DNA of 64,000 nucleotides, taken from positions 30,361-94,360 of the forward strand of contig JAFVWM010000017.1 in assembly GCA_017501665.1 (NCBI GenBank), in the 5' to 3' direction. Numbering within the stretch: position 1 is the stretch's first letter; the number at the start of each line of letters is the position of its first letter. Below, piece after piece: positions 1 to 64,000 of the stretch. The position numbers and the translations under genes are program-made. A model generated the notes under the pieces. It had not been told where the DNA came from. It ran no database searches and worked only from the letters and a program-made list of their open reading frames with translations. Source of the stretch: Alphaproteobacteria bacterium. Lineage in GTDB: Bacteria > Pseudomonadota > Alphaproteobacteria > RF32 > CAG-239.

Positions 1-221
1 TTGCCGTCAATATACATTTTGATTGAATCATTGCGTTGTTTAATCATTGTTTGCATCATAGCCATCAATTCTTCATCAGTAGCTTTTTCTTTGCCCTTAC
101 CTCTGGCTTCAACATCTTTTTCTTTTTGACCGGCAATAATCATTCTGACGGCACTTGTTGTAACGGTATCTTTAGCCAACATTGCTGTTTTCAAAGCATT
201 TTGCAAATCATCTCTCAACAT
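1..221 (-). CDS. GatB/YqeY domain protein (3' part lost at window edge)
   Basis: The minus-strand frame opens with ATG at 221-219, preceded by AGGAG about ten bases upstream, and runs off the window start. The visible 73 residues begin MLRDDLQNALKTAM and contain TTSAVRMIIAGQKEKD and TDEELMAMMQTMIKQR, the pattern of the YqeY family. This family shares its fold with the tail of the GatB amidotransferase subunit and may bind tRNA; its cellular role is not settled. Family members are about 150 residues long, so roughly half is missing. It is the last visible gene of a minus-strand run after the DUF4105 gene. Confidence 0.85.
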   Translation of the reverse strand, partial: MLRDDLQNALKTAMLAKDTVTTSAVRMIIAGQKEKDVEARGKGKEKATDEELMAMMQTMIKQRNDSIKMYIDG

Positions 222-301
222 ATTTATTAAACTCCTTAATACATTTTATTAAAATTTGAACCAATAATAAACTTTTTGCATAAAAATTGCAAGGTCATAA
301 A

Positions 302-2098
302 TTAGAAGAAATAACGCATTTTTAATAAAAATTCGTTTTCATCTTTGCCATATCTGTCTTCAAACAAAGCTTCTGCCGAAACAGAAACATTCGTATCAAT
401 CACATAATTAAGTTCTGCCCGATAACTTGTCATATTACCTATTTTTTGACTTGCCAGCCACGGCGTTACTTCCAACAAACCTTTCCATTTATCAAAATCA
501 AGCAAAACACCGGTATTTAACCCAAAAGACAACATTGAATTATGAGGCAAAAATCCACCGGTTGACGCCTTATTATTCCAAAAAGCAAAACCCCAAATAT
601 TATCCGAAAAAGCATAAGCCTTACCTGTTCCTATCATCAAATTGCCGATATAGCCTTCTTTTTTGCTAACCGCATCAGTCCACCTTTCAATATTAGCTTT
701 TATCTGAAACGACAAAGGATTAAACATCTCATCAGCCGGCGAGATTGAGCGAATTGTCAATAAATCAAAATTTTGCAAAACCGTTTTATTATCCTGATTA
801 TAATGACGCAACTTTGTTTCCAAAAAATTTATTTCTGCCCCTTTTAACAACCCAAAATCATTATCCGTTAGCGAATGATATGCCGGACGATAAGCAATTT
901 CTTCAAAAACATTACCGTTTTTTGCTCCAATTCCGGCACTTAAGCGCATCGATTCGTGAGATTCTAAAGGCGATTTTCCTTTTATCTTTTTATTTTTTTT
1001 TGTTGTTTTCAACTTGCTTCTTTGACGTAAAATCTCAAAACTTTGCTTGCGATAATCAGCTAATTCCAATTTTTTTGCCACATATTGATATTGCACAAAT
1101 TGATATGCCGTACCTAAGATATCTGATTTTTCATCTTCACTCAAATTTTCCGGTAAATCATATTTTTTTTCTCTCAATCCCTTGAAATAAGCCTTTTTCT
1201 GTACATCATTCATATCTGCCACAGCTTCAACAATTTGCTTTTGTCGAGACGGACGATAATTTATATCTTTAACAAAATCTTTACTGCGAAAAACAGCCTT
1301 AAAACTATCTAACGGAATTACCTGAACCGGAAATTTTGAAGCCAATTTCAACGACGGACGAACCGCATCTAACATTTCTAACAACATATATGAACAGTTT
1401 TTGCTAAAGAAATAATACCTTGATTGTGTCTGTCCTATCTCCCACAAATGCGCCACAAAAAAGTTTAATTCTTCTTGCGTTAAATCAAGATTAAGCTCCC
1501 AAATATCACGATTTTCAATATTATTGTAAGTGTTGATAATATCATAATAAGGTTTAACCGTAAAACCTCCGAAATATCTGCCGGTTAATCCGAACAGAGC
1601 ATACAACGGCCCCGGATTCTCACCGGTAAAAGCACCATAATTTGCCCCATGCGCCAACATCTGCGTACCCTTGCGCTTGGTATCAATTCTGATTAAAGTA
1701 TGTCCGAAAAGTGATGACGGATTATTCATATACGCATCGGTAAACAACAATGTTACACCGGCAGGTTGTAAATCATGCTTAAACTCTTCAAATTCTTCAC
1801 ATTTCGGAAATTTTGCTGTTATTAATTTGTGCTTTTTTAAGAATAAATAACGAGCCGGAAATTGACATTTCAATTTATTATCATCAGAATTAAATAAATT
1901 TATCGTAGCTTCCAATTCAGCCTTAGGATTGGTTTTACCATCTTTTGATAAAAAGAAATTGGGACTATCAATCGAGCTTTTTTGGTCTTGATAATGCCCG
2001 ATAGCCAACCACTCGGCAGAGTTTGACCAATCTTCTGCCCAAACATTAAAAGAAAACAAAAAGCTCAAAAAAAAGACAAAGTAACGCATTGAAAACAT
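302..2098 (-). CDS. DUF4105 (Lnb N-terminal-like) envelope protein with outer-membrane-like C-terminus
   Basis: This 598-residue protein starts with a hydrophobic signal peptide (about residues 4-21, ending VWA). Residues 110-270 resemble DUF4105: LLFTDAYMNNPSSLFGHTLI, then a histidine/glycine segment (LAHGANYGAF) and a KNCSYMLLEML segment. These supply His and Cys residues of a putative NlpC/P60-like papain fold. After a lysine-rich linker (about 360-380) the second half has alternating polar and hydrophobic stretches and ends LKMRYFF, the terminal aromatic typical of beta-barrel outer-membrane proteins. I infer an outer-membrane or periplasmic hydrolase-like protein; the substrate is unknown. 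No strong ribosome site precedes the ATG, and a second ATG lies three codons in. Confidence 0.75.
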   Translation of the reverse strand: MFSMRYFVFFLSFLFSFNVWAEDWSNSAEWLAIGHYQDQKSSIDSPNFFLSKDGKTNPKAELEATINLFNSDDNKLKCQFPARYLFLKKHKLITAKFPKCEEFEEFKHDLQPAGVTLLFTDAYMNNPSSLFGHTLIRIDTKRKGTQMLAHGANYGAFTGENPGPLYALFGLTGRYFGGFTVKPYYDIINTYNNIENRDIWELNLDLTQEELNFFVAHLWEIGQTQSRYYFFSKNCSYMLLEMLDAVRPSLKLASKFPVQVIPLDSFKAVFRSKDFVKDINYRPSRQKQIVEAVADMNDVQKKAYFKGLREKKYDLPENLSEDEKSDILGTAYQFVQYQYVAKKLELADYRKQSFEILRQRSKLKTTKKNKKIKGKSPLESHESMRLSAGIGAKNGNVFEEIAYRPAYHSLTDNDFGLLKGAEINFLETKLRHYNQDNKTVLQNFDLLTIRSISPADEMFNPLSFQIKANIERWTDAVSKKEGYIGNLMIGTGKAYAFSDNIWGFAFWNNKASTGGFLPHNSMLSFGLNTGVLLDFDKWKGLLEVTPWLASQKIGNMTSYRAELNYVIDTNVSVSAEALFEDRYGKDENEFLLKMRYFF

Positions 2099-2107
2099 TT
2101 TTCGGAA

Positions 2108-2171
2108 AATAGATTATCTGAATCAATTTTATAAAAAAGGTGAATAGATTATCTAAATCAATTTTATAAAA
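2108..2171. repeat. 35-bp-period direct repeat upstream of the DUF4105 gene
   Basis: A segment of about 27 bases around AGATTATCTGAATCAATTTT occurs twice, starting near 2110 and 2145, with one substitution (G to A). It fills the leader between the DUF4105 start and the palindromic element. It may be a duplicated promoter or operator, or debris of the neighbouring repeat; nothing more can be said from the sequence. Confidence 0.6.
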
Positions 2172-2292
2172 GTCGGAGAATGGTTTAGATAGAGTAATTT
2201 CTAGGGGAGTTAAAAATTTTAGCGTACAAATAGCTACGTGAATTTTTAACTCCCCCGTAAAATTGCTCTAGATGAGCTATTATACGACTTTT
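2168..2292 (-). repeat. Nested palindromic 3'-end element, copy 1 (after the DUF3015 gene)
   Basis: Outer arms AAAAGTCG/CGACTTTT enclose the conserved ends CGGAGAA and TTATACG, an imperfect stem, an inner GGGGAGTTAAAAATT-type stem, and an apical hairpin GCGTAC-AAATA-GCTACGTGA. The right end touches the stop codon of the DUF3015 gene at 2291-2293. Read from that gene, the element ends CGACTTTTAT, a hairpin followed by U residues. It is closest to the copy at 55582-55700, with which it shares the inner stem sequence. Likely a terminator or mRNA 3'-end structure belonging to a repeat family. Confidence 0.8.
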
Positions 2293-2746
2293 ATGCATTC
2301 ATAGATAAAATTGATAAAGTCAATTCTACCGCATCAACATCATTGCTGGCAAACAAAGTACCGAAATTATTATGAATTTTTGCTGACAATTCATTAACAT
2401 CAGCATTTAAAATACCGGCAACGGTAACCAGAGTTTCACCATGACCGACAGAAGCGTCAAACGCAAATTGTTCCATATTGTTTTCTAAGAAAGAAAGCAA
2501 CATTTTGCCTGTACCACCGCTTACACGACCGTTAGGATCACAACCTGATGTACCTGTGGTAATACCGAAAGTTTGTGTTCCGAATAAACCATTAGTAGTA
2601 GCAGCCAAAACTTGCGGAACAATGCCGGATTGTCCTCTCCAAGCCATAGAACCCAAACCGCAACCGGTTGAATCATATGCATTGGCATTAGATGACAAAG
2701 CGATTAAACCTGCAACCACTGTGGACAAAAGATAAAATTTTTTCAT
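2291..2746 (-). CDS. DUF3015 family exported protein
   Basis: This 151-residue product carries a signal peptide (MKKFYLLSTVVAGLIALSS then NANA) and the DUF3015 signature: GCGLGSMAWRGQSG, VPQVLAATTNG, TFGITTGTSGC. The two conserved cysteines could form a disulfide in the periplasm. The family is common in Proteobacteria without a defined role. I use the internal ATG at 2746 because GGAG lies nine bases before it; the longer frame begins with TTG and has no ribosome site. Its stop abuts a palindromic element, which probably ends the transcript. Codon use is like the neighbours. Confidence 0.8.
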   Translation of the reverse strand: MKKFYLLSTVVAGLIALSSNANAYDSTGCGLGSMAWRGQSGIVPQVLAATTNGLFGTQTFGITTGTSGCDPNGRVSGGTGKMLLSFLENNMEQFAFDASVGHGETLVTVAGILNADVNELSAKIHNNFGTLFASNDVDAVELTLSILSMNA

Positions 2747-2845
2747 TAGTAGTATCTCCAAAAATTTTCAAAATACCTTTTCAGTCTAATAACAAAATTT
2801 TCTTTTGTGTATATATTTAAAAAATTTTTCCCCAAAAGAAAACAC

Positions 2846-2873
2846 TTGATTTATTTTTTTTAGCTGTTATATT
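2846..2873 (+). promoter_or_regulatory. Candidate sigma70-type promoter for greA
   Basis: TTGATT (2846-2851) and TATATT (2868-2873) are separated by 16 bases, a good match to a housekeeping promoter. Transcription would begin near 2880, about 80 bases before the greA ATG, so the transcript would contain the leader hairpin. Confidence 0.6.
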
Positions 2874-2901
2874 CTCTTCCATCGAAAATGAATAGATAGT
2901 T

Positions 2902-2937
2902 CTGTGAAGGATTTTACCCCTCGCAGTTCTTTTTTTT
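2902..2937 (+). terminator. Terminator-like hairpin in the greA leader (attenuator)
   Basis: CTGTGAAGG (2902-2910) can pair with CCCTCGCAG (2918-2926) with one G-U pair and one mismatch. The stem is followed by TTCTTTTTTTT, ending 24 bases before the greA start codon. It lies downstream of the candidate promoter, so some transcripts should end here and leave a short RNA of about 55 nt. E. coli greA has a comparable leader terminator (GraL); the parallel is inferred from layout, not sequence. Confidence 0.65.
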
Positions 2938-2961
2938 AACATTAAAAATAAAGGTGAAAAA

Positions 2962-3435
2962 ATGGAAAAATTTCCTTTGACCAAGATTGGTTTTAATGCT
3001 TTGGAAGCAGAACTGAAAAACTTAAAAGGTGTTGAGCGCCCAAATATCATTGCCGCCATTTCTGAGGCCCGAGCTCAAGGCGACTTATCTGAAAATGCCG
3101 AATATTCTGCCGCCAAAGAAAAACAAAGTTTTATTGAAGGACGTATTCAAGATTTGGAAGCTGTATTAAGTCGCGCCCAAGTAATTGATGTTGCTTCTGT
3201 TAAAAGCAACGTAATCCGTTTTGGTGCCACCGTTTTGGTCGCTGATGAAGATTCCAACGAAGAAAATTCATATCAAATCGTTGGAGATTACGAAGCCGAC
3301 ATCGAAAAAAACAAAATTTCTTTATCTTCGCCTTTAGCAAAGGCTCTTATCGGTAAAGAAGTCGGTGACGTCGCCGAGTTTAAAGCTCCCTCCGGAAACA
3401 AATCTTTTGAAATATTGGAAGTAAAATATATTTAA
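2962..3435 (+). CDS. greA: Transcription elongation factor GreA
   Basis: GreA binds the secondary channel of RNA polymerase and stimulates cleavage of backtracked transcripts. The 157 residues match the usual length. An N-terminal coiled coil (about 8-75) has the diagnostic stretch ISEARAQGDLSENAEYSAAKE, containing the acidic tip residues that act at the active centre. It is followed by the FKBP-like C-terminal domain with GATV and the SSPLAKALIGKEVGD motif. AAAGGTG precedes the ATG. The gene stands alone, behind its own promoter and leader hairpin, and is followed by a terminator. Confidence 0.96.
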   Translation: MEKFPLTKIGFNALEAELKNLKGVERPNIIAAISEARAQGDLSENAEYSAAKEKQSFIEGRIQDLEAVLSRAQVIDVASVKSNVIRFGATVLVADEDSNEENSYQIVGDYEADIEKNKISLSSPLAKALIGKEVGDVAEFKAPSGNKSFEILEVKYI

Positions 3436-3461
3436 AATATTTTTTTTGAAACTATATAAAA

Positions 3462-3495
3462 ACTGCCTGATAAAATTTGGGCAGTCTTTTTATTT
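3462..3495 (+). terminator. Intrinsic terminator of greA
   Basis: ACTGCC (3462-3467) pairs with GGCAGT (3480-3485) across a 12-base loop and is followed by CTTTTTATTTT. It separates greA from the next gene pair. Confidence 0.8.
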
Positions 3496-3507
3496 TAGGA
3501 GATTACC

Positions 3508-3732
3508 ATGCACGATGATTTTATTAAAAATTCTAATGAATGCGATTGCGATGAAGATAATAAATGCGGTTGCTCATACCCAAACAATGTAAACTCATCT
3601 GCTTGCGGATGTGATGAAAATGACAATAATTGTTCTTGTCTTAAAACTGATAAAGAAACAAAAAATTATATAATTGAAGAAAGCATTTGCTTATGCGACA
3701 GCAATGCCGACTGTTCATGTAACAAAATATAA
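3508..3732 (+). CDS. Small acidic CxC-repeat protein upstream of trxB
   Basis: This 74-residue protein has 12 cysteines, all in CxC pairs, arranged as three modules: Cys12/14-20/22, Cys33/35-42/44 and Cys61/63-69/71. Each module reads CxC-Asp-x(4 or 5)-CxC. The linkers are rich in Asp, Glu and Asn, there is no signal peptide, and I recognise no family. The spacing suits binding of soft metals such as Zn, Cu or Cd, or thiol-disulfide exchange. AGGAG precedes the ATG, and the thioredoxin reductase gene starts eight bases after its stop, so the two are almost certainly co-translated. This points to a redox or metal-handling role, which is inference. FolD in this window ends in a similar module. 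Confidence 0.75.
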   Translation: MHDDFIKNSNECDCDEDNKCGCSYPNNVNSSACGCDENDNNCSCLKTDKETKNYIIEESICLCDSNADCSCNKI

Positions 3733-3739
3733 TAAAGAC

Positions 3740-4669
3740 ATGGCTCAATATCAAAGTGACATTTTAATTATCGGCTCCGGTCCGGCAGGATATACTGCGG
3801 GTATCTATGCTTCACGTACCGGCAAAACATCTTTTTTGGTCTCCGGTGAAGAAGAAGGAGGACAGCTGATACTAAGTAATGACGTTGAAAACTTTCCCGG
3901 ATTTGAGGATGCAATAACCGGTACGGATTTAATGAATAAAATAAAAAAACAAGCCTTAAACTTAGGCGTTAAAATCATCAATGATAAAATCGTTGAGGTA
4001 GATTTTTCGCATTATCCGTTTGAATGTTCATCACAAAATCACAATGTTTTTTATGCCAAAAGCATAATTATTGCTACCGGAGCTTCGGCAAAATGGCTAG
4101 AAATAGAAACCGAAGAACAATATAAAGGCTATGGTATATCGGTATGCGCCACTTGCGATGGTTTCTTTTACAAAAACAAAGATGTTGCCGTTATCGGTGG
4201 CGGTAATTCTGCCCTAGAAGAAGCTTTATATTTGGCCAATTTTGCTCGTTCTGTAACCATAATTCATCGACGAGAATCCCTAAGAGCTGACAAAAGAGCT
4301 CAAGAAAAAATTAAACAACACCCAAAAATTAGTGTAAAATATGATGTAACCGTTGAAAAATTTATTGGTGAAGACAAAAACCTAAAAGGCATAAAAATCA
4401 AAAATGTTAAAAATGACAAAGAAGAAATAATTAAAATTGACGGTGTTTTTATAGCCATAGGACACAAACCAAATACCGAATTTTTGCGTGGTGAAATAAA
4501 TTTAGATAAAGATGGCTATATTATAACACAACCTAATTCTTGCAAAACAAATATCGAAGGAGTTTTTGCCTGTGGCGATGTCAAAGATCCGAAGTTTCGC
4601 CAAGCCGTAATCGCCGCAGGATCAGGTGCTATGGCAGCCATCGAAGCTACACGTTGGCTTGGACAATAA
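3740..4669 (+). CDS. trxB: Thioredoxin-disulfide reductase
   Basis: The enzyme moves electrons from NADPH through FAD to thioredoxin in the cytoplasm. From the ATG at 3740 the protein has 309 residues, the normal size. It shows the FAD-binding GSGPAG (12-17), the redox-active CATC (Cys136, Cys139), the NADPH-binding GGGNSA (153-158), and the C-terminal FAD segment GVFACGDVKDPKFRQAVIAAGSG. A longer frame from 3674 overlaps the cysteine-rich gene and adds 22 residues unlike the family, so I reject that start. The spacing of eight bases after the previous stop suggests translational coupling. Confidence 0.95.
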   Translation: MAQYQSDILIIGSGPAGYTAGIYASRTGKTSFLVSGEEEGGQLILSNDVENFPGFEDAITGTDLMNKIKKQALNLGVKIINDKIVEVDFSHYPFECSSQNHNVFYAKSIIIATGASAKWLEIETEEQYKGYGISVCATCDGFFYKNKDVAVIGGGNSALEEALYLANFARSVTIIHRRESLRADKRAQEKIKQHPKISVKYDVTVEKFIGEDKNLKGIKIKNVKNDKEEIIKIDGVFIAIGHKPNTEFLRGEINLDKDGYIITQPNSCKTNIEGVFACGDVKDPKFRQAVIAAGSGAMAAIEATRWLGQ

Positions 4670-4680
4670 AAAACAAAAAA

Positions 4681-4712
4681 AATACAGCCGGAAATATATT
4701 TTCGGCTGTATT
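4681..4712. terminator. Bidirectional terminator between trxB and the 193-residue gene
   Basis: AATACAGCCG (4681-4690) and CGGCTGTATT (4703-4712) form a perfect ten-base stem with A-runs on the left and T-rich sequence on the right. It serves the convergent genes on both sides. Confidence 0.8.
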
Positions 4713-4720
4713 AATAGAAT

Positions 4721-5302
4721 TTAGAAACTGACAACCAAACGATTACCTATACTGTACTTTGGTTCAACACTACAACGCGCTGTTCCGTTTTCCATTATAA
4801 AGTAATATGGGTTACTATCTTTGGAAACATCAGAACACCAAAGCACACCTGTAAACCACAGTTTTTCCGAAGAACGTTGCTCGGCATTGACATCATATTC
4901 GCAGAGAAATTCATCCATTTTCTTAATATTGGTTATCAATTCGATACTCCAATTCTGTTTCAATAGCTCTTTAGAAGGTAATTTACCTTGTTTTCCGGCC
5001 ATTGTACACTTTTCCGCAAAGTTTTTTGAAGTAATCCACTCATCAGCTTTTACATCATCAACTGCGTCACATCGTTTTGCAAGGATAACACCGGGCATTA
5101 TTTCAAAACCCCATACTTCTTTTTTCCTCGCATAATCAAGATACGGCAAAAGTTCAAAATTATTTTCTCGTTTATAAGCAATCGGAAAAATACTTTGAAT
5201 AATCCCTTTTCGCGACTGGAAGTAAACTTCTACCTCTTTTTCAGTCATCTCTGTTGCCACAATTACGGCATCCAAGAGTTTAAATTTTTCTTCTTTTTTC
5301 AT
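4721..5302 (-). CDS. Hypothetical cytoplasmic protein, 193 residues
   Basis: No family recognised. The sequence has no signal peptide or membrane segment and begins MKKEEKFKLLDAVIVATEM. It contains about five Trp and several Cys (for example AKRCDAVDD, EKCTMAGK, VLWCSDVSK) and ends RLVVSF. The segment MENGTARCSVEPKYSIGNRL resembles the closing strand seen in DUF1566-like or fibrobacter-type repeats, but I would not assign it. The start has no clear ribosome site (AAAAAAAGTTAAAT before ATG), a trait shared with other accessory genes here. It is monocistronic, with a 266-base AT-rich gap upstream that holds nothing I can name. Confidence 0.6.
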   Translation of the reverse strand: MKKEEKFKLLDAVIVATEMTEKEVEVYFQSRKGIIQSIFPIAYKRENNFELLPYLDYARKKEVWGFEIMPGVILAKRCDAVDDVKADEWITSKNFAEKCTMAGKQGKLPSKELLKQNWSIELITNIKKMDEFLCEYDVNAEQRSSEKLWFTGVLWCSDVSKDSNPYYFIMENGTARCSVEPKYSIGNRLVVSF

Positions 5303-5568
5303 ATTTAACTTTTTTTAGGTTTATAATTTTTATTTTACAAAAGTAAAATGCGCAACCATTTGAAAGAATAAATAAAACCATAATGCAAAGAAAAACTCCA
5401 AAGCATAATAATAAAACAATTCATCAAATAATAAACACAATACCTTTATATGCTAAATATTCGCTATCATAGTTTAATACAAAATGCAAACTATATTTAA
5501 ATAAGTCAAACATTAATGTTCTTAATAAAAAACAAACTCAGTAATAACAATGCTTCTTATATCTATTA

Positions 5569-6768
5569 TTACTTTCTATCATTTAACAACTTCTGAACAT
5601 ACCTTCCCTGATACATATTAATACCAAAATTATTTCCTGCTTCAATTGATTCGGCATCTTCAACATTATAAAAAATAATTTTCGCTCTTTCTGCTTTGTT
5701 ATTATAATCCATAAAATGTTCATCTTTGCTAAACACATCTATCAAAGAATTGTGCCAACATATTTTCATAAGATCACAGTCCAATTTTTCTCGATTAATA
5801 TACTTCAACTTATCAACAGTTATACCATCGACACAAACTTTGTATCCTCTTGCTTTTGCAAAAGTTTTTGCTAAAATATACGAGTTCATATCACTGAATA
5901 TATCCTCTAACTGTAGCTCTAAAACTATAGTCGAACGCATTGATCCGTTAATACTGTCATCAAACTGAATAAATTCATCAGACAATATTGACGAAACATT
6001 TATATTAACACTGAAATTACCCGACAAATCACCATCATCGTGTCGAGAAATAATTTCCAAAACCCTTTTATTAAGTGTCTCAGATAAAGCCAATTTAAGC
6101 CACGTGTTTGAATTTATATTAACCCTTGGTAACAATGAATCTCTGACATCATCAACCGACACAAAAACTTCTTCAAAAACACGTTGGGGTGCAGATTTAC
6201 CGATAACGGCACAAACTGCTTGGCGTCTTATAAAACTGGAAAAATCAGAGATAGAAATAATTTTTTGTACTTTTGACAACATTTCCGTTGTAAATATTTG
6301 AATATTTGATCGTTCATTTTTTTTATAAACATTCTGTTCCGTAAACAAAGGCTTTATATATTGTTTTTCATTTTCTGACGAAGATACTATTTTTCTATGT
6401 AAGGTATCATAATCACTTTCCAAATCATAAAAAATAACAAATCCCGATTTTTGCATATCAGAATTATTTTTTACAAGCTCATCTTCTTGAAACAAAAACT
6501 GGATTTTTACCAACAGCGACAAAACATCATCAGATTTCTGTTTATCATATACAGCTAAAAAATCATCATTTTTCAGCATAAAAGTCTTTGCCAATCCAGC
6601 TTTCACTAACGGTAAAAACATATTTTCAAGCTCTTTTTTATTTACCGAAGTTTTGTATTTTTCATTTACCATATGCACATTAACACATAAAACAGCATAA
6701 TGGCTCATGTCCGCACAAAAACTTTTTATATCATCAACTATTACACTTCTGACACTTGTATTTTCCAT
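5569..6768 (-). CDS. Degenerate EAL-like protein, paralogue B
   Basis: This 399-residue cytoplasmic protein has a C-terminal half laid out like an EAL phosphodiesterase: FSVNINVSS (for vNlS), IVLELQLEDIF (for LvlEiTE), VCVDGITVDKLKYINREKL (for the LDDFGtGySSL region), MKICWH (for iKID) and NNFGINMYQGRYV (for GcdlaQGyy). The second Asp of the DD pair and the AEGVE glutamate are absent, so cyclic-di-GMP hydrolysis is unlikely. The N-terminal 190 residues are not recognised. It starts two bases after the stop of its paralogue and lacks a ribosome site, indicating coupling. A role as a c-di-GMP or protein-binding adaptor is inference. Confidence 0.6.
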   Translation of the reverse strand: MENTSVRSVIVDDIKSFCADMSHYAVLCVNVHMVNEKYKTSVNKKELENMFLPLVKAGLAKTFMLKNDDFLAVYDKQKSDDVLSLLVKIQFLFQEDELVKNNSDMQKSGFVIFYDLESDYDTLHRKIVSSSENEKQYIKPLFTEQNVYKKNERSNIQIFTTEMLSKVQKIISISDFSSFIRRQAVCAVIGKSAPQRVFEEVFVSVDDVRDSLLPRVNINSNTWLKLALSETLNKRVLEIISRHDDGDLSGNFSVNINVSSILSDEFIQFDDSINGSMRSTIVLELQLEDIFSDMNSYILAKTFAKARGYKVCVDGITVDKLKYINREKLDCDLMKICWHNSLIDVFSKDEHFMDYNNKAERAKIIFYNVEDAESIEAGNNFGINMYQGRYVQKLLNDRK

Positions 6769-6772
6769 ATTA

Positions 6773-8049
6773 TTAACCCAGGTTTCTATCTAAAATTTCT
6801 TTATAATCACACATATCTCTAAAATATCCGGAAATCATTTTTTTTCGTTTTAAGCAATCATTCGGAGTACATCTTTTACCATTAGGACAATGTTTTTGTA
6901 TCATGGCAACCTCCAACTTATCAATATATGGTCCTTGAAATGATCTGATTCCATTTTTAATTCCCCAACGAACAGCATTCTCTCCCAAACATTTTGCTAA
7001 TATAATTTTATTAACACCTATTTCCTCAAATAATTTTTTAATATCTTCAGATTCAGGATTATACTCTTCCATAAGATCATGCCAAAATAATTTAACATAA
7101 TCAAAGCCCAGTGATTTTATATTTAATGTTTGTAACATTTCAATGCTTGTCGCATCTAACAAAATATCATGTCCTGCTTTGTGCAATCTTTCTTTTACAT
7201 TAACAAAGGTGCGCATATTGTTTAACATATCTATCGGTTGCACCTCAATAATTATACTTTGTCCTTGTCCCTTAATATATTGTTCAAAATTAATAAACTC
7301 TAAGGTATTAATTGTAGATAAGTTAAGATTAAGACTTATTTTTCCGGTTCTGTTTTTAATATCTGCAACCTCAAACGATGCCATTGTTTTTTTATCCAGC
7401 GATTGCGTCAAATACAAAAACAACCATTTATTACCTGCCAAATCAATATTTTTATCAAAATTTTGATTTAAATCTTTCACTGCCACAAAATATTCATCAA
7501 ACAACCTGCGATAATTCGACGAATTTTCTAATCTGATAACCCCTTGGTGTTTAACAGCATCAACAAAATTAACCATATCTAAATGTTCTTTAACGGCATC
7601 AATTTGTCCGGCATCAACAGAATTTCGAAATATATTTTCCTTATATTTATCTGCCTCACTTATCATCGATTCTATTTTTTTGTAAAACTCATCAAACTCT
7701 TCCGGCTGATATAAACGAGTAAATTCACTCGAACTTTTGGCTGTCCAAACAGGGTCGGTTATTAAACCCTTACGCAATTTTTCAACTGCATCTTTTATTA
7801 TTTTCTCTGTAATATTTTTACCTAAAATAGCAAAATCACCATTTTCTAAAACAAACATCGTACTATTAGCAATCGAAACCAAATCATCAAACAATCGGGT
7901 AATAATCTTTACAAATTTAGGATGTCTGTTTTAGGTTTTAACTTAGAAATATTTACATACAAAACCTTATACTCGGATTTGTTTCTTGCAACACGTTCCA
8001 AAGTTTCCAATAAATATCTTTCTGTTTCAAAATTTTTGTATCCGACCAT
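6773..8049 (-). pseudogene. Degenerate EAL-like protein, paralogue A, split by a -1 frameshift
   Basis: An ATG at 8049 with AAGGA five bases upstream opens MVGYKNFETERYLLE and stops at 7909-7911 after 46 codons. The main frame (open from 7930, ending at 6773) continues as NRHPKFVKIITRLFDD. The two can be joined at the four-T run at 7929-7932, giving a protein of about 425 residues that aligns in layout with paralogue B. EAL-like landmarks are LNLNLST, SIIIEVQPIDML, ILLDATSIEML, DYVKLFW and NGIRSFQGPYI; the catalytic DD and AEGVE acids are missing. The C-terminal tail has four Cys (HCPNGKRCTPNDC, DMC). The break may be a real mutation or a one-base sequence error. Confidence 0.65.
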
Positions 8050-8132
8050 CTTTATCCTTTATCTCTATTATATAAAACAGTATTATGTTAAAAAAGACTA
8101 AATCAAGCAAATAAACCTTGTTTTCCGTAATT

Positions 8133-9272
8133 TTAATCTTTTCCTATATTTATGTTCCTGTTTGTATTAACTGCCAAAATTATTCCAAAACCGGTCATAA
8201 CCGACAATATAACCGTTCCACCATAAGAAATCAAAGGTAATGGAACTCCCACCACCGGCAATAAACCCAAAACCATTGCAATATTTATAATAACATATAA
8301 AAAATAACTTGTGGTTAAACCTATTGCCAGTAACTTTCCGTAATAACTTGTAGATCTCAAAGCAAACACGTAGCTGTAAGCAATAATTAAAAAGTTAATA
8401 AAAATAACAAATATTGCACCGATCAAACCAAATTCTTCTGAAAGCATCGTAAAAATAAAGTCCGTATGTTTCTCCGGTAAAAAATTCAAATGACTTTGCG
8501 TCCCGTTCAAAAAACCTTTTCCGAAAACTCCGCCCGAGCCGAGCGCAATTTTAGACTGAATAATATGATAACCTGTTCCTAACGGATCTCTTTCAGGATC
8601 TAAAAATGTTAAAACACGGTTTTTTTGATAAGTATGTAAAAACTGCCATGCAATAGGCAATGAAACAATCATTCCGGTAATTACTAATCCGAATTTCCAT
8701 AACTGTACACCGACGGCAAAAAACATCGCACCTGCTGTAAATAACAACATCAAAGCTGTACCCAAATCCGGTTGCATTAGTACTAACCCTACCGGCATCA
8801 AAACCATAGCCAAAGGCAAAATTATTCCTTTTATACTTTCTATACGTTGCAATGTTATCGAATTAAAATATTTGGCCAAAGCCATAACCAATGCAATTTT
8901 CATCAATTCCGAAGGCTGTAATTTCATAAATCCCAAATTTATCCATCTTTGAGCGCCCATACCTACATATCCGGCAACTTCTACAATAAACAACAACCCT
9001 AAAACAATAAAATAAATCCAATACGAAAATCGTAAAAATATTCTTATATCAACAAAAGCCATAACCAACATCGCACCAAAACCCAAACCGAAACGTATTA
9101 ACTGAGCCAAAGCCCAAGGATGCCAATTTCCGTTAGCTGCTGAATATAACATAACAATTCCCACAGATGCCAAAATACATATCAGTAAAACATATGAAAA
9201 ACTTATTCCCCAAAATTTTTCACCAAAACTTAACCTATGTCCTCTAAAACTTGTTTCATATGATTTATACAT
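8133..9272 (-). CDS. rodA: Rod-shape peptidoglycan glycosyltransferase RodA
   Basis: RodA is the SEDS-family polymerase that builds glycan strands during elongation, paired with PBP2. The 379 residues include about ten membrane segments and the SEDS signatures ILASVGIVMLYSA, MQPDLGTALML, the loop with LTFLDPERDPLGTGYHIIQS and IALGSGGVFGKG, and the C-terminal GVPLPLISYGGT. AAGGGAT lies five bases before the ATG. It follows mrdA after ten bases, making it the last gene of the mreBCD-mrdA-rodA run. Confidence 0.95.
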   Translation of the reverse strand: MYKSYETSFRGHRLSFGEKFWGISFSYVLLICILASVGIVMLYSAANGNWHPWALAQLIRFGLGFGAMLVMAFVDIRIFLRFSYWIYFIVLGLLFIVEVAGYVGMGAQRWINLGFMKLQPSELMKIALVMALAKYFNSITLQRIESIKGIILPLAMVLMPVGLVLMQPDLGTALMLLFTAGAMFFAVGVQLWKFGLVITGMIVSLPIAWQFLHTYQKNRVLTFLDPERDPLGTGYHIIQSKIALGSGGVFGKGFLNGTQSHLNFLPEKHTDFIFTMLSEEFGLIGAIFVIFINFLIIAYSYVFALRSTSYYGKLLAIGLTTSYFLYVIINIAMVLGLLPVVGVPLPLISYGGTVILSVMTGFGIILAVNTNRNINIGKD

Positions 9273-9282
9273 CTGTTATCCC

Positions 9283-11106
9283 TTAGTCAATTGGTTGATC
9301 TGTTGCATCAAGTTCCAAAGCCTTACGCAAAATCTTACCACCTAAATATGCTGCTGCGGTGCCTGATTTTCCATGTTCTATCAAAACCGCCACTCCATAT
9401 TTAGGATTATCATGAGGCGCATATCCGACAAACAATGCATGGTTCCTGTATTTCCAAGGCAAGTCTTCTTGTTTTAATACACCGCTTTGCCTTTCTTTCA
9501 TTGAAATTCTACGAACTTGAGTTGTACCTGTTTTACCGGCCATTTTTTTACCATTAAAATCAAATCTTGCAGAATAAGCCGTTCCCCCTTGAGTGTTTAT
9601 CACGTCATACATACCTTTTTTCACAATATCCAAACCATATTGTGAAACATCCAACTTTCTGAATTCTATTTTACTGTTCTTATCAAGTTTTTCAAAAGTA
9701 GGCTTAACCTCATATCCTCCGTTAGCAATTCGTGAAATCATCGTTGCTAATTGTATCGGAGTAGTCAAGATATATCCTTGACCAATTCCGGAAATAATAC
9801 TTTCACCTTGTTGCCATTGTTCGCCAAATCTTTTCATTTTCCATTCGGTAGTAGGAATAAATCCGCTTTTTTCATTTTCAATTCCCACATTTGTTCTAAA
9901 GCCTAAACCGAACTCTTTAGCCGTTTCGGCTATTTTATCAACACCTAACTTTTGAGCCGCCTCATAAAAATAAATATCACAAGAATGTTGCAACGCTTGT
10001 TCCATATCAACATATCCGTGACCTGCATCTTTCCAACAATGGAAAGTATGATTGCCTAAAGTCATTTTTCCTGAACAAAATGACTTGGTTTTTCTGGTAC
10101 TAACCCCATGTTTTAAGGCAGTCAACCCAACCAACATCTTAAAAGTAGATCCCGGAGAATATTGTCCTGAAACAGCCTTATTAAGTAACGGTTTTTTTTC
10201 ATTATCCCTCAATTCTATCCAGTCTTGAGATGTTAAACCACTGCTAAACAAGTTTGGATCAAAAGCCGGTGCAGAAGCAAATGACAAAATCTCGCCGGTA
10301 TCAACTTTCATCATCACAATGGCTCCGCTTTCCTCTCCTAACAAATCATAGGCTTCTTTTTGCAATCGCAAATCAAGACTCAAATCTATGCGTTTTCCGC
10401 TGATACCCTCAACACTTTCAATTTCCTTCATTACACGCCCGATTGCATTAACCTCCAATTTTTGATTGCCTGCTATTCCTCGCAAATCTTTATCAAACAT
10501 TTTTTCAACACCTGATTTTCCGACCTTAAAACCCGGCACTTCTAATAAAGGATCTTTCTTAGTATCAACATCACCACTGACAGCTGCCACATAACCTATT
10601 ACATGTGCAAAAATATTATCAAACGGATAATAGCGCGACAGTCCTTCATCAATTACAATACCTGGCAAATACGGCATATTCAACATAATTTTGGTAAGAT
10701 CTTCCCATCTCAAGTTATCTTTGATTTTTATCGGAACAAAACCCCTGTTTCTTTTTAGGTCTTTTCTTATTTTCTTTTCTTCATCTTCCGTCAAAGGCAT
10801 AATCTTTTTAAATGCCTCAAGGGTTTTATCAATATTCGGTGTTTGCTCTGCTACAATTAACACTTGAAAATTCTGTCTGTTTTCAGCCAACATGTTTTCA
10901 TGACGATCATAAATAATACCTCTTGGCGGAACTAATAAACGCGTAGATATTCTATTTTCATCGGCTAAGGTTTTATATTTATCTGCTTGATATACTTGAA
11001 GATAATAAAGCCTAAACACCAATAAAAACAATAAAAACAACTGAACAGCGCCTAAAAAAAGCGAACGAGCAATTAAAATTTTTCCTTTATCGGTATCTCT
11101 GTTCAT
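9283..11106 (-). CDS. mrdA: Penicillin-binding protein 2 (peptidoglycan D,D-transpeptidase)
   Basis: PBP2 cross-links the glycan made by RodA in the elongasome. The 607-residue protein has one N-terminal membrane anchor (about 12-36), a pedestal domain containing LLVPPRGIIYDR, and a transpeptidase domain. Active-site motifs are SPGSTFKM (Ser320, Lys323), SCD (375-377, the usual PBP2 form of SxN) and KTGTTQ near the C-terminus. Its ATG overlaps the mreD stop by four bases, a standard coupling. The substrate is the periplasmic pentapeptide stem made with D-Ala-D-Ala from the nearby ddl. Confidence 0.95.
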   Translation of the reverse strand: MNRDTDKGKILIARSLFLGAVQLFLLFLLVFRLYYLQVYQADKYKTLADENRISTRLLVPPRGIIYDRHENMLAENRQNFQVLIVAEQTPNIDKTLEAFKKIMPLTEDEEKKIRKDLKRNRGFVPIKIKDNLRWEDLTKIMLNMPYLPGIVIDEGLSRYYPFDNIFAHVIGYVAAVSGDVDTKKDPLLEVPGFKVGKSGVEKMFDKDLRGIAGNQKLEVNAIGRVMKEIESVEGISGKRIDLSLDLRLQKEAYDLLGEESGAIVMMKVDTGEILSFASAPAFDPNLFSSGLTSQDWIELRDNEKKPLLNKAVSGQYSPGSTFKMLVGLTALKHGVSTRKTKSFCSGKMTLGNHTFHCWKDAGHGYVDMEQALQHSCDIYFYEAAQKLGVDKIAETAKEFGLGFRTNVGIENEKSGFIPTTEWKMKRFGEQWQQGESIISGIGQGYILTTPIQLATMISRIANGGYEVKPTFEKLDKNSKIEFRKLDVSQYGLDIVKKGMYDVINTQGGTAYSARFDFNGKKMAGKTGTTQVRRISMKERQSGVLKQEDLPWKYRNHALFVGYAPHDNPKYGVAVLIEHGKSGTAAAYLGGKILRKALELDATDQPID

Positions 11107-11624
11107 AGTCCATCATCCTGAATAAAACGATTTTGAACAAAAGCCAAAACTATTGCTATTAACGGATACACTACTATTCCTATTAAATATCCGAGCATAA
11201 GAATTGATAATGGCAAAAACATATTATAATAAACCGAAACAACTAACCATTTTATCAAAATTGACACTAAACTCAAAGCCATAAATCCATACCAAATAAC
11301 TACAAAAGGCTTTGCATTGAAAAACTTTTGAAAATTATACATAAAAACATACATTACTAAATATGCAATCAACGAAGCTCCTATAACAGATGATGAAATA
11401 GCAATACTGATCATACCCATAACCACTATTGTTCCAATTCCTATCAAATCCGGCCTATGTAACATCCAAAAATAAATACACATTAATCCGAAATCAGGCC
11501 TAACATTATAAAAAAAACCGAAATTAATAGGAACATAAGCCAATAACAAAAATACTATTGACGTAACAAGTGGAAGAAGTCTTTGAAAATGAGTTATAAC
11601 TTTCTCATCAAAATTATCACTCAT
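11103..11624 (-). CDS. mreD: Rod-shape-determining membrane protein MreD
   Basis: A small protein of 173 residues with about five hydrophobic segments (for example LVTSIVFLLLAYVPINF and LSILMLGYLIGIVVYPLIAIVLA) and the conserved RPDF/LM region near residue 50. MreD sequences diverge strongly, so position between mreC and mrdA carries much of the weight. I use the ATG at 11624, which has GAGG six bases before it and overlaps the mreC stop, rather than an upstream TTG. Confidence 0.85.
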   Translation of the reverse strand: MSDNFDEKVITHFQRLLPLVTSIVFLLLAYVPINFGFFYNVRPDFGLMCIYFWMLHRPDLIGIGTIVVMGMISIAISSSVIGASLIAYLVMYVFMYNFQKFFNAKPFVVIWYGFMALSLVSILIKWLVVSVYYNMFLPLSILMLGYLIGIVVYPLIAIVLAFVQNRFIQDDGL

Positions 11625-12480
11625 CTGAAACCTCTTCGTCAATATTAATCAAACCATCAATTCCGTATTTTACAATTTTTATATATTCAAGTTTTTCCAA
11701 CAACGCAAACGGTTTTACTTTTATCTCATTCTTTGCAACGGAAAGAACTTGCCCCACCGGTAAGCCTGCCGGAAACACTCCTGAAACACCGGAGGTAACA
11801 ATTTTATCTCCTACATTTATTTTTGCATCCAAAGGAATGAACGTTAATTCGGGAAATGGGGTATTATTACCACTTAAAATACCTCTTATTCTGTTTTTTT
11901 CTATCATAACCGGAATTTTAGAGTTAATGTCCGCTAAGGTTATAATTTTTGCATAAGAAGATTTCACTGTATCAACCCTGCCGACAACACCTTTATCAGA
12001 CAAAACCACATCACCTTTTTTCACATCAGCCTTACCGACATATGCTACCATTGCCTGAGCAAATGCATCACTTTCCTCAGCAACCACTTTTGCCGAAATA
12101 TAGTTGACGTTAGGTAGGGTTGCAAAATTTAACAACTCCGTTAAAAGCTTATTTTCAATCTCTAAAGCCTCGTATTTATCTCTCAATAATTTCAGCTCAT
12201 TATTTTCTTGTTCTAATTTTATATTTCGTTTTCTGACTGTCCCTATCTCATAAATAAAGTCATAAACGACTGAAAAAACTTTAGCCGGAAAAACCAATAC
12301 ATCAACAACACTTGCAACAACTCCTGTTCCGGAAGTTGTTATATTATCTATAACATTTTTTTGATTTTTATTTAACAACATCAACAGCAAAGCTATTAAA
12401 AACAAAATAACCAGCGCAAATTTCTTGGCCAGTAACTTTAAACGATCAAAATCTAAGAACAAGCTTCTGCGACGTTTCAT
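11617..12480 (-). CDS. mreC: Rod-shape-determining protein MreC
   Basis: MreC is a bitopic periplasmic scaffold that links MreB filaments to PBP2/RodA. From the ATG at 12480 it has 287 residues: a basic cytoplasmic start (MKRRRSLF), one membrane segment (about 20-40), a coiled coil around 75-115 (KLEQENNELKLLRDKYEALE), then the two beta-barrel domains with GDVVLSDKGVVGRV and GDKIVTSGVSGVFPAGLPVG. AAGGGATG lies four bases before this ATG; a longer frame from 12540 runs through the intercistronic hairpin and is not family-like. Confidence 0.93.
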   Translation of the reverse strand: MKRRRSLFLDFDRLKLLAKKFALVILFLIALLLMLLNKNQKNVIDNITTSGTGVVASVVDVLVFPAKVFSVVYDFIYEIGTVRKRNIKLEQENNELKLLRDKYEALEIENKLLTELLNFATLPNVNYISAKVVAEESDAFAQAMVAYVGKADVKKGDVVLSDKGVVGRVDTVKSSYAKIITLADINSKIPVMIEKNRIRGILSGNNTPFPELTFIPLDAKINVGDKIVTSGVSGVFPAGLPVGQVLSVAKNEIKVKPFALLEKLEYIKIVKYGIDGLINIDEEVSDE

Positions 12481-12502
12481 AAAACATCCCTTAAATACAT
12501 TC

Positions 12503-12531
12503 GTCGGCCGAGAAAACATATCTCGACCGAC
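12503..12531 (-). promoter_or_regulatory. Intercistronic hairpin between mreB and mreC
   Basis: On the transcribed strand an 11-base stem (GTCGGTCGAGA with TCTCGGCCGAC, one G-U pair) closes a seven-base loop. It begins shortly after the mreB stop and ends about 20 bases before the mreC ribosome site. There is no T-run, so it is more likely an mRNA stability or processing element that helps MreB exceed MreC than a terminator. Confidence 0.6.
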
Positions 12532-12542
12532 ACATAACAAAA

Positions 12543-13589
<1,047 letters not shown>

Positions 13590-13670
13590 TTACTCCGCTA
13601 AAATTTAATACTGATAATTTTTTTACAACTATATTGGCCTATATGCAACAACAAATTATTTTTTTCACAG

Positions 13671-14582
13671 CTAAAAAACAATCTGTTCACACTTCAATTT
13701 TCTAAAGCGATTACGAAACCATGTTAATTGCCGTTTAGCATATTGACGTGTTCGTAATTTTGCCAATTCGACAGCTTCTTCTTTTGTTTTTCTGCCTTCA
13801 ATATATTCTTTTAGCTCTGGCACGCCAATAGCCTTCATTACAGGCATATCATCAGCTATATTTTTATTTAATAACCTTTCCACTTCCGACAAAGCACCGT
13901 TTTCTATCATCAAATCAAATCTTTTTGAACATTTTTCTTCTATTTCTGACAGTTTCGGTAACAACACCACAGCCTTAAACTCTGCCTCTGGCAAAGTTTT
14001 TTTCATCGGCATTTCAAACCACTCGGCAATTGATTTTTTTGTATCTTCAAAAATTTCCAAAGCACGCCTTACTCTTGTTGTATCATTATGATTTACTTTT
14101 TTAGCTCCTTCAGCATCAATTTGTTGTAAATATTTATATGCACCGACAACACCGGACTCATCAAATATTTTAGCAACCTTATCTTTGACTTCTTGCGTAG
14201 TTTCGGGTATCGGTGACATACCGTTAATCAGGCTCTCGATATAAAATCCGGTTCCGCCTGTTACAATAGGAAGCTTTCCTTTCTGCCAAACTTTTTTTAT
14301 AGCTTCAACTGCCAATTTCACCCAATCAGACACCGAATTTTTTTCATCTGCATTTAAGATTCCATACAACAAATGCTCAACTTTCACCTTATCATTTTCA
14401 CTCGGGGCAGCCGAAACTATCGGAATATCTTTATAAAGTTGTGAAGCATCGGCATTAATTATAACTCCGTTATACTTCAAAGCCAAATCAATAGCTAACG
14501 CGGACTTTCCCGAAGCCGTAGGCCCTGCAACGACCAAAACCGTATTAGAACCGATTTTTCCCAAATCTACATTTTTCTGCAT
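13671..14582 (-). CDS. miaA: tRNA dimethylallyltransferase
   Basis: MiaA adds an isopentenyl group to A37 of tRNAs reading UNN codons; MiaB, also in this window, then methylthiolates the product. The 303 residues contain the P-loop GPTASGKS (20-27), DASQLYKDIPIVSA, the catalytic VTGGTGFYIE loop, and the C-terminal RTRQYAKRQLTWFRNRF. AAGGAG precedes the ATG, and the start overlaps the end of ddl by 16 bases, so the pair is translationally coupled. Hfq, its frequent neighbour in other bacteria, is absent. Confidence 0.96.
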   Translation of the reverse strand: MQKNVDLGKIGSNTVLVVAGPTASGKSALAIDLALKYNGVIINADASQLYKDIPIVSAAPSENDKVKVEHLLYGILNADEKNSVSDWVKLAVEAIKKVWQKGKLPIVTGGTGFYIESLINGMSPIPETTQEVKDKVAKIFDESGVVGAYKYLQQIDAEGAKKVNHNDTTRVRRALEIFEDTKKSIAEWFEMPMKKTLPEAEFKAVVLLPKLSEIEEKCSKRFDLMIENGALSEVERLLNKNIADDMPVMKAIGVPELKEYIEGRKTKEEAVELAKLRTRQYAKRQLTWFRNRFRKLKCEQIVF

Positions 14583-15475
14583 TTTGCTCCTTCAACCAGT
14601 TTGGCACACAAATCAGCATAACTTACACCGGCATATTTTGCTTGTTCCGGCACTAAAGATAAGGCCGTCATTCCCGGATTGGTATTTATTTCCAACAAAA
14701 CGACACCATCTTCTTCATTCCATCTCAAATCTACACGAGAAACACTGTTACACCCTAAAGCCTGATGTAATTTTTCGGCATATGCCTTGCAAATTTCGGA
14801 AACCTCATACGGAATTTCAGCCGGCAAAATATGCTTCGTCAACCCTTTGGTATATTTGGCTTTATAATCATAAAATCCTTCTTCGGCTTTAAGTTCGGTT
14901 ACCACATATGCTTTATCATCCAAACACATTACCGTAAGCTCGTGTCCGGCAATATATTTTTCTACCAAAATATCAATATCATTATTTTTATATTTAACCT
15001 TTAGTATATCTTCCGGTTTTTCAACTATAAACACTCCTACCGAAGACCCGTCCGAAACCGGCTTTACCACATAAGGCATAGGAACGATGGTTCCATTTTT
15101 GAAAAAATCTCTTGCCGTCATTTTTTGGCTCTGTGCCACTCTTATACCGCAACTTTTGGCGATATATTTAGTCAAATGCTTATCCATGCCGACAAGTGAA
15201 GCATGCATACCCGAATGAGTATAAGGAATTTGCAACAAATCCAACATTCCCTGTATTGCTCCATCCTCACCCCAATTACCATATAATCCGTTAAACACTA
15301 CATCGGGTTTTTCTTTTTGTAAAACCTTTACAAAATTCCATGTATTGTCCAAATCATGAACAACAACTTCATAACCTTTTGAACATAATGCTTTTTCAAT
15401 ATCTTTTCCTGCCGACAAGCTGACTTCGCGTTCAGACGAAAAACCTCCGAGCAATAACAAAACTTTTTTAGTCAT
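14567..15475 (-). CDS. ddl: D-alanine--D-alanine ligase
   Basis: Ddl makes the D-Ala-D-Ala end of the peptidoglycan stem in the cytoplasm. The 302-residue ATP-grasp protein has the N-terminal LLLGGFSSEREVSL, the substrate-loop GNWGEDGAIQGML, the lysine segment VVKPVSDGSSVGVF and the metal site EINTNPGMTALSLVPEQA. AAAGGA lies eight bases upstream of the ATG. In many bacteria ddl sits in the mur-fts cluster; here it is beside miaA and the mre operon, a functional neighbour through cell-wall elongation. Confidence 0.95.
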   Translation of the reverse strand: MTKKVLLLLGGFSSEREVSLSAGKDIEKALCSKGYEVVVHDLDNTWNFVKVLQKEKPDVVFNGLYGNWGEDGAIQGMLDLLQIPYTHSGMHASLVGMDKHLTKYIAKSCGIRVAQSQKMTARDFFKNGTIVPMPYVVKPVSDGSSVGVFIVEKPEDILKVKYKNNDIDILVEKYIAGHELTVMCLDDKAYVVTELKAEEGFYDYKAKYTKGLTKHILPAEIPYEVSEICKAYAEKLHQALGCNSVSRVDLRWNEEDGVVLLEINTNPGMTALSLVPEQAKYAGVSYADLCAKLVEGAKCRKM

Positions 15476-15545
15476 TTATTAAATCCTTTAAATTATAATT
15501 TTTTATGTTATTGTACGCAAAAAGATTAAAGAAAGAATAAACCAA

Positions 15546-16322
15546 ATGCAAAAATTTGTAACTATTTTTTTTATTTGTCTGATTTTTCCTACTTTATCGC
15601 AAGCTTTTTCGATAAAGCACGATTTTTTTATAACCGTCGGAATTTTTGATGCCAGTAAAACCGAGTTTACCTATACCTTAAATAACGATAATTACAAAGT
15701 AGCATCAAAAGTAATGACTAACGGATTATTTAATACAATATATCCGTTTGAAGCCAACTATATCACTTCCGGAAAAATAAATGATGCACAAATGACAACC
15801 GTCGATTATAATTACGAAGCAAAATCAAAATTTAACACCAGAACCAAAAAGGTATATTACCGAAACGGCACCCCTATATATCAGATTTCTGCCAAAAACG
15901 GTAAAGAAAAAAGAAAAGAGTTTACACTTTCTCCCACTCCGGCCGATACTTTTGATTTACAAACCGTAATTGCTAAAATAGCCAAACAATATAATGAAGT
16001 CTCATTTTGCGATTCTACCCTAAAAGTATATGACGGGAAACGCCGTTTTGATGTTGTTTTCAAAGATGAAGGTACTGATGAATTAAGCGCAGATAAATAT
16101 TCTTTTTACTCCGGCAAGGCTTCAAAATGCTCCATGCACATAAAAAAAGTATTATCTGATGATGATGACGAACTTTGGGAATTTTCATCAAATAAACCCA
16201 TTTATTTTTGGATAGCTAAAGATAAAAAAAGCAAACACCCTTTTATTGCTAAAATTTTTATAAAAGATACACCTTTGGGCGAACTTACCGCTCATACAAC
16301 CAAAATAACAATTGAGGAATAG
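15546..16322 (+). CDS. DUF3108 domain exported protein
   Basis: A 258-residue protein with an N-terminal signal peptide (about 1-21, ending LSQAFS). The rest is predicted mostly beta, containing YTLNNDNYKVASKVMTNGLF, SGKINDAQMTTVDYNY and the DTFDLQTVIAKIA stretch typical of DUF3108. Members are periplasmic and of unknown role, often near envelope genes. Two bases separate its stop from the U32 gene, whose ribosome site lies inside its last codons, so both are on one transcript. Confidence 0.75.
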   Translation: MQKFVTIFFICLIFPTLSQAFSIKHDFFITVGIFDASKTEFTYTLNNDNYKVASKVMTNGLFNTIYPFEANYITSGKINDAQMTTVDYNYEAKSKFNTRTKKVYYRNGTPIYQISAKNGKEKRKEFTLSPTPADTFDLQTVIAKIAKQYNEVSFCDSTLKVYDGKRRFDVVFKDEGTDELSADKYSFYSGKASKCSMHIKKVLSDDDDELWEFSSNKPIYFWIAKDKKSKHPFIAKIFIKDTPLGELTAHTTKITIEE

Positions 16323-16324
16323 AA

Positions 16325-17722
16325 ATGCTGGATAAAGCCGAATTACTTTTGCCTGCTGGCTCATTAATAAAATTAAAAACCGCAATTTTATACGGAGCCG
16401 ATGCCGTATATGCCGGAACACCTGATATGTGTTTAAGAGCACAATCAAAATTTTCAATGGAAGAGCTTAAAGAAGGCATTGATTATGTTCATTCAAAAGG
16501 TAAAAAAATATATTTGACATTAAACCTTTTCATGCATAATCGTGATGTCGAAAAACTCCCTACTTTCGTTGAAACATTACGGCAATTAAAACCTGACGGT
16601 GTCTTAATTGCTGATCCCGGAGTTTTTCAATATGTCAAAGAAAATGCTCCCGAACTTAATTTGTTTGTTTCAACACAGGCTAATATTTGTTCTTGGCAAG
16701 CCGTTAAGTTTTGGCAATCTCAAGGAGCAAAACTTTGTGTTTTGGGACGAGAGGTTACCTTTAACGAAGCCAAGGAAATCCGAGAAAAATGCCCGGATAT
16801 TTTAATCGAAACATTTATGCATGGTGCAATGTGTATGTCTTATTCGGGACGTTGCTTAATATCAAATTATTTGGCAGACCGGTCTGCCAACCAAGGAAAA
16901 TGCGCTCATTGTTGTCGTTGGCATTACAAATTGCATTTACGTCTTAAAGACGGCTCGATAAAAGAACTTCTCATTGATGAAAACAACAAGGATTCTTTTG
17001 AATTTTTACTGGAGGAAGAATTTCGTCCGGGTGAATATTTTGAAGTCGTTGAAGATGAGCATGGCGGTTACTTTCTAAACTCTAAAGATATGTGCTTGAT
17101 GCCTCGTCTGCCCGATTTACTATCCGCCGGCATTGATTCTCTAAAAGTCGAAGGCAGAAACAAAACCGAATATTATGCCGGAACAGTTGCCCGCACCTAT
17201 CGCAAAGCTATTGACGATTGGTACAAATCTCCTGATAATTGGGATTATAACAACTATATGAGCGAACTTAATACTCTTCAAAATCGTGGCTATTGCTTGG
17301 GCTTCCATGACGGAAAATTAACCAACATCTCTCAAAATTATGAATACACCAGAACATTGGGTGACTGGTTATTTGCCGGTTCTATTGTCGAATGGCAAGG
17401 TAACGATGCTATTTTTGAAATCAGAAATTACATCAATTCCGGCGAAGAAATTGAATTTCTGATTCCCGAACAATTGCAAAACATCACCCTAAAGCTCAAC
17501 GAATTTGAAGACGCTGTTACAGGCGAAATAACTGCAAAAGTTTCGGCCGGACAAGGTAAATCAATCCGCATAAAACCAACATCTTGGCCTTTACCGATAG
17601 AAGAAATCAAGAAACTTCTTCCCCAATATGTTATTGCGCGTAAGTTTTCTCCGCTAAAAGACGAAAATCGCAAAATGCTTGATAACAAAACATCAGAATT
17701 TCACATTTTATGTAATGACTAA
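16325..17722 (+). CDS. U32 family protein, TrhP/YegQ-like (tRNA U34 hydroxylation)
   Basis: The 465-residue protein starts ELLLPAGSLIKLKTAILYGADAVYAG, the U32 N-terminal barrel. It has the cysteine cluster of this family at about residues 168-198: CMSYSGRC, then NQGKCAHCCRWHY. These would ligate an iron-sulfur cluster. E. coli TrhP (YegQ) uses prephenate to hydroxylate U34 of tRNA; RlhA, TrhP and UbiU/V share this architecture, so the exact substrate is inferred. The later half (EEFRPGEYFEVVED, FLNSKDMCLMPRLPDLL, SLKVEGR) fits YegQ best. GAGGAATAGAA precedes the ATG. Confidence 0.8.
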   Translation: MLDKAELLLPAGSLIKLKTAILYGADAVYAGTPDMCLRAQSKFSMEELKEGIDYVHSKGKKIYLTLNLFMHNRDVEKLPTFVETLRQLKPDGVLIADPGVFQYVKENAPELNLFVSTQANICSWQAVKFWQSQGAKLCVLGREVTFNEAKEIREKCPDILIETFMHGAMCMSYSGRCLISNYLADRSANQGKCAHCCRWHYKLHLRLKDGSIKELLIDENNKDSFEFLLEEEFRPGEYFEVVEDEHGGYFLNSKDMCLMPRLPDLLSAGIDSLKVEGRNKTEYYAGTVARTYRKAIDDWYKSPDNWDYNNYMSELNTLQNRGYCLGFHDGKLTNISQNYEYTRTLGDWLFAGSIVEWQGNDAIFEIRNYINSGEEIEFLIPEQLQNITLKLNEFEDAVTGEITAKVSAGQGKSIRIKPTSWPLPIEEIKKLLPQYVIARKFSPLKDENRKMLDNKTSEFHILCND

Positions 17723-18168
17723 TGTAAAGTTCCTGATTTTTTCAAAAGTTTTTCAGCAGCGTCTTGCAATTTAGATATTCGCAAGACGCTTTCTTTATTA
17801 CCTTTTAGCTCATATTCTTTTTGCATATATCCGGTGATTTTTATTATTTCTACCGCTTTTTCGGCCATAGGTAATCTCATTTTATTAATAAGTTCTAATA
17901 ACTTATGTCCTATTTTAATTTTAGTCTCATATTTTTTTGCAAAAACAAATGCTTTTTGCCAAAACTCATAAGCTTGTCGATATTTTTTTCCTTTTTCATA
18001 AAATGTGGCAATTTTTTTATATGACCAAAACATTAAGACATTTTTCTTTAACGAATTATCTTCATTGCATTTTTTATCATTTTCACAAAATGATATCACA
18101 TCGTGAAAACTATCTTTTTCGTATTCATTTACAGCTTTTCTGTATGCATCTACAATATTTTTGGTCAT
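17719..18168 (-). CDS. Hypothetical helical (TPR-like) protein
   Basis: A 149-residue, highly charged and mainly helical protein. The run WSYKKIATFYEKGKKYRQAYEFWQKAFVFA is spaced like a tetratricopeptide helix pair, so a small TPR-type binding protein is plausible. There is no signal peptide. The ATG at 18168 is eight bases after the stop of the DUF2769 gene; a longer frame from 18201 overlaps that gene and is less likely. Its 3' end overlaps the U32 gene by four bases and hosts that gene's terminator on the opposite strand. Confidence 0.6.
   Translation of the reverse strand: MTKNIVDAYRKAVNEYEKDSFHDVISFCENDKKCNEDNSLKKNVLMFWSYKKIATFYEKGKKYRQAYEFWQKAFVFAKKYETKIKIGHKLLELINKMRLPMAEKAVEIIKITGYMQKEYELKGNKESVLRISKLQDAAEKLLKKSGTLH
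17758..17796 (+). terminator. Terminator of the U32 operon inside an opposing reading frame
   Basis: AGCGTCTTGC (17758-17767) and GCAAGACGCT (17781-17790) form a perfect ten-base stem followed by TTTCTTT. The hairpin is encoded within the last 30 codons of the convergent TPR-like gene. Confidence 0.75.
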
Positions 18169-18175
18169 TTTTCGC

Positions 18176-18499
18176 TCATTGTTTTTTTGACTTTTTTTCA
18201 CTTATGGAACAAATACTGCAATCTACTCCTCCGTCGCTTAAACAATAATCTTCTTTATTCAAATTATTTTCACTGTACACCTCGCACTGCTCACAAAGAC
18301 AACCTCTGTTTTCGCTTATACAATTACTCTTACCGAATGCACAAAACATTTTTTCAAAATGATCAATTTTATCCAACCCCTCAACAAGCTTCATCATATT
18401 TATAGGATAGTTTTTAATCTTACATTTTGTCGTATAAGACGGGCATCCCGAACATAAACATTTTTTCATATTCTCCGAAGTTCTTAAAACTGTTTCCAT
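18176..18499 (-). CDS. DUF2769 cysteine-rich protein
   Basis: The 107-residue protein follows the DUF2769 layout: a start ending in TSENMKKCLCSGCPSY, a central FCAFGKSNCI, GCLCEQCEVYSENNL, then YCLSDG and a C-terminal CSIC. About 14 cysteines in CxCxxC-type groups suggest a metal or Fe-S site. The family is mostly known from anaerobes and archaea, so I find it notable here; function is unknown. I choose the ATG at 18499, with TGAGG about six bases upstream, because the preceding TSEN segment is shared by family members. It is coupled to the TPR-like gene. Confidence 0.7.
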   Translation of the reverse strand: METVLRTSENMKKCLCSGCPSYTTKCKIKNYPINMMKLVEGLDKIDHFEKMFCAFGKSNCISENRGCLCEQCEVYSENNLNKEDYCLSDGGVDCSICSISEKKSKKQ

Positions 18500-18644
18500 A
18501 GCAAACCTCATATCTTTTGTTAAAATTACACCTCTGAGATAATTTCACTCTCATAAAAAAACAATAAATCTTTATGATATTTTTCTTGCCAAGCTCTACA
18601 AAATTGATAATATTAGTTAAATTAATCATTTTACAGAGAATAAC

Positions 18645-19367
18645 ATGAATCAAACAGACAAACCAAAGTTTTACGGACGTCGTCAAGGACGTAAAATAAG
18701 AAAAGCAAAATCCGGACTGCTTGAAAAATTTTTACCGCAAGTAGCCATTGATAATACATCAACAATATCCAAAAATATGTTCGGTTGCAACGTTGATGAA
18801 ATATTTTTGGAAATCGGTTTCGGAAACGGCGAGCATATTGCCGGTCAGTCCGAAAAAAATCATCATATAGGTTTTATCGGCGCCGAAGTATTTAAAAACG
18901 GCGTTGCCAATCTTTTAACTTTGATGACCGGCATTAAAGAAAATGCCGATATGCCCGATGAAATAAAAATCCTTCCGTCTCGCTGTGACAATGTCCGTAT
19001 ATGGAGTGATGATGTTCGCATACTATTTTCACAAATTCCCGACGGACTTTTAAGCAAAATATTTTTACTTTTTCCCGATCCGTGGCCAAAAAAACGCCAC
19101 GCTTCACGCCGTTTCGTAAATCCTGATAATTTAACTGAAATTGCCCGTATGTTGAAAAAAGGCGGAATTTTACGTGTTGCCACCGATCACAAAGTATATA
19201 AAAGTTGGACACTTCGACGCCTTCATGAAGACAATCGATTTAAATGGACTGCCCGCACATCTGACGATTGGCGCAATCCTCCGGCTGATTGGGTTGAAAC
19301 AAAATATCAAAAAAAGGCTATTCGTGAAGGACGCAAACCTGTATTTTTAGATTTTGAACGAATATAA
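18645..19367 (+). CDS. trmB: tRNA (guanine-N7-)-methyltransferase
   Basis: TrmB methylates G46 in the tRNA variable loop using S-adenosylmethionine. The 240 residues include a basic start (FYGRRQGRKIRKAKSG), the SAM site LEIGFGNGEHI, and the family signature LFPDPWPKKRHASRRF followed by LRVATDH. It lies 14 bases before mnmA on the same strand, so two tRNA-modification enzymes are cotranscribed. In many Alphaproteobacteria trmB follows the XRE-metK end of the lnt cluster; here it is nearby but separate. Confidence 0.95.
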   Translation: MNQTDKPKFYGRRQGRKIRKAKSGLLEKFLPQVAIDNTSTISKNMFGCNVDEIFLEIGFGNGEHIAGQSEKNHHIGFIGAEVFKNGVANLLTLMTGIKENADMPDEIKILPSRCDNVRIWSDDVRILFSQIPDGLLSKIFLLFPDPWPKKRHASRRFVNPDNLTEIARMLKKGGILRVATDHKVYKSWTLRRLHEDNRFKWTARTSDDWRNPPADWVETKYQKKAIREGRKPVFLDFERI

Positions 19368-19381
19368 GGAAGCAACATAAA

Positions 19382-20449
19382 ATGAAAATCTTGGTCGGAA
19401 TGAGTGGCGGTGTAGATTCTTCGGTTGCTGCTTTAATTTTAAAAGAAGCCGGACACGATGTTATCGGTGCAACCATGACAATTTGGGATAATTCCGAAAC
19501 TTTTAAGAAGCTTACTTCCAAGGGATGTTTTTCATCGCACGAAGAAGATGTTGCCCAAGCCCAAAGAATATGTCAAAATATCGGTATTCCGCACTTAACA
19601 GTTGATTGCACCGAAGAATTTAAACAAATAGTTATTCAAAATTTTCGTTCGGAATACTTATCAGGACGTACACCAAATCCTTGCGTTGTTTGCAACCAAA
19701 AAATAAAATTTTCTATTTTACCTAAAGTTGCCCGAAAACAAGGTATCAATTTTGATAAGTTTGCTACCGGACATTATGCCCGTATTAAACAAGACGAACA
19801 GACCAAAATGTTTCAAATATTACGTGGATGCGACACAAAAAAAGATCAATCATACTTTTTATATCGTCTCAGCCAAGAACAATTATCACAAATATTACTG
19901 CCCTTGGGTAATATGGAAAAATATCAAATCAGAGAATTGGCCAAGACAGCAGGCTTAGAAGTCTCTGACAAACCGGACAGCCAAGATTTTTATTCCGGTG
20001 ATCTTAACGATATTTTACAATTTACTCCTAAACAAGGTAATTTTGTAAATAAAGACGGTAAAATATTAGGTCATCATCAAGGCTATTGGAAATATACCAT
20101 AGGCCAAAGACGCGGACTTGGTGTTTCGGCCGACAGACCGCTATATGTTATAAACATAAACAAAGAAAACAATGAAATAACTTTAGGTTATGCCGAAGAT
20201 TGTGTTCAATCAAGCCTCATTGCTTCTGATTTTGTATGGCAAATTCCCACCCCCGCAACTTCTTTTCAATGTCAGGCTCGCATTCGCTCATCACAACAAC
20301 CTTGTGATGTCTGTGTAACTCCATCAGATAATGGTTGTTTTGAAGTAAAATTCCTATCCCCGCAAAGCGCAATAACAACAGGTCAATCTGTTGTATTAAA
20401 TGATGGCGAAATCATCCTAGGTGGCGGAATTATCGAAAAAACACTTTAA
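19382..20449 (+). CDS. mnmA: tRNA-specific 2-thiouridylase MnmA, second catalytic Cys replaced
   Basis: MnmA thiolates U34 of Lys, Glu and Gln tRNAs. The 355 residues have the PP-loop GMSGGVDSS (6-14), NPCVVCN (Cys101, Cys104), the tRNA-contact ATGHYAR and the C-terminal GQRRGLGV. In the E. coli enzyme Cys102 and Cys199 act together; here the position matching Cys199 is Tyr204 in DSQDFYSGDL. An additional KGCFSSHEED segment (Cys49) is present. The enzyme may use a different sulfur route, perhaps an iron-sulfur type; that is inference. AAGGAAG precedes the ATG. Confidence 0.9.
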   Translation: MKILVGMSGGVDSSVAALILKEAGHDVIGATMTIWDNSETFKKLTSKGCFSSHEEDVAQAQRICQNIGIPHLTVDCTEEFKQIVIQNFRSEYLSGRTPNPCVVCNQKIKFSILPKVARKQGINFDKFATGHYARIKQDEQTKMFQILRGCDTKKDQSYFLYRLSQEQLSQILLPLGNMEKYQIRELAKTAGLEVSDKPDSQDFYSGDLNDILQFTPKQGNFVNKDGKILGHHQGYWKYTIGQRRGLGVSADRPLYVININKENNEITLGYAEDCVQSSLIASDFVWQIPTPATSFQCQARIRSSQQPCDVCVTPSDNGCFEVKFLSPQSAITTGQSVVLNDGEIILGGGIIEKTL

Positions 20450-20451
20450 AA

Positions 20452-21193
20452 TCAGAACCAAGTCAAAACAACAGAGAAGAATATCGGAACAGATAAATTA
20501 TCATCTATTTCAATCTTATCCTCATACAATTCAGCTAAAGTGGCTATCATACAAGCAACCAAGCTCTTTACACCAAACGGATAAATAGGAATAAACAACA
20601 AATTTATAATCACTGCTATCACAAAAAAGGCTACAGTTCCTTCAAGTGTCTTATTTTTATAAATTTTAATTTTGCCGACAGACCGCCCGATTAAAGCTGC
20701 AGCGCTATCACAAATCAACATTACTGTCAAAGCAATTGTTGCTATTTCTTTTCCTAAAAAAACATAAGCATAAAATTGCCGACGTCAAAACATATATTGC
20801 GCCGGTAAATTGAAAATTTTCTCGAGACATTTCTTTGTTACGAAGAGTACGGAAAAATAATACCCCAAAAGATTTTCTGGCCCACGAATATTTCTTAAAA
20901 TTACCATATTCCAAAATGATATTACCGATTAAAATTATTGATAATATCGGTATAAGTACAATTTTCGGCATAAAATATATGGCTGCAGGAATCCAAAGCG
21001 AGCTTAAGTGAATAGCTTTTCTTAACAATTCTTTTTTAAAAGATTTATCATTACTAAGTTGTTGATATAACAAATCAGCCTCTCGCCAATTTGCCTCCCA
21101 ACTTAACCGACGTTTTATAGACTTAAATATTTTATTATAATCAGGTCTTTTACTTCTAAGATTCCACATATACCTAATCTCACTAAAGAGCAT
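20452..21193 (-). pseudogene. Polyprenol/dolichol kinase-like or CDP-diacylglycerol synthase-like membrane protein, frameshifted at a T7 run
   Basis: The first frame (from ATG 21193) carries RKAIHLSSLWIPAAIYF and several membrane segments, then ends in out-of-frame residues. The second frame, to 20452, continues FLGKEIATIALTVMLICDSAAALIGRSVGK and KTLEGTVAFF, the signature of the SEC59/DGK1/VTE5 kinase family. They join at a seven-T run (A7 on the plus strand, 20756-20762); six or nine T would restore one frame of about 240 residues. Such enzymes phosphorylate polyprenols or diacylglycerol using CTP or ATP. The break may be real, a sequencing error, or corrected by slippage at the homopolymer. 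Confidence 0.65.
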
Positions 21194-21310
21194 TAACGAA
21201 AAGATATTAAAAAAACAAAACTATAACCTCAAGAAAAAAAACTATTATGTGGAAAAATAAAAAAATGAAATTAAATTAATAAAAAAATCACAAACCTAAA
21301 GGAGACAAAA

Positions 21311-21544
21311 ATGATACCCGACAAACACAATAAAAAAATCACAAAAGATTATTCTTCTTACGAATATATAGATATTGATGACAAAGATTTTTCCATAAAA
21401 CCTCTAAAAAAAATGAGGCTTATCGATAGTATCATAGGTCTTGACGACGAGTGTGAATTTGAAAAAAATATGTACAATTTCGGCGAAGAAGAAGATTTAC
21501 CTAATTCTGACAGAGCAACTGATAAACGTTGTAAAAACAACTGA
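21311..21544 (+). CDS. Hypothetical acidic small protein
   Basis: A 77-residue protein with a strong ribosome site (AAGGAGACAAAA before ATG). It is acidic and has no signal peptide, membrane segment or recognised domain. Short runs such as YEYIDIDDKDFSIKPL and IIGLDDECEF could be partner-binding segments. It sits alone, with a strong terminator directly behind it, which supports a real expressed gene. Confidence 0.65.
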   Translation: MIPDKHNKKITKDYSSYEYIDIDDKDFSIKPLKKMRLIDSIIGLDDECEFEKNMYNFGEEEDLPNSDRATDKRCKNN

Positions 21545-21582
21545 TAAAGAGCATTTGTACTCTACCGCACAAATGCTCTTTA
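21545..21582. terminator. Bidirectional terminator, 14-bp perfect stem
   Basis: TAAAGAGCATTTGT (21545-21558) pairs perfectly with ACAAATGCTCTTTA (21569-21582) around a ten-base loop. It lies between convergent genes: the small acidic protein and the XRE regulator. Confidence 0.85.
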
Positions 21583-21598
21583 TACAAATAAAAAACAA

Positions 21599-22090
21599 CT
21601 ATTCTTCTTCATCTTTCCTGTACATATACTGAGTTTTTGCCATAGACATAATCAAGTCATATAAGTGCCTGCTGGCCTGTTTGTTATCTATCTTATAATA
21701 AGCATTAATCAATTCTAATGTTTCCTTTTTCCGCATCGGATCATCATTATAACTATCAACATCTTCACTTAAAGAAACCGCATCACAGGATCTGAACATT
21801 CTTGGTGCTTGTTGGGCAACATCTTTTCCCATATCCTCAAAGAAAAACGATACGGGAATACTCAAGACAACACTAAAATCCCACAAACGGCTGGCACTGA
21901 CACGATTTAAACCTTTTTCATATTTTTGTACTTGTTGAAATGTTAATCCCAACATACTTCCCAATTTTTCTTGACTCCAACCGAGCAAATTACGGCGCAT
22001 GCGAATACGACTACCAACGTGCACATCAACAGGATTAGGTTCTCCGTTCGGAGTTCTGCCTCGAGATATTTTTTTTGGTGTTGTTGTCAT
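21599..22090 (-). CDS. XRE-family helix-turn-helix transcriptional regulator
   Basis: The 163-residue protein has a helix-turn-helix at about residues 28-82: GSRIRMRRNLLGWSQEKLGSMLGLTFQQVQKYEKGLNRVSASRL, with the classic SQEKLG and QVQKYE helices. The C-terminal part (residues 95-163) is acidic and probably mediates dimerisation. A gene of this type next to lnt is a recurrent feature of alphaproteobacterial genomes, here immediately downstream of lnt on the same strand. Its targets are unknown. AGGAAGGA precedes the ATG. Confidence 0.9.
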   Translation of the reverse strand: MTTTPKKISRGRTPNGEPNPVDVHVGSRIRMRRNLLGWSQEKLGSMLGLTFQQVQKYEKGLNRVSASRLWDFSVVLSIPVSFFFEDMGKDVAQQAPRMFRSCDAVSLSEDVDSYNDDPMRKKETLELINAYYKIDNKQASRHLYDLIMSMAKTQYMYRKDEEE

Positions 22091-22114
22091 TACACATTTC
22101 CTTCCTAAATATAA

Positions 22115-23641
22115 CTAATTTTTATATTTTATATTTATAAAACAAAAAAACATCAAAATCAAGCAAAAGCTAATAATGATCAAATTTCCCGCTTTACTAT
22201 ATATTGTAGTTCGCTGTTTAGCTTTTTCCAAATTAATATCAAGAATATTTTTTTCGTTTAATTCTAAACGGGCTTTTTCTATACCATAAGAATTTATTAA
22301 ACCGCTTATACCATTGTTAGCCGCTCTGACGATCTGAATCCCTTCCTCAACAGCTCGTAATTTTGTAGCCACCCAGTGCTGATAAGGTCCGCTTGAATCA
22401 CCATACCAACCATCATTTGTAACATTGATTAAAAATTCCGGTCTGTTATTTTTATTTACTATTTCCGAGGGAAAAATAGCCTCATAACAAATTATCCCGC
22501 CAAAAGCAGGTATTCCGTCAAACTTAAGCACTTTAGGGCCACTTCCTCTACCGAATTCACCGATTGCATTCGCCACCGGCCTTACAAAATCAGGCAAATA
22601 TTTTCTAAAAGGTATAAATTCGCCAAATGGTACTAAATGGGTTTTATGATAATACCCCGCCGGAACAGCATGTTTATCAAAAAGCACCAACGAATTGTAT
22701 GGAACAAACCTTTCGTTTTCTTCCTTATAGGACACCATACCGGTAACCAAATAACTACCTTTATTAAGCAAAGGCTTCAACATTTCTCTATGGTATTCAT
22801 CTCGATCCAAAACAAACGGCGAAGCTGTTTCACCCCAAACAATTAAATCAGGTATCCTTAAAGAATCTTTTCCCGACAACTCTACATATTCAATAAAATT
22901 TTGTTCTCTTGTTTCTTTATCCCATTTCAATCCCTGAGGAATACTCGGCTGAACAATTCTTACAACTACATTTGCATCTTCATAATCAGCATTTTTAATT
23001 CGCCAATATCCGCTCCCAAACATTATAGTCCAAACTGACACTAGCAATAAACAACTCGGTAATATTGTCTTTTTGTTTAAAACTCCGAACACGCTATAAC
23101 TTAATATGGCCAAAAGTGATAACAAATATGTTCCGCCTACAGACGCAATCTGTATCAACTCATCTGAAAAAGCCAAGCTATATCCTAACAAATTCCAAGG
23201 AAAGCCTGTAAAAATAAAACTTCTTATCCATTCAAACAACACAAAGCTTGCCGAGAATGCAATCCACTTTTGCCACTTTGATTTTGCATAAAAAGTTAAA
23301 ACAGCCGGAAAAGCAAAGAATAATCCGAAAAAAGCTCCTGAAGCCAAAAGGGTAATCGGATACAGCCAACCGAACTTTTCCGGTTCTATTAACAATGCAT
23401 TCCCTATCCAAGAAAAACCTAATGAAAAATGTGCAAAACCAAAGCAATATCCGATCTTAAACAAATTTTTCTTTTCTTGTGCATTTAATAACAAATGCAT
23501 TAAAACAGAAAAAGTTACAAAGGCAAAAGCGATCCAAAAGCGTGGGGCAAAAGCCAAAACACTAAGTCCGCCCATAACAAAAGCACAAATTTTTTGATGC
23601 TTTGTAATAAAAGATAGCATCGATAAAAAACTATTCTTCAT
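22115..23641 (-). CDS. lnt: Apolipoprotein N-acyltransferase
   Basis: Lnt adds the third acyl chain to the N-terminal cysteine of lipoproteins at the periplasmic face of the inner membrane. From the ATG at 23641 the protein has 508 residues: about six membrane segments, a nitrilase-like domain and a final membrane segment. The catalytic triad is visible as Glu in WGETASPF, Lys in KTHLVPFGEFIPF and Cys in GGIICYEAIFP. The ATG lies inside the last codons of ybeY; an earlier TTG is also possible. Its presence fits the lipoprotein encoded near 58.7 kb. Confidence 0.95.
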   Translation of the reverse strand: MKNSFLSMLSFITKHQKICAFVMGGLSVLAFAPRFWIAFAFVTFSVLMHLLLNAQEKKNLFKIGYCFGFAHFSLGFSWIGNALLIEPEKFGWLYPITLLASGAFFGLFFAFPAVLTFYAKSKWQKWIAFSASFVLFEWIRSFIFTGFPWNLLGYSLAFSDELIQIASVGGTYLLSLLAILSYSVFGVLNKKTILPSCLLLVSVWTIMFGSGYWRIKNADYEDANVVVRIVQPSIPQGLKWDKETREQNFIEYVELSGKDSLRIPDLIVWGETASPFVLDRDEYHREMLKPLLNKGSYLVTGMVSYKEENERFVPYNSLVLFDKHAVPAGYYHKTHLVPFGEFIPFRKYLPDFVRPVANAIGEFGRGSGPKVLKFDGIPAFGGIICYEAIFPSEIVNKNNRPEFLINVTNDGWYGDSSGPYQHWVATKLRAVEEGIQIVRAANNGISGLINSYGIEKARLELNEKNILDINLEKAKQRTTIYSKAGNLIIISFCLILMFFCFINIKYKN

Positions 23642-24155
23642 ACGGATTGGCAATGTTTAACACCTTCAAAATATCAACTTCGATACCTTCCATTTCATCA
23701 GCCTCATCATCTTCAATATGATCATAACCGAACAAATGTAAAATTCCGTGTATCAGCAAATGAGCAAAATGATTTTCTATCAAAATACTTTTAATTCCGG
23801 CTTCATCTTCCAAAGTTTCAACAGCCATTATAATGTCGCCCAATTCAATAACATCTGCGCTCAAAAACTCATCTTCAAAAAACTCATCATCAATATTAGC
23901 AAACGACAAAACATTAGTAGGTTTGTCTTTTCCCCTAAATTCACGATTAAGCTTTTGCACTTCTGCATTATTACTTAAAGATAAGCTTACTGAAACAGGC
24001 TTATTATTCCAGCCTTCAAAACCTAAATCATTTTTCGATAAAAACCTTAAAGTTTCGGCAAAAACTTTATTAGCAAAATCCTCAACGTCAGAAAATTTTT
24101 TATTCCAGCGTTCATCGTCAAAAATGACATTAAGCGAATTACTATTCATCACCAT
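23631..24155 (-). CDS. ybeY: Endoribonuclease/rRNA maturation factor YbeY
   Basis: YbeY is a zinc-dependent protein needed for 16S rRNA 3'-end maturation and ribosome quality control. The 174 residues have LNREFRGKDKPTNVLSFA and the metal-binding HLLIHGILHLFGYDH. It overlaps phoH by 14 bases upstream and lnt downstream, in the order miaB-phoH-ybeY-lnt. An ATG two codons later (24149) is an equally good start. Confidence 0.95.
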   Translation of the reverse strand: MVMNSNSLNVIFDDERWNKKFSDVEDFANKVFAETLRFLSKNDLGFEGWNNKPVSVSLSLSNNAEVQKLNREFRGKDKPTNVLSFANIDDEFFEDEFLSADVIELGDIIMAVETLEDEAGIKSILIENHFAHLLIHGILHLFGYDHIEDDEADEMEGIEVDILKVLNIANPYEE

Positions 24156-25107
24156 ATTCTTTTTTGCTTTTTTCCTCGTATGCTTTAACTATTTTAGCAA
24201 CCAATCCGTGACGAACAACGTCTGTTGCGCTAAATCTGACCGAACCGATATTAGCAGTTCCTTTTAGCACTTCCAAAGCATCTCTCAAGCCAGAAACCAC
24301 ACCTCTCGGCAAATCAACTTGGCTCAAATCGCCATTTACCACCATCCGAGAATTTTCACCCAAACGTGTCAAAAACATTTTCATTTGCATCGGTGTAGTA
24401 TTCTGAGCTTCATCCAAAATTACAAAAGCATTTGAGAGTGTACGACCACGCATAAAAGCCAAAGGAGCTATTTCAATTTCGCCCAAAGCAATTTTCTTAT
24501 CCACCTGATCAGCCGGCAACATCTCATACAAAGCATCATATAACGGTCGCAAATATGGATCAACCTTATCTTTCAAATCACCGGGCAAGAACCCCAAATT
24601 TTCACCGGCTTCTACTGCCGGACGAGATAAAATAATTTTATCGATTGTACCTTCAATCATCATAGAAACAGCCAGCGCCACAGCCAAATAAGTTTTACCG
24701 GTACCGGCAGGTCCTAAACCGAATACTAACTCATTTTGCATCATTGTTTGTATGTACTCTGCTTGAGTTGCCGAACGAGGATATATGTGACGCTTTTTTG
24801 TTTTTAAAACAATATTACTCAAATCTTGAGCTGTTTGCGTATCAACATTATCACCACTCAATCGCACAGCAGCCTTAACTTCTTGTTCGCCGATTTCAAT
24901 TCCTCGGCTAACCTTATTATATAAAACATCTATGGCTGTTTTTGCTTGTTCAATAGAGGTTTTATCCCCTTTAACAGTAATATTATTACCGACCGATATA
25001 ATTTCCACTCCGATAATTTTTTCCAACAATTTTAAGTTGGCGTCTTGTGCACCGACCATTTGTTGAACCAATGTATTATTAAACAATTCAAACGAAATTT
25101 CTGCCAT
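24142..25107 (-). CDS. PhoH-like ATPase (YbeZ type)
   Basis: This 321-residue P-loop protein has GPAGTGKT (132-139), ILDEAQNTTPMQMKMFLTRLG (Walker B and helicase-like motif) and MVVNGDLSQVDLP. Residues 30-60 resemble a KH-like region (IIGVEIISVGNNITVKGD). YbeZ partners with YbeY in rRNA processing, and the overlap of the two genes supports this. AAAGG precedes the ATG. Confidence 0.93.
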   Translation of the reverse strand: MAEISFELFNNTLVQQMVGAQDANLKLLEKIIGVEIISVGNNITVKGDKTSIEQAKTAIDVLYNKVSRGIEIGEQEVKAAVRLSGDNVDTQTAQDLSNIVLKTKKRHIYPRSATQAEYIQTMMQNELVFGLGPAGTGKTYLAVALAVSMMIEGTIDKIILSRPAVEAGENLGFLPGDLKDKVDPYLRPLYDALYEMLPADQVDKKIALGEIEIAPLAFMRGRTLSNAFVILDEAQNTTPMQMKMFLTRLGENSRMVVNGDLSQVDLPRGVVSGLRDALEVLKGTANIGSVRFSATDVVRHGLVAKIVKAYEEKSKKEYGDE

Positions 25108-25111
25108 AGTT

Positions 25112-26446
25112 TTATACCTTTACAACTGTTCCTGACAATGAGTTCATTGTCGCACTTTCTACTTTAATATCAACTATTTTATTTAAATAATCCTTACTTA
25201 CTTCAGCATGTAAATTCTGCATATAAGGAGTGCGTCCGACCAACTGACCGCTGTGGCGACCTTTAGTCTCAAACAATACCGGAACCACTTTACCTATAGT
25301 ATCCATATTAAACCTGTACTGATAATCAAATAATTTTTCTTGCAAAATTGCCAAACGTTCTTTCTTAACTTTTTCCTCAATCTGATTTGGCATAATCGAG
25401 GCCGGAGTTCCCGGTCTGCGAGAATACTTAAAAGAAAAGGCCTGAATATATTTTACCTTATCAACCACATCCAATGTTGCCTGAAAATCAGCATCTGTCT
25501 CGCCCGGAAAACCGACAATAAAATCCGATGAAAAGCCCAAATCAGGATTGGCTTCACGCAAGCGTTCTATAATATCCAAATATTGAGAAGAATTATGTCT
25601 TCTGTTCATAGCCTTTAATATACTGTCCGAACCGGACTGAATCGGAAGGTGCAAATAAGGCATAAGTTTTTCAATATTTTTATGACAATCAATAAGCTCA
25701 TCATTAACATCAGCCGGATAAGACGTTGTATACCTGATACGTTTTAACCCGTCTATTTCATTAAGTCTGTTTAACAAATAGGCCAAATTACGTTCTTTTC
25801 CGTTGGCATCTTCACCATGATAAGAATTAACGTTTTGCCCCAACAAATTTATTTCCAACGTACCGCCATCGACCAATATTTTGGCTTCTTTAACCACATC
25901 TTCAATCGGACGAGAAGTCTCAACACCTCGAGTATAAGGTACCACACAATAAGTACAAAAATTGTTACAGCCCTCTTGAATAGCCAAAAATGAACAACCG
26001 CCCTGAGAAGAATTTTCCGGCAAAAAATCAAATTTCGATTCGACCGGAAACTCGGTATCAATAATCGGATCATCTGTCTGAGCCAAAACTTTTTTCAATA
26101 CTTCAGGCAAACGATGATATGTTAACGGTCCGAGAGCAAAATCAACATATCCTGTTCTTTTGGCTATTTGTTCGTCCTCCGCTTGAACCACACACCCCAA
26201 AACACCGATAATCGTTTTTTTACCTTCATCAGCTCTTTCTTGTTTAACAAGATAAGTTCTTCCCAAATCAGAAAATAACTTTTCAGTAGCTTTTTCTCTG
26301 ATATGACAAGTATTAAATATAACCAAATCAGCCTGTTTTAAAGCTGTTGTTTCTTCAAACCCCATATCATTTAACATTGTTGCCACTCGGTGAGAGTCAT
26401 AAACATTCATTTGGCAACCATAGGTTTTTATATAATATTTTTTCAT
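25112..26446 (-). CDS. miaB: tRNA-2-methylthio-N6-dimethylallyladenosine synthase
   Basis: MiaB is a radical-SAM methylthiotransferase that acts on i6A37, the product of MiaA. The 444 residues contain the UPF0004 cysteines (Cys11, Cys47, Cys85) for the auxiliary cluster, the radical-SAM triad Cys160-x3-Cys164-x2-Cys167, and a C-terminal TRAM domain with RHSGQLVGRTPYMQN. It heads the miaB-phoH-ybeY-lnt-XRE run, with five bases to phoH. Confidence 0.97.
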   Translation of the reverse strand: MKKYYIKTYGCQMNVYDSHRVATMLNDMGFEETTALKQADLVIFNTCHIREKATEKLFSDLGRTYLVKQERADEGKKTIIGVLGCVVQAEDEQIAKRTGYVDFALGPLTYHRLPEVLKKVLAQTDDPIIDTEFPVESKFDFLPENSSQGGCSFLAIQEGCNNFCTYCVVPYTRGVETSRPIEDVVKEAKILVDGGTLEINLLGQNVNSYHGEDANGKERNLAYLLNRLNEIDGLKRIRYTTSYPADVNDELIDCHKNIEKLMPYLHLPIQSGSDSILKAMNRRHNSSQYLDIIERLREANPDLGFSSDFIVGFPGETDADFQATLDVVDKVKYIQAFSFKYSRRPGTPASIMPNQIEEKVKKERLAILQEKLFDYQYRFNMDTIGKVVPVLFETKGRHSGQLVGRTPYMQNLHAEVSKDYLNKIVDIKVESATMNSLSGTVVKV

Positions 26447-26537
26447 TTTTATCCCAATATTTTATACTCAATTAACCCGATATTATGCCAAGCTTTCACA
26501 TTTTTCAAACTATTTTTATCGATTCGTCCGATTTTGA

Positions 26538-26565
26538 TTGAAAAAACATATATTTTTGGTATTAT
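26538..26565 (+). promoter_or_regulatory. Candidate promoter of the TerB-like gene
   Basis: TTGAAA (26538-26543) and TATTAT (26560-26565) are 16 bases apart, and the TerB ATG follows 32 bases later. The region is AT-rich, so the match is suggestive only. Confidence 0.4.
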
Positions 26566-26597
26566 ATAAACAAATAATATTAACAAGGAGAACAATT

Positions 26598-27044
26598 ATG
26601 CCAAACCAAAATGAAACAAACCGCAAAAGTTTTATCACGCAATTAAATGAACAAGAAAAGATTGCCTTCTTAAAGGTATTGGTAGCTCTGGCCTCTTGTG
26701 ACGATAATTTTGATGATGATGAAAAAGCTTTTGTAAAAGAAACTGCAATTGTTTTTGGCCTAACCAAAGATCATGTTAACGAAATCATGCAACCCGCCAG
26801 TGATGAAGAAATTATTACCCAAGCATCACTTATTACCAACCGTCAGGCAGCTCTTCAGCTAATTAAAGAAGCTTGTTTCTTAGCCAATTCGGACGGAGAT
26901 TTATCCGATAGAGAAATACTTCTTATCGGCAAAATAGGCCAAGCAATGAATATTGAACTTGAAAAAGTCGAAGAAATCAGTAATTGGGTTGTCGAAAAAA
27001 TAATATGGATAGAAAAAGGCAAAATTATTTTTGAACAAGTTTAA
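26598..27044 (+). CDS. TerB-family protein
   Basis: From the ATG at 26598 (AAGGAG eight bases upstream) the protein has 148 residues. It shows the TerB helical pattern: FLKVLVALASCDDNFDDDEKAFVKE, then a second similar half ACFLANSDGDLSDREILLIGKIG. The acidic DDNFDDDE and DGDLSDRE loops could bind metal, as suggested for TerB and the DnaJ-associated TerB domain. Original annotation of the family is tellurite resistance, but most members are of unknown role. It precedes a 363-residue unknown by 28 bases and probably shares its transcript. Confidence 0.75.
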   Translation: MPNQNETNRKSFITQLNEQEKIAFLKVLVALASCDDNFDDDEKAFVKETAIVFGLTKDHVNEIMQPASDEEIITQASLITNRQAALQLIKEACFLANSDGDLSDREILLIGKIGQAMNIELEKVEEISNWVVEKIIWIEKGKIIFEQV

Positions 27045-27072
27045 CAAAATATAACTCAAAGGAGTTAAGAAA

Positions 27073-28164
27073 ATGGAAGAACGTACATATAGCTCGGAAA
27101 TGCTCGTCGATAAAGAAGCTTTAGGTTACTATGCCGAAACGACAAAAAAGCTTAACACGGAATACGATAGCTTCAATTATATCATTGAACATATGCCTCC
27201 CACATACGAAAGTACCGATGCATATATCAAAAATTATGTAAAAGACCTCACTCCCGATGAACTCAAAAAGCGCGCTGACGGACTTATTAAAGCACAAAAT
27301 CTAAAAGAAAATAACGGATTGCTTGAATATATGTCCGAAAAAAACAAAGGTGATTTTCATCATTTTCGTTCTCAATGGTCACCGATCATGTGGCAAGCAC
27401 ACGAAAAAGAAAATACCAAAACCATTAAAATCGGTGACAAGATAGTAAATGCCGGCGATCTAAACTTTTCTATTGCTGAAACACTAGAATTACAGGATGC
27501 CGGACGAGATCCGATTACCGAATATCACGATTGGATAAAAGCACAAACTCATATCGAAAACAATATATATTCCAACGGTGCCACTTGCGACGAAATAGCT
27601 CAGCGAAACTTTTTCATTGATTTTATGGAAGATCGTGAAACTGAAATAAAGCGTATTGCCGATCTATATTCATCATCTGCACTAAACTGTAACTCACCGA
27701 TGCAAAAACTTGCCCAAGAAAAACTTAAGTTTACCCTTTTTAAGCTTAGTGAATTACGTCGCCTTCGTGATAAAATGAAAGCGACAAAATCAGTAGCCGA
27801 CAAATGCAAGCATAAAGAAGAACGTGAAAGATTGGAAAAAGAACAAAAAGAAAAAGAGACATATTATCGTGAAAACTATGATCGTTCTTTGGGTGAAAAT
27901 CGTTTAACCGCAACCAATAACGACTTATATAATAACAACATAACTTTTAGACCTGTTACAAAAAAAGCCGCAGAAGCTCAAGAAAAAATGAATGTTACCG
28001 AAAATAACGGAGCAAGAATGATTGAAATGCTTCAATCTTTACGAGGTATTACTCCCCCATATAAAAATAATATCAATTTTTCGAAAAAACCTATCAATGT
28101 TAAATCTCTCAGATGTTTTGACATGGTTGCATATAATAAAGCCTTGCGAGAATTAAACAAGTAA
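27073..28164 (+). CDS. Hypothetical protein, 363 residues
   Basis: No family recognised. A strong ribosome site (AAAGGAG, eight bases) supports the start. The protein is hydrophilic and lacks a signal peptide and membrane segments. A charged helical stretch at about 215-275 (KLSELRRLRDKMKATK and KEERERLEKEQKEKE) is probably a coiled coil. The N-terminal 100 residues are rich in aromatic residues and repeatedly acidic. Large size without membrane or enzyme motifs suggests a structural, secreted (leaderless) or effector-type protein; this is speculation. Its upstream neighbour is the TerB-like protein. Confidence 0.65.
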   Translation: MEERTYSSEMLVDKEALGYYAETTKKLNTEYDSFNYIIEHMPPTYESTDAYIKNYVKDLTPDELKKRADGLIKAQNLKENNGLLEYMSEKNKGDFHHFRSQWSPIMWQAHEKENTKTIKIGDKIVNAGDLNFSIAETLELQDAGRDPITEYHDWIKAQTHIENNIYSNGATCDEIAQRNFFIDFMEDRETEIKRIADLYSSSALNCNSPMQKLAQEKLKFTLFKLSELRRLRDKMKATKSVADKCKHKEERERLEKEQKEKETYYRENYDRSLGENRLTATNNDLYNNNITFRPVTKKAAEAQEKMNVTENNGARMIEMLQSLRGITPPYKNNINFSKKPINVKSLRCFDMVAYNKALRELNK

Positions 28165-28238
28165 CATCGTTTATAATTGACATCTGACAAAACTTGCTCT
28201 ATGAATTAAACAATGTAAAAATTTTTTAGGAGTTATTT

Positions 28239-28541
28239 ATGATAATTTTAGATCCTGTTTTTGAGATTTTGGCCATAATAGTAGACATATATTTTAAAAT
28301 AGTAGTTGTTCAAGTTGCTTTACAATGGCTGATTCATTTCAAAGTTTTGGAAGTATCAAACAAATATGCTCAAAAAACCGTTGAACTTTTAGACAAAGCT
28401 ACAACTCCGGTATACAACATTATCAAATCAAAAATCAAAACAGAATATGCAAATATTGATTTTGCACCGTTTGCTGTTTTGTTGATTTTGTACTTTTTAA
28501 GCCGAATGATTATCAGCATCAGACTATCTATTGCAGGTTAA
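28239..28541 (+). CDS. YggT family membrane protein
   Basis: The 100-residue protein has two membrane segments (about 5-35 and 75-97) around a soluble loop with the family-like TTPVYNIIKSK and LLILYFLSRMII. YggT proteins are linked to osmotic stress, cell division or chloroplast CCB3-type functions in different lineages. AGGAG lies six bases upstream. The DUF167 gene begins at its stop, the usual yggT-yggU pairing. Confidence 0.85.
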   Translation: MIILDPVFEILAIIVDIYFKIVVVQVALQWLIHFKVLEVSNKYAQKTVELLDKATTPVYNIIKSKIKTEYANIDFAPFAVLLILYFLSRMIISIRLSIAG

Positions 28542-28542
28542 T

Positions 28543-28854
28543 TTGTTTTTTGAAATAACAACAAAAGGAATATTGTTAAGAGTTAGGCTTAGTCCTAACT
28601 CTTCTTGTTGTAAAATTTGTGGCATATATACCACACCGGACAATGAAAATTATTTAAAGGTAAGTGTCATTAGTGTTCCCGAAAAAGGCAAAGCAAATTC
28701 CGAACTGGTATCGTGGCTATCAAAACAATTGAAAATTGCCAAATCCGATATCAATATTATTTCAGGGGAACTTGATCGCTACAAAAAAATATTGATAACA
28801 AATTCAAACGAACAAATCTTAGAAAAATTAAACTCTTTTATGCCTAAGGAATAA
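28543..28854 (+). CDS. DUF167 (YggU) family protein
   Basis: About 103 residues with the DUF167 signature: GILLRVRLSPNSS, LKVSVISVPEKGKANSELVSWLSKQL and IISGELDRYKKILI. The fold is known from YggU structures; function is open. No ATG is available, so I use TTG at 28543, with AGG of the yggT stop region just before it; a TTG at 28531 overlapping yggT is the alternative. Confidence 0.8.
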   Translation: MFFEITTKGILLRVRLSPNSSCCKICGIYTTPDNENYLKVSVISVPEKGKANSELVSWLSKQLKIAKSDINIISGELDRYKKILITNSNEQILEKLNSFMPKE

Positions 28855-28858
28855 AAAA

Positions 28859-29749
28859 ATGAGTGCAACAATTATCGACGGAAAAAAAATTGCTTCGAAT
28901 TTTTATAATAAACTAAAAGAAAAAATATCTAAACTTGAATGTGAAGAAATTCCCGTATTGGCAGTGATATCGGTTGGTGATGATCCGGCAAGCAAGGTAT
29001 ATGTTAAAACTAAGCAAAAACGTGCTCAAGAAATAGGTATTGGTTGTGAAATAATAGAACTTGCCGATACAATCGGTGAGAATGCCCTTTTAGAAATAAT
29101 TGATGAGCTTAATGACAACCATCATATTAATGGTATTATTGTCCAACTACCGCTTCCCAAACATATTGACCAATTAAAAATTTTATCCCGCATAAACCCT
29201 TCCAAAGATGTTGACGGTTTTACTCCGTACAATACCGGTCTTTTATCTTATAACGATAAAAAAGGGTTCATTTCGGCAACTCCCAAAGGCATTTTGCATT
29301 TACTACAATCAACCGGCATTGAACTGTCAGGTAAGCATGCTGCTGTTATCGGGCGCTCCAACATTGTGGGCAAACCAATGGCTATGTTACTTCTAAATCA
29401 AGATTGTTCGGTTACCATAACACACTCAAAGAGTCAAAACATTGAAGATATCGTCAAAACCGCCGACATAATTGTAGTTGCCTGCGGACAAGCCAAAATG
29501 ATAAAATCATCATGGGTAAAAGACGGTGCCACAATTATTGACGTAGGAATCAACCGAACCGAAGACGGTCTTTGCGGCGATGTTGATTTTGATGACGTAA
29601 AAGAAAAAGCTTCCTTCATAACTCCCGTTCCCGGTGGCGTTGGTCCGATGACTGTAGCTATGTTGCTTGACAACACTTATACAGCTTTTTGTCGCCAACA
29701 AAATGATGGCGAATGCCTTTGTCATCACAAAAATTGCAAATGCCACTAA
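28859..29749 (+). CDS. folD: Bifunctional methylenetetrahydrofolate dehydrogenase/cyclohydrolase with a Cys/His-rich tail
   Basis: FolD interconverts methylene-, methenyl- and formyl-tetrahydrofolate in one-carbon metabolism. The catalytic parts are normal: SKVYVKTKQKRAQEIGI, VQLPLPKHI, KDVDGF, the NADP-binding GRSNIVGKPMA and TPVPGGVGPMTVAML. The usual protein ends near residue 280; here the last residues add CxC-HHKN-CxC (Cys286, 288, 293, 295) plus His289, 290 and 296. This tail resembles the modules of the small protein before trxB and could bind metal. AAGGA precedes the ATG; four bases separate it from the DUF167 gene. Confidence 0.95.
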   Translation: MSATIIDGKKIASNFYNKLKEKISKLECEEIPVLAVISVGDDPASKVYVKTKQKRAQEIGIGCEIIELADTIGENALLEIIDELNDNHHINGIIVQLPLPKHIDQLKILSRINPSKDVDGFTPYNTGLLSYNDKKGFISATPKGILHLLQSTGIELSGKHAAVIGRSNIVGKPMAMLLLNQDCSVTITHSKSQNIEDIVKTADIIVVACGQAKMIKSSWVKDGATIIDVGINRTEDGLCGDVDFDDVKEKASFITPVPGGVGPMTVAMLLDNTYTAFCRQQNDGECLCHHKNCKCH

Positions 29750-29775
29750 AAATAAAATAATTAATAATTATATAG

Positions 29776-29805
29776 ACTCCTGAAACAAACATTTCAGGAG
29801 TTTTT
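29776..29805 (+). terminator. Terminator hairpin that also holds the ribosome site of the next gene
   Basis: ACTCCTGAAA (29776-29785) pairs perfectly with TTTCAGGAGT (29792-29801), followed by TTTTT. AGGAG in the 3' arm lies seven bases before the ATG at 29808, so the hairpin both could end the folD transcript and would mask the ribosome site of the following gene. Confidence 0.75.
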
Positions 29806-29807
29806 CA

Positions 29808-30152
29808 ATGTCAAACAAGGTTGTTTTTATGCTGGATAATGACAAAGATTTTACCAATCTTTACGGACGTTTGCTTCAATCAAAAGGCTGGCAAGTATTT
29901 GCTACCGACAATATTTTCTTGCTCTTAAACTATGCCAAAACGGCTAAACCTCGTTGGATTTTTATTGACGAAGATTTTGCCAAACATCAAGAAAAAAACA
30001 TTGCTCATATTATCAACAATGCACTTCCTTTTAATGCAACACACTATGCTGTTTTATCACAACACATTGAGCATAAAAATCGAACCGATATTGACGGAAT
30101 AGAATTTATTTACAAACCGAATTTTTTACAAAAAGTTATTCAAATTTCATAA
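29808..30152 (+). CDS. Response-regulator receiver-like protein (stand-alone)
   Basis: The 114 residues follow the receiver fold: VVFMLDNDKDF (acidic residues 10, 12), WIFIDEDF (candidate phosphorylation Asp54), YAVLS and IYKP (Lys103). The block between strands is shortened, and I cannot be sure it is phosphorylated. There is no output domain. No histidine kinase is adjacent; the only one here is at 60.6 kb. Its ribosome site is inside a terminator hairpin, hinting at low or regulated translation. Confidence 0.65.
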   Translation: MSNKVVFMLDNDKDFTNLYGRLLQSKGWQVFATDNIFLLLNYAKTAKPRWIFIDEDFAKHQEKNIAHIINNALPFNATHYAVLSQHIEHKNRTDIDGIEFIYKPNFLQKVIQIS

Positions 30153-30223
30153 ATTTTATTGCATTTGTCCTCAAATAAGCTAGACTCCTTCCGTAAAATA
30201 ATTATTCACATTTTTGAGGGCTT

Positions 30224-30823
30224 ATGATAAAATATTTTCAAAATCTTGTTCAAAAAACTTACGACATAATGCTCAATCTTTCGGCCAAGGATAATGCATT
30301 ATTGTTCTTATTTATTGTTGCTTTTATCGAAAGCTCATTCTTTCCGATTCCTCCCGACATTATGCTTATTCCCATGATACTGGCAACCCCGAACAAAGCA
30401 TGGCGCATTGCAACGACAGCAACTGTTGCCAGCGTTTTAGGCGGATATTTCGGTTATGGTATCGGTATATTTGCTTTTGATTTAATTGCCAAACCGATTT
30501 TAGAATTTTACGATGCCATGACTCAATTTCATGAATTTGAAAACTACTATCACAAATATGGCGCATGGATTGTTTTTGGTGCCGGTATAACTCCATTTCC
30601 ATATAAAATAATTACCATCGCCAGCGGTGTTGTACACCTAGACCCGATTGTGTTTGGAATAGCTTCAATCTTGGCTCGCGGAATGCGCTTTTTCTTGGTT
30701 GCTTGGTTATTAAAAAAATTTGGTGCCCCGATGAAAATATTTATCGAAAAACACTTAGGCCTTTTATCGATAATCTTTTTAATTTTATTAATCGGTGGCT
30801 TTGCCCTAATAAAATACTTTTAA
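30224..30823 (+). CDS. VTT/DedA-type membrane protein (YqaA-like)
   Basis: A 199-residue inner-membrane protein with about five hydrophobic segments. It has the SNARE-associated/VTT pattern: ESSFFPIPPDIMLIPMILATP, ATVASVLGGYFGYGIG and the re-entrant FGAGITPFPYKIITIASGVV. DedA/VTT proteins are implicated in lipid carrier or phospholipid flipping. GAGGG is upstream and a strong terminator follows. Confidence 0.85.
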   Translation: MIKYFQNLVQKTYDIMLNLSAKDNALLFLFIVAFIESSFFPIPPDIMLIPMILATPNKAWRIATTATVASVLGGYFGYGIGIFAFDLIAKPILEFYDAMTQFHEFENYYHKYGAWIVFGAGITPFPYKIITIASGVVHLDPIVFGIASILARGMRFFLVAWLLKKFGAPMKIFIEKHLGLLSIIFLILLIGGFALIKYF

Positions 30824-30825
30824 GC

Positions 30826-30860
30826 AAAAAGCCTCAGTCAGTCAACTGAGGCTTTTTTTT
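30826..30860. terminator. Bidirectional terminator after the VTT protein
   Basis: AAAAAGCCTCAG and CTGAGGCTTTTTTTT (30846-30860) make a strong hairpin with T-runs in both directions, serving the convergent genes. Confidence 0.85.
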
Positions 30861-30863
30861 AAT

Positions 30864-31760
30864 TCATCTTTTAAAAAGTCTTTTACAAATGCTTTTGTGC
30901 ACCTTTGGATGTTCAAAGTCAAACATACCCTGCTCATTCTTATAATAGGTTGTATCATCTACTTTAACGTATTTTGTACCGACATAAACATCCCCGATCG
31001 CTATCGGCTGAACACCATCTTCTGTCAATCTGTGCAAAACACCCCGAGGCTTACCTTGTTTTGTAATCCTTGCAATACTACACATAGCATTTTTACCTAA
31101 GAGGTAGCTATGTTCATATAACCGCCATGCATATGTATCTTTTTGCCAAACAAACACCTCGTACTGCTTAACACTCTCAAAAACTTTTTCATTGCTACCG
31201 TCAATCGGCACTTCAGAATTAGGCCTAAACAAATCGTAAAATTTATCAGCTCTTTTGCAAGCAAGTAATCCTGATCCGATAGATCTACATTCCTCATATG
31301 GCCCGGCAGAAATTAATTTATCTTCTACAAGATAGCTTATTACTATTCCGTCTTCCTGCTTTTTTGTAAAATATACCCACTCTGGCATATTATAAGTAGC
31401 CATATCACGAAAAGTTAAAGACATTTCTACCATCTTTCCTAATAGCACCTTTTGGGTTGTACCGGTATTGCATTCAGGAATTATAGCAAAATAATTTTCT
31501 TCTTGTCGACATAGCACCTCCCCTCTGAAAAATTCAATATGGCAACTATACGGCACAAAAGTTTCATATATTTCGCCGTTTTTAATAAAAAAGACTCTTT
31601 TCTTTTCTTCATTACGATCGCTCATAATAACATGAGATGTAGCACGAATAAAAACGGAGTTGGATGCTTGTGCAATCTTAATAAACTCTTGTTTAGACGA
31701 ATCATCCAAATACAAATGATGCACTCCGTCATCTGTAATTCTTATAATAAACTGTTTCAT
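30864..31760 (-). CDS. Tandem-paralogue protein of unknown function, copy 1
   Basis: A 298-residue cytoplasmic protein without signal peptide or membrane segment; no family recognised. It starts MKQFIIRITDDGVHHLYLDD and shares with its neighbour ordered landmarks: HLYLDD, SHVIM, YETFVPYS, CKRADKFYDLF, PNSEVPIDG, VFVWQKDTYAWRLYEHSYLLGKNAM, YVGTKYVKVDDTTYY. Predicted short beta strands recur about every 30-40 residues, which suggests a repeat or propeller-like fold. The start has no ribosome site. It lies 139 bases downstream of copy 2 with a terminator between them. Confidence 0.6.
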   Translation of the reverse strand: MKQFIIRITDDGVHHLYLDDSSKQEFIKIAQASNSVFIRATSHVIMSDRNEEKKRVFFIKNGEIYETFVPYSCHIEFFRGEVLCRQEENYFAIIPECNTGTTQKVLLGKMVEMSLTFRDMATYNMPEWVYFTKKQEDGIVISYLVEDKLISAGPYEECRSIGSGLLACKRADKFYDLFRPNSEVPIDGSNEKVFESVKQYEVFVWQKDTYAWRLYEHSYLLGKNAMCSIARITKQGKPRGVLHRLTEDGVQPIAIGDVYVGTKYVKVDDTTYYKNEQGMFDFEHPKVHKSICKRLFKR

Positions 31761-31852
31761 AATACAAATTTAAAAATTAAACAAAATAATAACTAATCAT
31801 TATTCTTATTATCACAAAATTTATTTTAATCAATCAAAACTTTCACCAAAAA

Positions 31853-31882
31853 AAACAGGCTCCCTCACAGAGTAGCCTGTTT
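31853..31882. terminator. Terminator between the two tandem paralogues
   Basis: AAACAGGCT (31853-31861) and AGCCTGTTT (31874-31882) pair perfectly, flanked by A-runs and T-runs. It should end copy 2 transcripts, so the copies are probably transcribed separately. Confidence 0.8.
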
Positions 31883-31899
31883 TTTTAATTTTACCGCGC

Positions 31900-32775
31900 T
31901 TAAAAAAAACCTTTCAACCTTCGCCAATAAGCTTTTATGGTTGTGACAGGGTTAAAATCAACTTCTCCTTGAGAAGTCAAAAAATAATACATTCCGTCAA
32001 TGCAAACATAATTTTTGCCGACATAAAAAAATCCCTTTGCAACAAGAGACAAACCTTTAGCCGTTACTTCGTATAAAAATATAAACTCATTACTGACATT
32101 AATCATGGCATTTTTACCCCAAAGATAACTGCTTCTGTTCAATCTCCATGCTTGTTTAGTTTTATCCCAAACAAAAACATGTTTTTGTTCAGGTATTTCA
32201 CACACTGATACACTATCACCTTTAATAGGGACATCCGAATAAGGAAAATAGATATCATAATAACCACCTATTTTTTTACATGCTATTCGTCCTAATTCAG
32301 GATAATGTTCAACCTCACAATATGATTCTTTTAATGAAATTATTTTTTTGTTAATAACAAAACTGATATAACCATTATCTTGCTTAAAATAATCCCATGT
32401 TGTCATTTGATAGAACTTTACGGCTCCTTTTCCTAAAAATACCGTAGAACGTTTTCCTAAGCATTTTATAACTGCTTCTCCTGTTTCATCGAGTAGTATG
32501 GCATAATAATCTTTTTCAAACCAATAGCAACAAATACCATTTATTATCTCAAAATGAGCAGAATGAGGTACTACGGTTTCAAAAAGCTTATCATTTTCAA
32601 TACCTAAAAAACGATTATCATTCTTACCCTCAGTAACGATAACAACATGAGACCCTTCTTTAACAAAAAAACAATCCTTTATTTCAGCAACTTTTATTAA
32701 ATCGCTTTCGGATGTATCATCTAAAAACAGATGCTTCATTCCATCACCTGTATTTATTACAAAAAACTTTTTCAT
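31900..32775 (-). CDS. Tandem-paralogue protein of unknown function, copy 2
   Basis: This 291-residue protein is a diverged relative of the next gene downstream. It opens MKKFFVINTGDGMKHLFLDD and keeps the landmarks SHVVIV, FETVVPHS, CKKIGGYYDIYF, YSDVPIKGD, VFVWDKTKQAWRLNRSSYLWGKNAM and YVGKNYVCIDGMYYF. The charged stop end (KAYWRRLKGFF) also matches the KSICKRLFKR end of copy 1. No signal peptide, domain or ribosome site is evident. Duplication followed by separate terminators suggests the copies may be expressed differently. Confidence 0.6.
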   Translation of the reverse strand: MKKFFVINTGDGMKHLFLDDTSESDLIKVAEIKDCFFVKEGSHVVIVTEGKNDNRFLGIENDKLFETVVPHSAHFEIINGICCYWFEKDYYAILLDETGEAVIKCLGKRSTVFLGKGAVKFYQMTTWDYFKQDNGYISFVINKKIISLKESYCEVEHYPELGRIACKKIGGYYDIYFPYSDVPIKGDSVSVCEIPEQKHVFVWDKTKQAWRLNRSSYLWGKNAMINVSNEFIFLYEVTAKGLSLVAKGFFYVGKNYVCIDGMYYFLTSQGEVDFNPVTTIKAYWRRLKGFF

Positions 32776-32848
32776 AATATTTAATTTTAATTAATAATAA
32801 TTTTTACAATCTGACTATAACATAAATTTACTATAAATCAACTAATTT

Positions 32849-33718
32849 TTAACTATTTTGTCTATCGGCAATTATCAGTTTGAAAAAATTTCTACTGCCA
32901 TCATCACTATAAAAATTCTTAATTCCGCATTCTTTAGCTGTTTTATAAGCCCTATCAAAATCAGCACCCAGTCTTTTTACGTCATGAGCATCGTCACTAA
33001 ACAAAACTTTAACCCTTTCATCTGCTATCATTTTCATAATTCTTCTGCTCGGATATGGTTCATCTCCTTGTTTATACGACGAAGTATTAATTTCAACCAT
33101 AACATTTGCATTTTTTATAGCTTCAATTGTCTTTTTCTCTTCTTCCGCCCACAAATCTTCTTGTCCCAAACCTACTTTTTTTATTAAATCCAAATGAGCC
33201 AAAAAATCAAACAAACCGGAATTTGCAGTCGCTCTCACATTTTGCCAATAACGAGTAATAAGTTTTTGTTGCTCAATTTTTGAAGATTTCTTCACATCAT
33301 GCGAATTAAATAAAATCCCGTCCTGTTCAACAAAATGCGCCGATCCGATTAAATAATCAGGTTTAAGATATGCTATCGCCTTCTCAAAACCTTTTCTCCA
33401 CTCTTCACCGGCAAAAAAATCTACTTCCATACCTTTTAATATTTTAATTTTCGTTTTGCTTTGCAAGTCATCAATTCGCTTATAATGAGACTCAAATTTA
33501 GCAACCGCTTCATCAAAAGACGATGAATAAATATTATTATAACCGCCTATTTTGGCATATTTATACATTGGTGCTTCTTCAATTTTTTCATGCACAATAA
33601 AATGATTAGAAAAACCTATTTTATTCCATCCCAGCTCTTCTGCACGGCGCACCATTTCTTCTTCCGAATTATTACCATCAAAACCGACAGTATGTGTATG
33701 AAGCGAAAATTTTTGCAT
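32849..33718 (-). CDS. PHP-domain phosphatase, histidinol-phosphatase (HisJ) type
   Basis: The 289-residue protein has the PHP metal motifs: SLHTHTVGFDG, GFSNHF, KGMEVDFF, IGSAHFV, FLAHLDLIKK, EINTSS and LFSDDAHDV. This set of His, Glu and Asp fits a trinuclear zinc or iron phosphoesterase. HisJ-like enzymes remove phosphate from histidinol phosphate, but PHP proteins also act on other substrates, and no his genes are in the window. AAGGAG precedes the ATG. It stands alone between the tandem paralogues and the ribosomal cluster. Confidence 0.8.
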   Translation of the reverse strand: MQKFSLHTHTVGFDGNNSEEEMVRRAEELGWNKIGFSNHFIVHEKIEEAPMYKYAKIGGYNNIYSSSFDEAVAKFESHYKRIDDLQSKTKIKILKGMEVDFFAGEEWRKGFEKAIAYLKPDYLIGSAHFVEQDGILFNSHDVKKSSKIEQQKLITRYWQNVRATANSGLFDFLAHLDLIKKVGLGQEDLWAEEEKKTIEAIKNANVMVEINTSSYKQGDEPYPSRRIMKMIADERVKVLFSDDAHDVKRLGADFDRAYKTAKECGIKNFYSDDGSRNFFKLIIADRQNS

Positions 33719-33781
33719 ATCAGCTCCTTATTCTATTATTTTTGTTTAATTTACAATCAAATTTGTTTTTAAGCAACAACA

Positions 33782-33812
33782 AAAAGCCTCCCTTTTTTTA
33801 AGAGAGGCTTTT
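33782..33812. terminator. Terminator at the end of the ribosomal protein cluster
   Basis: AAAAGCCTC (33782-33790) and GAGGCTTTT (33804-33812) form the stem; reading from rplO it ends in a T-run. It lies about 20 bases after the rplO stop, where secY is normally found, and so marks the true end of this cluster. Confidence 0.85.
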
Positions 33813-33831
33813 CATTTTATCTAAAGATAAA

Positions 33832-34287
33832 CTAAGCAACAAAATTTACTTTACCGCCAACTTTTTCAACAGCGGCAACAGCAGATTTAGAAGCAGAATT
33901 AACCGTAACATTAACTTTAGATGTAATAGCTCCACGAGCCAACAAACGGATACCGTCCAATTTTTTGCTGACAACACCAGCCTTAAGCAAAGCATCAACA
34001 TTTATATCTTCAGCATTCAATTTTCCTGCATCAACGGCCTTTTGAAGTGTATCCAAGTTAACAACAGCATATTCTTTAGCAAAGTGGTTATTAAAACCTC
34101 TTTTCGGAAGTCTGCGATAGATAGGCATTTGACCGCCTTCAAAACCGTTTACGGCAACACCCGAACGAGATTTTTGACCTTTCACGCCACGACCACCGGT
34201 CTTACCTGAACCGCTACCGATACCACGAGCTACACGCTTACGTGATTTTCTTGCGCCTTCGTTATCTCTAATTTCGTTAAGTTTCAT
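33832..34287 (-). CDS. rplO: 50S ribosomal protein L15
   Basis: L15 is a late-assembly protein of the large subunit. The 151 residues have the glycine/arginine-rich start [20 protein letters not shown] and the [15 protein letters not shown] signature. It is the last gene of the cluster. It is separated from rpmD by 153 bases containing a palindromic element that could lower its transcription compared with the rest. Confidence 0.97.
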
Positions 34288-34330
34288 TTTTTTAATCCTT
34301 CAAATACAAAAAGTCATTATTCAAAGTTCC

Positions 34331-34439
34331 AAAATCTTGATAAAGGGTTGTGCTACGCCGAAAATTTTGAGCGATGTGTACAAAAGAAGATACATGAGCG
34401 AAAAATTTTCAAGTATGACAACCCCTTTTGCAAGATTTT
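34331..34439 (-). repeat. Nested palindromic 3'-end element, copy 2 (rpmD-rplO junction)
   Basis: Nested stems pair AAAATCTTG/CAAGATTTT, GGTTGT/ACAACC and GAAAATTTT/AAAATTTTC, capped by the family hairpin GTGTAC...GATACATGAGC. The right end is one base from the rpmD stop. The outer CGGAGAA/TTATACG ends of the other copies are replaced, but the apical motif is kept. Being inside an operon with only four U residues after the stem, it probably acts as a partial terminator or processing site. Confidence 0.75.
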
Positions 34440-34440
34440 A

Positions 34441-34623
34441 TTACTCTTCGACTTTAACCAAGTGTTGTACCTTTCTGATCATTCCGCGAACTGACGGAGT
34501 ATCTTCCAATACAGACACTTTGTTTAATTTGTTCAAACCTAAACCAACCAAAGTAGCTCTTTGATCTTTTGGCTTACCGATAGGGCTTGCGATTTGAGTA
34601 ACTTTTATAGTTTTCTTAGCCAT
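34441..34623 (-). CDS. rpmD: 50S ribosomal protein L30
   Basis: A 60-residue protein with the L30 pattern: [30 protein letters not shown] and [14 protein letters not shown]. It is three bases after rpsE and ends against the palindromic element. Confidence 0.96.
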
Positions 34624-34626
34624 CGA

Positions 34627-35202
34627 TTATGCCTCCTCTGCTACTGATTTAGAATTAGAGTTTTCACGACGAGCAACAATGTCACCAACCTTCTTACCGC
34701 GTCTGGCAGCAACCATTCTCGGTGAGTTAATTGATTTCAAAGCTTCAAATGTTGCCTTAATCATATTGTACGGATTATTAGAACCCACAGATTTAGCAAC
34801 AACGTCTTGCACGCCCAAAACTTCAAATACTGCACGCATCGGACCGCCGGCAATAACACCGGTACCGGCAGGAGCAGTTCTCAAATAAACTTTACCTGCG
34901 CCATAACGACCGGCAATATCGTGGTGCAAAGTTCTACCTTCGCGCAAAGGAATACGAATCATATTTCTCTTGGCTTCGTTGGTAGCCTTAGTAATAGCTT
35001 CAGGAACTTCCGAAGCCTTACCGGAACCAAAGCCTACACGACCTTTTTGATCACCCACTACGACAACGGCAGCAAATGACATTGTGCGACCACCCTTAAC
35101 GGTTTTGGCAACACGATTAACATGAACCAGTTTTTCAACCAATTCTTCTTTTTTCTCAGTCTTACTGTTAGTACGACGTTGATCTACAGCTTGTTGTGCC
35201 AT
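34627..35202 (-). CDS. rpsE: 30S ribosomal protein S5
   Basis: S5 contributes to decoding fidelity on the small subunit. The 191 residues show [44 protein letters not shown] and [13 protein letters not shown]. The protein has a longer charged N-terminus and C-terminus than E. coli S5 (166 residues), as is common in Alphaproteobacteria. Confidence 0.97.
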
Positions 35203-35215
35203 TTTCTATTCTCCC

Positions 35216-35578
35216 TTAGAATTTCAAACCAGCACTGCGTGCTGCATCTGCCAAAGCCTTAACACGACCGTGATAAATGTAACCTCCGCGATCAAAGACC
35301 ACTTCGCTTACACCTGATTTTACGGCGCGCTCAGCAATAACTTTACCTACAAAACTGGCTGCTTCAATATTAGCTGTTTTTTTCAAGCTTTCTCTAACTT
35401 CTTTATCCAAAGTAGATGCTGAAGCAACAGTAACGTTTTTTACGTCGTCAATAATTTGAGCATACATATGTTTTCCGCTACGAAATACAGATAATCTCAT
35501 CTTTCCATTCGCAGCTTTTTTAAGAGCAGATCTTACACGACCTTTTCTTTTTTCGAACAATTCTTTTGGTGTACTCAT
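35216..35578 (-). CDS. rplR: 50S ribosomal protein L18
   Basis: L18 binds 5S rRNA with L5 and L25. The 120 residues have [23 protein letters not shown]-type [13 protein letters not shown] and the ending [26 protein letters not shown]. Confidence 0.97.
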
Positions 35579-35590
35579 TAGTTTTTATCC

Positions 35591-36127
35591 TTATTTTTTC
35601 TTGCCTTCTTTACGACGTACATATTCGCCTACATATCTGATACCTTTACCTTTGTATGGCTCAGGTTTTCTCCATTCGCGAATTTCCGAAGCTGTTTGAC
35701 CGACAAGTTGTTTATCTGCACCAAAGATGCTGATTTGTGTCGGAGATGTACAAGTGATTTTTAAACCTTTGGGAGTTTCAATAGTAACATCATGAGAATA
35801 ACCCAAAGATAAAACCAATTTAGTACCTTCTACACGGGCTTTATAACCCACACCGATCAGCTCTAATTCTTTTGTAAAGCCTTCGTTAACACCCTTAACC
35901 AAAGTGTTAATGTTAGCTCTTGTTGTACCCCACAAGGCTCTGGCATTTTTGTCTTCACCCTTAGGAGTAACAACTACTTTATTTCCATCCATTGCAACTG
36001 ATACTTGATCAGGATTATAGTGGCAAGACAACTCGCCGTTTTTACCCTTAACCAAAACTTTTTCAGCTTCAATAGTAACGTTAACGCCTTCAGGAACGAT
36101 AACCGGATATTTTCCAACTCTAGACAT
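35591..36127 (-). CDS. rplF: 50S ribosomal protein L6
   Basis: The 178 residues begin MSRVGKYPVIVPEGV and include TTRANINTLVKGVNEGF, the signature GVGYKARVEG, and the C-terminal PEPYKGKGIRYVGEYVRRKEGKK. L6 sits at the base of the L7/L12 stalk near the factor-binding site. Confidence 0.97.
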   Translation of the reverse strand: MSRVGKYPVIVPEGVNVTIEAEKVLVKGKNGELSCHYNPDQVSVAMDGNKVVVTPKGEDKNARALWGTTRANINTLVKGVNEGFTKELELIGVGYKARVEGTKLVLSLGYSHDVTIETPKGLKITCTSPTQISIFGADKQLVGQTASEIREWRKPEPYKGKGIRYVGEYVRRKEGKKK

Positions 36128-36142
36128 ACCGATAATCCTCCC

Positions 36143-36541
36143 TTAAAATACTTGGCACAAAATTTCGCCGCCGACATTGGCTTTTCTGGCATCATTATCA
36201 CTCATAACACCTTGAGGAGTTGAAATGATAGAAATACCCAAACCATTGTATACTCTTGGCAAATCTTTAACAGATGAATAAATTCTTCTACCCGGAGTAG
36301 ATACGCGGAAAATTTCTGTAATTACGGAAGCACCTTCAAAGTACTTCAATTTAATGTGAAGTTCATCAATTCCCGGACGTACATTGGTCTTTTCATAACC
36401 CAAAATGTAGCCTTCTTTTTTCAAAACTTCTAACACATTTTCACGCAAGCGAGAAGCAGGTGATACGACTTCACTCTTCTTAGCTCTTTGTGCGTTTCTA
36501 ATGCGTGTGAGCATATCGCCCAAAGGATCTGTCATTGACAT
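36143..36541 (-). CDS. rpsH: 30S ribosomal protein S8
   Basis: S8 nucleates assembly of the central 16S domain and in E. coli represses the spc operon. The 132 residues have [29 protein letters not shown] and the C-terminal [25 protein letters not shown]. Confidence 0.97.
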
Positions 36542-36552
36542 ATTCGAATCTC

Positions 36553-36858
36553 CTACCAGCTTGATTTAACTAAACCCGGAATTTCGCCGAAGCTAGCCAT
36601 GTCACGTAATTCAACACGAGCCAATCCGAATTTTCTATAAACACCACGAGAACGACCGGTAATTTTGCAACGATTTCTGTATCTGATTTTTGCAGAATTA
36701 CGTGGCATCTCAGCTAATTTCAAAGTAGCTTGGAATCTCTCTTCAGGAGAAATTGTTTTATCCATAACTATCTTTTTGAGCTTATTACGACGTGAAGCAA
36801 ACTTCTCTGCCATTTTAGCTCTTTTCAAGTTTCTGTAAACTGAACTTGTTTTTGCCAT
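36553..36858 (-). CDS. rpsN: 30S ribosomal protein S14 (zinc-free type)
   Basis: The 101-residue form has [38 protein letters not shown] split by the expected blocks, and lacks the CxxC-x12-CxxC zinc ribbon of the short type. This long form is usual in Proteobacteria. Confidence 0.97.
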
Positions 36859-36871
36859 TGTTTATCTCCAC

Positions 36872-37411
36872 TTATTTCTTGTAAGGAAGGTTAAAGCCGG
36901 TAAGAAGAGCTTTTGCTTCTTCATCAGTTTTTGCAGTAGTACAAATACAAATGTCCATACCTCTGATGTTTTCAACTTTATCATAGTTGATTTCAGGGAA
37001 TATGATTTGTTCTTTAATACCAAATGCAAAGTTTCCTCTGCCGTCAAAGTTTTTACCACTGATACCGTGGAAGTCTCTGACGCGAGGCAATGCCATATTG
37101 ATTAATCTTTCCAAGAATTCATACATTCTTGTAGAACGCAAAGTAACTTTGCAACCGATAGGCATACCTTCTCTCAATTTGAAAGTAGCGATTGATTTAC
37201 GAGCTGTGGTAACAACAGGTTTTTGACCTGCGATCAAAGCTAATTCCTCAACAGCATTGTTCAATTTTTTCTTATCGACAGTGGCATCGCCAACACCGAT
37301 ATTCAAAACAATTTTAGTCAATTTCGGAATCTCGTGTGGGTTTGTGTAACCGAATTTTTCCACAAGAGATTTTTTTATGACTTGATTGTATAAGTCTTCA
37401 AAATTTGCCAT
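36872..37411 (-). CDS. rplE: 50S ribosomal protein L5
   Basis: L5 binds 5S rRNA. The 179 residues from ATG 37411 contain [50 protein letters not shown] and [14 protein letters not shown] lies eight bases before this ATG and overlaps the rplX stop, so I prefer it to the ATG five codons upstream. Confidence 0.96.
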
Positions 37412-37425
37412 AAATTTTTCTCCCA

Positions 37426-37734
37426 TTAGTCGATTACAGCACCGGTTTTACGAGCTACGCGCACTTTTTTACCATCAACTTCTTTGTAACCTACTTTAGT
37501 CGGTTTACCGTCTTTAGCAAAAGCTACATTAGAAACATTGATAGGTGCTTCTTTGGTAACAATACCTCCAGGGTTGGTTTGGCTTGGTTTGGTATGTCTT
37601 TTAACCAAATTTACGCCTTTAACAACAACCTTATTTTCTTTTGGCATTGCTTTCAAAACTTCACCAGTTTTGCCTTTGTCATCACCTGACAAAATAACAA
37701 CTTGGTCGCCCTTTTTAATTTTTAACTTAGGCAT
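37426..37734 (-). CDS. rplX: 50S ribosomal protein L24
   Basis: The 102 residues carry the KOW motif region [21 protein letters not shown] followed by [15 protein letters not shown]. Its start overlaps the rplN stop by one base. Confidence 0.97.
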
Positions 37735-38102
37735 TATAATACCTCCGGTGCTAATGAAATAATTTTCATAAATTTCTTGCTTCTGAGTTCTCTTGTAACA
37801 GGACCGAAAATACGAGTACCGATAGGTTCTCCGTCTTTGTTAATAAGAACTGCAGCGTTTTTATCAAAACGGATTACTGATCCGTCTTTTCTTCTGATGT
37901 CCGAAGCTGTACGAACAATCACAGCCTTATGAACATCACCTTTTTTTACACGACCCTTTGGAATAGCATCTTTAATAGACACTACTATAACATCGCCAAC
38001 AGAGGCATGCATTCTCTTGGAACCACCAAGAACTTTAATGCACTGCACCTGACGAGCACCAGAGTTGTCGGCGACATCAAGGTTGGTTTGCATCTGTATC
38101 AT
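37734..38102 (-). CDS. rplN: 50S ribosomal protein L14
   Basis: The 122 residues have [17 protein letters not shown] and [27 protein letters not shown] in family order. L14 forms part of the intersubunit bridge and is the docking site of RsfS, which is encoded in this window at 55.8 kb. Confidence 0.97.
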
Positions 38103-38132
38103 TTTCTAATTCCTTTTCTTTAATTTAGTTTC

Positions 38133-38180
38133 CTGTCTGAGGACATTGCCATTCTGAAGATAACAACATCCTCAAAACAG
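38133..38180 (-). other. Possible intercistronic hairpin between rpsQ and rplN
   Basis: CTGT and TGAGGA (38133-38143) can pair with TCCTCA and ACAG (38169-38180) around a large loop. It lies in an 85-base gap, the longest in this cluster apart from the rpmD-rplO one; most neighbours are 0-15 bases apart. No T-run follows. A processing or regulatory role is possible but weakly supported. Confidence 0.35.
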
Positions 38181-38187
38181 ATTTTTC

Positions 38188-38424
38188 TTAGGCGTTATCA
38201 ACGATCACAGTCCAAGTCTTGTTCTTTGAAACAGGAGCGCATTCTTGAATACGAACTGTATCACCAACTTTGAACTGATTGTTCTCATCATGAGCAGCAT
38301 ATTTTTTGCTTTTCTTGATGAATTTTTTATAAACAGGGTGCATAACTTGACGCTCAACACTGACTACGACAGTTTTGTCCTGCTTATCACTCACAACAAC
38401 ACCTTGAAGAATTCTTTTAGGCAT
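38188..38424 (-). CDS. rpsQ: 30S ribosomal protein S17
   Basis: The 78 residues have the OB-fold pattern [22 protein letters not shown] and [33 protein letters not shown]17 binds the 5' domain of 16S rRNA. Confidence 0.97.
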
Positions 38425-38436
38425 TATATTTCTCCC

Positions 38437-38634
38437 TTAGTTATTCTTCTTGCGCTCAGTGATGAGCGTGTTGATTTTTGCTACTTCCTTACGAACTTTT
38501 GCCAGCTGAGCTGTATTTTGCAATTGTCCGGTAGATTGTTGGATGCGCAAATTAAATTGTTCTTTTTTGCATTCGACCAATTTAGATTCTAACTCATCCA
38601 AACTCATAGCACGAAGATCTTTAGTTTTTACCAT
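38437..38634 (-). CDS. rpmC: 50S ribosomal protein L29
   Basis: A 65-residue two-helix protein with DLRAMSLDELESKLVECKKEQFNLRIQ. L29 lies near the exit tunnel. It overlaps rplP by one base. Confidence 0.96.
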   Translation of the reverse strand: MVKTKDLRAMSLDELESKLVECKKEQFNLRIQQSTGQLQNTAQLAKVRKEVAKINTLITERKKNN

Positions 38635-39062
38635 TATTCTGCTCCCAGTTCTGAATTAAGTTTTTTAACAAACTTTGTTTTGATTGGAAGTTTGGCAGCA
38701 CCCAAAGCCAAAGCTCTGCGAGCAGTGTCTTCATCAATACCGCTACATTCAAACAAAACGCGACCCGGTTTAACTCTGGCAACCCAGAATTCAACAGAAC
38801 CTTTACCTTTACCCATACGAACTTCGGCTGGTTTATCAGTAACCGGTACGTCTGGGAAAATTCTAATCCATAACTGACCAAGTCTTTTCATCTCACGAGT
38901 AATAGCACGACGAGCTGCCTCAATTTGACGAGCTGTGATGCGTTCCGGAGTCAAAGCCTTTAAGCCATATGAACCAAAACTCAAGTCTGATCCGCCTTTG
39001 GCCAAGCCGTGAATACGACCCTTATGCTGTTTGCGGAATTTTAATCTTTTTGGACTTAACAT
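38634..39062 (-). CDS. rplP: 50S ribosomal protein L16
   Basis: The 142 residues have [38 protein letters not shown] and [24 protein letters not shown]16 helps position tRNA in the A and P sites. Confidence 0.97.
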
Positions 39063-39075
39063 CTTTATTCACCCA

Positions 39076-39744
39076 TTATTTCTGTTCAGCCAACTTTTTG
39101 TCTTGGGCCATAGGATCATGAGCCATAATTTCGCCCTTATAGATCCAAACTTTAACGCCACAAGCACCATAAGTTGTATGAGCTGTTGATGTAGCATAAT
39201 CAATGTCAGCACGCAATGTGTGCAAAGGTACACGACCTTCACGATAGTGTTCGGTTCTTGCAATTTCAGCACCGCCTAAACGACCTGAACATGCAACCTT
39301 AATACCTTCGGCACCCAAACGCAAAGCTGATTGCATAACGCGTTTCATAGCACGACGGAAAGCAACACGTCTTTCCAATTGTTGTGCAACGCTGTCAGCC
39401 ACCAATTGTGCATCCAACTCAGGTTTTCTAACTTCCAAGATGTTCAATTGAACTTCAGAATCTGTCATTTTTTGAATATCTTTTCTTAAGAATTCAATAT
39501 CTTGACCTTTCTTACCAATTACAACACCCGGTCTTGCAGAATGAATTGTAACTCTTGCTTTTTTAGCAGGACGTTCAATAACAATCTTGCTGATACCTGC
39601 TTGAGCCAATTTTTCTTTCAAGAATTCTTTAATTTTAACATCTTCGTGAAGGTAATCTGAATATTTGTCATCAGCATACCAACGAGAGTCCCATGTACGG
39701 TTAACTCCAAGACGAAGACTTGTAGGATTTACTTTTTGTCCCAT
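39076..39744 (-). CDS. rpsC: 30S ribosomal protein S3
   Basis: S3 lies at the mRNA entry channel. From the ATG at 39744 it has 222 residues: [20 protein letters not shown], the KH motif [17 protein letters not shown], and [16 protein letters not shown] in the rplV stop region precedes this ATG; the longer frame overlaps rplV. Confidence 0.97.
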
Positions 39745-39748
39745 CAGA

Positions 39749-40123
39749 TTACTCCCCACGCTCTGCAACAACGATAGTCATATTTGAGAAAGGCTTCAAA
39801 ACTCTTGCGCCTCTACCACGACCACGTGCATGCATACGTTTCATTACCAAACCCTTACCGACGTAAGCTTCTTTAACAAAAAGCTTGTCGATATTGAGTT
39901 GATGATTGTTCTCAGCATTGGCAATTGCAGACTGCAATACAGCCAAAGCAGTTTTTGCGATTCTTTTCTTCGAAAAGCTGAGTTCGGCAACAGCCTTAGA
40001 AGCACTCAATCCACGGATAGATTGTGCAACCAAATTCAGCTTGCGCGGAGAGGTACGAATAGAGTGGCAAATGGCCAAAGCCTCTTTTTCACCAACTCTT
40101 CTGGCATTTTTAACTTGACTCAT
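39749..40123 (-). CDS. rplV: 50S ribosomal protein L22
   Basis: The 124 residues include [17 protein letters not shown] and the tunnel-lining loop [21 protein letters not shown]. Two bases separate it from rpsS. Confidence 0.97.
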
Positions 40124-40125
40124 AA

Positions 40126-40404
40126 TTAACCTCTCTTAGCTTTCTTGTCTGCTGCGTGACCGTAGAATGTACGTGTCGGAGCAAACTCACCGAATTTATG
40201 ACCAATCATATCCTCGGTAACCAATACCGGGATGAACTTATGACCATTGTGTACGCCGAATGTTAAACCGACAAATTGTGGCAACATTGTTGAACGGCGA
40301 GACCAAATTTTAATCACTTCGTTGCGCTTAGAAGCTCTGGCAGCTTCAGCTTTTTTCAGAAGATAGCCATCAACAAACGGCCCTTTCCATACGGAACGTG
40401 TCAT
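40126..40404 (-). CDS. rpsS: 30S ribosomal protein S19
   Basis: The 92 residues begin [18 protein letters not shown] and have [16 protein letters not shown] and [21 protein letters not shown]19 is in the small-subunit head near the A-site finger. Confidence 0.97.
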
Positions 40405-40416
40405 TAGCGTTTCTCC

Positions 40417-41253
40417 TTATTTCTTTTTGTTTTCATGACGAGTTCTCATGATGAACTTGTCAGTTTTCTTGTTAGTACGAGTTTTAGCACCCTTAGTAGG
40501 TTTACCCCAAGGAGTAACAGGATGACGACCGCCTGATGTACGACCTTCACCACCACCGTGCGGGTGATCAACCGGGTTCATAGCAACACCACGAGAAACC
40601 GGACGGTTACCTAACCAACGGTTACGACCGGCCTTACCGAGTGATTTATTTTGGTTATCAGGGTTAGATACTGCACCAACAGTAGCCAAACATTCTTCAC
40701 GAACAACCCTTAACTCACCGGAACTCAATTTCAATTGAGCATAACCGGCATCTTTACCGACCAATTGAGCATAACAACCGGCAGAACGAACCAATTGTCC
40801 GCCTTTTCCGGCCTTCAACTCAACGTTATGGATGATAGTACCGACCGGCATATTTTTCAAAGGCATAGCATTACCCGGTTTGATATCAGCTTTTTCAGAA
40901 GAAATAACTTTATCACCGGCTTTTAATCTTTGAGGAGCCAAAATATAAGCCTTTTCACCGTCTGCATAGCTAATCAAAGCGATAAAAGCAGAACGATTAG
41001 GATCATATTCGATTCTCTCAACAGTAGCCTCTAAATCAAATTTTCTACGTTTGAAGTCAATCACGCGTAATTTGCGTTTATGACCGCCACCAACTCTACG
41101 ACTGGTTACATGACCGTAATTGTCACGACCACCGGTTTTTGTTAAACCGACAGTCAATGTTTTTTCCGGTTTACCTTTGTACAACTCGCTTCTGTCAACG
41201 ATAACGAGCTGACGCAATCCAGGAGATGTGGGCTTATAATTTTTCAATGCCAT
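40417..41253 (-). CDS. rplB: 50S ribosomal protein L2
   Basis: L2 is essential for subunit joining and peptidyl transfer. The 278 residues have [42 protein letters not shown] and the conserved [18 protein letters not shown]. Confidence 0.98.
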
Positions 41254-41256
41254 TTC

Positions 41257-41574
41257 TTATATTCCCGTAGTAACATCAATGTTTTGACCTTCGGCAAGAG
41301 TAACCACAGCCTTTTTATAATCAGAACGTTGTCCGATATGACCGCGGAAAACTTTTTGTTTGCCGTTTGTACGAATTGTATTCACTTTGTTTACTTTAAC
41401 ATTAAAGATTGCTTCAACAGCAGCCTTAACCTCGTCTTTAGAAGCAGACAAAGGAACGATAAATGTAACCTTGCCGTTTTCTGAAGAAATCATAGATTTT
41501 TCAGTAATAACCGGGCGTACTAATGTATCATACATTTTAGCAGTTACATTGTTTGTTTTTTTAGACTTACTCAT
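41257..41574 (-). CDS. rplW: 50S ribosomal protein L23
   Basis: L23 docks trigger factor and SRP at the tunnel exit. From the ATG at 41574, which overlaps the rplD stop in an ATGA arrangement, it has 105 residues with [11 protein letters not shown] and [18 protein letters not shown]. The upstream frame extension lies inside rplD. Confidence 0.95.
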
Positions 41575-42191
41575 TTCAATCTTTCTCCCAAGCAAACAAC
41601 TGCATCTTTAGTCAAGACTAATTTTTCTCTTCTCAAGATGTCGTAAACGTTAGCACCAACAGTCGGTAAAACATCAACACCAACAAGGTTACGAGAAGCC
41701 AAAGCAAAGTTGGTATCAACTTCTTTGCCATCAATGAACAAGCTGTTGTTCAAACCGCAAGCACTCAATTTTTCGTTCAACAACTTTGTTTTCGGTTCAG
41801 CCAATTTAGCTTCATCAATAATAACCAAGTTGCCTTCTTTAGCTTTTGCAGACAAAGCTGTCTTCAAGCCGAGCTTACGGAATTTTTTGGTCAAATCATG
41901 TGAGTGATCACGAACAACCGGACCAAATACAACACCACCCTTGCGGAATTGTGTTCCTTTGCGAGAACCCTGACGAGCTCTACCACCGCCTTTTTGTTTA
42001 AAAGGTTTTGCAGGAGTTAATGCAACTTCTGAACGACCTTTGGTTTTGTGTGTACCGGCTTGAAGTCTGGCCAATTGCCATACAACAACACGGTGTAAGA
42101 TGTCAGCGCAAACTTCCAAACCAAAAATTGATTTGTCAAGTTCAATTGAACCAACAACTTTATTTTCTAAATTTAAGATGTCCTGTTTCAT
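41571..42191 (-). CDS. rplD: 50S ribosomal protein L4
   Basis: L4 lines the exit tunnel and in E. coli represses the S10 operon. The 206 residues have [17 protein letters not shown]-type sequence, [25 protein letters not shown] split across the loop, and [28 protein letters not shown] lies eight bases before the ATG at 42191; the ATG three codons earlier is less well placed. Confidence 0.96.
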
Positions 42192-42211
42192 TATCTTCAT
42201 CCTTATAATCT

Positions 42212-42940
42212 TTATGCATTCTCAGCCGGAGCTTCAACCTCGGCTTTAACTGCAACAGGTTCATCAACTTTAATCAAACCGGCAGGAGTAGGTAAAGAAA
42301 CTGAAGAAACCTTCTTAACGGCATCGGTAACATATACCCAAGAATTTTCACTTCCGGGAACACCACCTTTAACCATAATCAAGCCCTTATCAGCATTAAC
42401 AGACACAACTTTCAAGTTTTGAACGGTTACGCGCTCATCACCCATATGTCCGGCCATTTTCTTACCCTTAAATACTTTACCGGGATCTTGTCTTTGTCCT
42501 GTAGAACCATGAGAACGGTGAGAAATCGACACACCGTGAGTAGCTTCCAAACCGGCAAAGTTGTGGCGTTTCATAGCACCGGCAAAACCTTTACCGTTAG
42601 ATGTTCCGCATACGTCAACGTAGCAACCCGGAACAAAATGTTCTACAGATAATTTATCACCGACCGAAAGAAGACAATCTTCAGAAACTCTGAATTCTGC
42701 CAATTTTTTCTTCGGTTCAACATTAGCCTTTGCAAAATATCCCTTCAAAGGTTTAGACAAGTTTTTGGCCTTTACGGAACCGCAACCCAATTGAACAGAT
42801 GTATAACCATCTTTTTCTTGAGTCTTAACGGCAACAACTTCCAAACCGTCAACTTGCAAAACCGTAACGGGAACGTGAGTTCCGTCAACGTCGAAAATGC
42901 GGGACATTCCAAGTTTTTTTGCAATCAGACCTGTACGCAT
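42212..42940 (-). CDS. rplC: 50S ribosomal protein L3
   Basis: The 242 residues begin [20 protein letters not shown] and carry [50 protein letters not shown] glutamate/alanine-rich tail ([13 protein letters not shown]) extends beyond the usual end by about 20-30 residues. Confidence 0.97.
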
Positions 42941-43002
42941 TATTATTTTTTCCTTTTCTTAATAGGTTGACTTAAAATTTTTATCTCAAGCCAACATTAA
43001 CA

Positions 43003-43311
43003 TTATAACTTAATTTCAACATTAACACCGGCAGCCAAATCTAACTTCATCAAAGCATCAACTGTTTGCGGTGTCGGATCTACGATATCAAGAAGTCTTT
43101 TGTGAGTTCTGATTTCGAACTGCTCACGAGATTTTTTATCTACGTGCGGAGATCTGTTAACAGTGAACTTCTCGATTCTTGTCGGAAGAGGAATAGGACC
43201 TCTTACGTTAGCGCCTGTTCTTTTGGCTGTGTGAACGATTTCTTTTGTAGAAAGGTCCAACAAGCGATGATCAAAAGCTTTCAAGCGAATTCTGATATTT
43301 TGTGTATCCAT
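43003..43311 (-). CDS. rpsJ: 30S ribosomal protein S10
   Basis: S10 (NusE) also joins the antitermination complex. The 102 residues begin [20 protein letters not shown] and contain [36 protein letters not shown] as successive blocks. I use the ATG at 43311 because it matches the family start; an upstream ATG at 43344 adds 11 unusual residues. It is the first gene of the cluster. Confidence 0.97.
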
Positions 43312-43476
43312 CTTAAAATACTTTTCCTTATAACTAGACGGCATAAATTCACCAAATTTAGAATTTTGCCATCTAAAAGTTTAACCTATGCAGAGCCTTA
43401 CAGTTTCTTATTTTTCGTCAGTTTAAACAAACGCCCTAACTTAATAAAAAGCTAGGAAAACCTAAGGTTGCGCTAT

Positions 43477-43504
43477 GTTTTATATCGCAAAGATTTGAGG
43501 TCAA
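43477..43504 (-). promoter_or_regulatory. Second candidate promoter in the rpsJ leader
   Basis: On the minus strand TTGACC (43504-43499) and TAAAAC (43482-43477) are 16 bases apart. The -35 is good and the -10 is weak, so this is less convincing than the upstream candidate. Confidence 0.35.
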
Positions 43505-43538
43505 AATTTCCCCAACCCCTTTGACACAGGGGCTTTGT

Positions 43539-43566
43539 AACATATCTCAAACATAATTGCAAGCAA
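43539..43566 (-). promoter_or_regulatory. Candidate main promoter of the S10-spc cluster
   Basis: On the minus strand TTGCTT (43566-43561) and TATGTT (43544-43539) are 16 bases apart, directly before a GC-richer stretch. The resulting transcript would have a leader of about 220 bases before rpsJ, long enough for ribosomal-protein autoregulation. Confidence 0.45.
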
Positions 43567-43836
43567 AAAAATGAAAAAAATTAAAAAAAATTACATTTTT
43601 ATATTTTTGCAAACCAAGACTCAGACTCTGTTTGAGTCAAACCAACATTTTTGTCCAACAAGAGTCTAATTCATTTCAAATCTAACATATCCTAATTATA
43701 TTTATTAAGTTATGTTATCCCCACCCAAAATAAATTTTATTTCTCAAATGAAAAAAAACATTATACCATAAATACCGATTTTGCACAAAAATCTATCTTA
43801 GCGAACAATTAAAAACTTTAACGCAACAGGCTCCAA

Positions 43837-44835
43837 ATGACAGCTGCATCATTTAACTCAAAAAATAAAACATTTAATTGTCTTTCCGTAGTAATATCCG
43901 CATACAACGAACAAGATAATATCATCCCTCTATATAGAAAACTAAAAAGAAATTTAGTATCTCTGCAAAAAAAACATTTTTATAACAACTATGAAATATT
44001 TTTTATCAATGACGGATCTACAGATCAAACAAAAAACAGAATTGAAACTCTCTGTTTAAAAGACAAACATGTTAAAATAATTTCTCTCCGCAAAAATTTT
44101 GGCAAATCAACAGCCCTACAAACAGGATTTCATTATACTAAAGGCGATGTTATCATTACACTTGATGCCGACATGCAAGATGACCCGGATGAAATTTCTC
44201 GCTTCATAACAAAAATTCAAGAAGGCTACGATATTGTTTCCGGATGGAAAATCAATAGACTTGATCCGCTAGAAAAAAGAATAATGTCCAAAATCTTCAA
44301 TTTTATAACCAGAAAACTCTCCGGCATACGCTTACATGATTGTAACTGCGGATTTAAGGCTTACCGAAGAGATGTTATTAATGCTTTATACATTTACGGA
44401 GAATTTCATCGCTACATTCCCCTTTTGGCATCACGTAACGGATTTAGCATCTGCGAAATTCCGATAACCCATCATAAAAGATTATCAGGAAAATCCAAAT
44501 TTGGTACCGAACGGTATTTAAGAGGAATGTTTGATGCTATCTCCGTAATATTTTTACTAAAATTTTATGATAAACCCATGTATTTCTTTGGCAAAATAGG
44601 ATTGTTCTTATTTACAATAGGATTTGCCATATGCTCTTATTTAACAGCCTTGTGGTTTTCCGGACACTCCATCGGATCGCGACCCTTATTAATTTTAGGA
44701 GTTTTATTTCTTCTTATAGGCTTCCAATCTTTTTCCATCGGCCTTATTGCCAATCTGATTATTGATAACATACCGCAATCTAACAAAAATAAATTTATCA
44801 ACCAAATTGTTACAAAGAAAAATAATGATGAATAA
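43837..44835 (+). CDS. Family 2 glycosyltransferase (GtrB/DPM-like, membrane anchored)
   Basis: The 332-residue protein has a GT-A domain (about 15-235) with VVISAYNEQDNI, FINDGSTDQT, TLDADMQDDPDEI (metal-binding DxD-like) and DCNCGFKAYRRDV. Two C-terminal membrane segments follow (about 245-270 and 280-305). This matches enzymes that transfer a sugar to polyprenyl phosphate. It opens a four-gene run (GT2, methyltransferase, GtrA-like, ArnT-like). Such a run would make and flip a lipid-linked sugar and attach it to a surface glycan. A ribosome site is weak. Confidence 0.88.
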   Translation: MTAASFNSKNKTFNCLSVVISAYNEQDNIIPLYRKLKRNLVSLQKKHFYNNYEIFFINDGSTDQTKNRIETLCLKDKHVKIISLRKNFGKSTALQTGFHYTKGDVIITLDADMQDDPDEISRFITKIQEGYDIVSGWKINRLDPLEKRIMSKIFNFITRKLSGIRLHDCNCGFKAYRRDVINALYIYGEFHRYIPLLASRNGFSICEIPITHHKRLSGKSKFGTERYLRGMFDAISVIFLLKFYDKPMYFFGKIGLFLFTIGFAICSYLTALWFSGHSIGSRPLLILGVLFLLIGFQSFSIGLIANLIIDNIPQSNKNKFINQIVTKKNNDE

Positions 44836-45439
44836 AGTATATAACAGTAGCAACTTAAAGAAACACACAACAACAAATCCTTTAAAAAAATATATGATAA
44901 AATATTTTAACAATAAGCTTATCAATATCATAAACTCTATTAACACCCCAAAATCAACAATCCTTGATGCCGGATGCGGCGAAGGTTTTATTTCTAACCT
45001 TTTAGCAACTCATATTAAAGATGCAAAAATTTATGCAATTGATTCAAATCAAGACGCAATTAATTATGCATGCAAACACCAATCACCTGAGATTTATTTT
45101 TCAGTCGGAAACATCTATAACATTGACGCTCAAAATGATTCTTTTAATATTGTGTGTTCCACCGAAGTTTTAGAACATATACATCACCCGGAAGATGCCC
45201 TGAAAGAACTTTTAAGAGTTGCTCAAAATTATGTACTAATATCTGTTCCTCAAGAACCATATTTTTGTTTAGGCAATCTACTTTCCGGAAAAAATATTTT
45301 AAGATTGGGCAATCCTATAGATCACATTCATTGCTATACTTTTAACGGAATAAAAAAATTTATAAAAAAAATATTTCCCGATAAAAAAATTACTCTTTTT
45401 AATTGTATTGTATGGACCATAATTCTCATAGAAAAATGA
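44825..45439 (+). CDS. Class I SAM-dependent methyltransferase
   Basis: From the ATG at 44825, which overlaps the GT2 stop by 11 bases, the protein has 204 residues. Motif I is ILDAGCGEGFISNLL, followed by IYAIDSNQDAI (acidic ribose-binding residue), NIVCSTEVLEHIHHPEDAL and a post-motif VLISVPQEPYF. This is the UbiE/Methyltransf_11 type. The neighbours suggest a sugar- or lipid-linked substrate rather than a quinone; that is inference. An extended frame from 44762 lies inside the GT2 gene. Confidence 0.8.
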   Translation: MMNKVYNSSNLKKHTTTNPLKKYMIKYFNNKLINIINSINTPKSTILDAGCGEGFISNLLATHIKDAKIYAIDSNQDAINYACKHQSPEIYFSVGNIYNIDAQNDSFNIVCSTEVLEHIHHPEDALKELLRVAQNYVLISVPQEPYFCLGNLLSGKNILRLGNPIDHIHCYTFNGIKKFIKKIFPDKKITLFNCIVWTIILIEK

Positions 45440-45873
45440 TGCTAAAACCAAAGTTACACATACTTAATAAAGAATTTTATCGTTATCTTATGGCTGGCGC
45501 CAGTACAACGATATTGAATATTACAATTTATACTGCTTTAGTATTTTTTGATGTGCGCTATTATTTAGCAAATTTAATCACCCTTATCATAACAAAAATA
45601 TATGCTTATTACATCAATAAACAATTCGTTTATCATAGCTATTGCCCAACAAAAAAAGCAATGTTTTTTGAAGCATTAAGATTTTATGTATGTCGAGTAG
45701 GAACAGGTATATTCGATTATTTTTTCGTTATTATATCTGTTGAATTTTTTGATTTTTCAAAATTATACTCAAAATATTTTGCTATAATGATCGTTATTCT
45801 TCTAAATTATTATTTAGGAAAAAAAGTCATTTTTAAAAAGGCAACTACAAATGAAATACGTACAGAAAATTGA
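45436..45873 (+). CDS. GtrA-like membrane protein
   Basis: The 145-residue protein has four hydrophobic segments and the GtrA pattern: FYRYLMAGASTTILNITIYTALVFF, NLITLIITKIYAYYINKQFVY, and NYYLGKKVIFKK at the end. GtrA proteins are thought to flip polyprenyl-phosphate sugars across the inner membrane. The ATG forms an ATGA overlap with the preceding methyltransferase stop. Confidence 0.85.
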   Translation: MMLKPKLHILNKEFYRYLMAGASTTILNITIYTALVFFDVRYYLANLITLIITKIYAYYINKQFVYHSYCPTKKAMFFEALRFYVCRVGTGIFDYFFVIISVEFFDFSKLYSKYFAIMIVILLNYYLGKKVIFKKATTNEIRTEN

Positions 45874-47473
45874 TTATAAACTTCTCATCATTATCATAAT
45901 AAATCTACTTTTGATAACTTTTTATTTCCATCAAAAAACCGATTTTCATGGTGATGAAATATATTCATTTGCTCACTCCAACAGCAGACAAGGTCCCTAT
46001 ATGGTTCCTAATATGAATTCTTTCATAATTGATACTGAACATCAACTATATAACAAAACCCATCCTGCATCTTTCTTCAGCAATTATGTCACTGTATCGC
46101 CCGAACATCGTTTCAATTACAAACAAGTTATAGACAACCTGAGTGCTGGTGTCCATCCTCCGTTTTATTACCTTATATTACATACAATATCATCCTTTTT
46201 TCCTGAAACATTCAATAAATGGATGGCTTTTCCGATTAACATCATCGCTTTAACTTTTTCAATTTTTTTCTTATACAAAATCGCTTCACATATTTTTGAA
46301 GATAAAAAACTTTGTTATTTGAGTGTTATACTCTTCGGCTTTTCGCTAATAACTCTAAGCATGGCGGTTTTCATCAGATCATATACGTTACAAACCATGC
46401 TTATAAATTGGCTGATTTATGAACATTTACGACTTTTAAAAAGCAATCATCTTTCAGTTAAACAAGCACTCACAATCTTTATTTTGTCTTTTTTATGCTA
46501 TTCGACCCATTATTACCTCATAATTGCAGTATTTTTTATTGCTTCGTTCACCTGTCTTATACTATTAATAAATAAAAAAATTAAAATAATATTTTCATAC
46601 GCTCCGACGGTACTGACAAGCATTATATTATTTTTACCGATAATGACAAATGCTTTATATAATTCCTCTCGTGGACACGAATTAACAAATATGAAATTCG
46701 ATTATTTTTTGCTATATTTTGAAAAGATATTAAGCAAAATTGGTGATTTTATCATAACCAAAATTTTACCTTTTAATGATTTTTTCGGTTCATTAATTCT
46801 AGTTTGTCTTATCCTTGCGGCTTCTTTCGTAAAAATGTCCCCCTATCGTCCAAAAATCAACCGAAACTTCATTTATATAATTTTTTATACCTTGCCCTAT
46901 ATAATAACCATCACAATCATCCATCCTCTACTGCATATTTCTGAAGAAAGATATTTTGCCCCATTAACACCGACGCTATGCATCATTATAATTTACAGCG
47001 CTTGGATATTCTTACGCGCAACAAACATTTCTGACAAAATAATTAATTATGTTTTAGCCACACTCGTTTTATGCAACGTGTTTATGACCGATTTCTATAA
47101 TCGTAGCAATTTTTCATTTAGAACCACTCAAGAAGATGCTAAAATATTAGCCAAATTAAACGGCAAAAAAATCGTTCTTTTAAGTTCTTCCCATTTCGAT
47201 ATCACAAATTTAGTTAATAATTTTAAAAACTCTGAATATGTTAAAATCATAGAACGAAGAAACATTGAAGATTTTATAAATTTAATTATCACCGCAAAAG
47301 AAGATTATGCCATCATCACAAACTCAATGGTATCAAAAAACAACACCATTTCATCATCTAAACTATTTAATAATACTATCACTCACAACTTACAATATAT
47401 TAAAACATTCAAAAGAGGCTTATATTACTATGAATTATACAAAATAAACGACACAACTAAATCTTCGCTCTAG
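45851..47473 (+). CDS. ArnT/PMT-like (GT39/GT83-type) integral membrane glycosyltransferase
   Basis: The 540-residue protein has about eleven membrane segments. Its first periplasmic loop begins TDFHGDEIYSFAHS, carrying the acidic pair expected of GT-C enzymes that use polyprenyl-phosphate sugars. A later loop has GVHPPFYYLILHTISSFF, the H-P-P motif of this superfamily. Together with GT2 and GtrA it forms a plausible route: load sugar on carrier, flip it, transfer it in the periplasm. The acceptor (lipid A, LPS core or a protein) is not evident. It overlaps the GtrA gene by 23 bases. Confidence 0.8.
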   Translation: MKYVQKIDYKLLIIIIINLLLITFYFHQKTDFHGDEIYSFAHSNSRQGPYMVPNMNSFIIDTEHQLYNKTHPASFFSNYVTVSPEHRFNYKQVIDNLSAGVHPPFYYLILHTISSFFPETFNKWMAFPINIIALTFSIFFLYKIASHIFEDKKLCYLSVILFGFSLITLSMAVFIRSYTLQTMLINWLIYEHLRLLKSNHLSVKQALTIFILSFLCYSTHYYLIIAVFFIASFTCLILLINKKIKIIFSYAPTVLTSIILFLPIMTNALYNSSRGHELTNMKFDYFLLYFEKILSKIGDFIITKILPFNDFFGSLILVCLILAASFVKMSPYRPKINRNFIYIIFYTLPYIITITIIHPLLHISEERYFAPLTPTLCIIIIYSAWIFLRATNISDKIINYVLATLVLCNVFMTDFYNRSNFSFRTTQEDAKILAKLNGKKIVLLSSSHFDITNLVNNFKNSEYVKIIERRNIEDFINLIITAKEDYAIITNSMVSKNNTISSSKLFNNTITHNLQYIKTFKRGLYYYELYKINDTTKSSL

Positions 47474-47585
47474 TCATCTATTTGCTTAAAAATAAATAAA
47501 ATACAATCAAAGCACCTATGTTCTCTAAGATTTTTAGATTGATTTTCCCACAATAAAAATATAGCACACTCGACAACATAACCGT

Positions 47586-48491
47586 CTAATATTTCAAATA
47601 ATTAGCACGACTTATTTCTTTTTTAACTTTAGCAACGCTGTCTAAAACAACCCCCATAAGAAAACTTATAAAAGAACAAATCATCAAACTGCTGGCTAAA
47701 ATGGCTGTCGGAAATCTTGGAACCAAACCTGTATTTAAATATTCAATCACAACCGGTATTCCCAACCCCAAACCGATTAAAAACAAAAATAAAGATATCA
47801 TTCCGAAAAACATCATCGGACATTCTTCTTTTATGAGAAAAACAATTGTTTTCAATATTATTATTCCGTCTTTATATGTAGATAGTTTTGAAAAAGATCC
47901 TTCCGGACGTGAAAAATAATCTGTATCAACTTCTTTTATAGGCAATCTTCGAGACAGTGCAAATATGGTTAATTCCGTTTCAATTTCAAACCCTTTACTT
48001 TCAGCCGGAAATGTTTTAACAAATCTTTTAGAAAATACTCTCAAACCGGATAACATATCCCTTAACTTATACCCTAAAATAAGTTCTACAATTTTAGTTA
48101 ACACTTTATTTCCGCCACGATGACCGCTTCTGTAACAAGCATCTTCCGTTTCTTTTCTAACCCCTACCACCATATCTGACTTTTCATCTTGTAAAATTTT
48201 TATCAAGTTAGGAATTGCTTTTATATCATACGTTCCGTCTCCATCTATCATAACATAAACATCTGCATCAATATCCGCAAACATTCTTCTGACGGCATTA
48301 CCTTTTCCCTGTCTGCCTTCGAACATAACTTTAGCACCGGCTTTTTTTGCTTTTTCTGCCGTTTTATCTGTCGAATTATTATCGCAAACAAAAATTTCTG
48401 CTTTAGGAAGATATTTCTTACAGTCTTTAACAACTTTTGCTATTGTCAACTCTTCATTATAACATGGTATTAATACCGCAACTTTACTCAT
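47586..48491 (-). CDS. Family 2 glycosyltransferase, DPM1/GtrB-like
   Basis: The 301 residues contain AVLIPCYNEELTIAKVV, EIFVCDNNSTDKTAEKAKKAG, VMIDGDGTYDIKAIPNL and GLRVFSKRFVKTFPA. Two C-terminal membrane segments (about 230-255, 265-290) follow. It is the second enzyme of this class in the region, on the opposite strand. It is downstream of a large membrane protein, with AAAGGAGC before the ATG. It probably supplies a different polyprenyl-phosphate sugar. Confidence 0.87.
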   Translation of the reverse strand: MSKVAVLIPCYNEELTIAKVVKDCKKYLPKAEIFVCDNNSTDKTAEKAKKAGAKVMFEGRQGKGNAVRRMFADIDADVYVMIDGDGTYDIKAIPNLIKILQDEKSDMVVGVRKETEDACYRSGHRGGNKVLTKIVELILGYKLRDMLSGLRVFSKRFVKTFPAESKGFEIETELTIFALSRRLPIKEVDTDYFSRPEGSFSKLSTYKDGIIILKTIVFLIKEECPMMFFGMISLFLFLIGLGLGIPVVIEYLNTGLVPRFPTAILASSLMICSFISFLMGVVLDSVAKVKKEISRANYLKY

Positions 48492-48523
48492 TTTATAAAG
48501 CTCCTTTATTCGACATTATTTTA

Positions 48524-50218
48524 TTAAGTTTTTTTAATAAAATTATTCTTTATTTTAACGGTTTCATCCTCACAACTTAACTCATCAACATTCTTATCAA
48601 CCAAAATTTCATCCTTTTTATTTTCAGGCACACAAATACACAAACCTTCATCAAGATTATTTTCTAAACGGCGACAATATTTTCCATCCAATTCTTTATT
48701 TACCGAAATCATATAATCTTGATACCAAGGAAGCATACTGTTCATCATTCTGTATATGACAACAGTTTCTCCTTTATGATTTTTTACAATCTCATCTCTG
48801 ATTTTGTGAAAACGCCCTCGTTCAACAAAATCAGATCCCTTCATATAAGTTGCATTTAAATGTTTATACCCCAATGCTCTAAATTTATTTTCTTTCGCCA
48901 ATTCAACAATAACACCTGCCGAGGGAAAATTATATAACTTCAACAATGTATTTTCCGGCAATTTCACTTTTTCAACATCAACAAACTTTTTTTCTTTTCT
49001 CAAATTATCCCACTCATAGCTGTCTTTGGGAATTAAAATCAATATAGTTGATGCAATCACTACAAAAGAATAATACAACGCAAATCTAATATTATTTTCC
49101 GTTTTATATGAAAATAATATCTTAACAAAAAATATTGCCGATAACATTTCCATAACGATAATATAGCGATAAATTCCAAATAAATTCATCCAAATAATAT
49201 ATGATAAAAATAAAAATACAGCGTAAAAACACCACAATCTGTTTTTGGCAAAATCTTTCCATCTTGCCGGTTTTATACTCATATAAACCACAAAACATAT
49301 AGCCAATGTATAAAAAAACATTCCCCTAAAATCAAAGAAATATGTTTCGGCGTTTTGCCCGTTCCACGTATATGGAAAAATAAATTTGCGAAATCCTTGA
49401 GGAATAAATCGAGTATCAGAATAATTAAAATCATCAAACCAAGATGATTTAAAAATCCCATTCAAAAAAGGAAAGAACGGATTTTGATACAAATCCCACA
49501 TTTTATACATCCACCAACCGTTAACGGCCAGATACCCTGACAATCCGCCCAAAGTAAATAACAAAATAAATTCAAAAGGCTTCTCAAGATATTTATAACA
49601 AAAAATCAAAGAAATTCCGCAGGCAATACAAATATATACAATCGTTGACTTCAACCCCAAGGCGCAACCTAAAATAAGTCCGGCGATAAAAAACTTGTAC
49701 CATTTTTGCAAAGATTGATCTTTTATCATATCAAATAAGACATATAACGAGATAAAGGCAAACAAAGCTACTTGTATTTCATTGGTCGAAGAACCGATTT
49801 GAAAATATGTTATCTGACCGGTTGATGCGATAAGCATCACCATTAATATTTTAAAAAAATTGCTGATTTTCTTCTCATCAAAAAACAACAAAACTATTTT
49901 ATAAAAAACAAACAATAACCCGCCAAACCACAAACCCTGAAAAGCAAAAATCAGACCCAAATTATCATTAAAATTTTTAATCATCAAATATAATGGAATA
50001 TCAATAAGCGGATTAAAAAATGTATTTACCGAAGCCGGCACAATATCAAAACCAAGACGATTATAAAAAAAAGCAAACGGATTATAATAATGATAATTAG
50101 TAAAATCCCACCTGTTTTCAAACTTATTTACAACACTTATAACAACTGCAATCACACAAAAAAACAATAACAGTATAGAATTTTGAAACACCCGATTTTT
50201 CAATATTTTAAAAACCAC
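48524..50218 (-). CDS. Large multi-spanning membrane protein, probable GT-C glycosyltransferase
   Basis: A 564-residue protein with about ten membrane segments over residues 10-400 and a hydrophilic C-terminal domain (about 430-564). The first loop has NRWDFTNYHYYNPFAFFYNRL, an acidic and aromatic loop in the place where GT-C enzymes keep the catalytic Asp. I do not recognise the exact family. It is 32 bases upstream of the GT2 on the same strand, suggesting the two act together. The start is uncertain: GTG at 50218 has no good site, and TTG at 50203 lies 11 bases after AGGTGG. Confidence 0.65.
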   Translation of the reverse strand: MVFKILKNRVFQNSILLLFFCVIAVVISVVNKFENRWDFTNYHYYNPFAFFYNRLGFDIVPASVNTFFNPLIDIPLYLMIKNFNDNLGLIFAFQGLWFGGLLFVFYKIVLLFFDEKKISNFFKILMVMLIASTGQITYFQIGSSTNEIQVALFAFISLYVLFDMIKDQSLQKWYKFFIAGLILGCALGLKSTIVYICIACGISLIFCYKYLEKPFEFILLFTLGGLSGYLAVNGWWMYKMWDLYQNPFFPFLNGIFKSSWFDDFNYSDTRFIPQGFRKFIFPYTWNGQNAETYFFDFRGMFFYTLAICFVVYMSIKPARWKDFAKNRLWCFYAVFLFLSYIIWMNLFGIYRYIIVMEMLSAIFFVKILFSYKTENNIRFALYYSFVVIASTILILIPKDSYEWDNLRKEKKFVDVEKVKLPENTLLKLYNFPSAGVIVELAKENKFRALGYKHLNATYMKGSDFVERGRFHKIRDEIVKNHKGETVVIYRMMNSMLPWYQDYMISVNKELDGKYCRRLENNLDEGLCICVPENKKDEILVDKNVDELSCEDETVKIKNNFIKKT

Positions 50219-50390
50219 CTAAATTATCCTATCACTATAAAATATTTATTCTAATCAATAATATAAATAGAATATTTTAATGCTTTTTATAAGTAAACAA
50301 TATAATATATTATGCACAGAATCTATTGCCGACCTTATTTTATTCTGCAAAGCTGAAGTATATCAACCAAACGAGTTTTTTTCAAAAAAG

Positions 50391-50518
50391 CTCGGAGAAT
50401 GGTTCAGATAAAGTCAAAATAAAAAAAACCGGCGAGCGAGTGTAGATAATACTACATGACTTAAGCCGGTTATTTGCATATTTTGGCTTCTAGATGAGCC
50501 GTTATACAACCTTTTTTA
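50391..50518 (-). repeat. Nested palindromic 3'-end element, copy 3 (after ftsH)
   Basis: The element has the family ends CTCGGAGAA (50391-50399) and GTTATAC (50501-50507), and its right end abuts the ftsH stop. The inner stem is different from copies 1 and 4 (ACCGGC with GCCGGT), yet the cap GTGTAG-ATAATA-CTACATGAC fits the family, with a compensating G-C swap in the stem. From ftsH it ends CTCCGAGC followed by six T. A further inverted repeat ACGAG(T)n/(A)nGCTCG at 50371-50394 joins on the far side. Confidence 0.8.
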
Positions 50519-52384
50519 CTATAACTCAGGGATTGATGCCTTAGTCTTTTTCTCTTCTGCAACCGGAGCATCTTTTCCTTTCGCTATTGTCTTTCCGGCG
50601 AGAATATCTTTAATTTCTTCACCGGTCAAAGTTTCGTACTCAATTAAAGCTTCCGAGAGTTTTTCCCAATCTTCTTTATGCTCGGACAAAAGCTTTTTAG
50701 CTCCTTCATATCCGCCCATAACCAAAGATTTAATCTCGGCATCGACAAGTTTAGCGGTTTCTTCACTCATATTTTTGCTTTGAGTAACCGATTTGCCTAA
50801 AAATACTTCGCCGGTATTTTCGGCATACAAAACCGGCCCCAACTTTTCACTCATACCCCATTCGGTAACCATAGAACGAGCTAAATTTGTAGCCGCCGCA
50901 ATATCCGAAGATGCACCGGATGTAATTTTTTTCGGACCGAATTTTAATTCTTCGGCCACTCTTCCGCCCATAGTGATAATAAGGCGAGAAAGCATTTTGG
51001 TCTTAGAATAAGAATATTGATCTTTCTCGGGCAATTGTTGCACCATACCCAAAGCACGTCCGCGCGGAATAATTGTTGCTTTGTGAATAGGATCGGTTTC
51101 CTCCACAAACAACGAGCAAATAGCATGGCCGGCTTCATGATAAGCAGTCAGTTTTTTCTCATTCTCATCCATTGCCATAGATTTTCGTTCAGCCCCCATA
51201 AGAACCTTATCTTTAGCCTCATCAAAGTCTTTTGAAGTAACCTTTGTTTTATTCTTTCTGGCCGCCAACAGGGCTGCTTCATTAACCAAGTTTGCCAAAT
51301 CGGCGCCGGAAAAACCCGGAGTTCCTCTTGCAATAACCGACAAATTAACATCTTTAGCCAAAGGAACTTTTTTAACATGAACCTTTAATATTTCTTCACG
51401 ACCTTTTTTATCAGGATTCGTAACCGTTACCTGTCTGTCAAAACGTCCCGGGCGCAACAAAGCCGGATCCAAAACATCCGGTCTGTTTGTTGCCGCAATC
51501 AAAATAACATTTTCTTTTTCTTCAAAACCGTCCATTTCAACAAGTAACTGGTTTAATGTTTGTTCACGTTCGTCATTACCACCGCCTAGACCGGCACCGC
51601 GATGGCGACCAACAGCATCAATTTCATCAATAAACAATAAACATGGTGCATTTTTCTTGGCCTGAGCAAACATATCTCTGACTCGGCTTGCACCGACACC
51701 GACAAACATTTCCACAAAATCGGAACCTGAAATTGAGAAAAACGGTACATCAGCCTCACCGGCCACAGCCTTTGCCAACAAAGTTTTACCCGTTCCCGGA
51801 GGACCGACCATCAAAACCCCCTTCGGAATTTTACCGCCCAAGCGCTGAAATTTTGCCGGATCCTTCAAAAAGTCGATAACTTCTTCCAACTCTTGTTTGG
51901 CTTCATCAGCACCGGCCACATCGGCAAACGTAACTTTTTTGGTATTTTCCATCAATCTGGCACGCGATTTTCCGAAACTCATCGCCTTGTTATTACCGGC
52001 ATTTGCTTGGCGCATAAAAAACACCCAAACACCGATTAGTAACAACATCGGAAACCACGAAATAAACATTCCCCAAAGATTATCACCGGTAGTATCTTCA
52101 GGCATGGCATTTACTTTAACATCATTCTTACGAAGATTTTCTACCATTGTGGGATCATAGGGGGCATATGTATAAAAACGAGATCCGTTTGTAGCCACAC
52201 CACTGATACTGGCACCGCTAATCGTAACTTCGGAAATTTGTTTTTTTTCCACCCTATCCATAAACTCGGAAAACGCCAGTTTTTCAGAACTTGCCTTAGA
52301 CACATCACCGTTAAACATTGCCGAACCGAAAGACAAAATAACGAATACAGCAATCCAAATCAGTAAGTTTTTCCCCATTCCCAT
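50519..52384 (-). CDS. ftsH: ATP-dependent zinc metalloprotease FtsH
   Basis: FtsH degrades membrane and regulatory proteins. The 621 residues from ATG 52384 (numbers here are from the TTG six codons earlier) have two membrane segments (about 11-28 and 112-130), the AAA module and the protease domain. The AAA module shows Walker A GPPGTGKT (200-207), Walker B LLFIDEID (255-262) and the second region of homology [20 protein letters not shown]. The zinc site is HEAGH (422-426). AAGGA lies seven bases before this ATG. A palindromic element follows its stop directly. Confidence 0.97.
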
Positions 52385-52472
52385 TTCATAATCCTTAAAC
52401 AAAAAATTTACATTAACTCTTAATATATAGTTTTTTTATTTTCAAAACACAAGTAATACTTCAAATGTTCAC

Positions 52473-52505
52473 AAAAAAAAGCCGTCCTCACAAATTAAGA
52501 ACGAC
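52473..52505 (-). terminator. Terminator of the DsbA-like gene
   Basis: On the minus strand GTCGTTCTT and GAGGACGGC pair over nine bases with several G-U pairs, and eight T follow. It separates the DsbA-like gene from ftsH. Confidence 0.7.
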
Positions 52506-52529
52506 TTTTTTTTATAATTTAAATATCAA

Positions 52530-53249
52530 CTATTTTGCAGCATCAATAGCGTCTTGAATAACTTTGGCATCAAGAGTTTGCAAAATTTTGTTGTTCAAAA
52601 CCAAAGTCGGAACTCCGGTAACTTGAATTTTTCCGGCCAATTCAGAAACTGCACTCAAAGTTTTTTGAACTTTTTCAGATTTCATATCAGCTTTCAATTT
52701 TTCCATATCAACACCGGCCTTTTCAGCTGCGGCATATACTTTTCCTTCATCCAAGCGACCTTCTGTTTCGAAAATTGCACTATATACTTCAGCAAACTTA
52801 CCTTGTTCAACAGCGGCTATAGAAGCTTCGGCAGCTACCTTAGAAGCAGGAGACAAGAAAGACATCGGTTTAGCAACAACTTTCAAATCAGGATTTGCTG
52901 CAATAATCTGCTTTATTACAGGATATATTCTTCCGCAAAAACCGCAAGAATAGTCAAAGAATTCAACTAAAACAATTTTACCGTCAGGATTACCCATAAC
53001 ACCATCACCGGCACGATTATATAATTCTTCGGCATTGGCTTTTACGTTTTCTTCTGCTTTTTTCAAAGCTTCAGCTCTTTGTTGTTCCTCATAAGATTGC
53101 ATAGCATTGATAATCATTTGCGGTTTAGCCATCAATTCTTCTTCAACAGATGATTTTTTAGATGTGCAACAAAAGATATTCATAGCCAAGGCAACAACAG
53201 CCAATACTAACGCAACCAAAGACACATATAAAGCATTTAATTTTTTCAT
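52530..53249 (-). CDS. DsbA/Com1-like thiol-disulfide oxidoreductase
   Basis: The 239-residue protein has an N-terminal membrane segment or signal (about 8-28) ending at a FCC pair. A helical dimerisation-like stretch follows (35-80), then a thioredoxin-DsbA domain with VEFFDYSCGFCGRIYPVIKQI (active-site CGFC) and the cis-proline loop VTGVPTLVLNN. The layout matches ScsC/Com1 or BdbD-type proteins that isomerise or oxidise periplasmic disulfides. AAGGA precedes the ATG. No DsbB-like partner is seen here. Confidence 0.85.
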   Translation of the reverse strand: MKKLNALYVSLVALVLAVVALAMNIFCCTSKKSSVEEELMAKPQMIINAMQSYEEQQRAEALKKAEENVKANAEELYNRAGDGVMGNPDGKIVLVEFFDYSCGFCGRIYPVIKQIIAANPDLKVVAKPMSFLSPASKVAAEASIAAVEQGKFAEVYSAIFETEGRLDEGKVYAAAEKAGVDMEKLKADMKSEKVQKTLSAVSELAGKIQVTGVPTLVLNNKILQTLDAKVIQDAIDAAK

Positions 53250-53403
53250 TTTGTTTTCCTTATAATATTATAATATTTTTTAAAAACCAAAGTCATAATA
53301 TACAATCAAAATATTATTTACAAGACAAAAATAAATATTATTGATATATAAAAAAAAATAAATATAAATATAAAGTATAAAAAACAATATCGGGAAAATT
53401 AAA

Positions 53404-54063
53404 ATGTTTCATATAAATGTTTCGTTACTGTCAAAGACAAAAGCCTTAGAGGCAAACATTGATCAATTTCATGACAAACTTATAGATATTTCACTAAGTT
53501 TTAGCAAAGCAATAAAAACCTACCTGAAAGAAGGTCGCAGTCACGATTTTGAAAAATATTCCAAACAGGTCAAAAATATTGAACATGAAGCAGATACCCT
53601 TCGTCGTGATATTGAAAAACGCTTATATTCGTATAACTTATTACCTGATTTACGTGCCGATGTATTAAAATTGGTTGAAAATTTAGACAAGGTTATCAAC
53701 AAATTTGAAGAAGTAACCTACATGTTTTTTGCTCAAAAACCAGATATCCCCGATGAATACCGCGGTTATTTTAAAGAATTGGGCAAACTAAGCGCCGGAT
53801 GTGCCGAAAGCATGTGCAAAGCCTCGCGAGCTTATTTCAGAGACCTGACAACCATGCGTGACTATGCTCAAAAAGTGTATTTTTTAGAACACGAATCTGA
53901 TACATGCTCAAGAAATTTAACTGAAGAAATATTTGCTTCACCTCGTTCATTGGCCGAAAAAATGCAACTCCGCCAATTTATCGATGGTATTGCCGATATT
54001 GCCGACGAAGCCGAAGACTTTATTGACCAGTTGTTAATTTTTGCAATTAAACGAGATATCTGA
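53404..54063 (+). CDS. PhoU-like DUF47 protein
   Basis: The 219-residue all-helical protein has the DUF47 pattern: KQVKNIEHEADTLRRDIEKRLYS, LLPDLRADVLKLVENLDKVINKFEEV and VYFLEHESDTCSRNLTEEIF. The ExxxD-type metal clusters are those of PhoU. DUF47 proteins nearly always accompany Pit transporters, as here (the next start overlaps the stop), and are thought to regulate phosphate flux. Confidence 0.9.
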   Translation: MFHINVSLLSKTKALEANIDQFHDKLIDISLSFSKAIKTYLKEGRSHDFEKYSKQVKNIEHEADTLRRDIEKRLYSYNLLPDLRADVLKLVENLDKVINKFEEVTYMFFAQKPDIPDEYRGYFKELGKLSAGCAESMCKASRAYFRDLTTMRDYAQKVYFLEHESDTCSRNLTEEIFASPRSLAEKMQLRQFIDGIADIADEAEDFIDQLLIFAIKRDI

Positions 54064-55115
54064 TGGATTTGCTTTTTTTATTTTTTATAAGTTCGGGTTT
54101 ATTCTTAGGATGGTCACTCGGTGCAAGCGATGCCTCAAACATCTTCGGCACAGCTATTGCTACCCGAATGATTCGTTTTAACACCGCCGCATTGATAGCC
54201 TCAATTTTTTTAATTATCGGCGCTGTTCATGCCGGTGCCGGCGGTGCCGAAACATTAGGACAATTAGGTAGTATCAACACTCTACCCGGAGCCTTTATGT
54301 CAGCCCTTGCGGCAGCTATTGCCATTTGTTGGTCGGTAAAAGTTTCAATGCCGGTATCAACATCACAAGCCGTAGTCGGCGCAATAATCGGATGGAACTT
54401 TTATGCCGGAAAACCGACAGACTATAGTGTGTTAACCAAAATAGTAGGCACTTGGATTTTTTGCCCCATTCTTGCCGGAATTGCTTCCATAATTTTATAT
54501 CGCATTATTCAATACTGTTGCAAAAAATCAAATACGCATCTTATCCGACGCGACCAATATACTCGTATCGGCTTGGTTATTGCCGGAGCATTTGGAGCAT
54601 ATGCCTTAGGTGCAAACAACATCGCCAATGTAATGGGAGTCTTTGTTCCTTCTTCTCCGTTGAAAGAACTGCTTCTGCCCTTCGGTATAGTCTTAAACAA
54701 AGCCCAAGTTTTATTTTTACTTGGCGCCATCGCCATTTCTATCGGCATTTTCACCTACTCACAAAGAGTTATAAAGACTATCGGCAACGGCATTATGAAG
54801 ATGTCTCCTTTAATGGCTTTTGTTGTTGTTATATCTCAAGCTTTGGTGTTGTTTTTATTTTCATCTCAAGCTTTATTTAATTTTTTATCTTCGCATAATT
54901 TACCGACGATTCCTCTCGTTCCCGTATCCAGCACACAAGCTGTGGTCGGGGCAGTCATTGGCATTGGTATAGCCAAAGGCGGTAACGATATAAATTGGAA
55001 TATCTTAGGTAAAATAGTATTAAGTTGGATAATTGCTCCGCTTTTATCAGCACTTATTTGCTATATATCTTTGTTCTTCTTACAAAACGTATTCAACTTG
55101 GTAGTATACAAATGA
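54063..55115 (+). CDS. Inorganic phosphate transporter, PiT family
   Basis: A 350-residue inner-membrane protein with about ten segments and two inverted signature repeats: GASDASNIFGTAIATRMI near residue 21 and the second YALGANNIANVMGVF near 180. VSMPVSTSQAVVGAIIG and VPVSSTQAVVGAVIG are the paired half-repeats. PiT carriers bring in metal-phosphate with protons. It is coupled to the DUF47 gene (TGATG) and to rlmH downstream (ATGA). Confidence 0.93.
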   Translation: MDLLFLFFISSGLFLGWSLGASDASNIFGTAIATRMIRFNTAALIASIFLIIGAVHAGAGGAETLGQLGSINTLPGAFMSALAAAIAICWSVKVSMPVSTSQAVVGAIIGWNFYAGKPTDYSVLTKIVGTWIFCPILAGIASIILYRIIQYCCKKSNTHLIRRDQYTRIGLVIAGAFGAYALGANNIANVMGVFVPSSPLKELLLPFGIVLNKAQVLFLLGAIAISIGIFTYSQRVIKTIGNGIMKMSPLMAFVVVISQALVLFLFSSQALFNFLSSHNLPTIPLVPVSSTQAVVGAVIGIGIAKGGNDINWNILGKIVLSWIIAPLLSALICYISLFFLQNVFNLVVYK

Positions 55116-55549
55116 AAATAAATATTGTTGCCATCGGCAAATGCAAAAAAAATTCACCTGAATACGCCATTATCGAGGAGTACATCAAACGCTCAAACTG
55201 GCAAATAAACATCAAAGAAAAAGACAATTCAAATCAAGTAGACGAAGCTGAATTTTTAAACAACTCAATTAAAAGCGGAAAAGTTGTGGTCTTGGACGAG
55301 CGTGGGCAAAATATGAAATCAACCGAACTTGCAACAATTGTCGAAAACTGGCAATTAAACGGAACTTCGGAAATAAATTTCCTTATCGGTGGTGCCGATG
55401 GTCATCTTCAATCAACTCGTGATAAAGCTGATTTAATCTTATCCTTCGGCAAACTTACCATGCCTCATATGCTAATGCGTGCAGTCTTAGCCGAACAGAT
55501 TTATCGTATTCAAACTATTATAACCAAACACCCGTATCATAGGGAATAA
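55112..55549 (+). CDS. rlmH: 23S rRNA (pseudouridine-1915-N3)-methyltransferase RlmH
   Basis: RlmH methylates pseudouridine 1915 in helix 69 of 23S rRNA, on assembled ribosomes. The 145 residues have MKINIVAIGKCKK, LDERGQNMKSTELA, the SPOUT knot FLIGGADGHLQ and the ending MPHMLMRAVLAEQIYRIQ then HPYHRE. I use the ATG at 55112; the longer frame lies inside the transporter gene. rlmH commonly adjoins rsfS; here the two are convergent with palindromic elements between. Confidence 0.95.
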   Translation: MKINIVAIGKCKKNSPEYAIIEEYIKRSNWQINIKEKDNSNQVDEAEFLNNSIKSGKVVVLDERGQNMKSTELATIVENWQLNGTSEINFLIGGADGHLQSTRDKADLILSFGKLTMPHMLMRAVLAEQIYRIQTIITKHPYHRE

Positions 55550-55557
55550 GGAATGCT

Positions 55558-55590
55558 GTTATACGAGTTTTTTCCAAAAAACTCGGAGAA
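55558..55590. repeat. Palindromic connector next to the rlmH stop
   Basis: GTTATACGAG is followed by T6-CC-A6 and CTCGGAGAA, so CGAG(T)6 and (A)6CTCG pair perfectly. The same junction occurs at 55691-55723, 133 bases later. The hairpin is flanked by T-runs in both orientations and can serve as an intrinsic terminator for rlmH. Confidence 0.75.
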
Positions 55591-55700
55591 TAGTTCAGAT
55601 AAAGTGATTTCTAGGAGAGTCAAAAATTTTGAGCCGTACAAATAGCTACGTGAATTTTTAACTGCTCCGTAAAATTGCTTTAGATGAGCTGTTATACGAG
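55582..55700 (-). repeat. Nested palindromic 3'-end element, copy 4 (rlmH-rsfS, proximal to rlmH)
   Basis: The ends are CTCGGAGAA and GTTATACGAG. The outer stem shows 23 aligned positions with two A-G/G-A tandem mismatches and two isolated G-A mismatches. The inner stem GAGAGTCAAAAATTTT-type and cap GCCGTAC-AAATA-GCTACGTGA are closest to copy 1. It is tandem with copy 5 and shares a connector hairpin with it. Confidence 0.8.
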
Positions 55701-55714
55701 TTTTTTCAAAAAAA

Positions 55715-55828
55715 CTCGGAGAACGAGGTTAATAATAAGATTTTAGAGAAGAAAAAGCGGAGTGTACAAAATAGTACATGAGCATTTTTCTTACTCGCGA
55801 AATCTGTATTAGTAACCCGTTATACGAG
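55715..55828 (-). repeat. Nested palindromic 3'-end element, copy 5 (after rsfS)
   Basis: CTCG/CGAG closes the element, followed by GGTTAATA-type, AGATTT/AAATCT and AAGAAAAAGC/GCATTTTTCTT stems, with the cap GTGTAC-AAAATA-GTACATGAG. The inner sequence is unrelated to copy 4 although the ends and cap are kept. The right end is three bases from the rsfS stop; reading from rsfS it ends CTCCGAG followed by seven T. Confidence 0.8.
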
Positions 55829-55831
55829 TTT

Positions 55832-56194
55832 TTACCTTGGTTTGACTGCAGACCACATCTTCTCTAGTGAATAAAATTCTCTTACTTCAGGGCGAAAAAT
55901 ATGAATTATAACATCATAAGCATCGACCAAAACCCAATCAGCCTTTTCTAATCCTTCTGCAATAGAAAGACATCCATTTTCCTTCAATTTTAATTGTAAA
56001 TTTTCAGCCAATGATGCAACATGTCGATTCGAATTTCCGCTGGCAACAATCATATATGATGCTATCGACGATTTTCCTTCCAAATCAATAACAATCACAT
56101 CTTCAGCTTTACCGTCGTCTAATGAATTTTTGACAAGTTGTAATATCTTTTCTACCGAGTCTAAACTTTTTTTCGCTTTTACTTTTCCAGCCAC
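55832..56194 (-). CDS. rsfS: Ribosome silencing factor RsfS
   Basis: RsfS binds L14 and blocks subunit joining under nutrient limitation. The 120 residues have the DUF143 pattern: VIVIDLEGKSSIASYMIVASGNSNRHVASLAENL, EGLEKADWVLVDAYDVIIHIFRPEVREFYSLEKMW in blocks. The start is GTG with AAAGGAG nine bases before. It is 19 bases after obgE, so four ribosome-related genes (rplU, rpmA, obgE, rsfS) run together. Confidence 0.95.
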   Translation of the reverse strand: MAGKVKAKKSLDSVEKILQLVKNSLDDGKAEDVIVIDLEGKSSIASYMIVASGNSNRHVASLAENLQLKLKENGCLSIAEGLEKADWVLVDAYDVIIHIFRPEVREFYSLEKMWSAVKPR

Positions 56195-56213
56195 TTTATT
56201 ATTCTCCTTTTAA

Positions 56214-57278
<1,065 letters not shown>

Positions 57279-57394
57279 TTATGCCTTTTCATCAAATATT
57301 GATTATAACGATATTCTATTTTTTTCGAAAAGTAAAGGGGACGCACTCGCAATCCCCCTTAATACTCCATTTGTGGTATTTTGCTCAACAAAGC

Positions 57395-57649
57395 CTAGTC
57401 AGCAACAACTGAAACAACTGTTTTGTTTCCGGCTTTTTTAGAGAAAACAACTTTACCTTCACTGGTAGCAAAGATTGTATGATCTTTACCCATACCAACA
57501 TTAGCACCCGGATGATATTGAGTACCACGTTGACGAACAATGATGTTACCAGCAATAACACTTTGACCGCCTGATTTTTTCAAACCCAAACGACGTCCGA
57601 TAGAGTCGCGTCCGTTAGCAGAGCTACCACCTGATTTCTTATGAGCCAT
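57395..57649 (-). CDS. rpmA: 50S ribosomal protein L27
   Basis: The 84 residues start [20 protein letters not shown], with the N-terminal tail that reaches the peptidyl-transferase centre, and contain [28 protein letters not shown] is nine bases upstream. A 122-base AT-rich gap lies between it and obgE. Confidence 0.97.
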
Positions 57650-57666
57650 TGTTCTTTACTCCTTAA

Positions 57667-57969
57667 TTACTTGCCGATTACATCAGTAATTTTTACTAAT
57701 GTAATATCTTGTCTGTGACCGTTTTTACGACGATAGTTATGTCTTCTTTTCTTTTTGAAGATAATAACTTTAGCATCTCTGGCCTGTTTAACTACAAGTG
57801 CTTTAACGGAAGCACCGGCAACCAAGGGAGTTCCGATAGAATCACCCAAAGCCAAAACTTCGTTAAAAACAACTTCTTTACCTTCTTCTCCGGCGATTTT
57901 TTCAATCTTTATAACATCTCCGGAAGTAACGCGGTATTGTTTTCCGCCGGTTTTAATTACTGCATACAT
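57667..57969 (-). CDS. rplU: 50S ribosomal protein L21
   Basis: From the ATG at 57969 (AAAGGTG upstream) the protein has 100 residues: [20 protein letters not shown] and [20 protein letters not shown] longer frame adds 15 residues not seen in the family. It is the first gene of the rplU-rpmA-obgE-rsfS run. Confidence 0.96.
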
Positions 57970-58078
57970 TTTTTTCACCTTTATATTTTTTAAACATAAA
58001 ACGTTGCTTTGCAATATACATAAGTTTTTGCACCTGTCAACAAGATTCTCTATATTTTTTTAATTTCTTAGTGATTTT

Positions 58079-58567
58079 TTAATTTTTATACAAAGCTCGA
58101 TACAATTCCGGACGCATAAAACGTCCTTTCCAAATACCGGATTTTTGCATTTTCGCTTCGTTTTCTTCGTTTTTAAACTTATCGCCATAAGAAACAGCCC
58201 ATCCGCTTATAACCATTTTTCGATTTATGCTGTTTTGATTTTTATCAAAACATTCCATAAGCTTTCGTTTGTATCTGTCAACCCCTGTTTCACTACAAAA
58301 CTCAACATCAACCATATGCTTTTCAAGTTCCTCAAAAGCTTTTTGACCGCATTTATATTGTTTATTATTTTCATCATAACATTCTTGGAACAACTCCGGA
58401 GCATCTATATCAACAAGTCTGATTCTCACATTTCCTTGTTCCAGACTGTCACCATCAACAACCTTATATTTATATACCGCCAAAAGCTCCTCGGTTATAC
58501 TGATTAAAATACCGAATACAAATAAAATAAAAACAGTCTTTTTCATTATTTTTTTCATACTCAACAT
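58079..58567 (-). CDS. Thermonuclease (SNase-like) family exported protein
   Basis: The 162-residue protein has a signal peptide or N-terminal membrane segment (about 8-30, ending LLAVY) and the SNase signature: VVDGDSLEQGNVRIRLVDIDAPEL, CGQKAFEELEKHM and GVDRYKRKLMEC. The Arg, Asp and Arg residues needed for catalysis are placed as in active nucleases. It contains an unusual number of Cys (5). Several ATG codons are available; I keep the first, with AGGA ten bases before. Confidence 0.85.
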   Translation of the reverse strand: MLSMKKIMKKTVFILFVFGILISITEELLAVYKYKVVDGDSLEQGNVRIRLVDIDAPELFQECYDENNKQYKCGQKAFEELEKHMVDVEFCSETGVDRYKRKLMECFDKNQNSINRKMVISGWAVSYGDKFKNEENEAKMQKSGIWKGRFMRPELYRALYKN

Positions 58568-58695
58568 TTTGCCGTAATCCTATCGTTTTGGCAACAATAA
58601 AAATTAAAAAACTTTTTGATAAACTAAAAAAAACACTTTGTATTTATATACATATACCTTACTATATGCTATATTTGTTTAAATAAGGAATAAAA

Positions 58696-59625
58696 ATGTT
58701 GCGCAAATTTTTACTATCACTGATTTTAACCCCCGCATTTATATGTTTAAGCGGATGTCAGGTTCTTCGCAGTTTATCTGTTCAAGATATTATCAACGGA
58801 AATTGGGATAATCCTCAACAAACAACTTCCGAAGTTCCGAACAAAACATTTGTAGCAACCGAAACAAAACGTCCTACATCTATTGTTGTTTGCCGTTCTC
58901 ACCAATGTGCACCGGCAAAACTATCTATGTCCCGAGAATATATTTTTAATTCGCTTTTACAATTATTTGATAACAACAACTATCAAAGAATGTTGGTTTG
59001 TGAAGCCGATCCGCAAACACATACGTGTATCGAAAACTACATAACTCTACCTGTTTATGTTGGTGTTGTTCCAACCAAGGCTTATATAGACTATGTAAAA
59101 ATAACTGATGTTATTGTCGGTAAAAAAGGCGCATCTTTAGACCTAATCCTAAATTACAATTTAACCTATGGCGGTCAAGTAGCCGAATGCACTCCTGCAA
59201 AAACATTACTTTTTGCGCGCACAGTCGATCATGTAATCATGGAAGATTCCGGCTATAATTGCAAAATGACAACAGTCGGCATCACTAATGTAAAAACGGT
59301 ATTCACCATTGACTATATTGATTTGGACTATGGTTATATCGGAGGCCACTATTCCATAGGCTTATCCGGTCCGGCTTATGGCGGAAATAATAATTATATG
59401 ATATTACGTTTACCTCGTAATGCGTATCCTCTTTCTCCGGCATTAAAAGCACCCAAAAATAAAGCCGCGGAAAATTACTCAACCGGAGTAATTGGCAACG
59501 CAACAAAAACCATAGAAAAAACCGGAAATTATGCCGGAGGTGTTCAAATTTTCCCATTGGCTAAAAAGACAAACACGCCTGTCGATGAAACAACTGAAAA
59601 TACCGAAGAAAAAGCGACAGAGTAG
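58696..59625 (+). CDS. Putative lipoprotein of unknown function
   Basis: The 309-residue protein has a lipoprotein signal with the lipobox LSGC (Cys21), so it should be acylated by Lnt. After a Thr/Ser-rich linker the mature part is mostly beta, with about eight further Cys in CRSHQC, CEADPQTHTC, CTPAK and NCKM that may form periplasmic disulfides. A glycine/tyrosine-rich stretch (YGYIGGHYSIG and GPAYGGNN) and a Lys/Thr/Glu-rich tail follow. No domain recognised. AAGGA precedes the ATG and a terminator follows. Confidence 0.7.
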   Translation: MLRKFLLSLILTPAFICLSGCQVLRSLSVQDIINGNWDNPQQTTSEVPNKTFVATETKRPTSIVVCRSHQCAPAKLSMSREYIFNSLLQLFDNNNYQRMLVCEADPQTHTCIENYITLPVYVGVVPTKAYIDYVKITDVIVGKKGASLDLILNYNLTYGGQVAECTPAKTLLFARTVDHVIMEDSGYNCKMTTVGITNVKTVFTIDYIDLDYGYIGGHYSIGLSGPAYGGNNNYMILRLPRNAYPLSPALKAPKNKAAENYSTGVIGNATKTIEKTGNYAGGVQIFPLAKKTNTPVDETTENTEEKATE

Positions 59626-59640
59626 TAGAATCTCAATTAA

Positions 59641-59668
59641 AAAGGCGACTGAAAAATAAGTCGCCTTT
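59641..59668. terminator. Bidirectional terminator after the lipoprotein gene
   Basis: AAAGGCGACT (59641-59650) and AGTCGCCTTT (59659-59668) pair perfectly. It lies between convergent genes. Confidence 0.8.
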
Positions 59669-59670
59669 AT

Positions 59671-60555
59671 TCATATTCCATATGAAAAATATTTAACAGC
59701 CTCATAAACAACAATTCTTTCAACATTGTCAAATGAAAGTACTTTTTGCCCATAAACAATTCTTCCCGACGGATTTGGCAATTTACCGTTTCTCACTTGA
59801 TATTCCTTTACATCACGAAGACTCATCACAACACCGTCAGAAAATTGAACATTCCAACCATATGTATCATATCCTACATTTACATGTATTGTATTACATT
59901 CTTTCGTTCCGATAAATTCAGCACTTTCCGATAATTTATCAAATTCATACACTTCATTATCAGAATTACCGCTATACCATTGTATATACTTCAAGTTTTG
60001 AGAGCAAACAATACTGTAAGCACCGACATTATCAACATCTAAACATAAACTCTCATCAATATAATTATCAATGTTCGATACGTCGTCATTTATAACCGGC
60101 TCTTCAACAAATTCTTCCACCACCGGTTCTTCTTCATTTATAAGCGGTTCTTCAACAAATTCTTCCATCACCGGTTCTTCTTCATTTATAAGCGGTTCTT
60201 CAACAAATTCTTCCACCACCGGTTCTTCTTCATTTGCAACTGTTTCAAAAGATGTAACATCTGTCGCCAAATTTTCAAAATAAGGCTCTTGTTTATCAGC
60301 TCTGCCATCAAACATTGTATCTACATCAACATTCCCCATTTCATCAAAAGAAAAATCTGTCGACACATTATCACTTGCTTCTGATATCTCAATATTTGAC
60401 TGTTCATCAAAAGTTAGATTATCAAACTCTGATGTATCAAAAGAAATTTCGTTATTATCCGAAGTTTGCATTTCTGCCGATGCATCAAAATTTTCAAAAT
60501 CATCAAAATTAATATCACCCATATTTACTTCTTGATCTTCTTGAATATCGCTCAT
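59671..60555 (-). CDS. Acidic protein with tandem Glu/Pro/Val repeats
   Basis: The 294 residues divide into an acidic, low-complexity N-terminal half (1-165) and a folded-looking C-terminal part (165-294). Three near-identical 16-residue repeats of the form EEEPVVEEFVEEPLIN occupy about residues 109-156. The C-terminal part contains YIQWYSGNSDNEVYEF, YDTYGWNVQFSDGVVMSLRDV and GRIVYGQKVLSFDNVERIVVYEAV. There is no signal peptide. Such acidic spacers often display a domain or act as linkers. It lies just downstream of the sensor kinase gene and could be part of that transcript. Function unknown. Confidence 0.65.
   Translation of the reverse strand: MSDIQEDQEVNMGDINFDDFENFDASAEMQTSDNNEISFDTSEFDNLTFDEQSNIEISEASDNVSTDFSFDEMGNVDVDTMFDGRADKQEPYFENLATDVTSFETVANEEEPVVEEFVEEPLINEEEPVMEEFVEEPLINEEEPVVEEFVEEPVINDDVSNIDNYIDESLCLDVDNVGAYSIVCSQNLKYIQWYSGNSDNEVYEFDKLSESAEFIGTKECNTIHVNVGYDTYGWNVQFSDGVVMSLRDVKEYQVRNGKLPNPSGRIVYGQKVLSFDNVERIVVYEAVKYFSYGI
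60087..60230. repeat. Three 48-bp tandem repeats inside the acidic protein gene
   Basis: Units start at 60087, 60135 and 60183 and differ at only a few positions, with a partial fourth from 60231. The period is a multiple of three, so copy number can change without breaking the frame. This is a typical site for length variation between strains. Confidence 0.85.
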
Positions 60556-60573
60556 TTTATCATCTCTTTATAA

Positions 60574-61923
60574 TTACAAAGGTAAATCTATAATAACTCT
60601 TAGTCCGCCAAGTCTGCTATCATCCAAAAATATTTTACCGCCATGTGCAGTTATAATATCTTTTGTAATAGCCAATCCCAAACCGATACCGCCTGTTTCC
60701 TTATTTCTTGAACCCTCTAAACGGTAAAAAGCTCTAAACACATCATCACGTTTATCTTTAGGAATACCCGGTCCGTTATCATCAACAAAAACCGCTATTT
60801 TCTTTTCATACTTTTTTACTTCAACTTCTATTTTTTTACCATATCGTGATGCATTTGCAATAATATTGGTTATGGCTCGACGCAAAGATTGCTCTTTTGC
60901 TATAATAATTTTTTCATCATTTGATGACTTAAATTTAATTTTCTTATTTAATGCTTTTGCAACAATGCTCTTTACCAATTCATCTATATTAACTTCTACG
61001 GGAATTTCATCACCTTGTCCTCGTACAAAAGCCAAGTAACCGTTAAGCATTTTCTCCATTTCATCAATATCAGTCAAAAAATCTTGCTTATCCGGATTAT
61101 CCTCCATCATCGTAACCATTAGTTTCATGCGTGTTAACGGAGTTCTCAAATCATGAGAGATGCCCGCCAACATCTGAGTCCGTTCAACAATCTGCTTAAT
61201 AATTCGTTTTTTCATTTCAATAAATGCCATACCGGCCATGCGCACTTCAGATGAACCATATGGTTTAAAATCGTCATCATCAATACCTTTACCGAAATTT
61301 TCTGCTGTTTGAGCAAGCTTGGCAATCGAACGAACCTGAATACGTAAAAACAATACAGACACTAAAAATAAGAAAACGGAAGTTGCAACCATCCAAACCA
61401 CAAACATAAAAATGGACGATGAAAATATCCTTTTCTTCGGACTTAAAAACTTATATACCCCGTTGTCTTTATCAAGTAATATAATAAGAGTATTGCCGTT
61501 ATTTTTATTATCCACATAAATTGACCATTTATCATTTACAAAAGCATCCTGCATGGCTTCTTGTAAATATGCCACCACTATCGGATTGGCTTTTATTTGT
61601 TGACTGAATGAATCGATGGATTTGCCCTCATAAAAATCAAAATCAATACCCTTTTGCATAGATATATTCTTAATTTTATCAAACGACAGCCCCTCTTCTC
61701 GTAGAGCTAATATAATTTTAATATCATCAACCAAATTGTCGGAAAGTCTTCGTCCCATACGGCTCCAACTTCCGTCAAAAAAAACAACTACCGACACAAT
61801 CTGAACAACAATAAGAGGTACAAATATCAGCAACATTGTTCTAAAAAACAAAGTTCTTGGCAACAATTTTCGACGCCAAAAATTCAATTTATCTTCTATT
61901 TTTTGCGGTAATTTTATATGCAT
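60574..61923 (-). CDS. Sensor histidine kinase, EnvZ type
   Basis: From the ATG at 61923 (GAGGGATAAG upstream) the protein has 449 residues. It has two membrane segments (about 25-48 and 165-195) around a periplasmic domain of about 115 residues, a HAMP linker, and the kinase core. The core shows H-box AGISHDLRTPLTRMKL (His257), N-box NIIANASRYG, G1 VDDNGPGIP and G2 GGIGLGLAI. It follows the OmpR-type regulator by ten bases, as in ompR-envZ. The signal sensed is unknown. The extended frame from 62007 is inside the regulator gene. Confidence 0.93.
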   Translation of the reverse strand: MHIKLPQKIEDKLNFWRRKLLPRTLFFRTMLLIFVPLIVVQIVSVVVFFDGSWSRMGRRLSDNLVDDIKIILALREEGLSFDKIKNISMQKGIDFDFYEGKSIDSFSQQIKANPIVVAYLQEAMQDAFVNDKWSIYVDNKNNGNTLIILLDKDNGVYKFLSPKKRIFSSSIFMFVVWMVATSVFLFLVSVLFLRIQVRSIAKLAQTAENFGKGIDDDDFKPYGSSEVRMAGMAFIEMKKRIIKQIVERTQMLAGISHDLRTPLTRMKLMVTMMEDNPDKQDFLTDIDEMEKMLNGYLAFVRGQGDEIPVEVNIDELVKSIVAKALNKKIKFKSSNDEKIIIAKEQSLRRAITNIIANASRYGKKIEVEVKKYEKKIAVFVDDNGPGIPKDKRDDVFRAFYRLEGSRNKETGGIGLGLAITKDIITAHGGKIFLDDSRLGGLRVIIDLPL

Positions 61924-61933
61924 CTTATCCCTC

Positions 61934-62620
61934 TTAATCAGACAACAACATATACCCCTTACCGCGTAAAGTTTGCAGATAACGAGGATTTTTCGAATCT
62001 TTTTCAATTTTTTTTCTTAAGCGGGTTATTTGTACGTCTATTGAGCGTGGAGACTGTCCGGCGCCCAAAATTTCCGACAATTTTTCTCGTGAAAAAACCT
62101 GCCCGCTTTTAGCACCGAGTATGGCTAACAAGTTTTGCTCAACCGGTGTTATATGAAGTTGCTGTCCTTGTTTTGAAACAAGCTCTTTTGACTGCATATC
62201 AAAAACGAACAAACCCAAATCAAGTTTTTGATTTTCTTTCTTTTCCGTTGGTGCTCTTTTTAGTATATTGCTTATTCGAAGCAATAATTCCTTAGGTTCA
62301 AAAGGTTTGGACACATAATCGTCTGCTCCTTGTTCCAATCCGATTATACGATTCTCAACATCACCCATAGCTGTCAGCATAATTACAGGAATCGAATTTT
62401 CCGTTCTAAGTTTTGTTAAAAATTCCAAACCGTTTTCTTTTGGCATCATAATATCAACAATAAGCAAATTAAACTTATATTGTTGCATCATAAAACGAGC
62501 TTCTTCTGCATCTTTAGCTGTTGATACAAGAAACGAATTCTCACGCAAAAAACGTTGTAATAAATTGCGTAATCTTGTATCATCATCAACGACTAAAATA
62601 TGCTTTGCCTCCGTGTCCAT
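61934..62620 (-). CDS. OmpR-family response regulator
   Basis: The 228-residue protein has a receiver domain (acidic pair in VVDDDTR, phospho-acceptor Asp56 in LLIVDIMMPKENG, Lys105 in YVSKPFEP) and a winged-helix output domain (about 135-228, with SPRSIDVQITRLRKKIEKD and YLQTLRGKGYML). It pairs with the kinase next to it. Placement after pgsA gives a run of pgsA, regulator, kinase. Confidence 0.94.
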   Translation of the reverse strand: MDTEAKHILVVDDDTRLRNLLQRFLRENSFLVSTAKDAEEARFMMQQYKFNLLIVDIMMPKENGLEFLTKLRTENSIPVIMLTAMGDVENRIIGLEQGADDYVSKPFEPKELLLRISNILKRAPTEKKENQKLDLGLFVFDMQSKELVSKQGQQLHITPVEQNLLAILGAKSGQVFSREKLSEILGAGQSPRSIDVQITRLRKKIEKDSKNPRYLQTLRGKGYMLLSD

Positions 62621-62636
62621 CTACCAACCCGTAATC

Positions 62637-63344
62637 TTACTTTTTAACTTTTTTCTTTGACGAGGGTTTCTTGGCTTTAGCCGTTTTAGTTTTTACAGGT
62701 GTTTTTTTAGTCGGCTTTTCTTCTTTTGTTTTAACTGTCTTGGCATCTATTTTCGGCAATGTAATTTTTGGCATTGTCGGCATTTTTGCACATTTTTCGG
62801 TTTCACAAATATAATCCAAGCTTTTTTGAAAATATTGATAACCGGTAATAAAAGTCAACACGCCGGCAATCCAAAGCAAAACTTCACCGATTTCTCCCCA
62901 ATGCCAAAAACCTTTTAACAACATCATTGACAAAGCGGTCATCTGAAAACCTGTTTTCCATTTTGCAAGTCGCGTAACCGGCATACCCACATTAACTTCA
63001 CGCAAAAACTCGCGCAAACCTGAAACTAAAATTTCGCGACACAAAATCACAATAACCGGAATAAAACTGAGCTTACAAACGACCATATCAGGCTTTGCCA
63101 ATAATACAACCAAAGCCGATGTTACCAATAATTTGTCGGCAATCGGATCTAAAAGGCGACCGAAAGCCGAGGTTTCACCTCTGGAACGAGCCAAATATCC
63201 GTCAAAATAGTCGGTAATCGAAGCAATAATAAATAATACTGCTGCAATCAAAGCCCATAAAGTTGATGTAATATAAACAGACAAAAAGATTGCCGGAATT
63301 ACTACAATACGAGAAATTGTCAAAATATTCGGAAGATTATACAT
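62637..63344 (-). CDS. pgsA: CDP-diacylglycerol--glycerol-3-phosphate 3-phosphatidyltransferase with Lys-rich tail
   Basis: PgsA makes phosphatidylglycerol phosphate in the inner membrane. The 235 residues start MYNLPNILTISRIVVIPAIF and carry the CDP-alcohol transferase motif: DYFDGYLARSRGETSAFGRLLDPIADK (D-G-x2-A-R, G-x3-D-x3-D). About four membrane segments follow. Residues 185-235 form a Lys/Pro/Thr-rich tail (KTKEEKPTKKTPVKTK) absent from typical PgsA. It follows uvrC, an order I associate with Alphaproteobacteria. Confidence 0.93.
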   Translation of the reverse strand: MYNLPNILTISRIVVIPAIFLSVYITSTLWALIAAVLFIIASITDYFDGYLARSRGETSAFGRLLDPIADKLLVTSALVVLLAKPDMVVCKLSFIPVIVILCREILVSGLREFLREVNVGMPVTRLAKWKTGFQMTALSMMLLKGFWHWGEIGEVLLWIAGVLTFITGYQYFQKSLDYICETEKCAKMPTMPKITLPKIDAKTVKTKEEKPTKKTPVKTKTAKAKKPSSKKKVKK

Positions 63345-63396
63345 AATTCAATATCCTATAATAACGTTATTTTTTTTAGATATTAAAACATTATTT

Positions 63397-64000
63397 TTAA
63401 TTATGGAAGTAGCTATAAATCTTTTCCGCTACTTTTTTATTAATTCCTTCAACTTTTTGCAAATCATTCAAAGAAGCCTGAGCCACATCATCAGCCGATC
63501 CGAAATACTTAAGCAACTCGCTTTTTCGTTTAGCACCTATGCCCTCAATCTCATCAAGAGATGATTTGTATATTGATTTTGCACGTTTTTTCCTATGTGT
63601 ACCAATAGCAAAACGATGCGCCTCATCACGCAAATTTTGCAAATAAAACGCCAAAGGAGATCTGTATTCAAGTTCAAAACTTTCTTTACCCGACATATGA
63701 TAAAATTCTTTACCGGCATTTCGTTCCGGTCCTTTTGATATTGCAATAATCGCAATATTCGACAGATCATATTTCCCCAAAGCTTCCAATACTGCATTTA
63801 ATTGCCCTCTTCCGCCATCCAGCAAAATGACATCAGGTCTGTTTTCATCCGTCATCTTATCAAATCGACGTTGCAAAACTTCCTTCATCATGGCAAAATC
63901 ATCATGCGTATTTGCCGTATTCTTAATATTAAAAGTACGATAATTTTTCTTATCAAATCCGTTTGGAGTTGCTACCACCATAGCCCCTATGGCATAGCTT
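63397..64000 (-). CDS. uvrC: Excinuclease ABC subunit C (3' part)
   Basis: The frame is open to the window end, reading SYAIGAMVVATPNGF before the internal ATG at 63981, so this is the C-terminal 200 residues of UvrC. Visible are the RNase-H-like endonuclease with DGGRGQLNAVLEAL and AHRFAIGTHRKKR, and the tandem helix-hairpin-helix EGIGAKRKSELLKYF and VEGINKKVAEKIYSYF. UvrC makes both cuts beside a lesion in nucleotide excision repair. Confidence 0.96.
   Translation of the reverse strand, partial: SYAIGAMVVATPNGFDKKNYRTFNIKNTANTHDDFAMMKEVLQRRFDKMTDENRPDVILLDGGRGQLNAVLEALGKYDLSNIAIIAISKGPERNAGKEFYHMSGKESFELEYRSPLAFYLQNLRDEAHRFAIGTHRKKRAKSIYKSSLDEIEGIGAKRKSELLKYFGSADDVAQASLNDLQKVEGINKKVAEKIYSYFHN

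Follow-up and report, generated by a model that had tools for sequence, protein, structure and literature searches.

Two families of dispersed repeats, EFAR and YPAL, appear by analogy to be nearest in behaviour to the hairpin family described here. EFAR, which Venditti et al. are said to have described in 2007 in Enterococcus faecalis, is reportedly palindromic and modular, mostly about 170 bp long, and reportedly takes the L-shape of two stem-loops. It is said to integrate into unrelated stem-loops, part of the target stem being kept at its ends. We know of no lock of EFAR to the replication strand or to stop codons; the element belongs to another phylum, and the two families are compared by description, not by sequence. 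Rickettsia palindromic elements are alphaproteobacterial palindromic repeats inserted in frame inside ORFs, and the boxes of integron attC sites read RYYYAAC ... GTTRRRY.

The excerpted text of PMC2229807 describes YPAL (RU-2) of Yersinia as structured and about 168 bp long, with targets that span or adjoin dyad symmetry and target duplications of 3–26 bp, and says that it is co-expressed with upstream genes, perhaps affecting RNA stability. For the hairpin family, which comes from a different taxon and is compared with YPAL by description, no such duplication is demonstrated. PMC3733652, in the part that deals with such repeats, names EFAR in Enterococci and the Rickettsia palindromic elements, and gives REPs as 20–40 bp sequences with a GTAG or CGTC tag that lie near genes and often give the stop codon. 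The hairpin family is like REP/BIME repeats with a RAYT in being palindromic, near genes and often (for REPs, in that part of PMC3733652) supplying a stop codon, but its typical units are far from 20–40 bp, measuring 115–134 nt, and no Y1 transposase (Y1_Tnp, PF01797) was found in the source genome, so that we rejected a RAYT/REP mover. An earlier note on this DNA knew of no described class with this layout; this was too strong, as YPAL (in the excerpt of PMC2229807) and reportedly EFAR behave similarly. In the literature searched, most subscription papers lying outside that search, we found no earlier report of the family itself.

Five related palindromes in the window

The window is a stretch of 64,000 nucleotides of an Alphaproteobacteria bacterium genome (GCA_017501665.1, contig JAFVWM010000017.1). 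Five nested palindromes had been noted in it; all five are at the positions noted and each folds as a long rod. Copy 1 (2165..2295, + strand) follows the stop of a minus-strand DUF3015 gene and carries its cap at 2222..2241 (+, GCGTACAAATAGCTACGTGA). Copy 2 (34329..34441, +) is divergent and forms a hairpin in the spacer that separates rpmD (L30) from rplO (L15). Copy 3 (50384..50517, +) follows the ftsH stop and has beside it, at 50371..50383 (+, ACGAGTTTTTTTC), a candidate right-end remnant of a further unit. Copies 4 and 5 form a tandem pair in the convergent gap between rlmH (+) and rsfS (−): copy 4 (55575..55707, +) is the distal unit, and copy 5 (55708..55835, +) touches the rsfS stop, its TAA being common to the A-run of the outer stem. 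A candidate right-end remnant of a third array unit lies at 55557..55574 (+, GTTATACGAGTTTTTTCC). In an inverted-repeat listing of the window, the top two entries are copy 1 and the pair made up of copy 4 and the unit next to it.

Copies 1, 3, 4 and 5 belong to one family of about 130 nt, in which a typical unit is a rod, some 45 to 50 pairs long, whose cap and loops are conserved; the copy at 34331 (copy 2) is a divergent relative that has the cap and lacks the ends. Several details of the earlier description need amendment. Copies 1, 4 and 5 do have the outer ends CGGAGAA/TTATACG, while copy 3 ends in TTATACA and copy 2 has neither end. The cap is indeed common to the copies, but its paired core is GTA/TAC, to which 16 of 20 aligned copies add an extra C-G or G-C pair, and its loop is longer than had been given. 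The middle stems, described as unrelated in sequence, are so only in part, copies 1 and 4 being closely related. The contact of four copies (1, 2, 3 and 5) with a stop codon was borne out, the first base of the stop being no more than 4 nt away from the match to the model. In the relative G005 copy 1 is identical at 130 of 131 nt, and its gene at 423 of 462.

There were no Rfam matches at gathering score in the window, and five other loci gave sub-threshold matches only, with E values of 0.14 or worse. We also rejected an attC site, since the element ends, GGAGAA... and ...TTATAC, do not fit the attC boxes when compared by eye.

Anatomy and covariation

The anatomy given here is that of the antisense strand, relative to the gene. 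There the outer stem is typically AAAAACTCG/CGAGTTTTT. Among 154 copies a 3x3 loop reads GAG/ATA in 98 and GAT/AGA in 18; four more are mixed, and 34 were unreadable by pattern. Further stems, with loops between them, lie below the cap, AG(T/C)GTA...TAC(A/G)TGA. In the mRNA sense the outer stem becomes A-run...CTCG / CGAG...U-run and ends in a U-tract. The element thus resembles an intrinsic terminator in its place after the stop and in the A-run, stem and U-run of its outer end, and is unlike one in having the long rod, with its conserved cap and loops, where a terminator has a short GC-rich stem and a small loop.

In an alignment of 20 copies that was fitted to the covariance model, a fit that leans towards structure, the covariation score is 0.499, against 0.209 when shuffled and 0.095–0.164 when the partners are slid, and 83.7% of 996 cells are paired, against 66.5% and 39–47% respectively. 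Double changes occur at 39 of 51 pairs (shuffles 30.7) and in 205 cells (shuffles 78.6). By comparison with the shuffles, the nested-palindrome structure is not due to chance. Several middle pairs are nearly all Watson-Crick despite changing sequence, and G.T pairs cluster at fixed positions. This pattern may be read as whole-stem exchange more than slow drift, and such exchange is seen at the orthologous ftsH sites of G000 and G005, where the outer 5' arm (mRNA sense, copy 3) is common and the inner parts are of different subclasses.

Distribution in the genome and in the order

The earlier note had proposed a covariance-model search of the genome and of relatives, and both parts returned copies. 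The model, which is structure-aware and was built on seven copies, identifies 21 sense copies with E < 1e-9 in the source genome of 1.70 Mb. Several of these lie in tandem arrays that also contain degraded halves; the score of copy 2 is weak and much the same on either strand. Among 153 genomes of the order, matches at E 1e-6 are found in 131 and in 17 of 17 genera, copy numbers in this survey being lower bounds ("at least") under its stricter filters with 22 candidates scored per genome. An initial sample gave matches (opposite-strand matches included in the counts) at E 0.001 in 22 of 38 genomes: 21 of 22 in the genus, counting the source genome, with G019 the one without a match; and G022, which belongs to a different family of the order. 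The 15 genomes sampled elsewhere in the class gave no match. Full lists of sense copies number 16 in G009, 15 in G042, 12 in G008, 6 in G002 and 35 in G070. No match at E 1e-6 was found in G019, G040 and G041, all rated 100% complete.

A pattern scan of named genomes gave at least 101 stretches, of which 80 were given to the model. Among the matches listed, 74 of 80 titles read Alphaproteobacteria or unspecified proteobacteria, many name rumen, cecum or rectum samples, and one is Candidatus Enterousia, an Alphaproteobacterium incertae sedis. The hosts are uncultured, mostly gut-dwelling Alphaproteobacteria. Five stretches with non-alphaproteobacterial titles (L058, L077, L090, L116 and L117) have no model match at E 1e-4 and were rejected; nor do two with alphaproteobacterial titles (L069 and L083). 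The single marginal match in L120, titled Firmicutes and of 59% GC, was treated as chance and kept in the position counts. Carriage by phages, plasmids or viruses was rejected for the queries given: there was no match among viral contigs for one pattern, among phages for copy 1 or among plasmids for copies 4 and 5.

Position at stop codons and at terminator sites

Removal of overlapping opposite-strand matches reduced 206 matches to 161 copies, of which 154 are non-redundant and fall into 123 clusters; three clusters had too little flank, leaving 120 to be scored. A stop was counted if the open frame that it closes reads into the element and is 70 codons or longer. In 105 of the 120 clusters, which are not fully independent, orthologous copies of related species being kept in the set, the element begins between −28 and +24 nt from the stop of the gene reading in. 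The gene orientation at stop codons that had been proposed from the window holds for these 105 clusters. The commonest offsets are 0 and +1, with the stop common to the A-run, and some copies supply the last codons of the gene. In this, and in being alphaproteobacterial, the family resembles the Rickettsia palindromic elements, but its copies lie behind ORFs, not inside them. On the opposite side, the stop of a gene reading in was found at 12 of 100 first-per-locus copies, 10 more being without flank. Of 154 copies, 112 have an A-run of at least four on the + strand, which is a U-tract in the mRNA.

Among the 15 clusters that do not fit are four copies in flagellin leaders and no fewer than two distal units of arrays (L011 and L030). 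The former lie immediately before the start of a flagellin gene and come from two genomes (L059, L092 and L095 from one, L099 from the other), Pfam Flagellin_N having been checked for L059. A flagellin-leader role was rejected, as the element is absent at E 0.01 from 30 other flagellin loci, one from each of 30 genomes.

Two sites were compared between relatives. Of 26 ftsH loci two were too short; among the other 24 the element, read by eye, is present in five (L158, L160, L172, L178 and L179), an intrinsic terminator in 15 and neither in four. At the 26 rsfS loci the counts are two (L184 and L206, also by eye), 15 and nine. The terminators start 1–31 nt from the stop at ftsH and 0–26 nt at rsfS. 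Therefore 30 of the 43 loci without the element have an intrinsic terminator, which indicates that the element takes the terminator's place. In this survey L201, counted as neither, resembles a hairpin with a related cap.

Two loci may be compared with the insertion into stem-loops reported for EFAR and with the targets of YPAL at dyad symmetry. At ftsH of G014 the element is nested in a terminator-like, GC-rich stem of 23 pairs (one of them G.T) that is followed by T7. In L068, as a comparison with the related L063 shows (84% identity in the flank), a complete unit separates the A-run that follows the stop from the GTGC of an older unit. No target duplication was seen at the compared sites, and no closely related empty site with one was found. 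MITEs have terminal inverted repeats, a target duplication and a partner transposase; here the whole hairpin unit is an inverted repeat, no target duplication was seen at the compared sites, and no partner was found among Y1 transposases and reverse transcriptases.

Copy 2 in the spc operon

In 17 of 26 genomes of the genus the rpmD-rplO spacer holds a hairpin whose cap is of this kind; the other nine spacers, those of G019 and G040 among them, have no cap. The core of copy 2 is identical over 109 of 109 nt in G005 and G039, while around it G000 and G039 agree at 154 of 183 nt in rpmD and at 270 of 301 on the rplO side. When 13 of these spacers were folded (10 with a cap), the mRNA strand was favoured in eight, and in five of the 10 capped ones, so that the two strands are about equal. 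Comparison of these sequences suggests that copy 2 has a function that is kept vertically inside the essential spc operon. In such a position it is probably no full terminator, and processing or partial termination would be likelier.

These spacers speak for a host-evolved RNA element, whose cap would be a site for protein binding or processing (RNase III-like) and whose copies would spread by ordinary recombination. Typical copies, however, lie behind many genes and in tandem arrays, vary widely in number and fold better on the antisense strand (see below), and the nine spacers without a cap also count against it. We regard such an origin of the family as quite improbable.

Replication orientation and strand asymmetry

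The orientation relative to the gene holds, as had been claimed, but it also follows the replication strand, which the earlier note had missed. On contigs with two or more copies, all 18 strong copies of the source genome agree in direction, as do 72 of 74 copies (tandem units counted) on 17 multi-copy contigs of five further genomes, the exceptions being G009:C3:587 and one of two copies on G042:C10. Taking GC skew to mark the direction of replication, the element strand is opposite the leading strand in 27 of 32 regions of six genomes (the window included; the 4.8-kb L218 was left out and also agrees). All 23 regions with an absolute skew of at least 0.11 agree, and the five that disagree, out of nine weakly skewed regions, are all at or below 0.10. 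By simple ORF calls in the same regions 342 of 516 genes are on the leading strand, and gene orientation alone is insufficient to explain the agreement with regional skew. Local skew, which is partly set by the neighbouring gene, is negative on the element strand in 143 of 161 copies. In 91 it is −0.11 or lower, and only in L092, a flagellin-leader copy (+0.16), is it 0.11 or higher.

Additionally, in 151 of 161 copies the better fold is that of the antisense strand (relative to the gene), with a mean difference of 9.7 kcal/mol, of which base composition explains about 3.6 kcal/mol (60 of the 161 copies, 10 shuffles each). On the antisense strand G outnumbers C in 158 of the 161, the window's strand being C-rich. 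This strand bias fits selection on the antisense strand, as ssDNA or RNA, better than selection on an mRNA hairpin alone, which would not give the better antisense fold. A pure mRNA-hairpin function is in this respect at odds with most copies; the spacers of the copy 2 type lack the bias.

The replication-strand lock could mark an architectural site for fork pausing or segregation, found at stops since other places would not tolerate it. We hold this to be extremely improbable, the three complete genomes without a match counting against it.

The same lock, the agreement in direction and the better antisense fold also speak for a selfish ssDNA hairpin, folded on the antisense strand and incorporated at the fork by annealing to the lagging-strand template at the A/T tracts of terminators; terminator function would then be no more than the reason why insertions there are tolerated. 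The insertion at the A-run in L068 and the coupling of the purine loop, with four mixed copies against 98 GAG/ATA and 18 GAT/AGA, point the same way. Against it are the lack of a Y1 transposase in the source genome, the five disagreeing weakly skewed regions, the positive skew at L092 and the part of the folding gap that is due to composition. Reverse transcriptase, which we rejected as a mover, does not track the element: only 10 of the 35 genomes have one, and G005, G008, G009 and G042 have none. This explanation is possible, if unlikely. Rather doubtful is the related proposal of a mobile hairpin with no known transposase that spreads as folded ssDNA, or as an RNA copy of it, into the lagging strand at the A/T tracts of terminators and has colonised the terminators of the order in one replication orientation.

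Discussion

Taken together, the data lead us to favour, with some reserve, an order-wide, dispersed and tandem-forming palindromic element that is found in the terminator's place and is predicted to act as an oversized terminator and 3'-end protector. The outer stem ends in a U-tract, so that this role is the most likely one; it had been put forward in the earlier note and gains from the position of most clusters at stops and from the terminators at element-free sites. The presence of different subclasses at one ftsH site in relatives, and copy numbers that range from 6 to 35 in the five fully listed genomes with none in several others, also count in favour of the explanation, as do the nested element of G014, the inserted unit of L068 and the closer conservation of copy 1 than of its gene. 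Several results count against it: the antisense strand folds better in most copies; neither a closely related empty site with a target duplication nor a mover, among Y1 transposases and reverse transcriptases, was found; the U-tract is missing from part of the copies; a consensus terminator scan of 50200–56300 calls none of copies 3–5; copy 2 lies in an essential operon; and four of 24 ftsH and nine of 26 rsfS loci show neither element nor terminator by our rule.

Under the favoured explanation, the elements would occupy the slot of the intrinsic terminator directly after the stops of leading-strand genes. The nested mRNA rod, ending in its U-tract, would replace the ordinary terminator and would both terminate and protect the 3' end. 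Copies would turn over between sites, new units inserting next to older ones at the A-run that follows the stop, while inner stems would be swapped by recombination at the conserved loops. Typical copies would spread by a replication-linked route, and their mobility may go beyond recombination alone.

The covariance model offers a means of annotating the family in the many metagenome-assembled genomes of the order. Beside EFAR and YPAL, the family would be a further independent case, here order-wide, of dispersed palindromes that take over terminators, and it would tie the evolution of terminators to the replication fork. Should the strand lock stem from a transposition step, it would indicate a single-strand route that is coupled to replication and for which no enzyme is known.

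Variation of the element and its neighbours

There is a hairpin genus-wide in the L30-L15 spacer of the spc operon (window 34329-34441), and the cap is found there in 17 of 26 genomes. The copy at locus L226 (1724-1835) looks altered: its outer shell is retained, and its cap and inner stem appear to have given way to a plain intrinsic terminator. When L220, a locus of genome G039, is compared with locus L017, the final codons of the G039 gene are similar to the 5' arm of the element in G000, the genome of the window. From this similarity in sequence, G039 seems to have lost the element and to have retained its 5' arm as coding sequence. In addition, a different repeat (CGTCATCCC...GGATCTTC) adjoins elements in L004 (1-450) and L005. 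It is perhaps a member of the alphaproteobacterial CGTC-tagged REPs, which passages of PMC3733652 describe as known from Alphaproteobacteria.

Element copies ahead of flagellin genes

Four sense-oriented copies have a flagellin start codon directly 3' of them: L059 (6481-6611), L092 (1465-1595) and L095 (7007-7136), all from one MAG, and L099 (7176-7306), from another. The gap between element and start codon is 8 nt in three of the four, and the leaders upstream of these elements resemble one another. No element was found at 30 other flagellin loci. Flagellin-query matches are numerous in G004 (23), G017 (18) and G144 (14) and are dispersed across contigs in these genomes. At L059, L092, L095 and L099 the element may have been co-opted to serve as the flagellin 5' leader.
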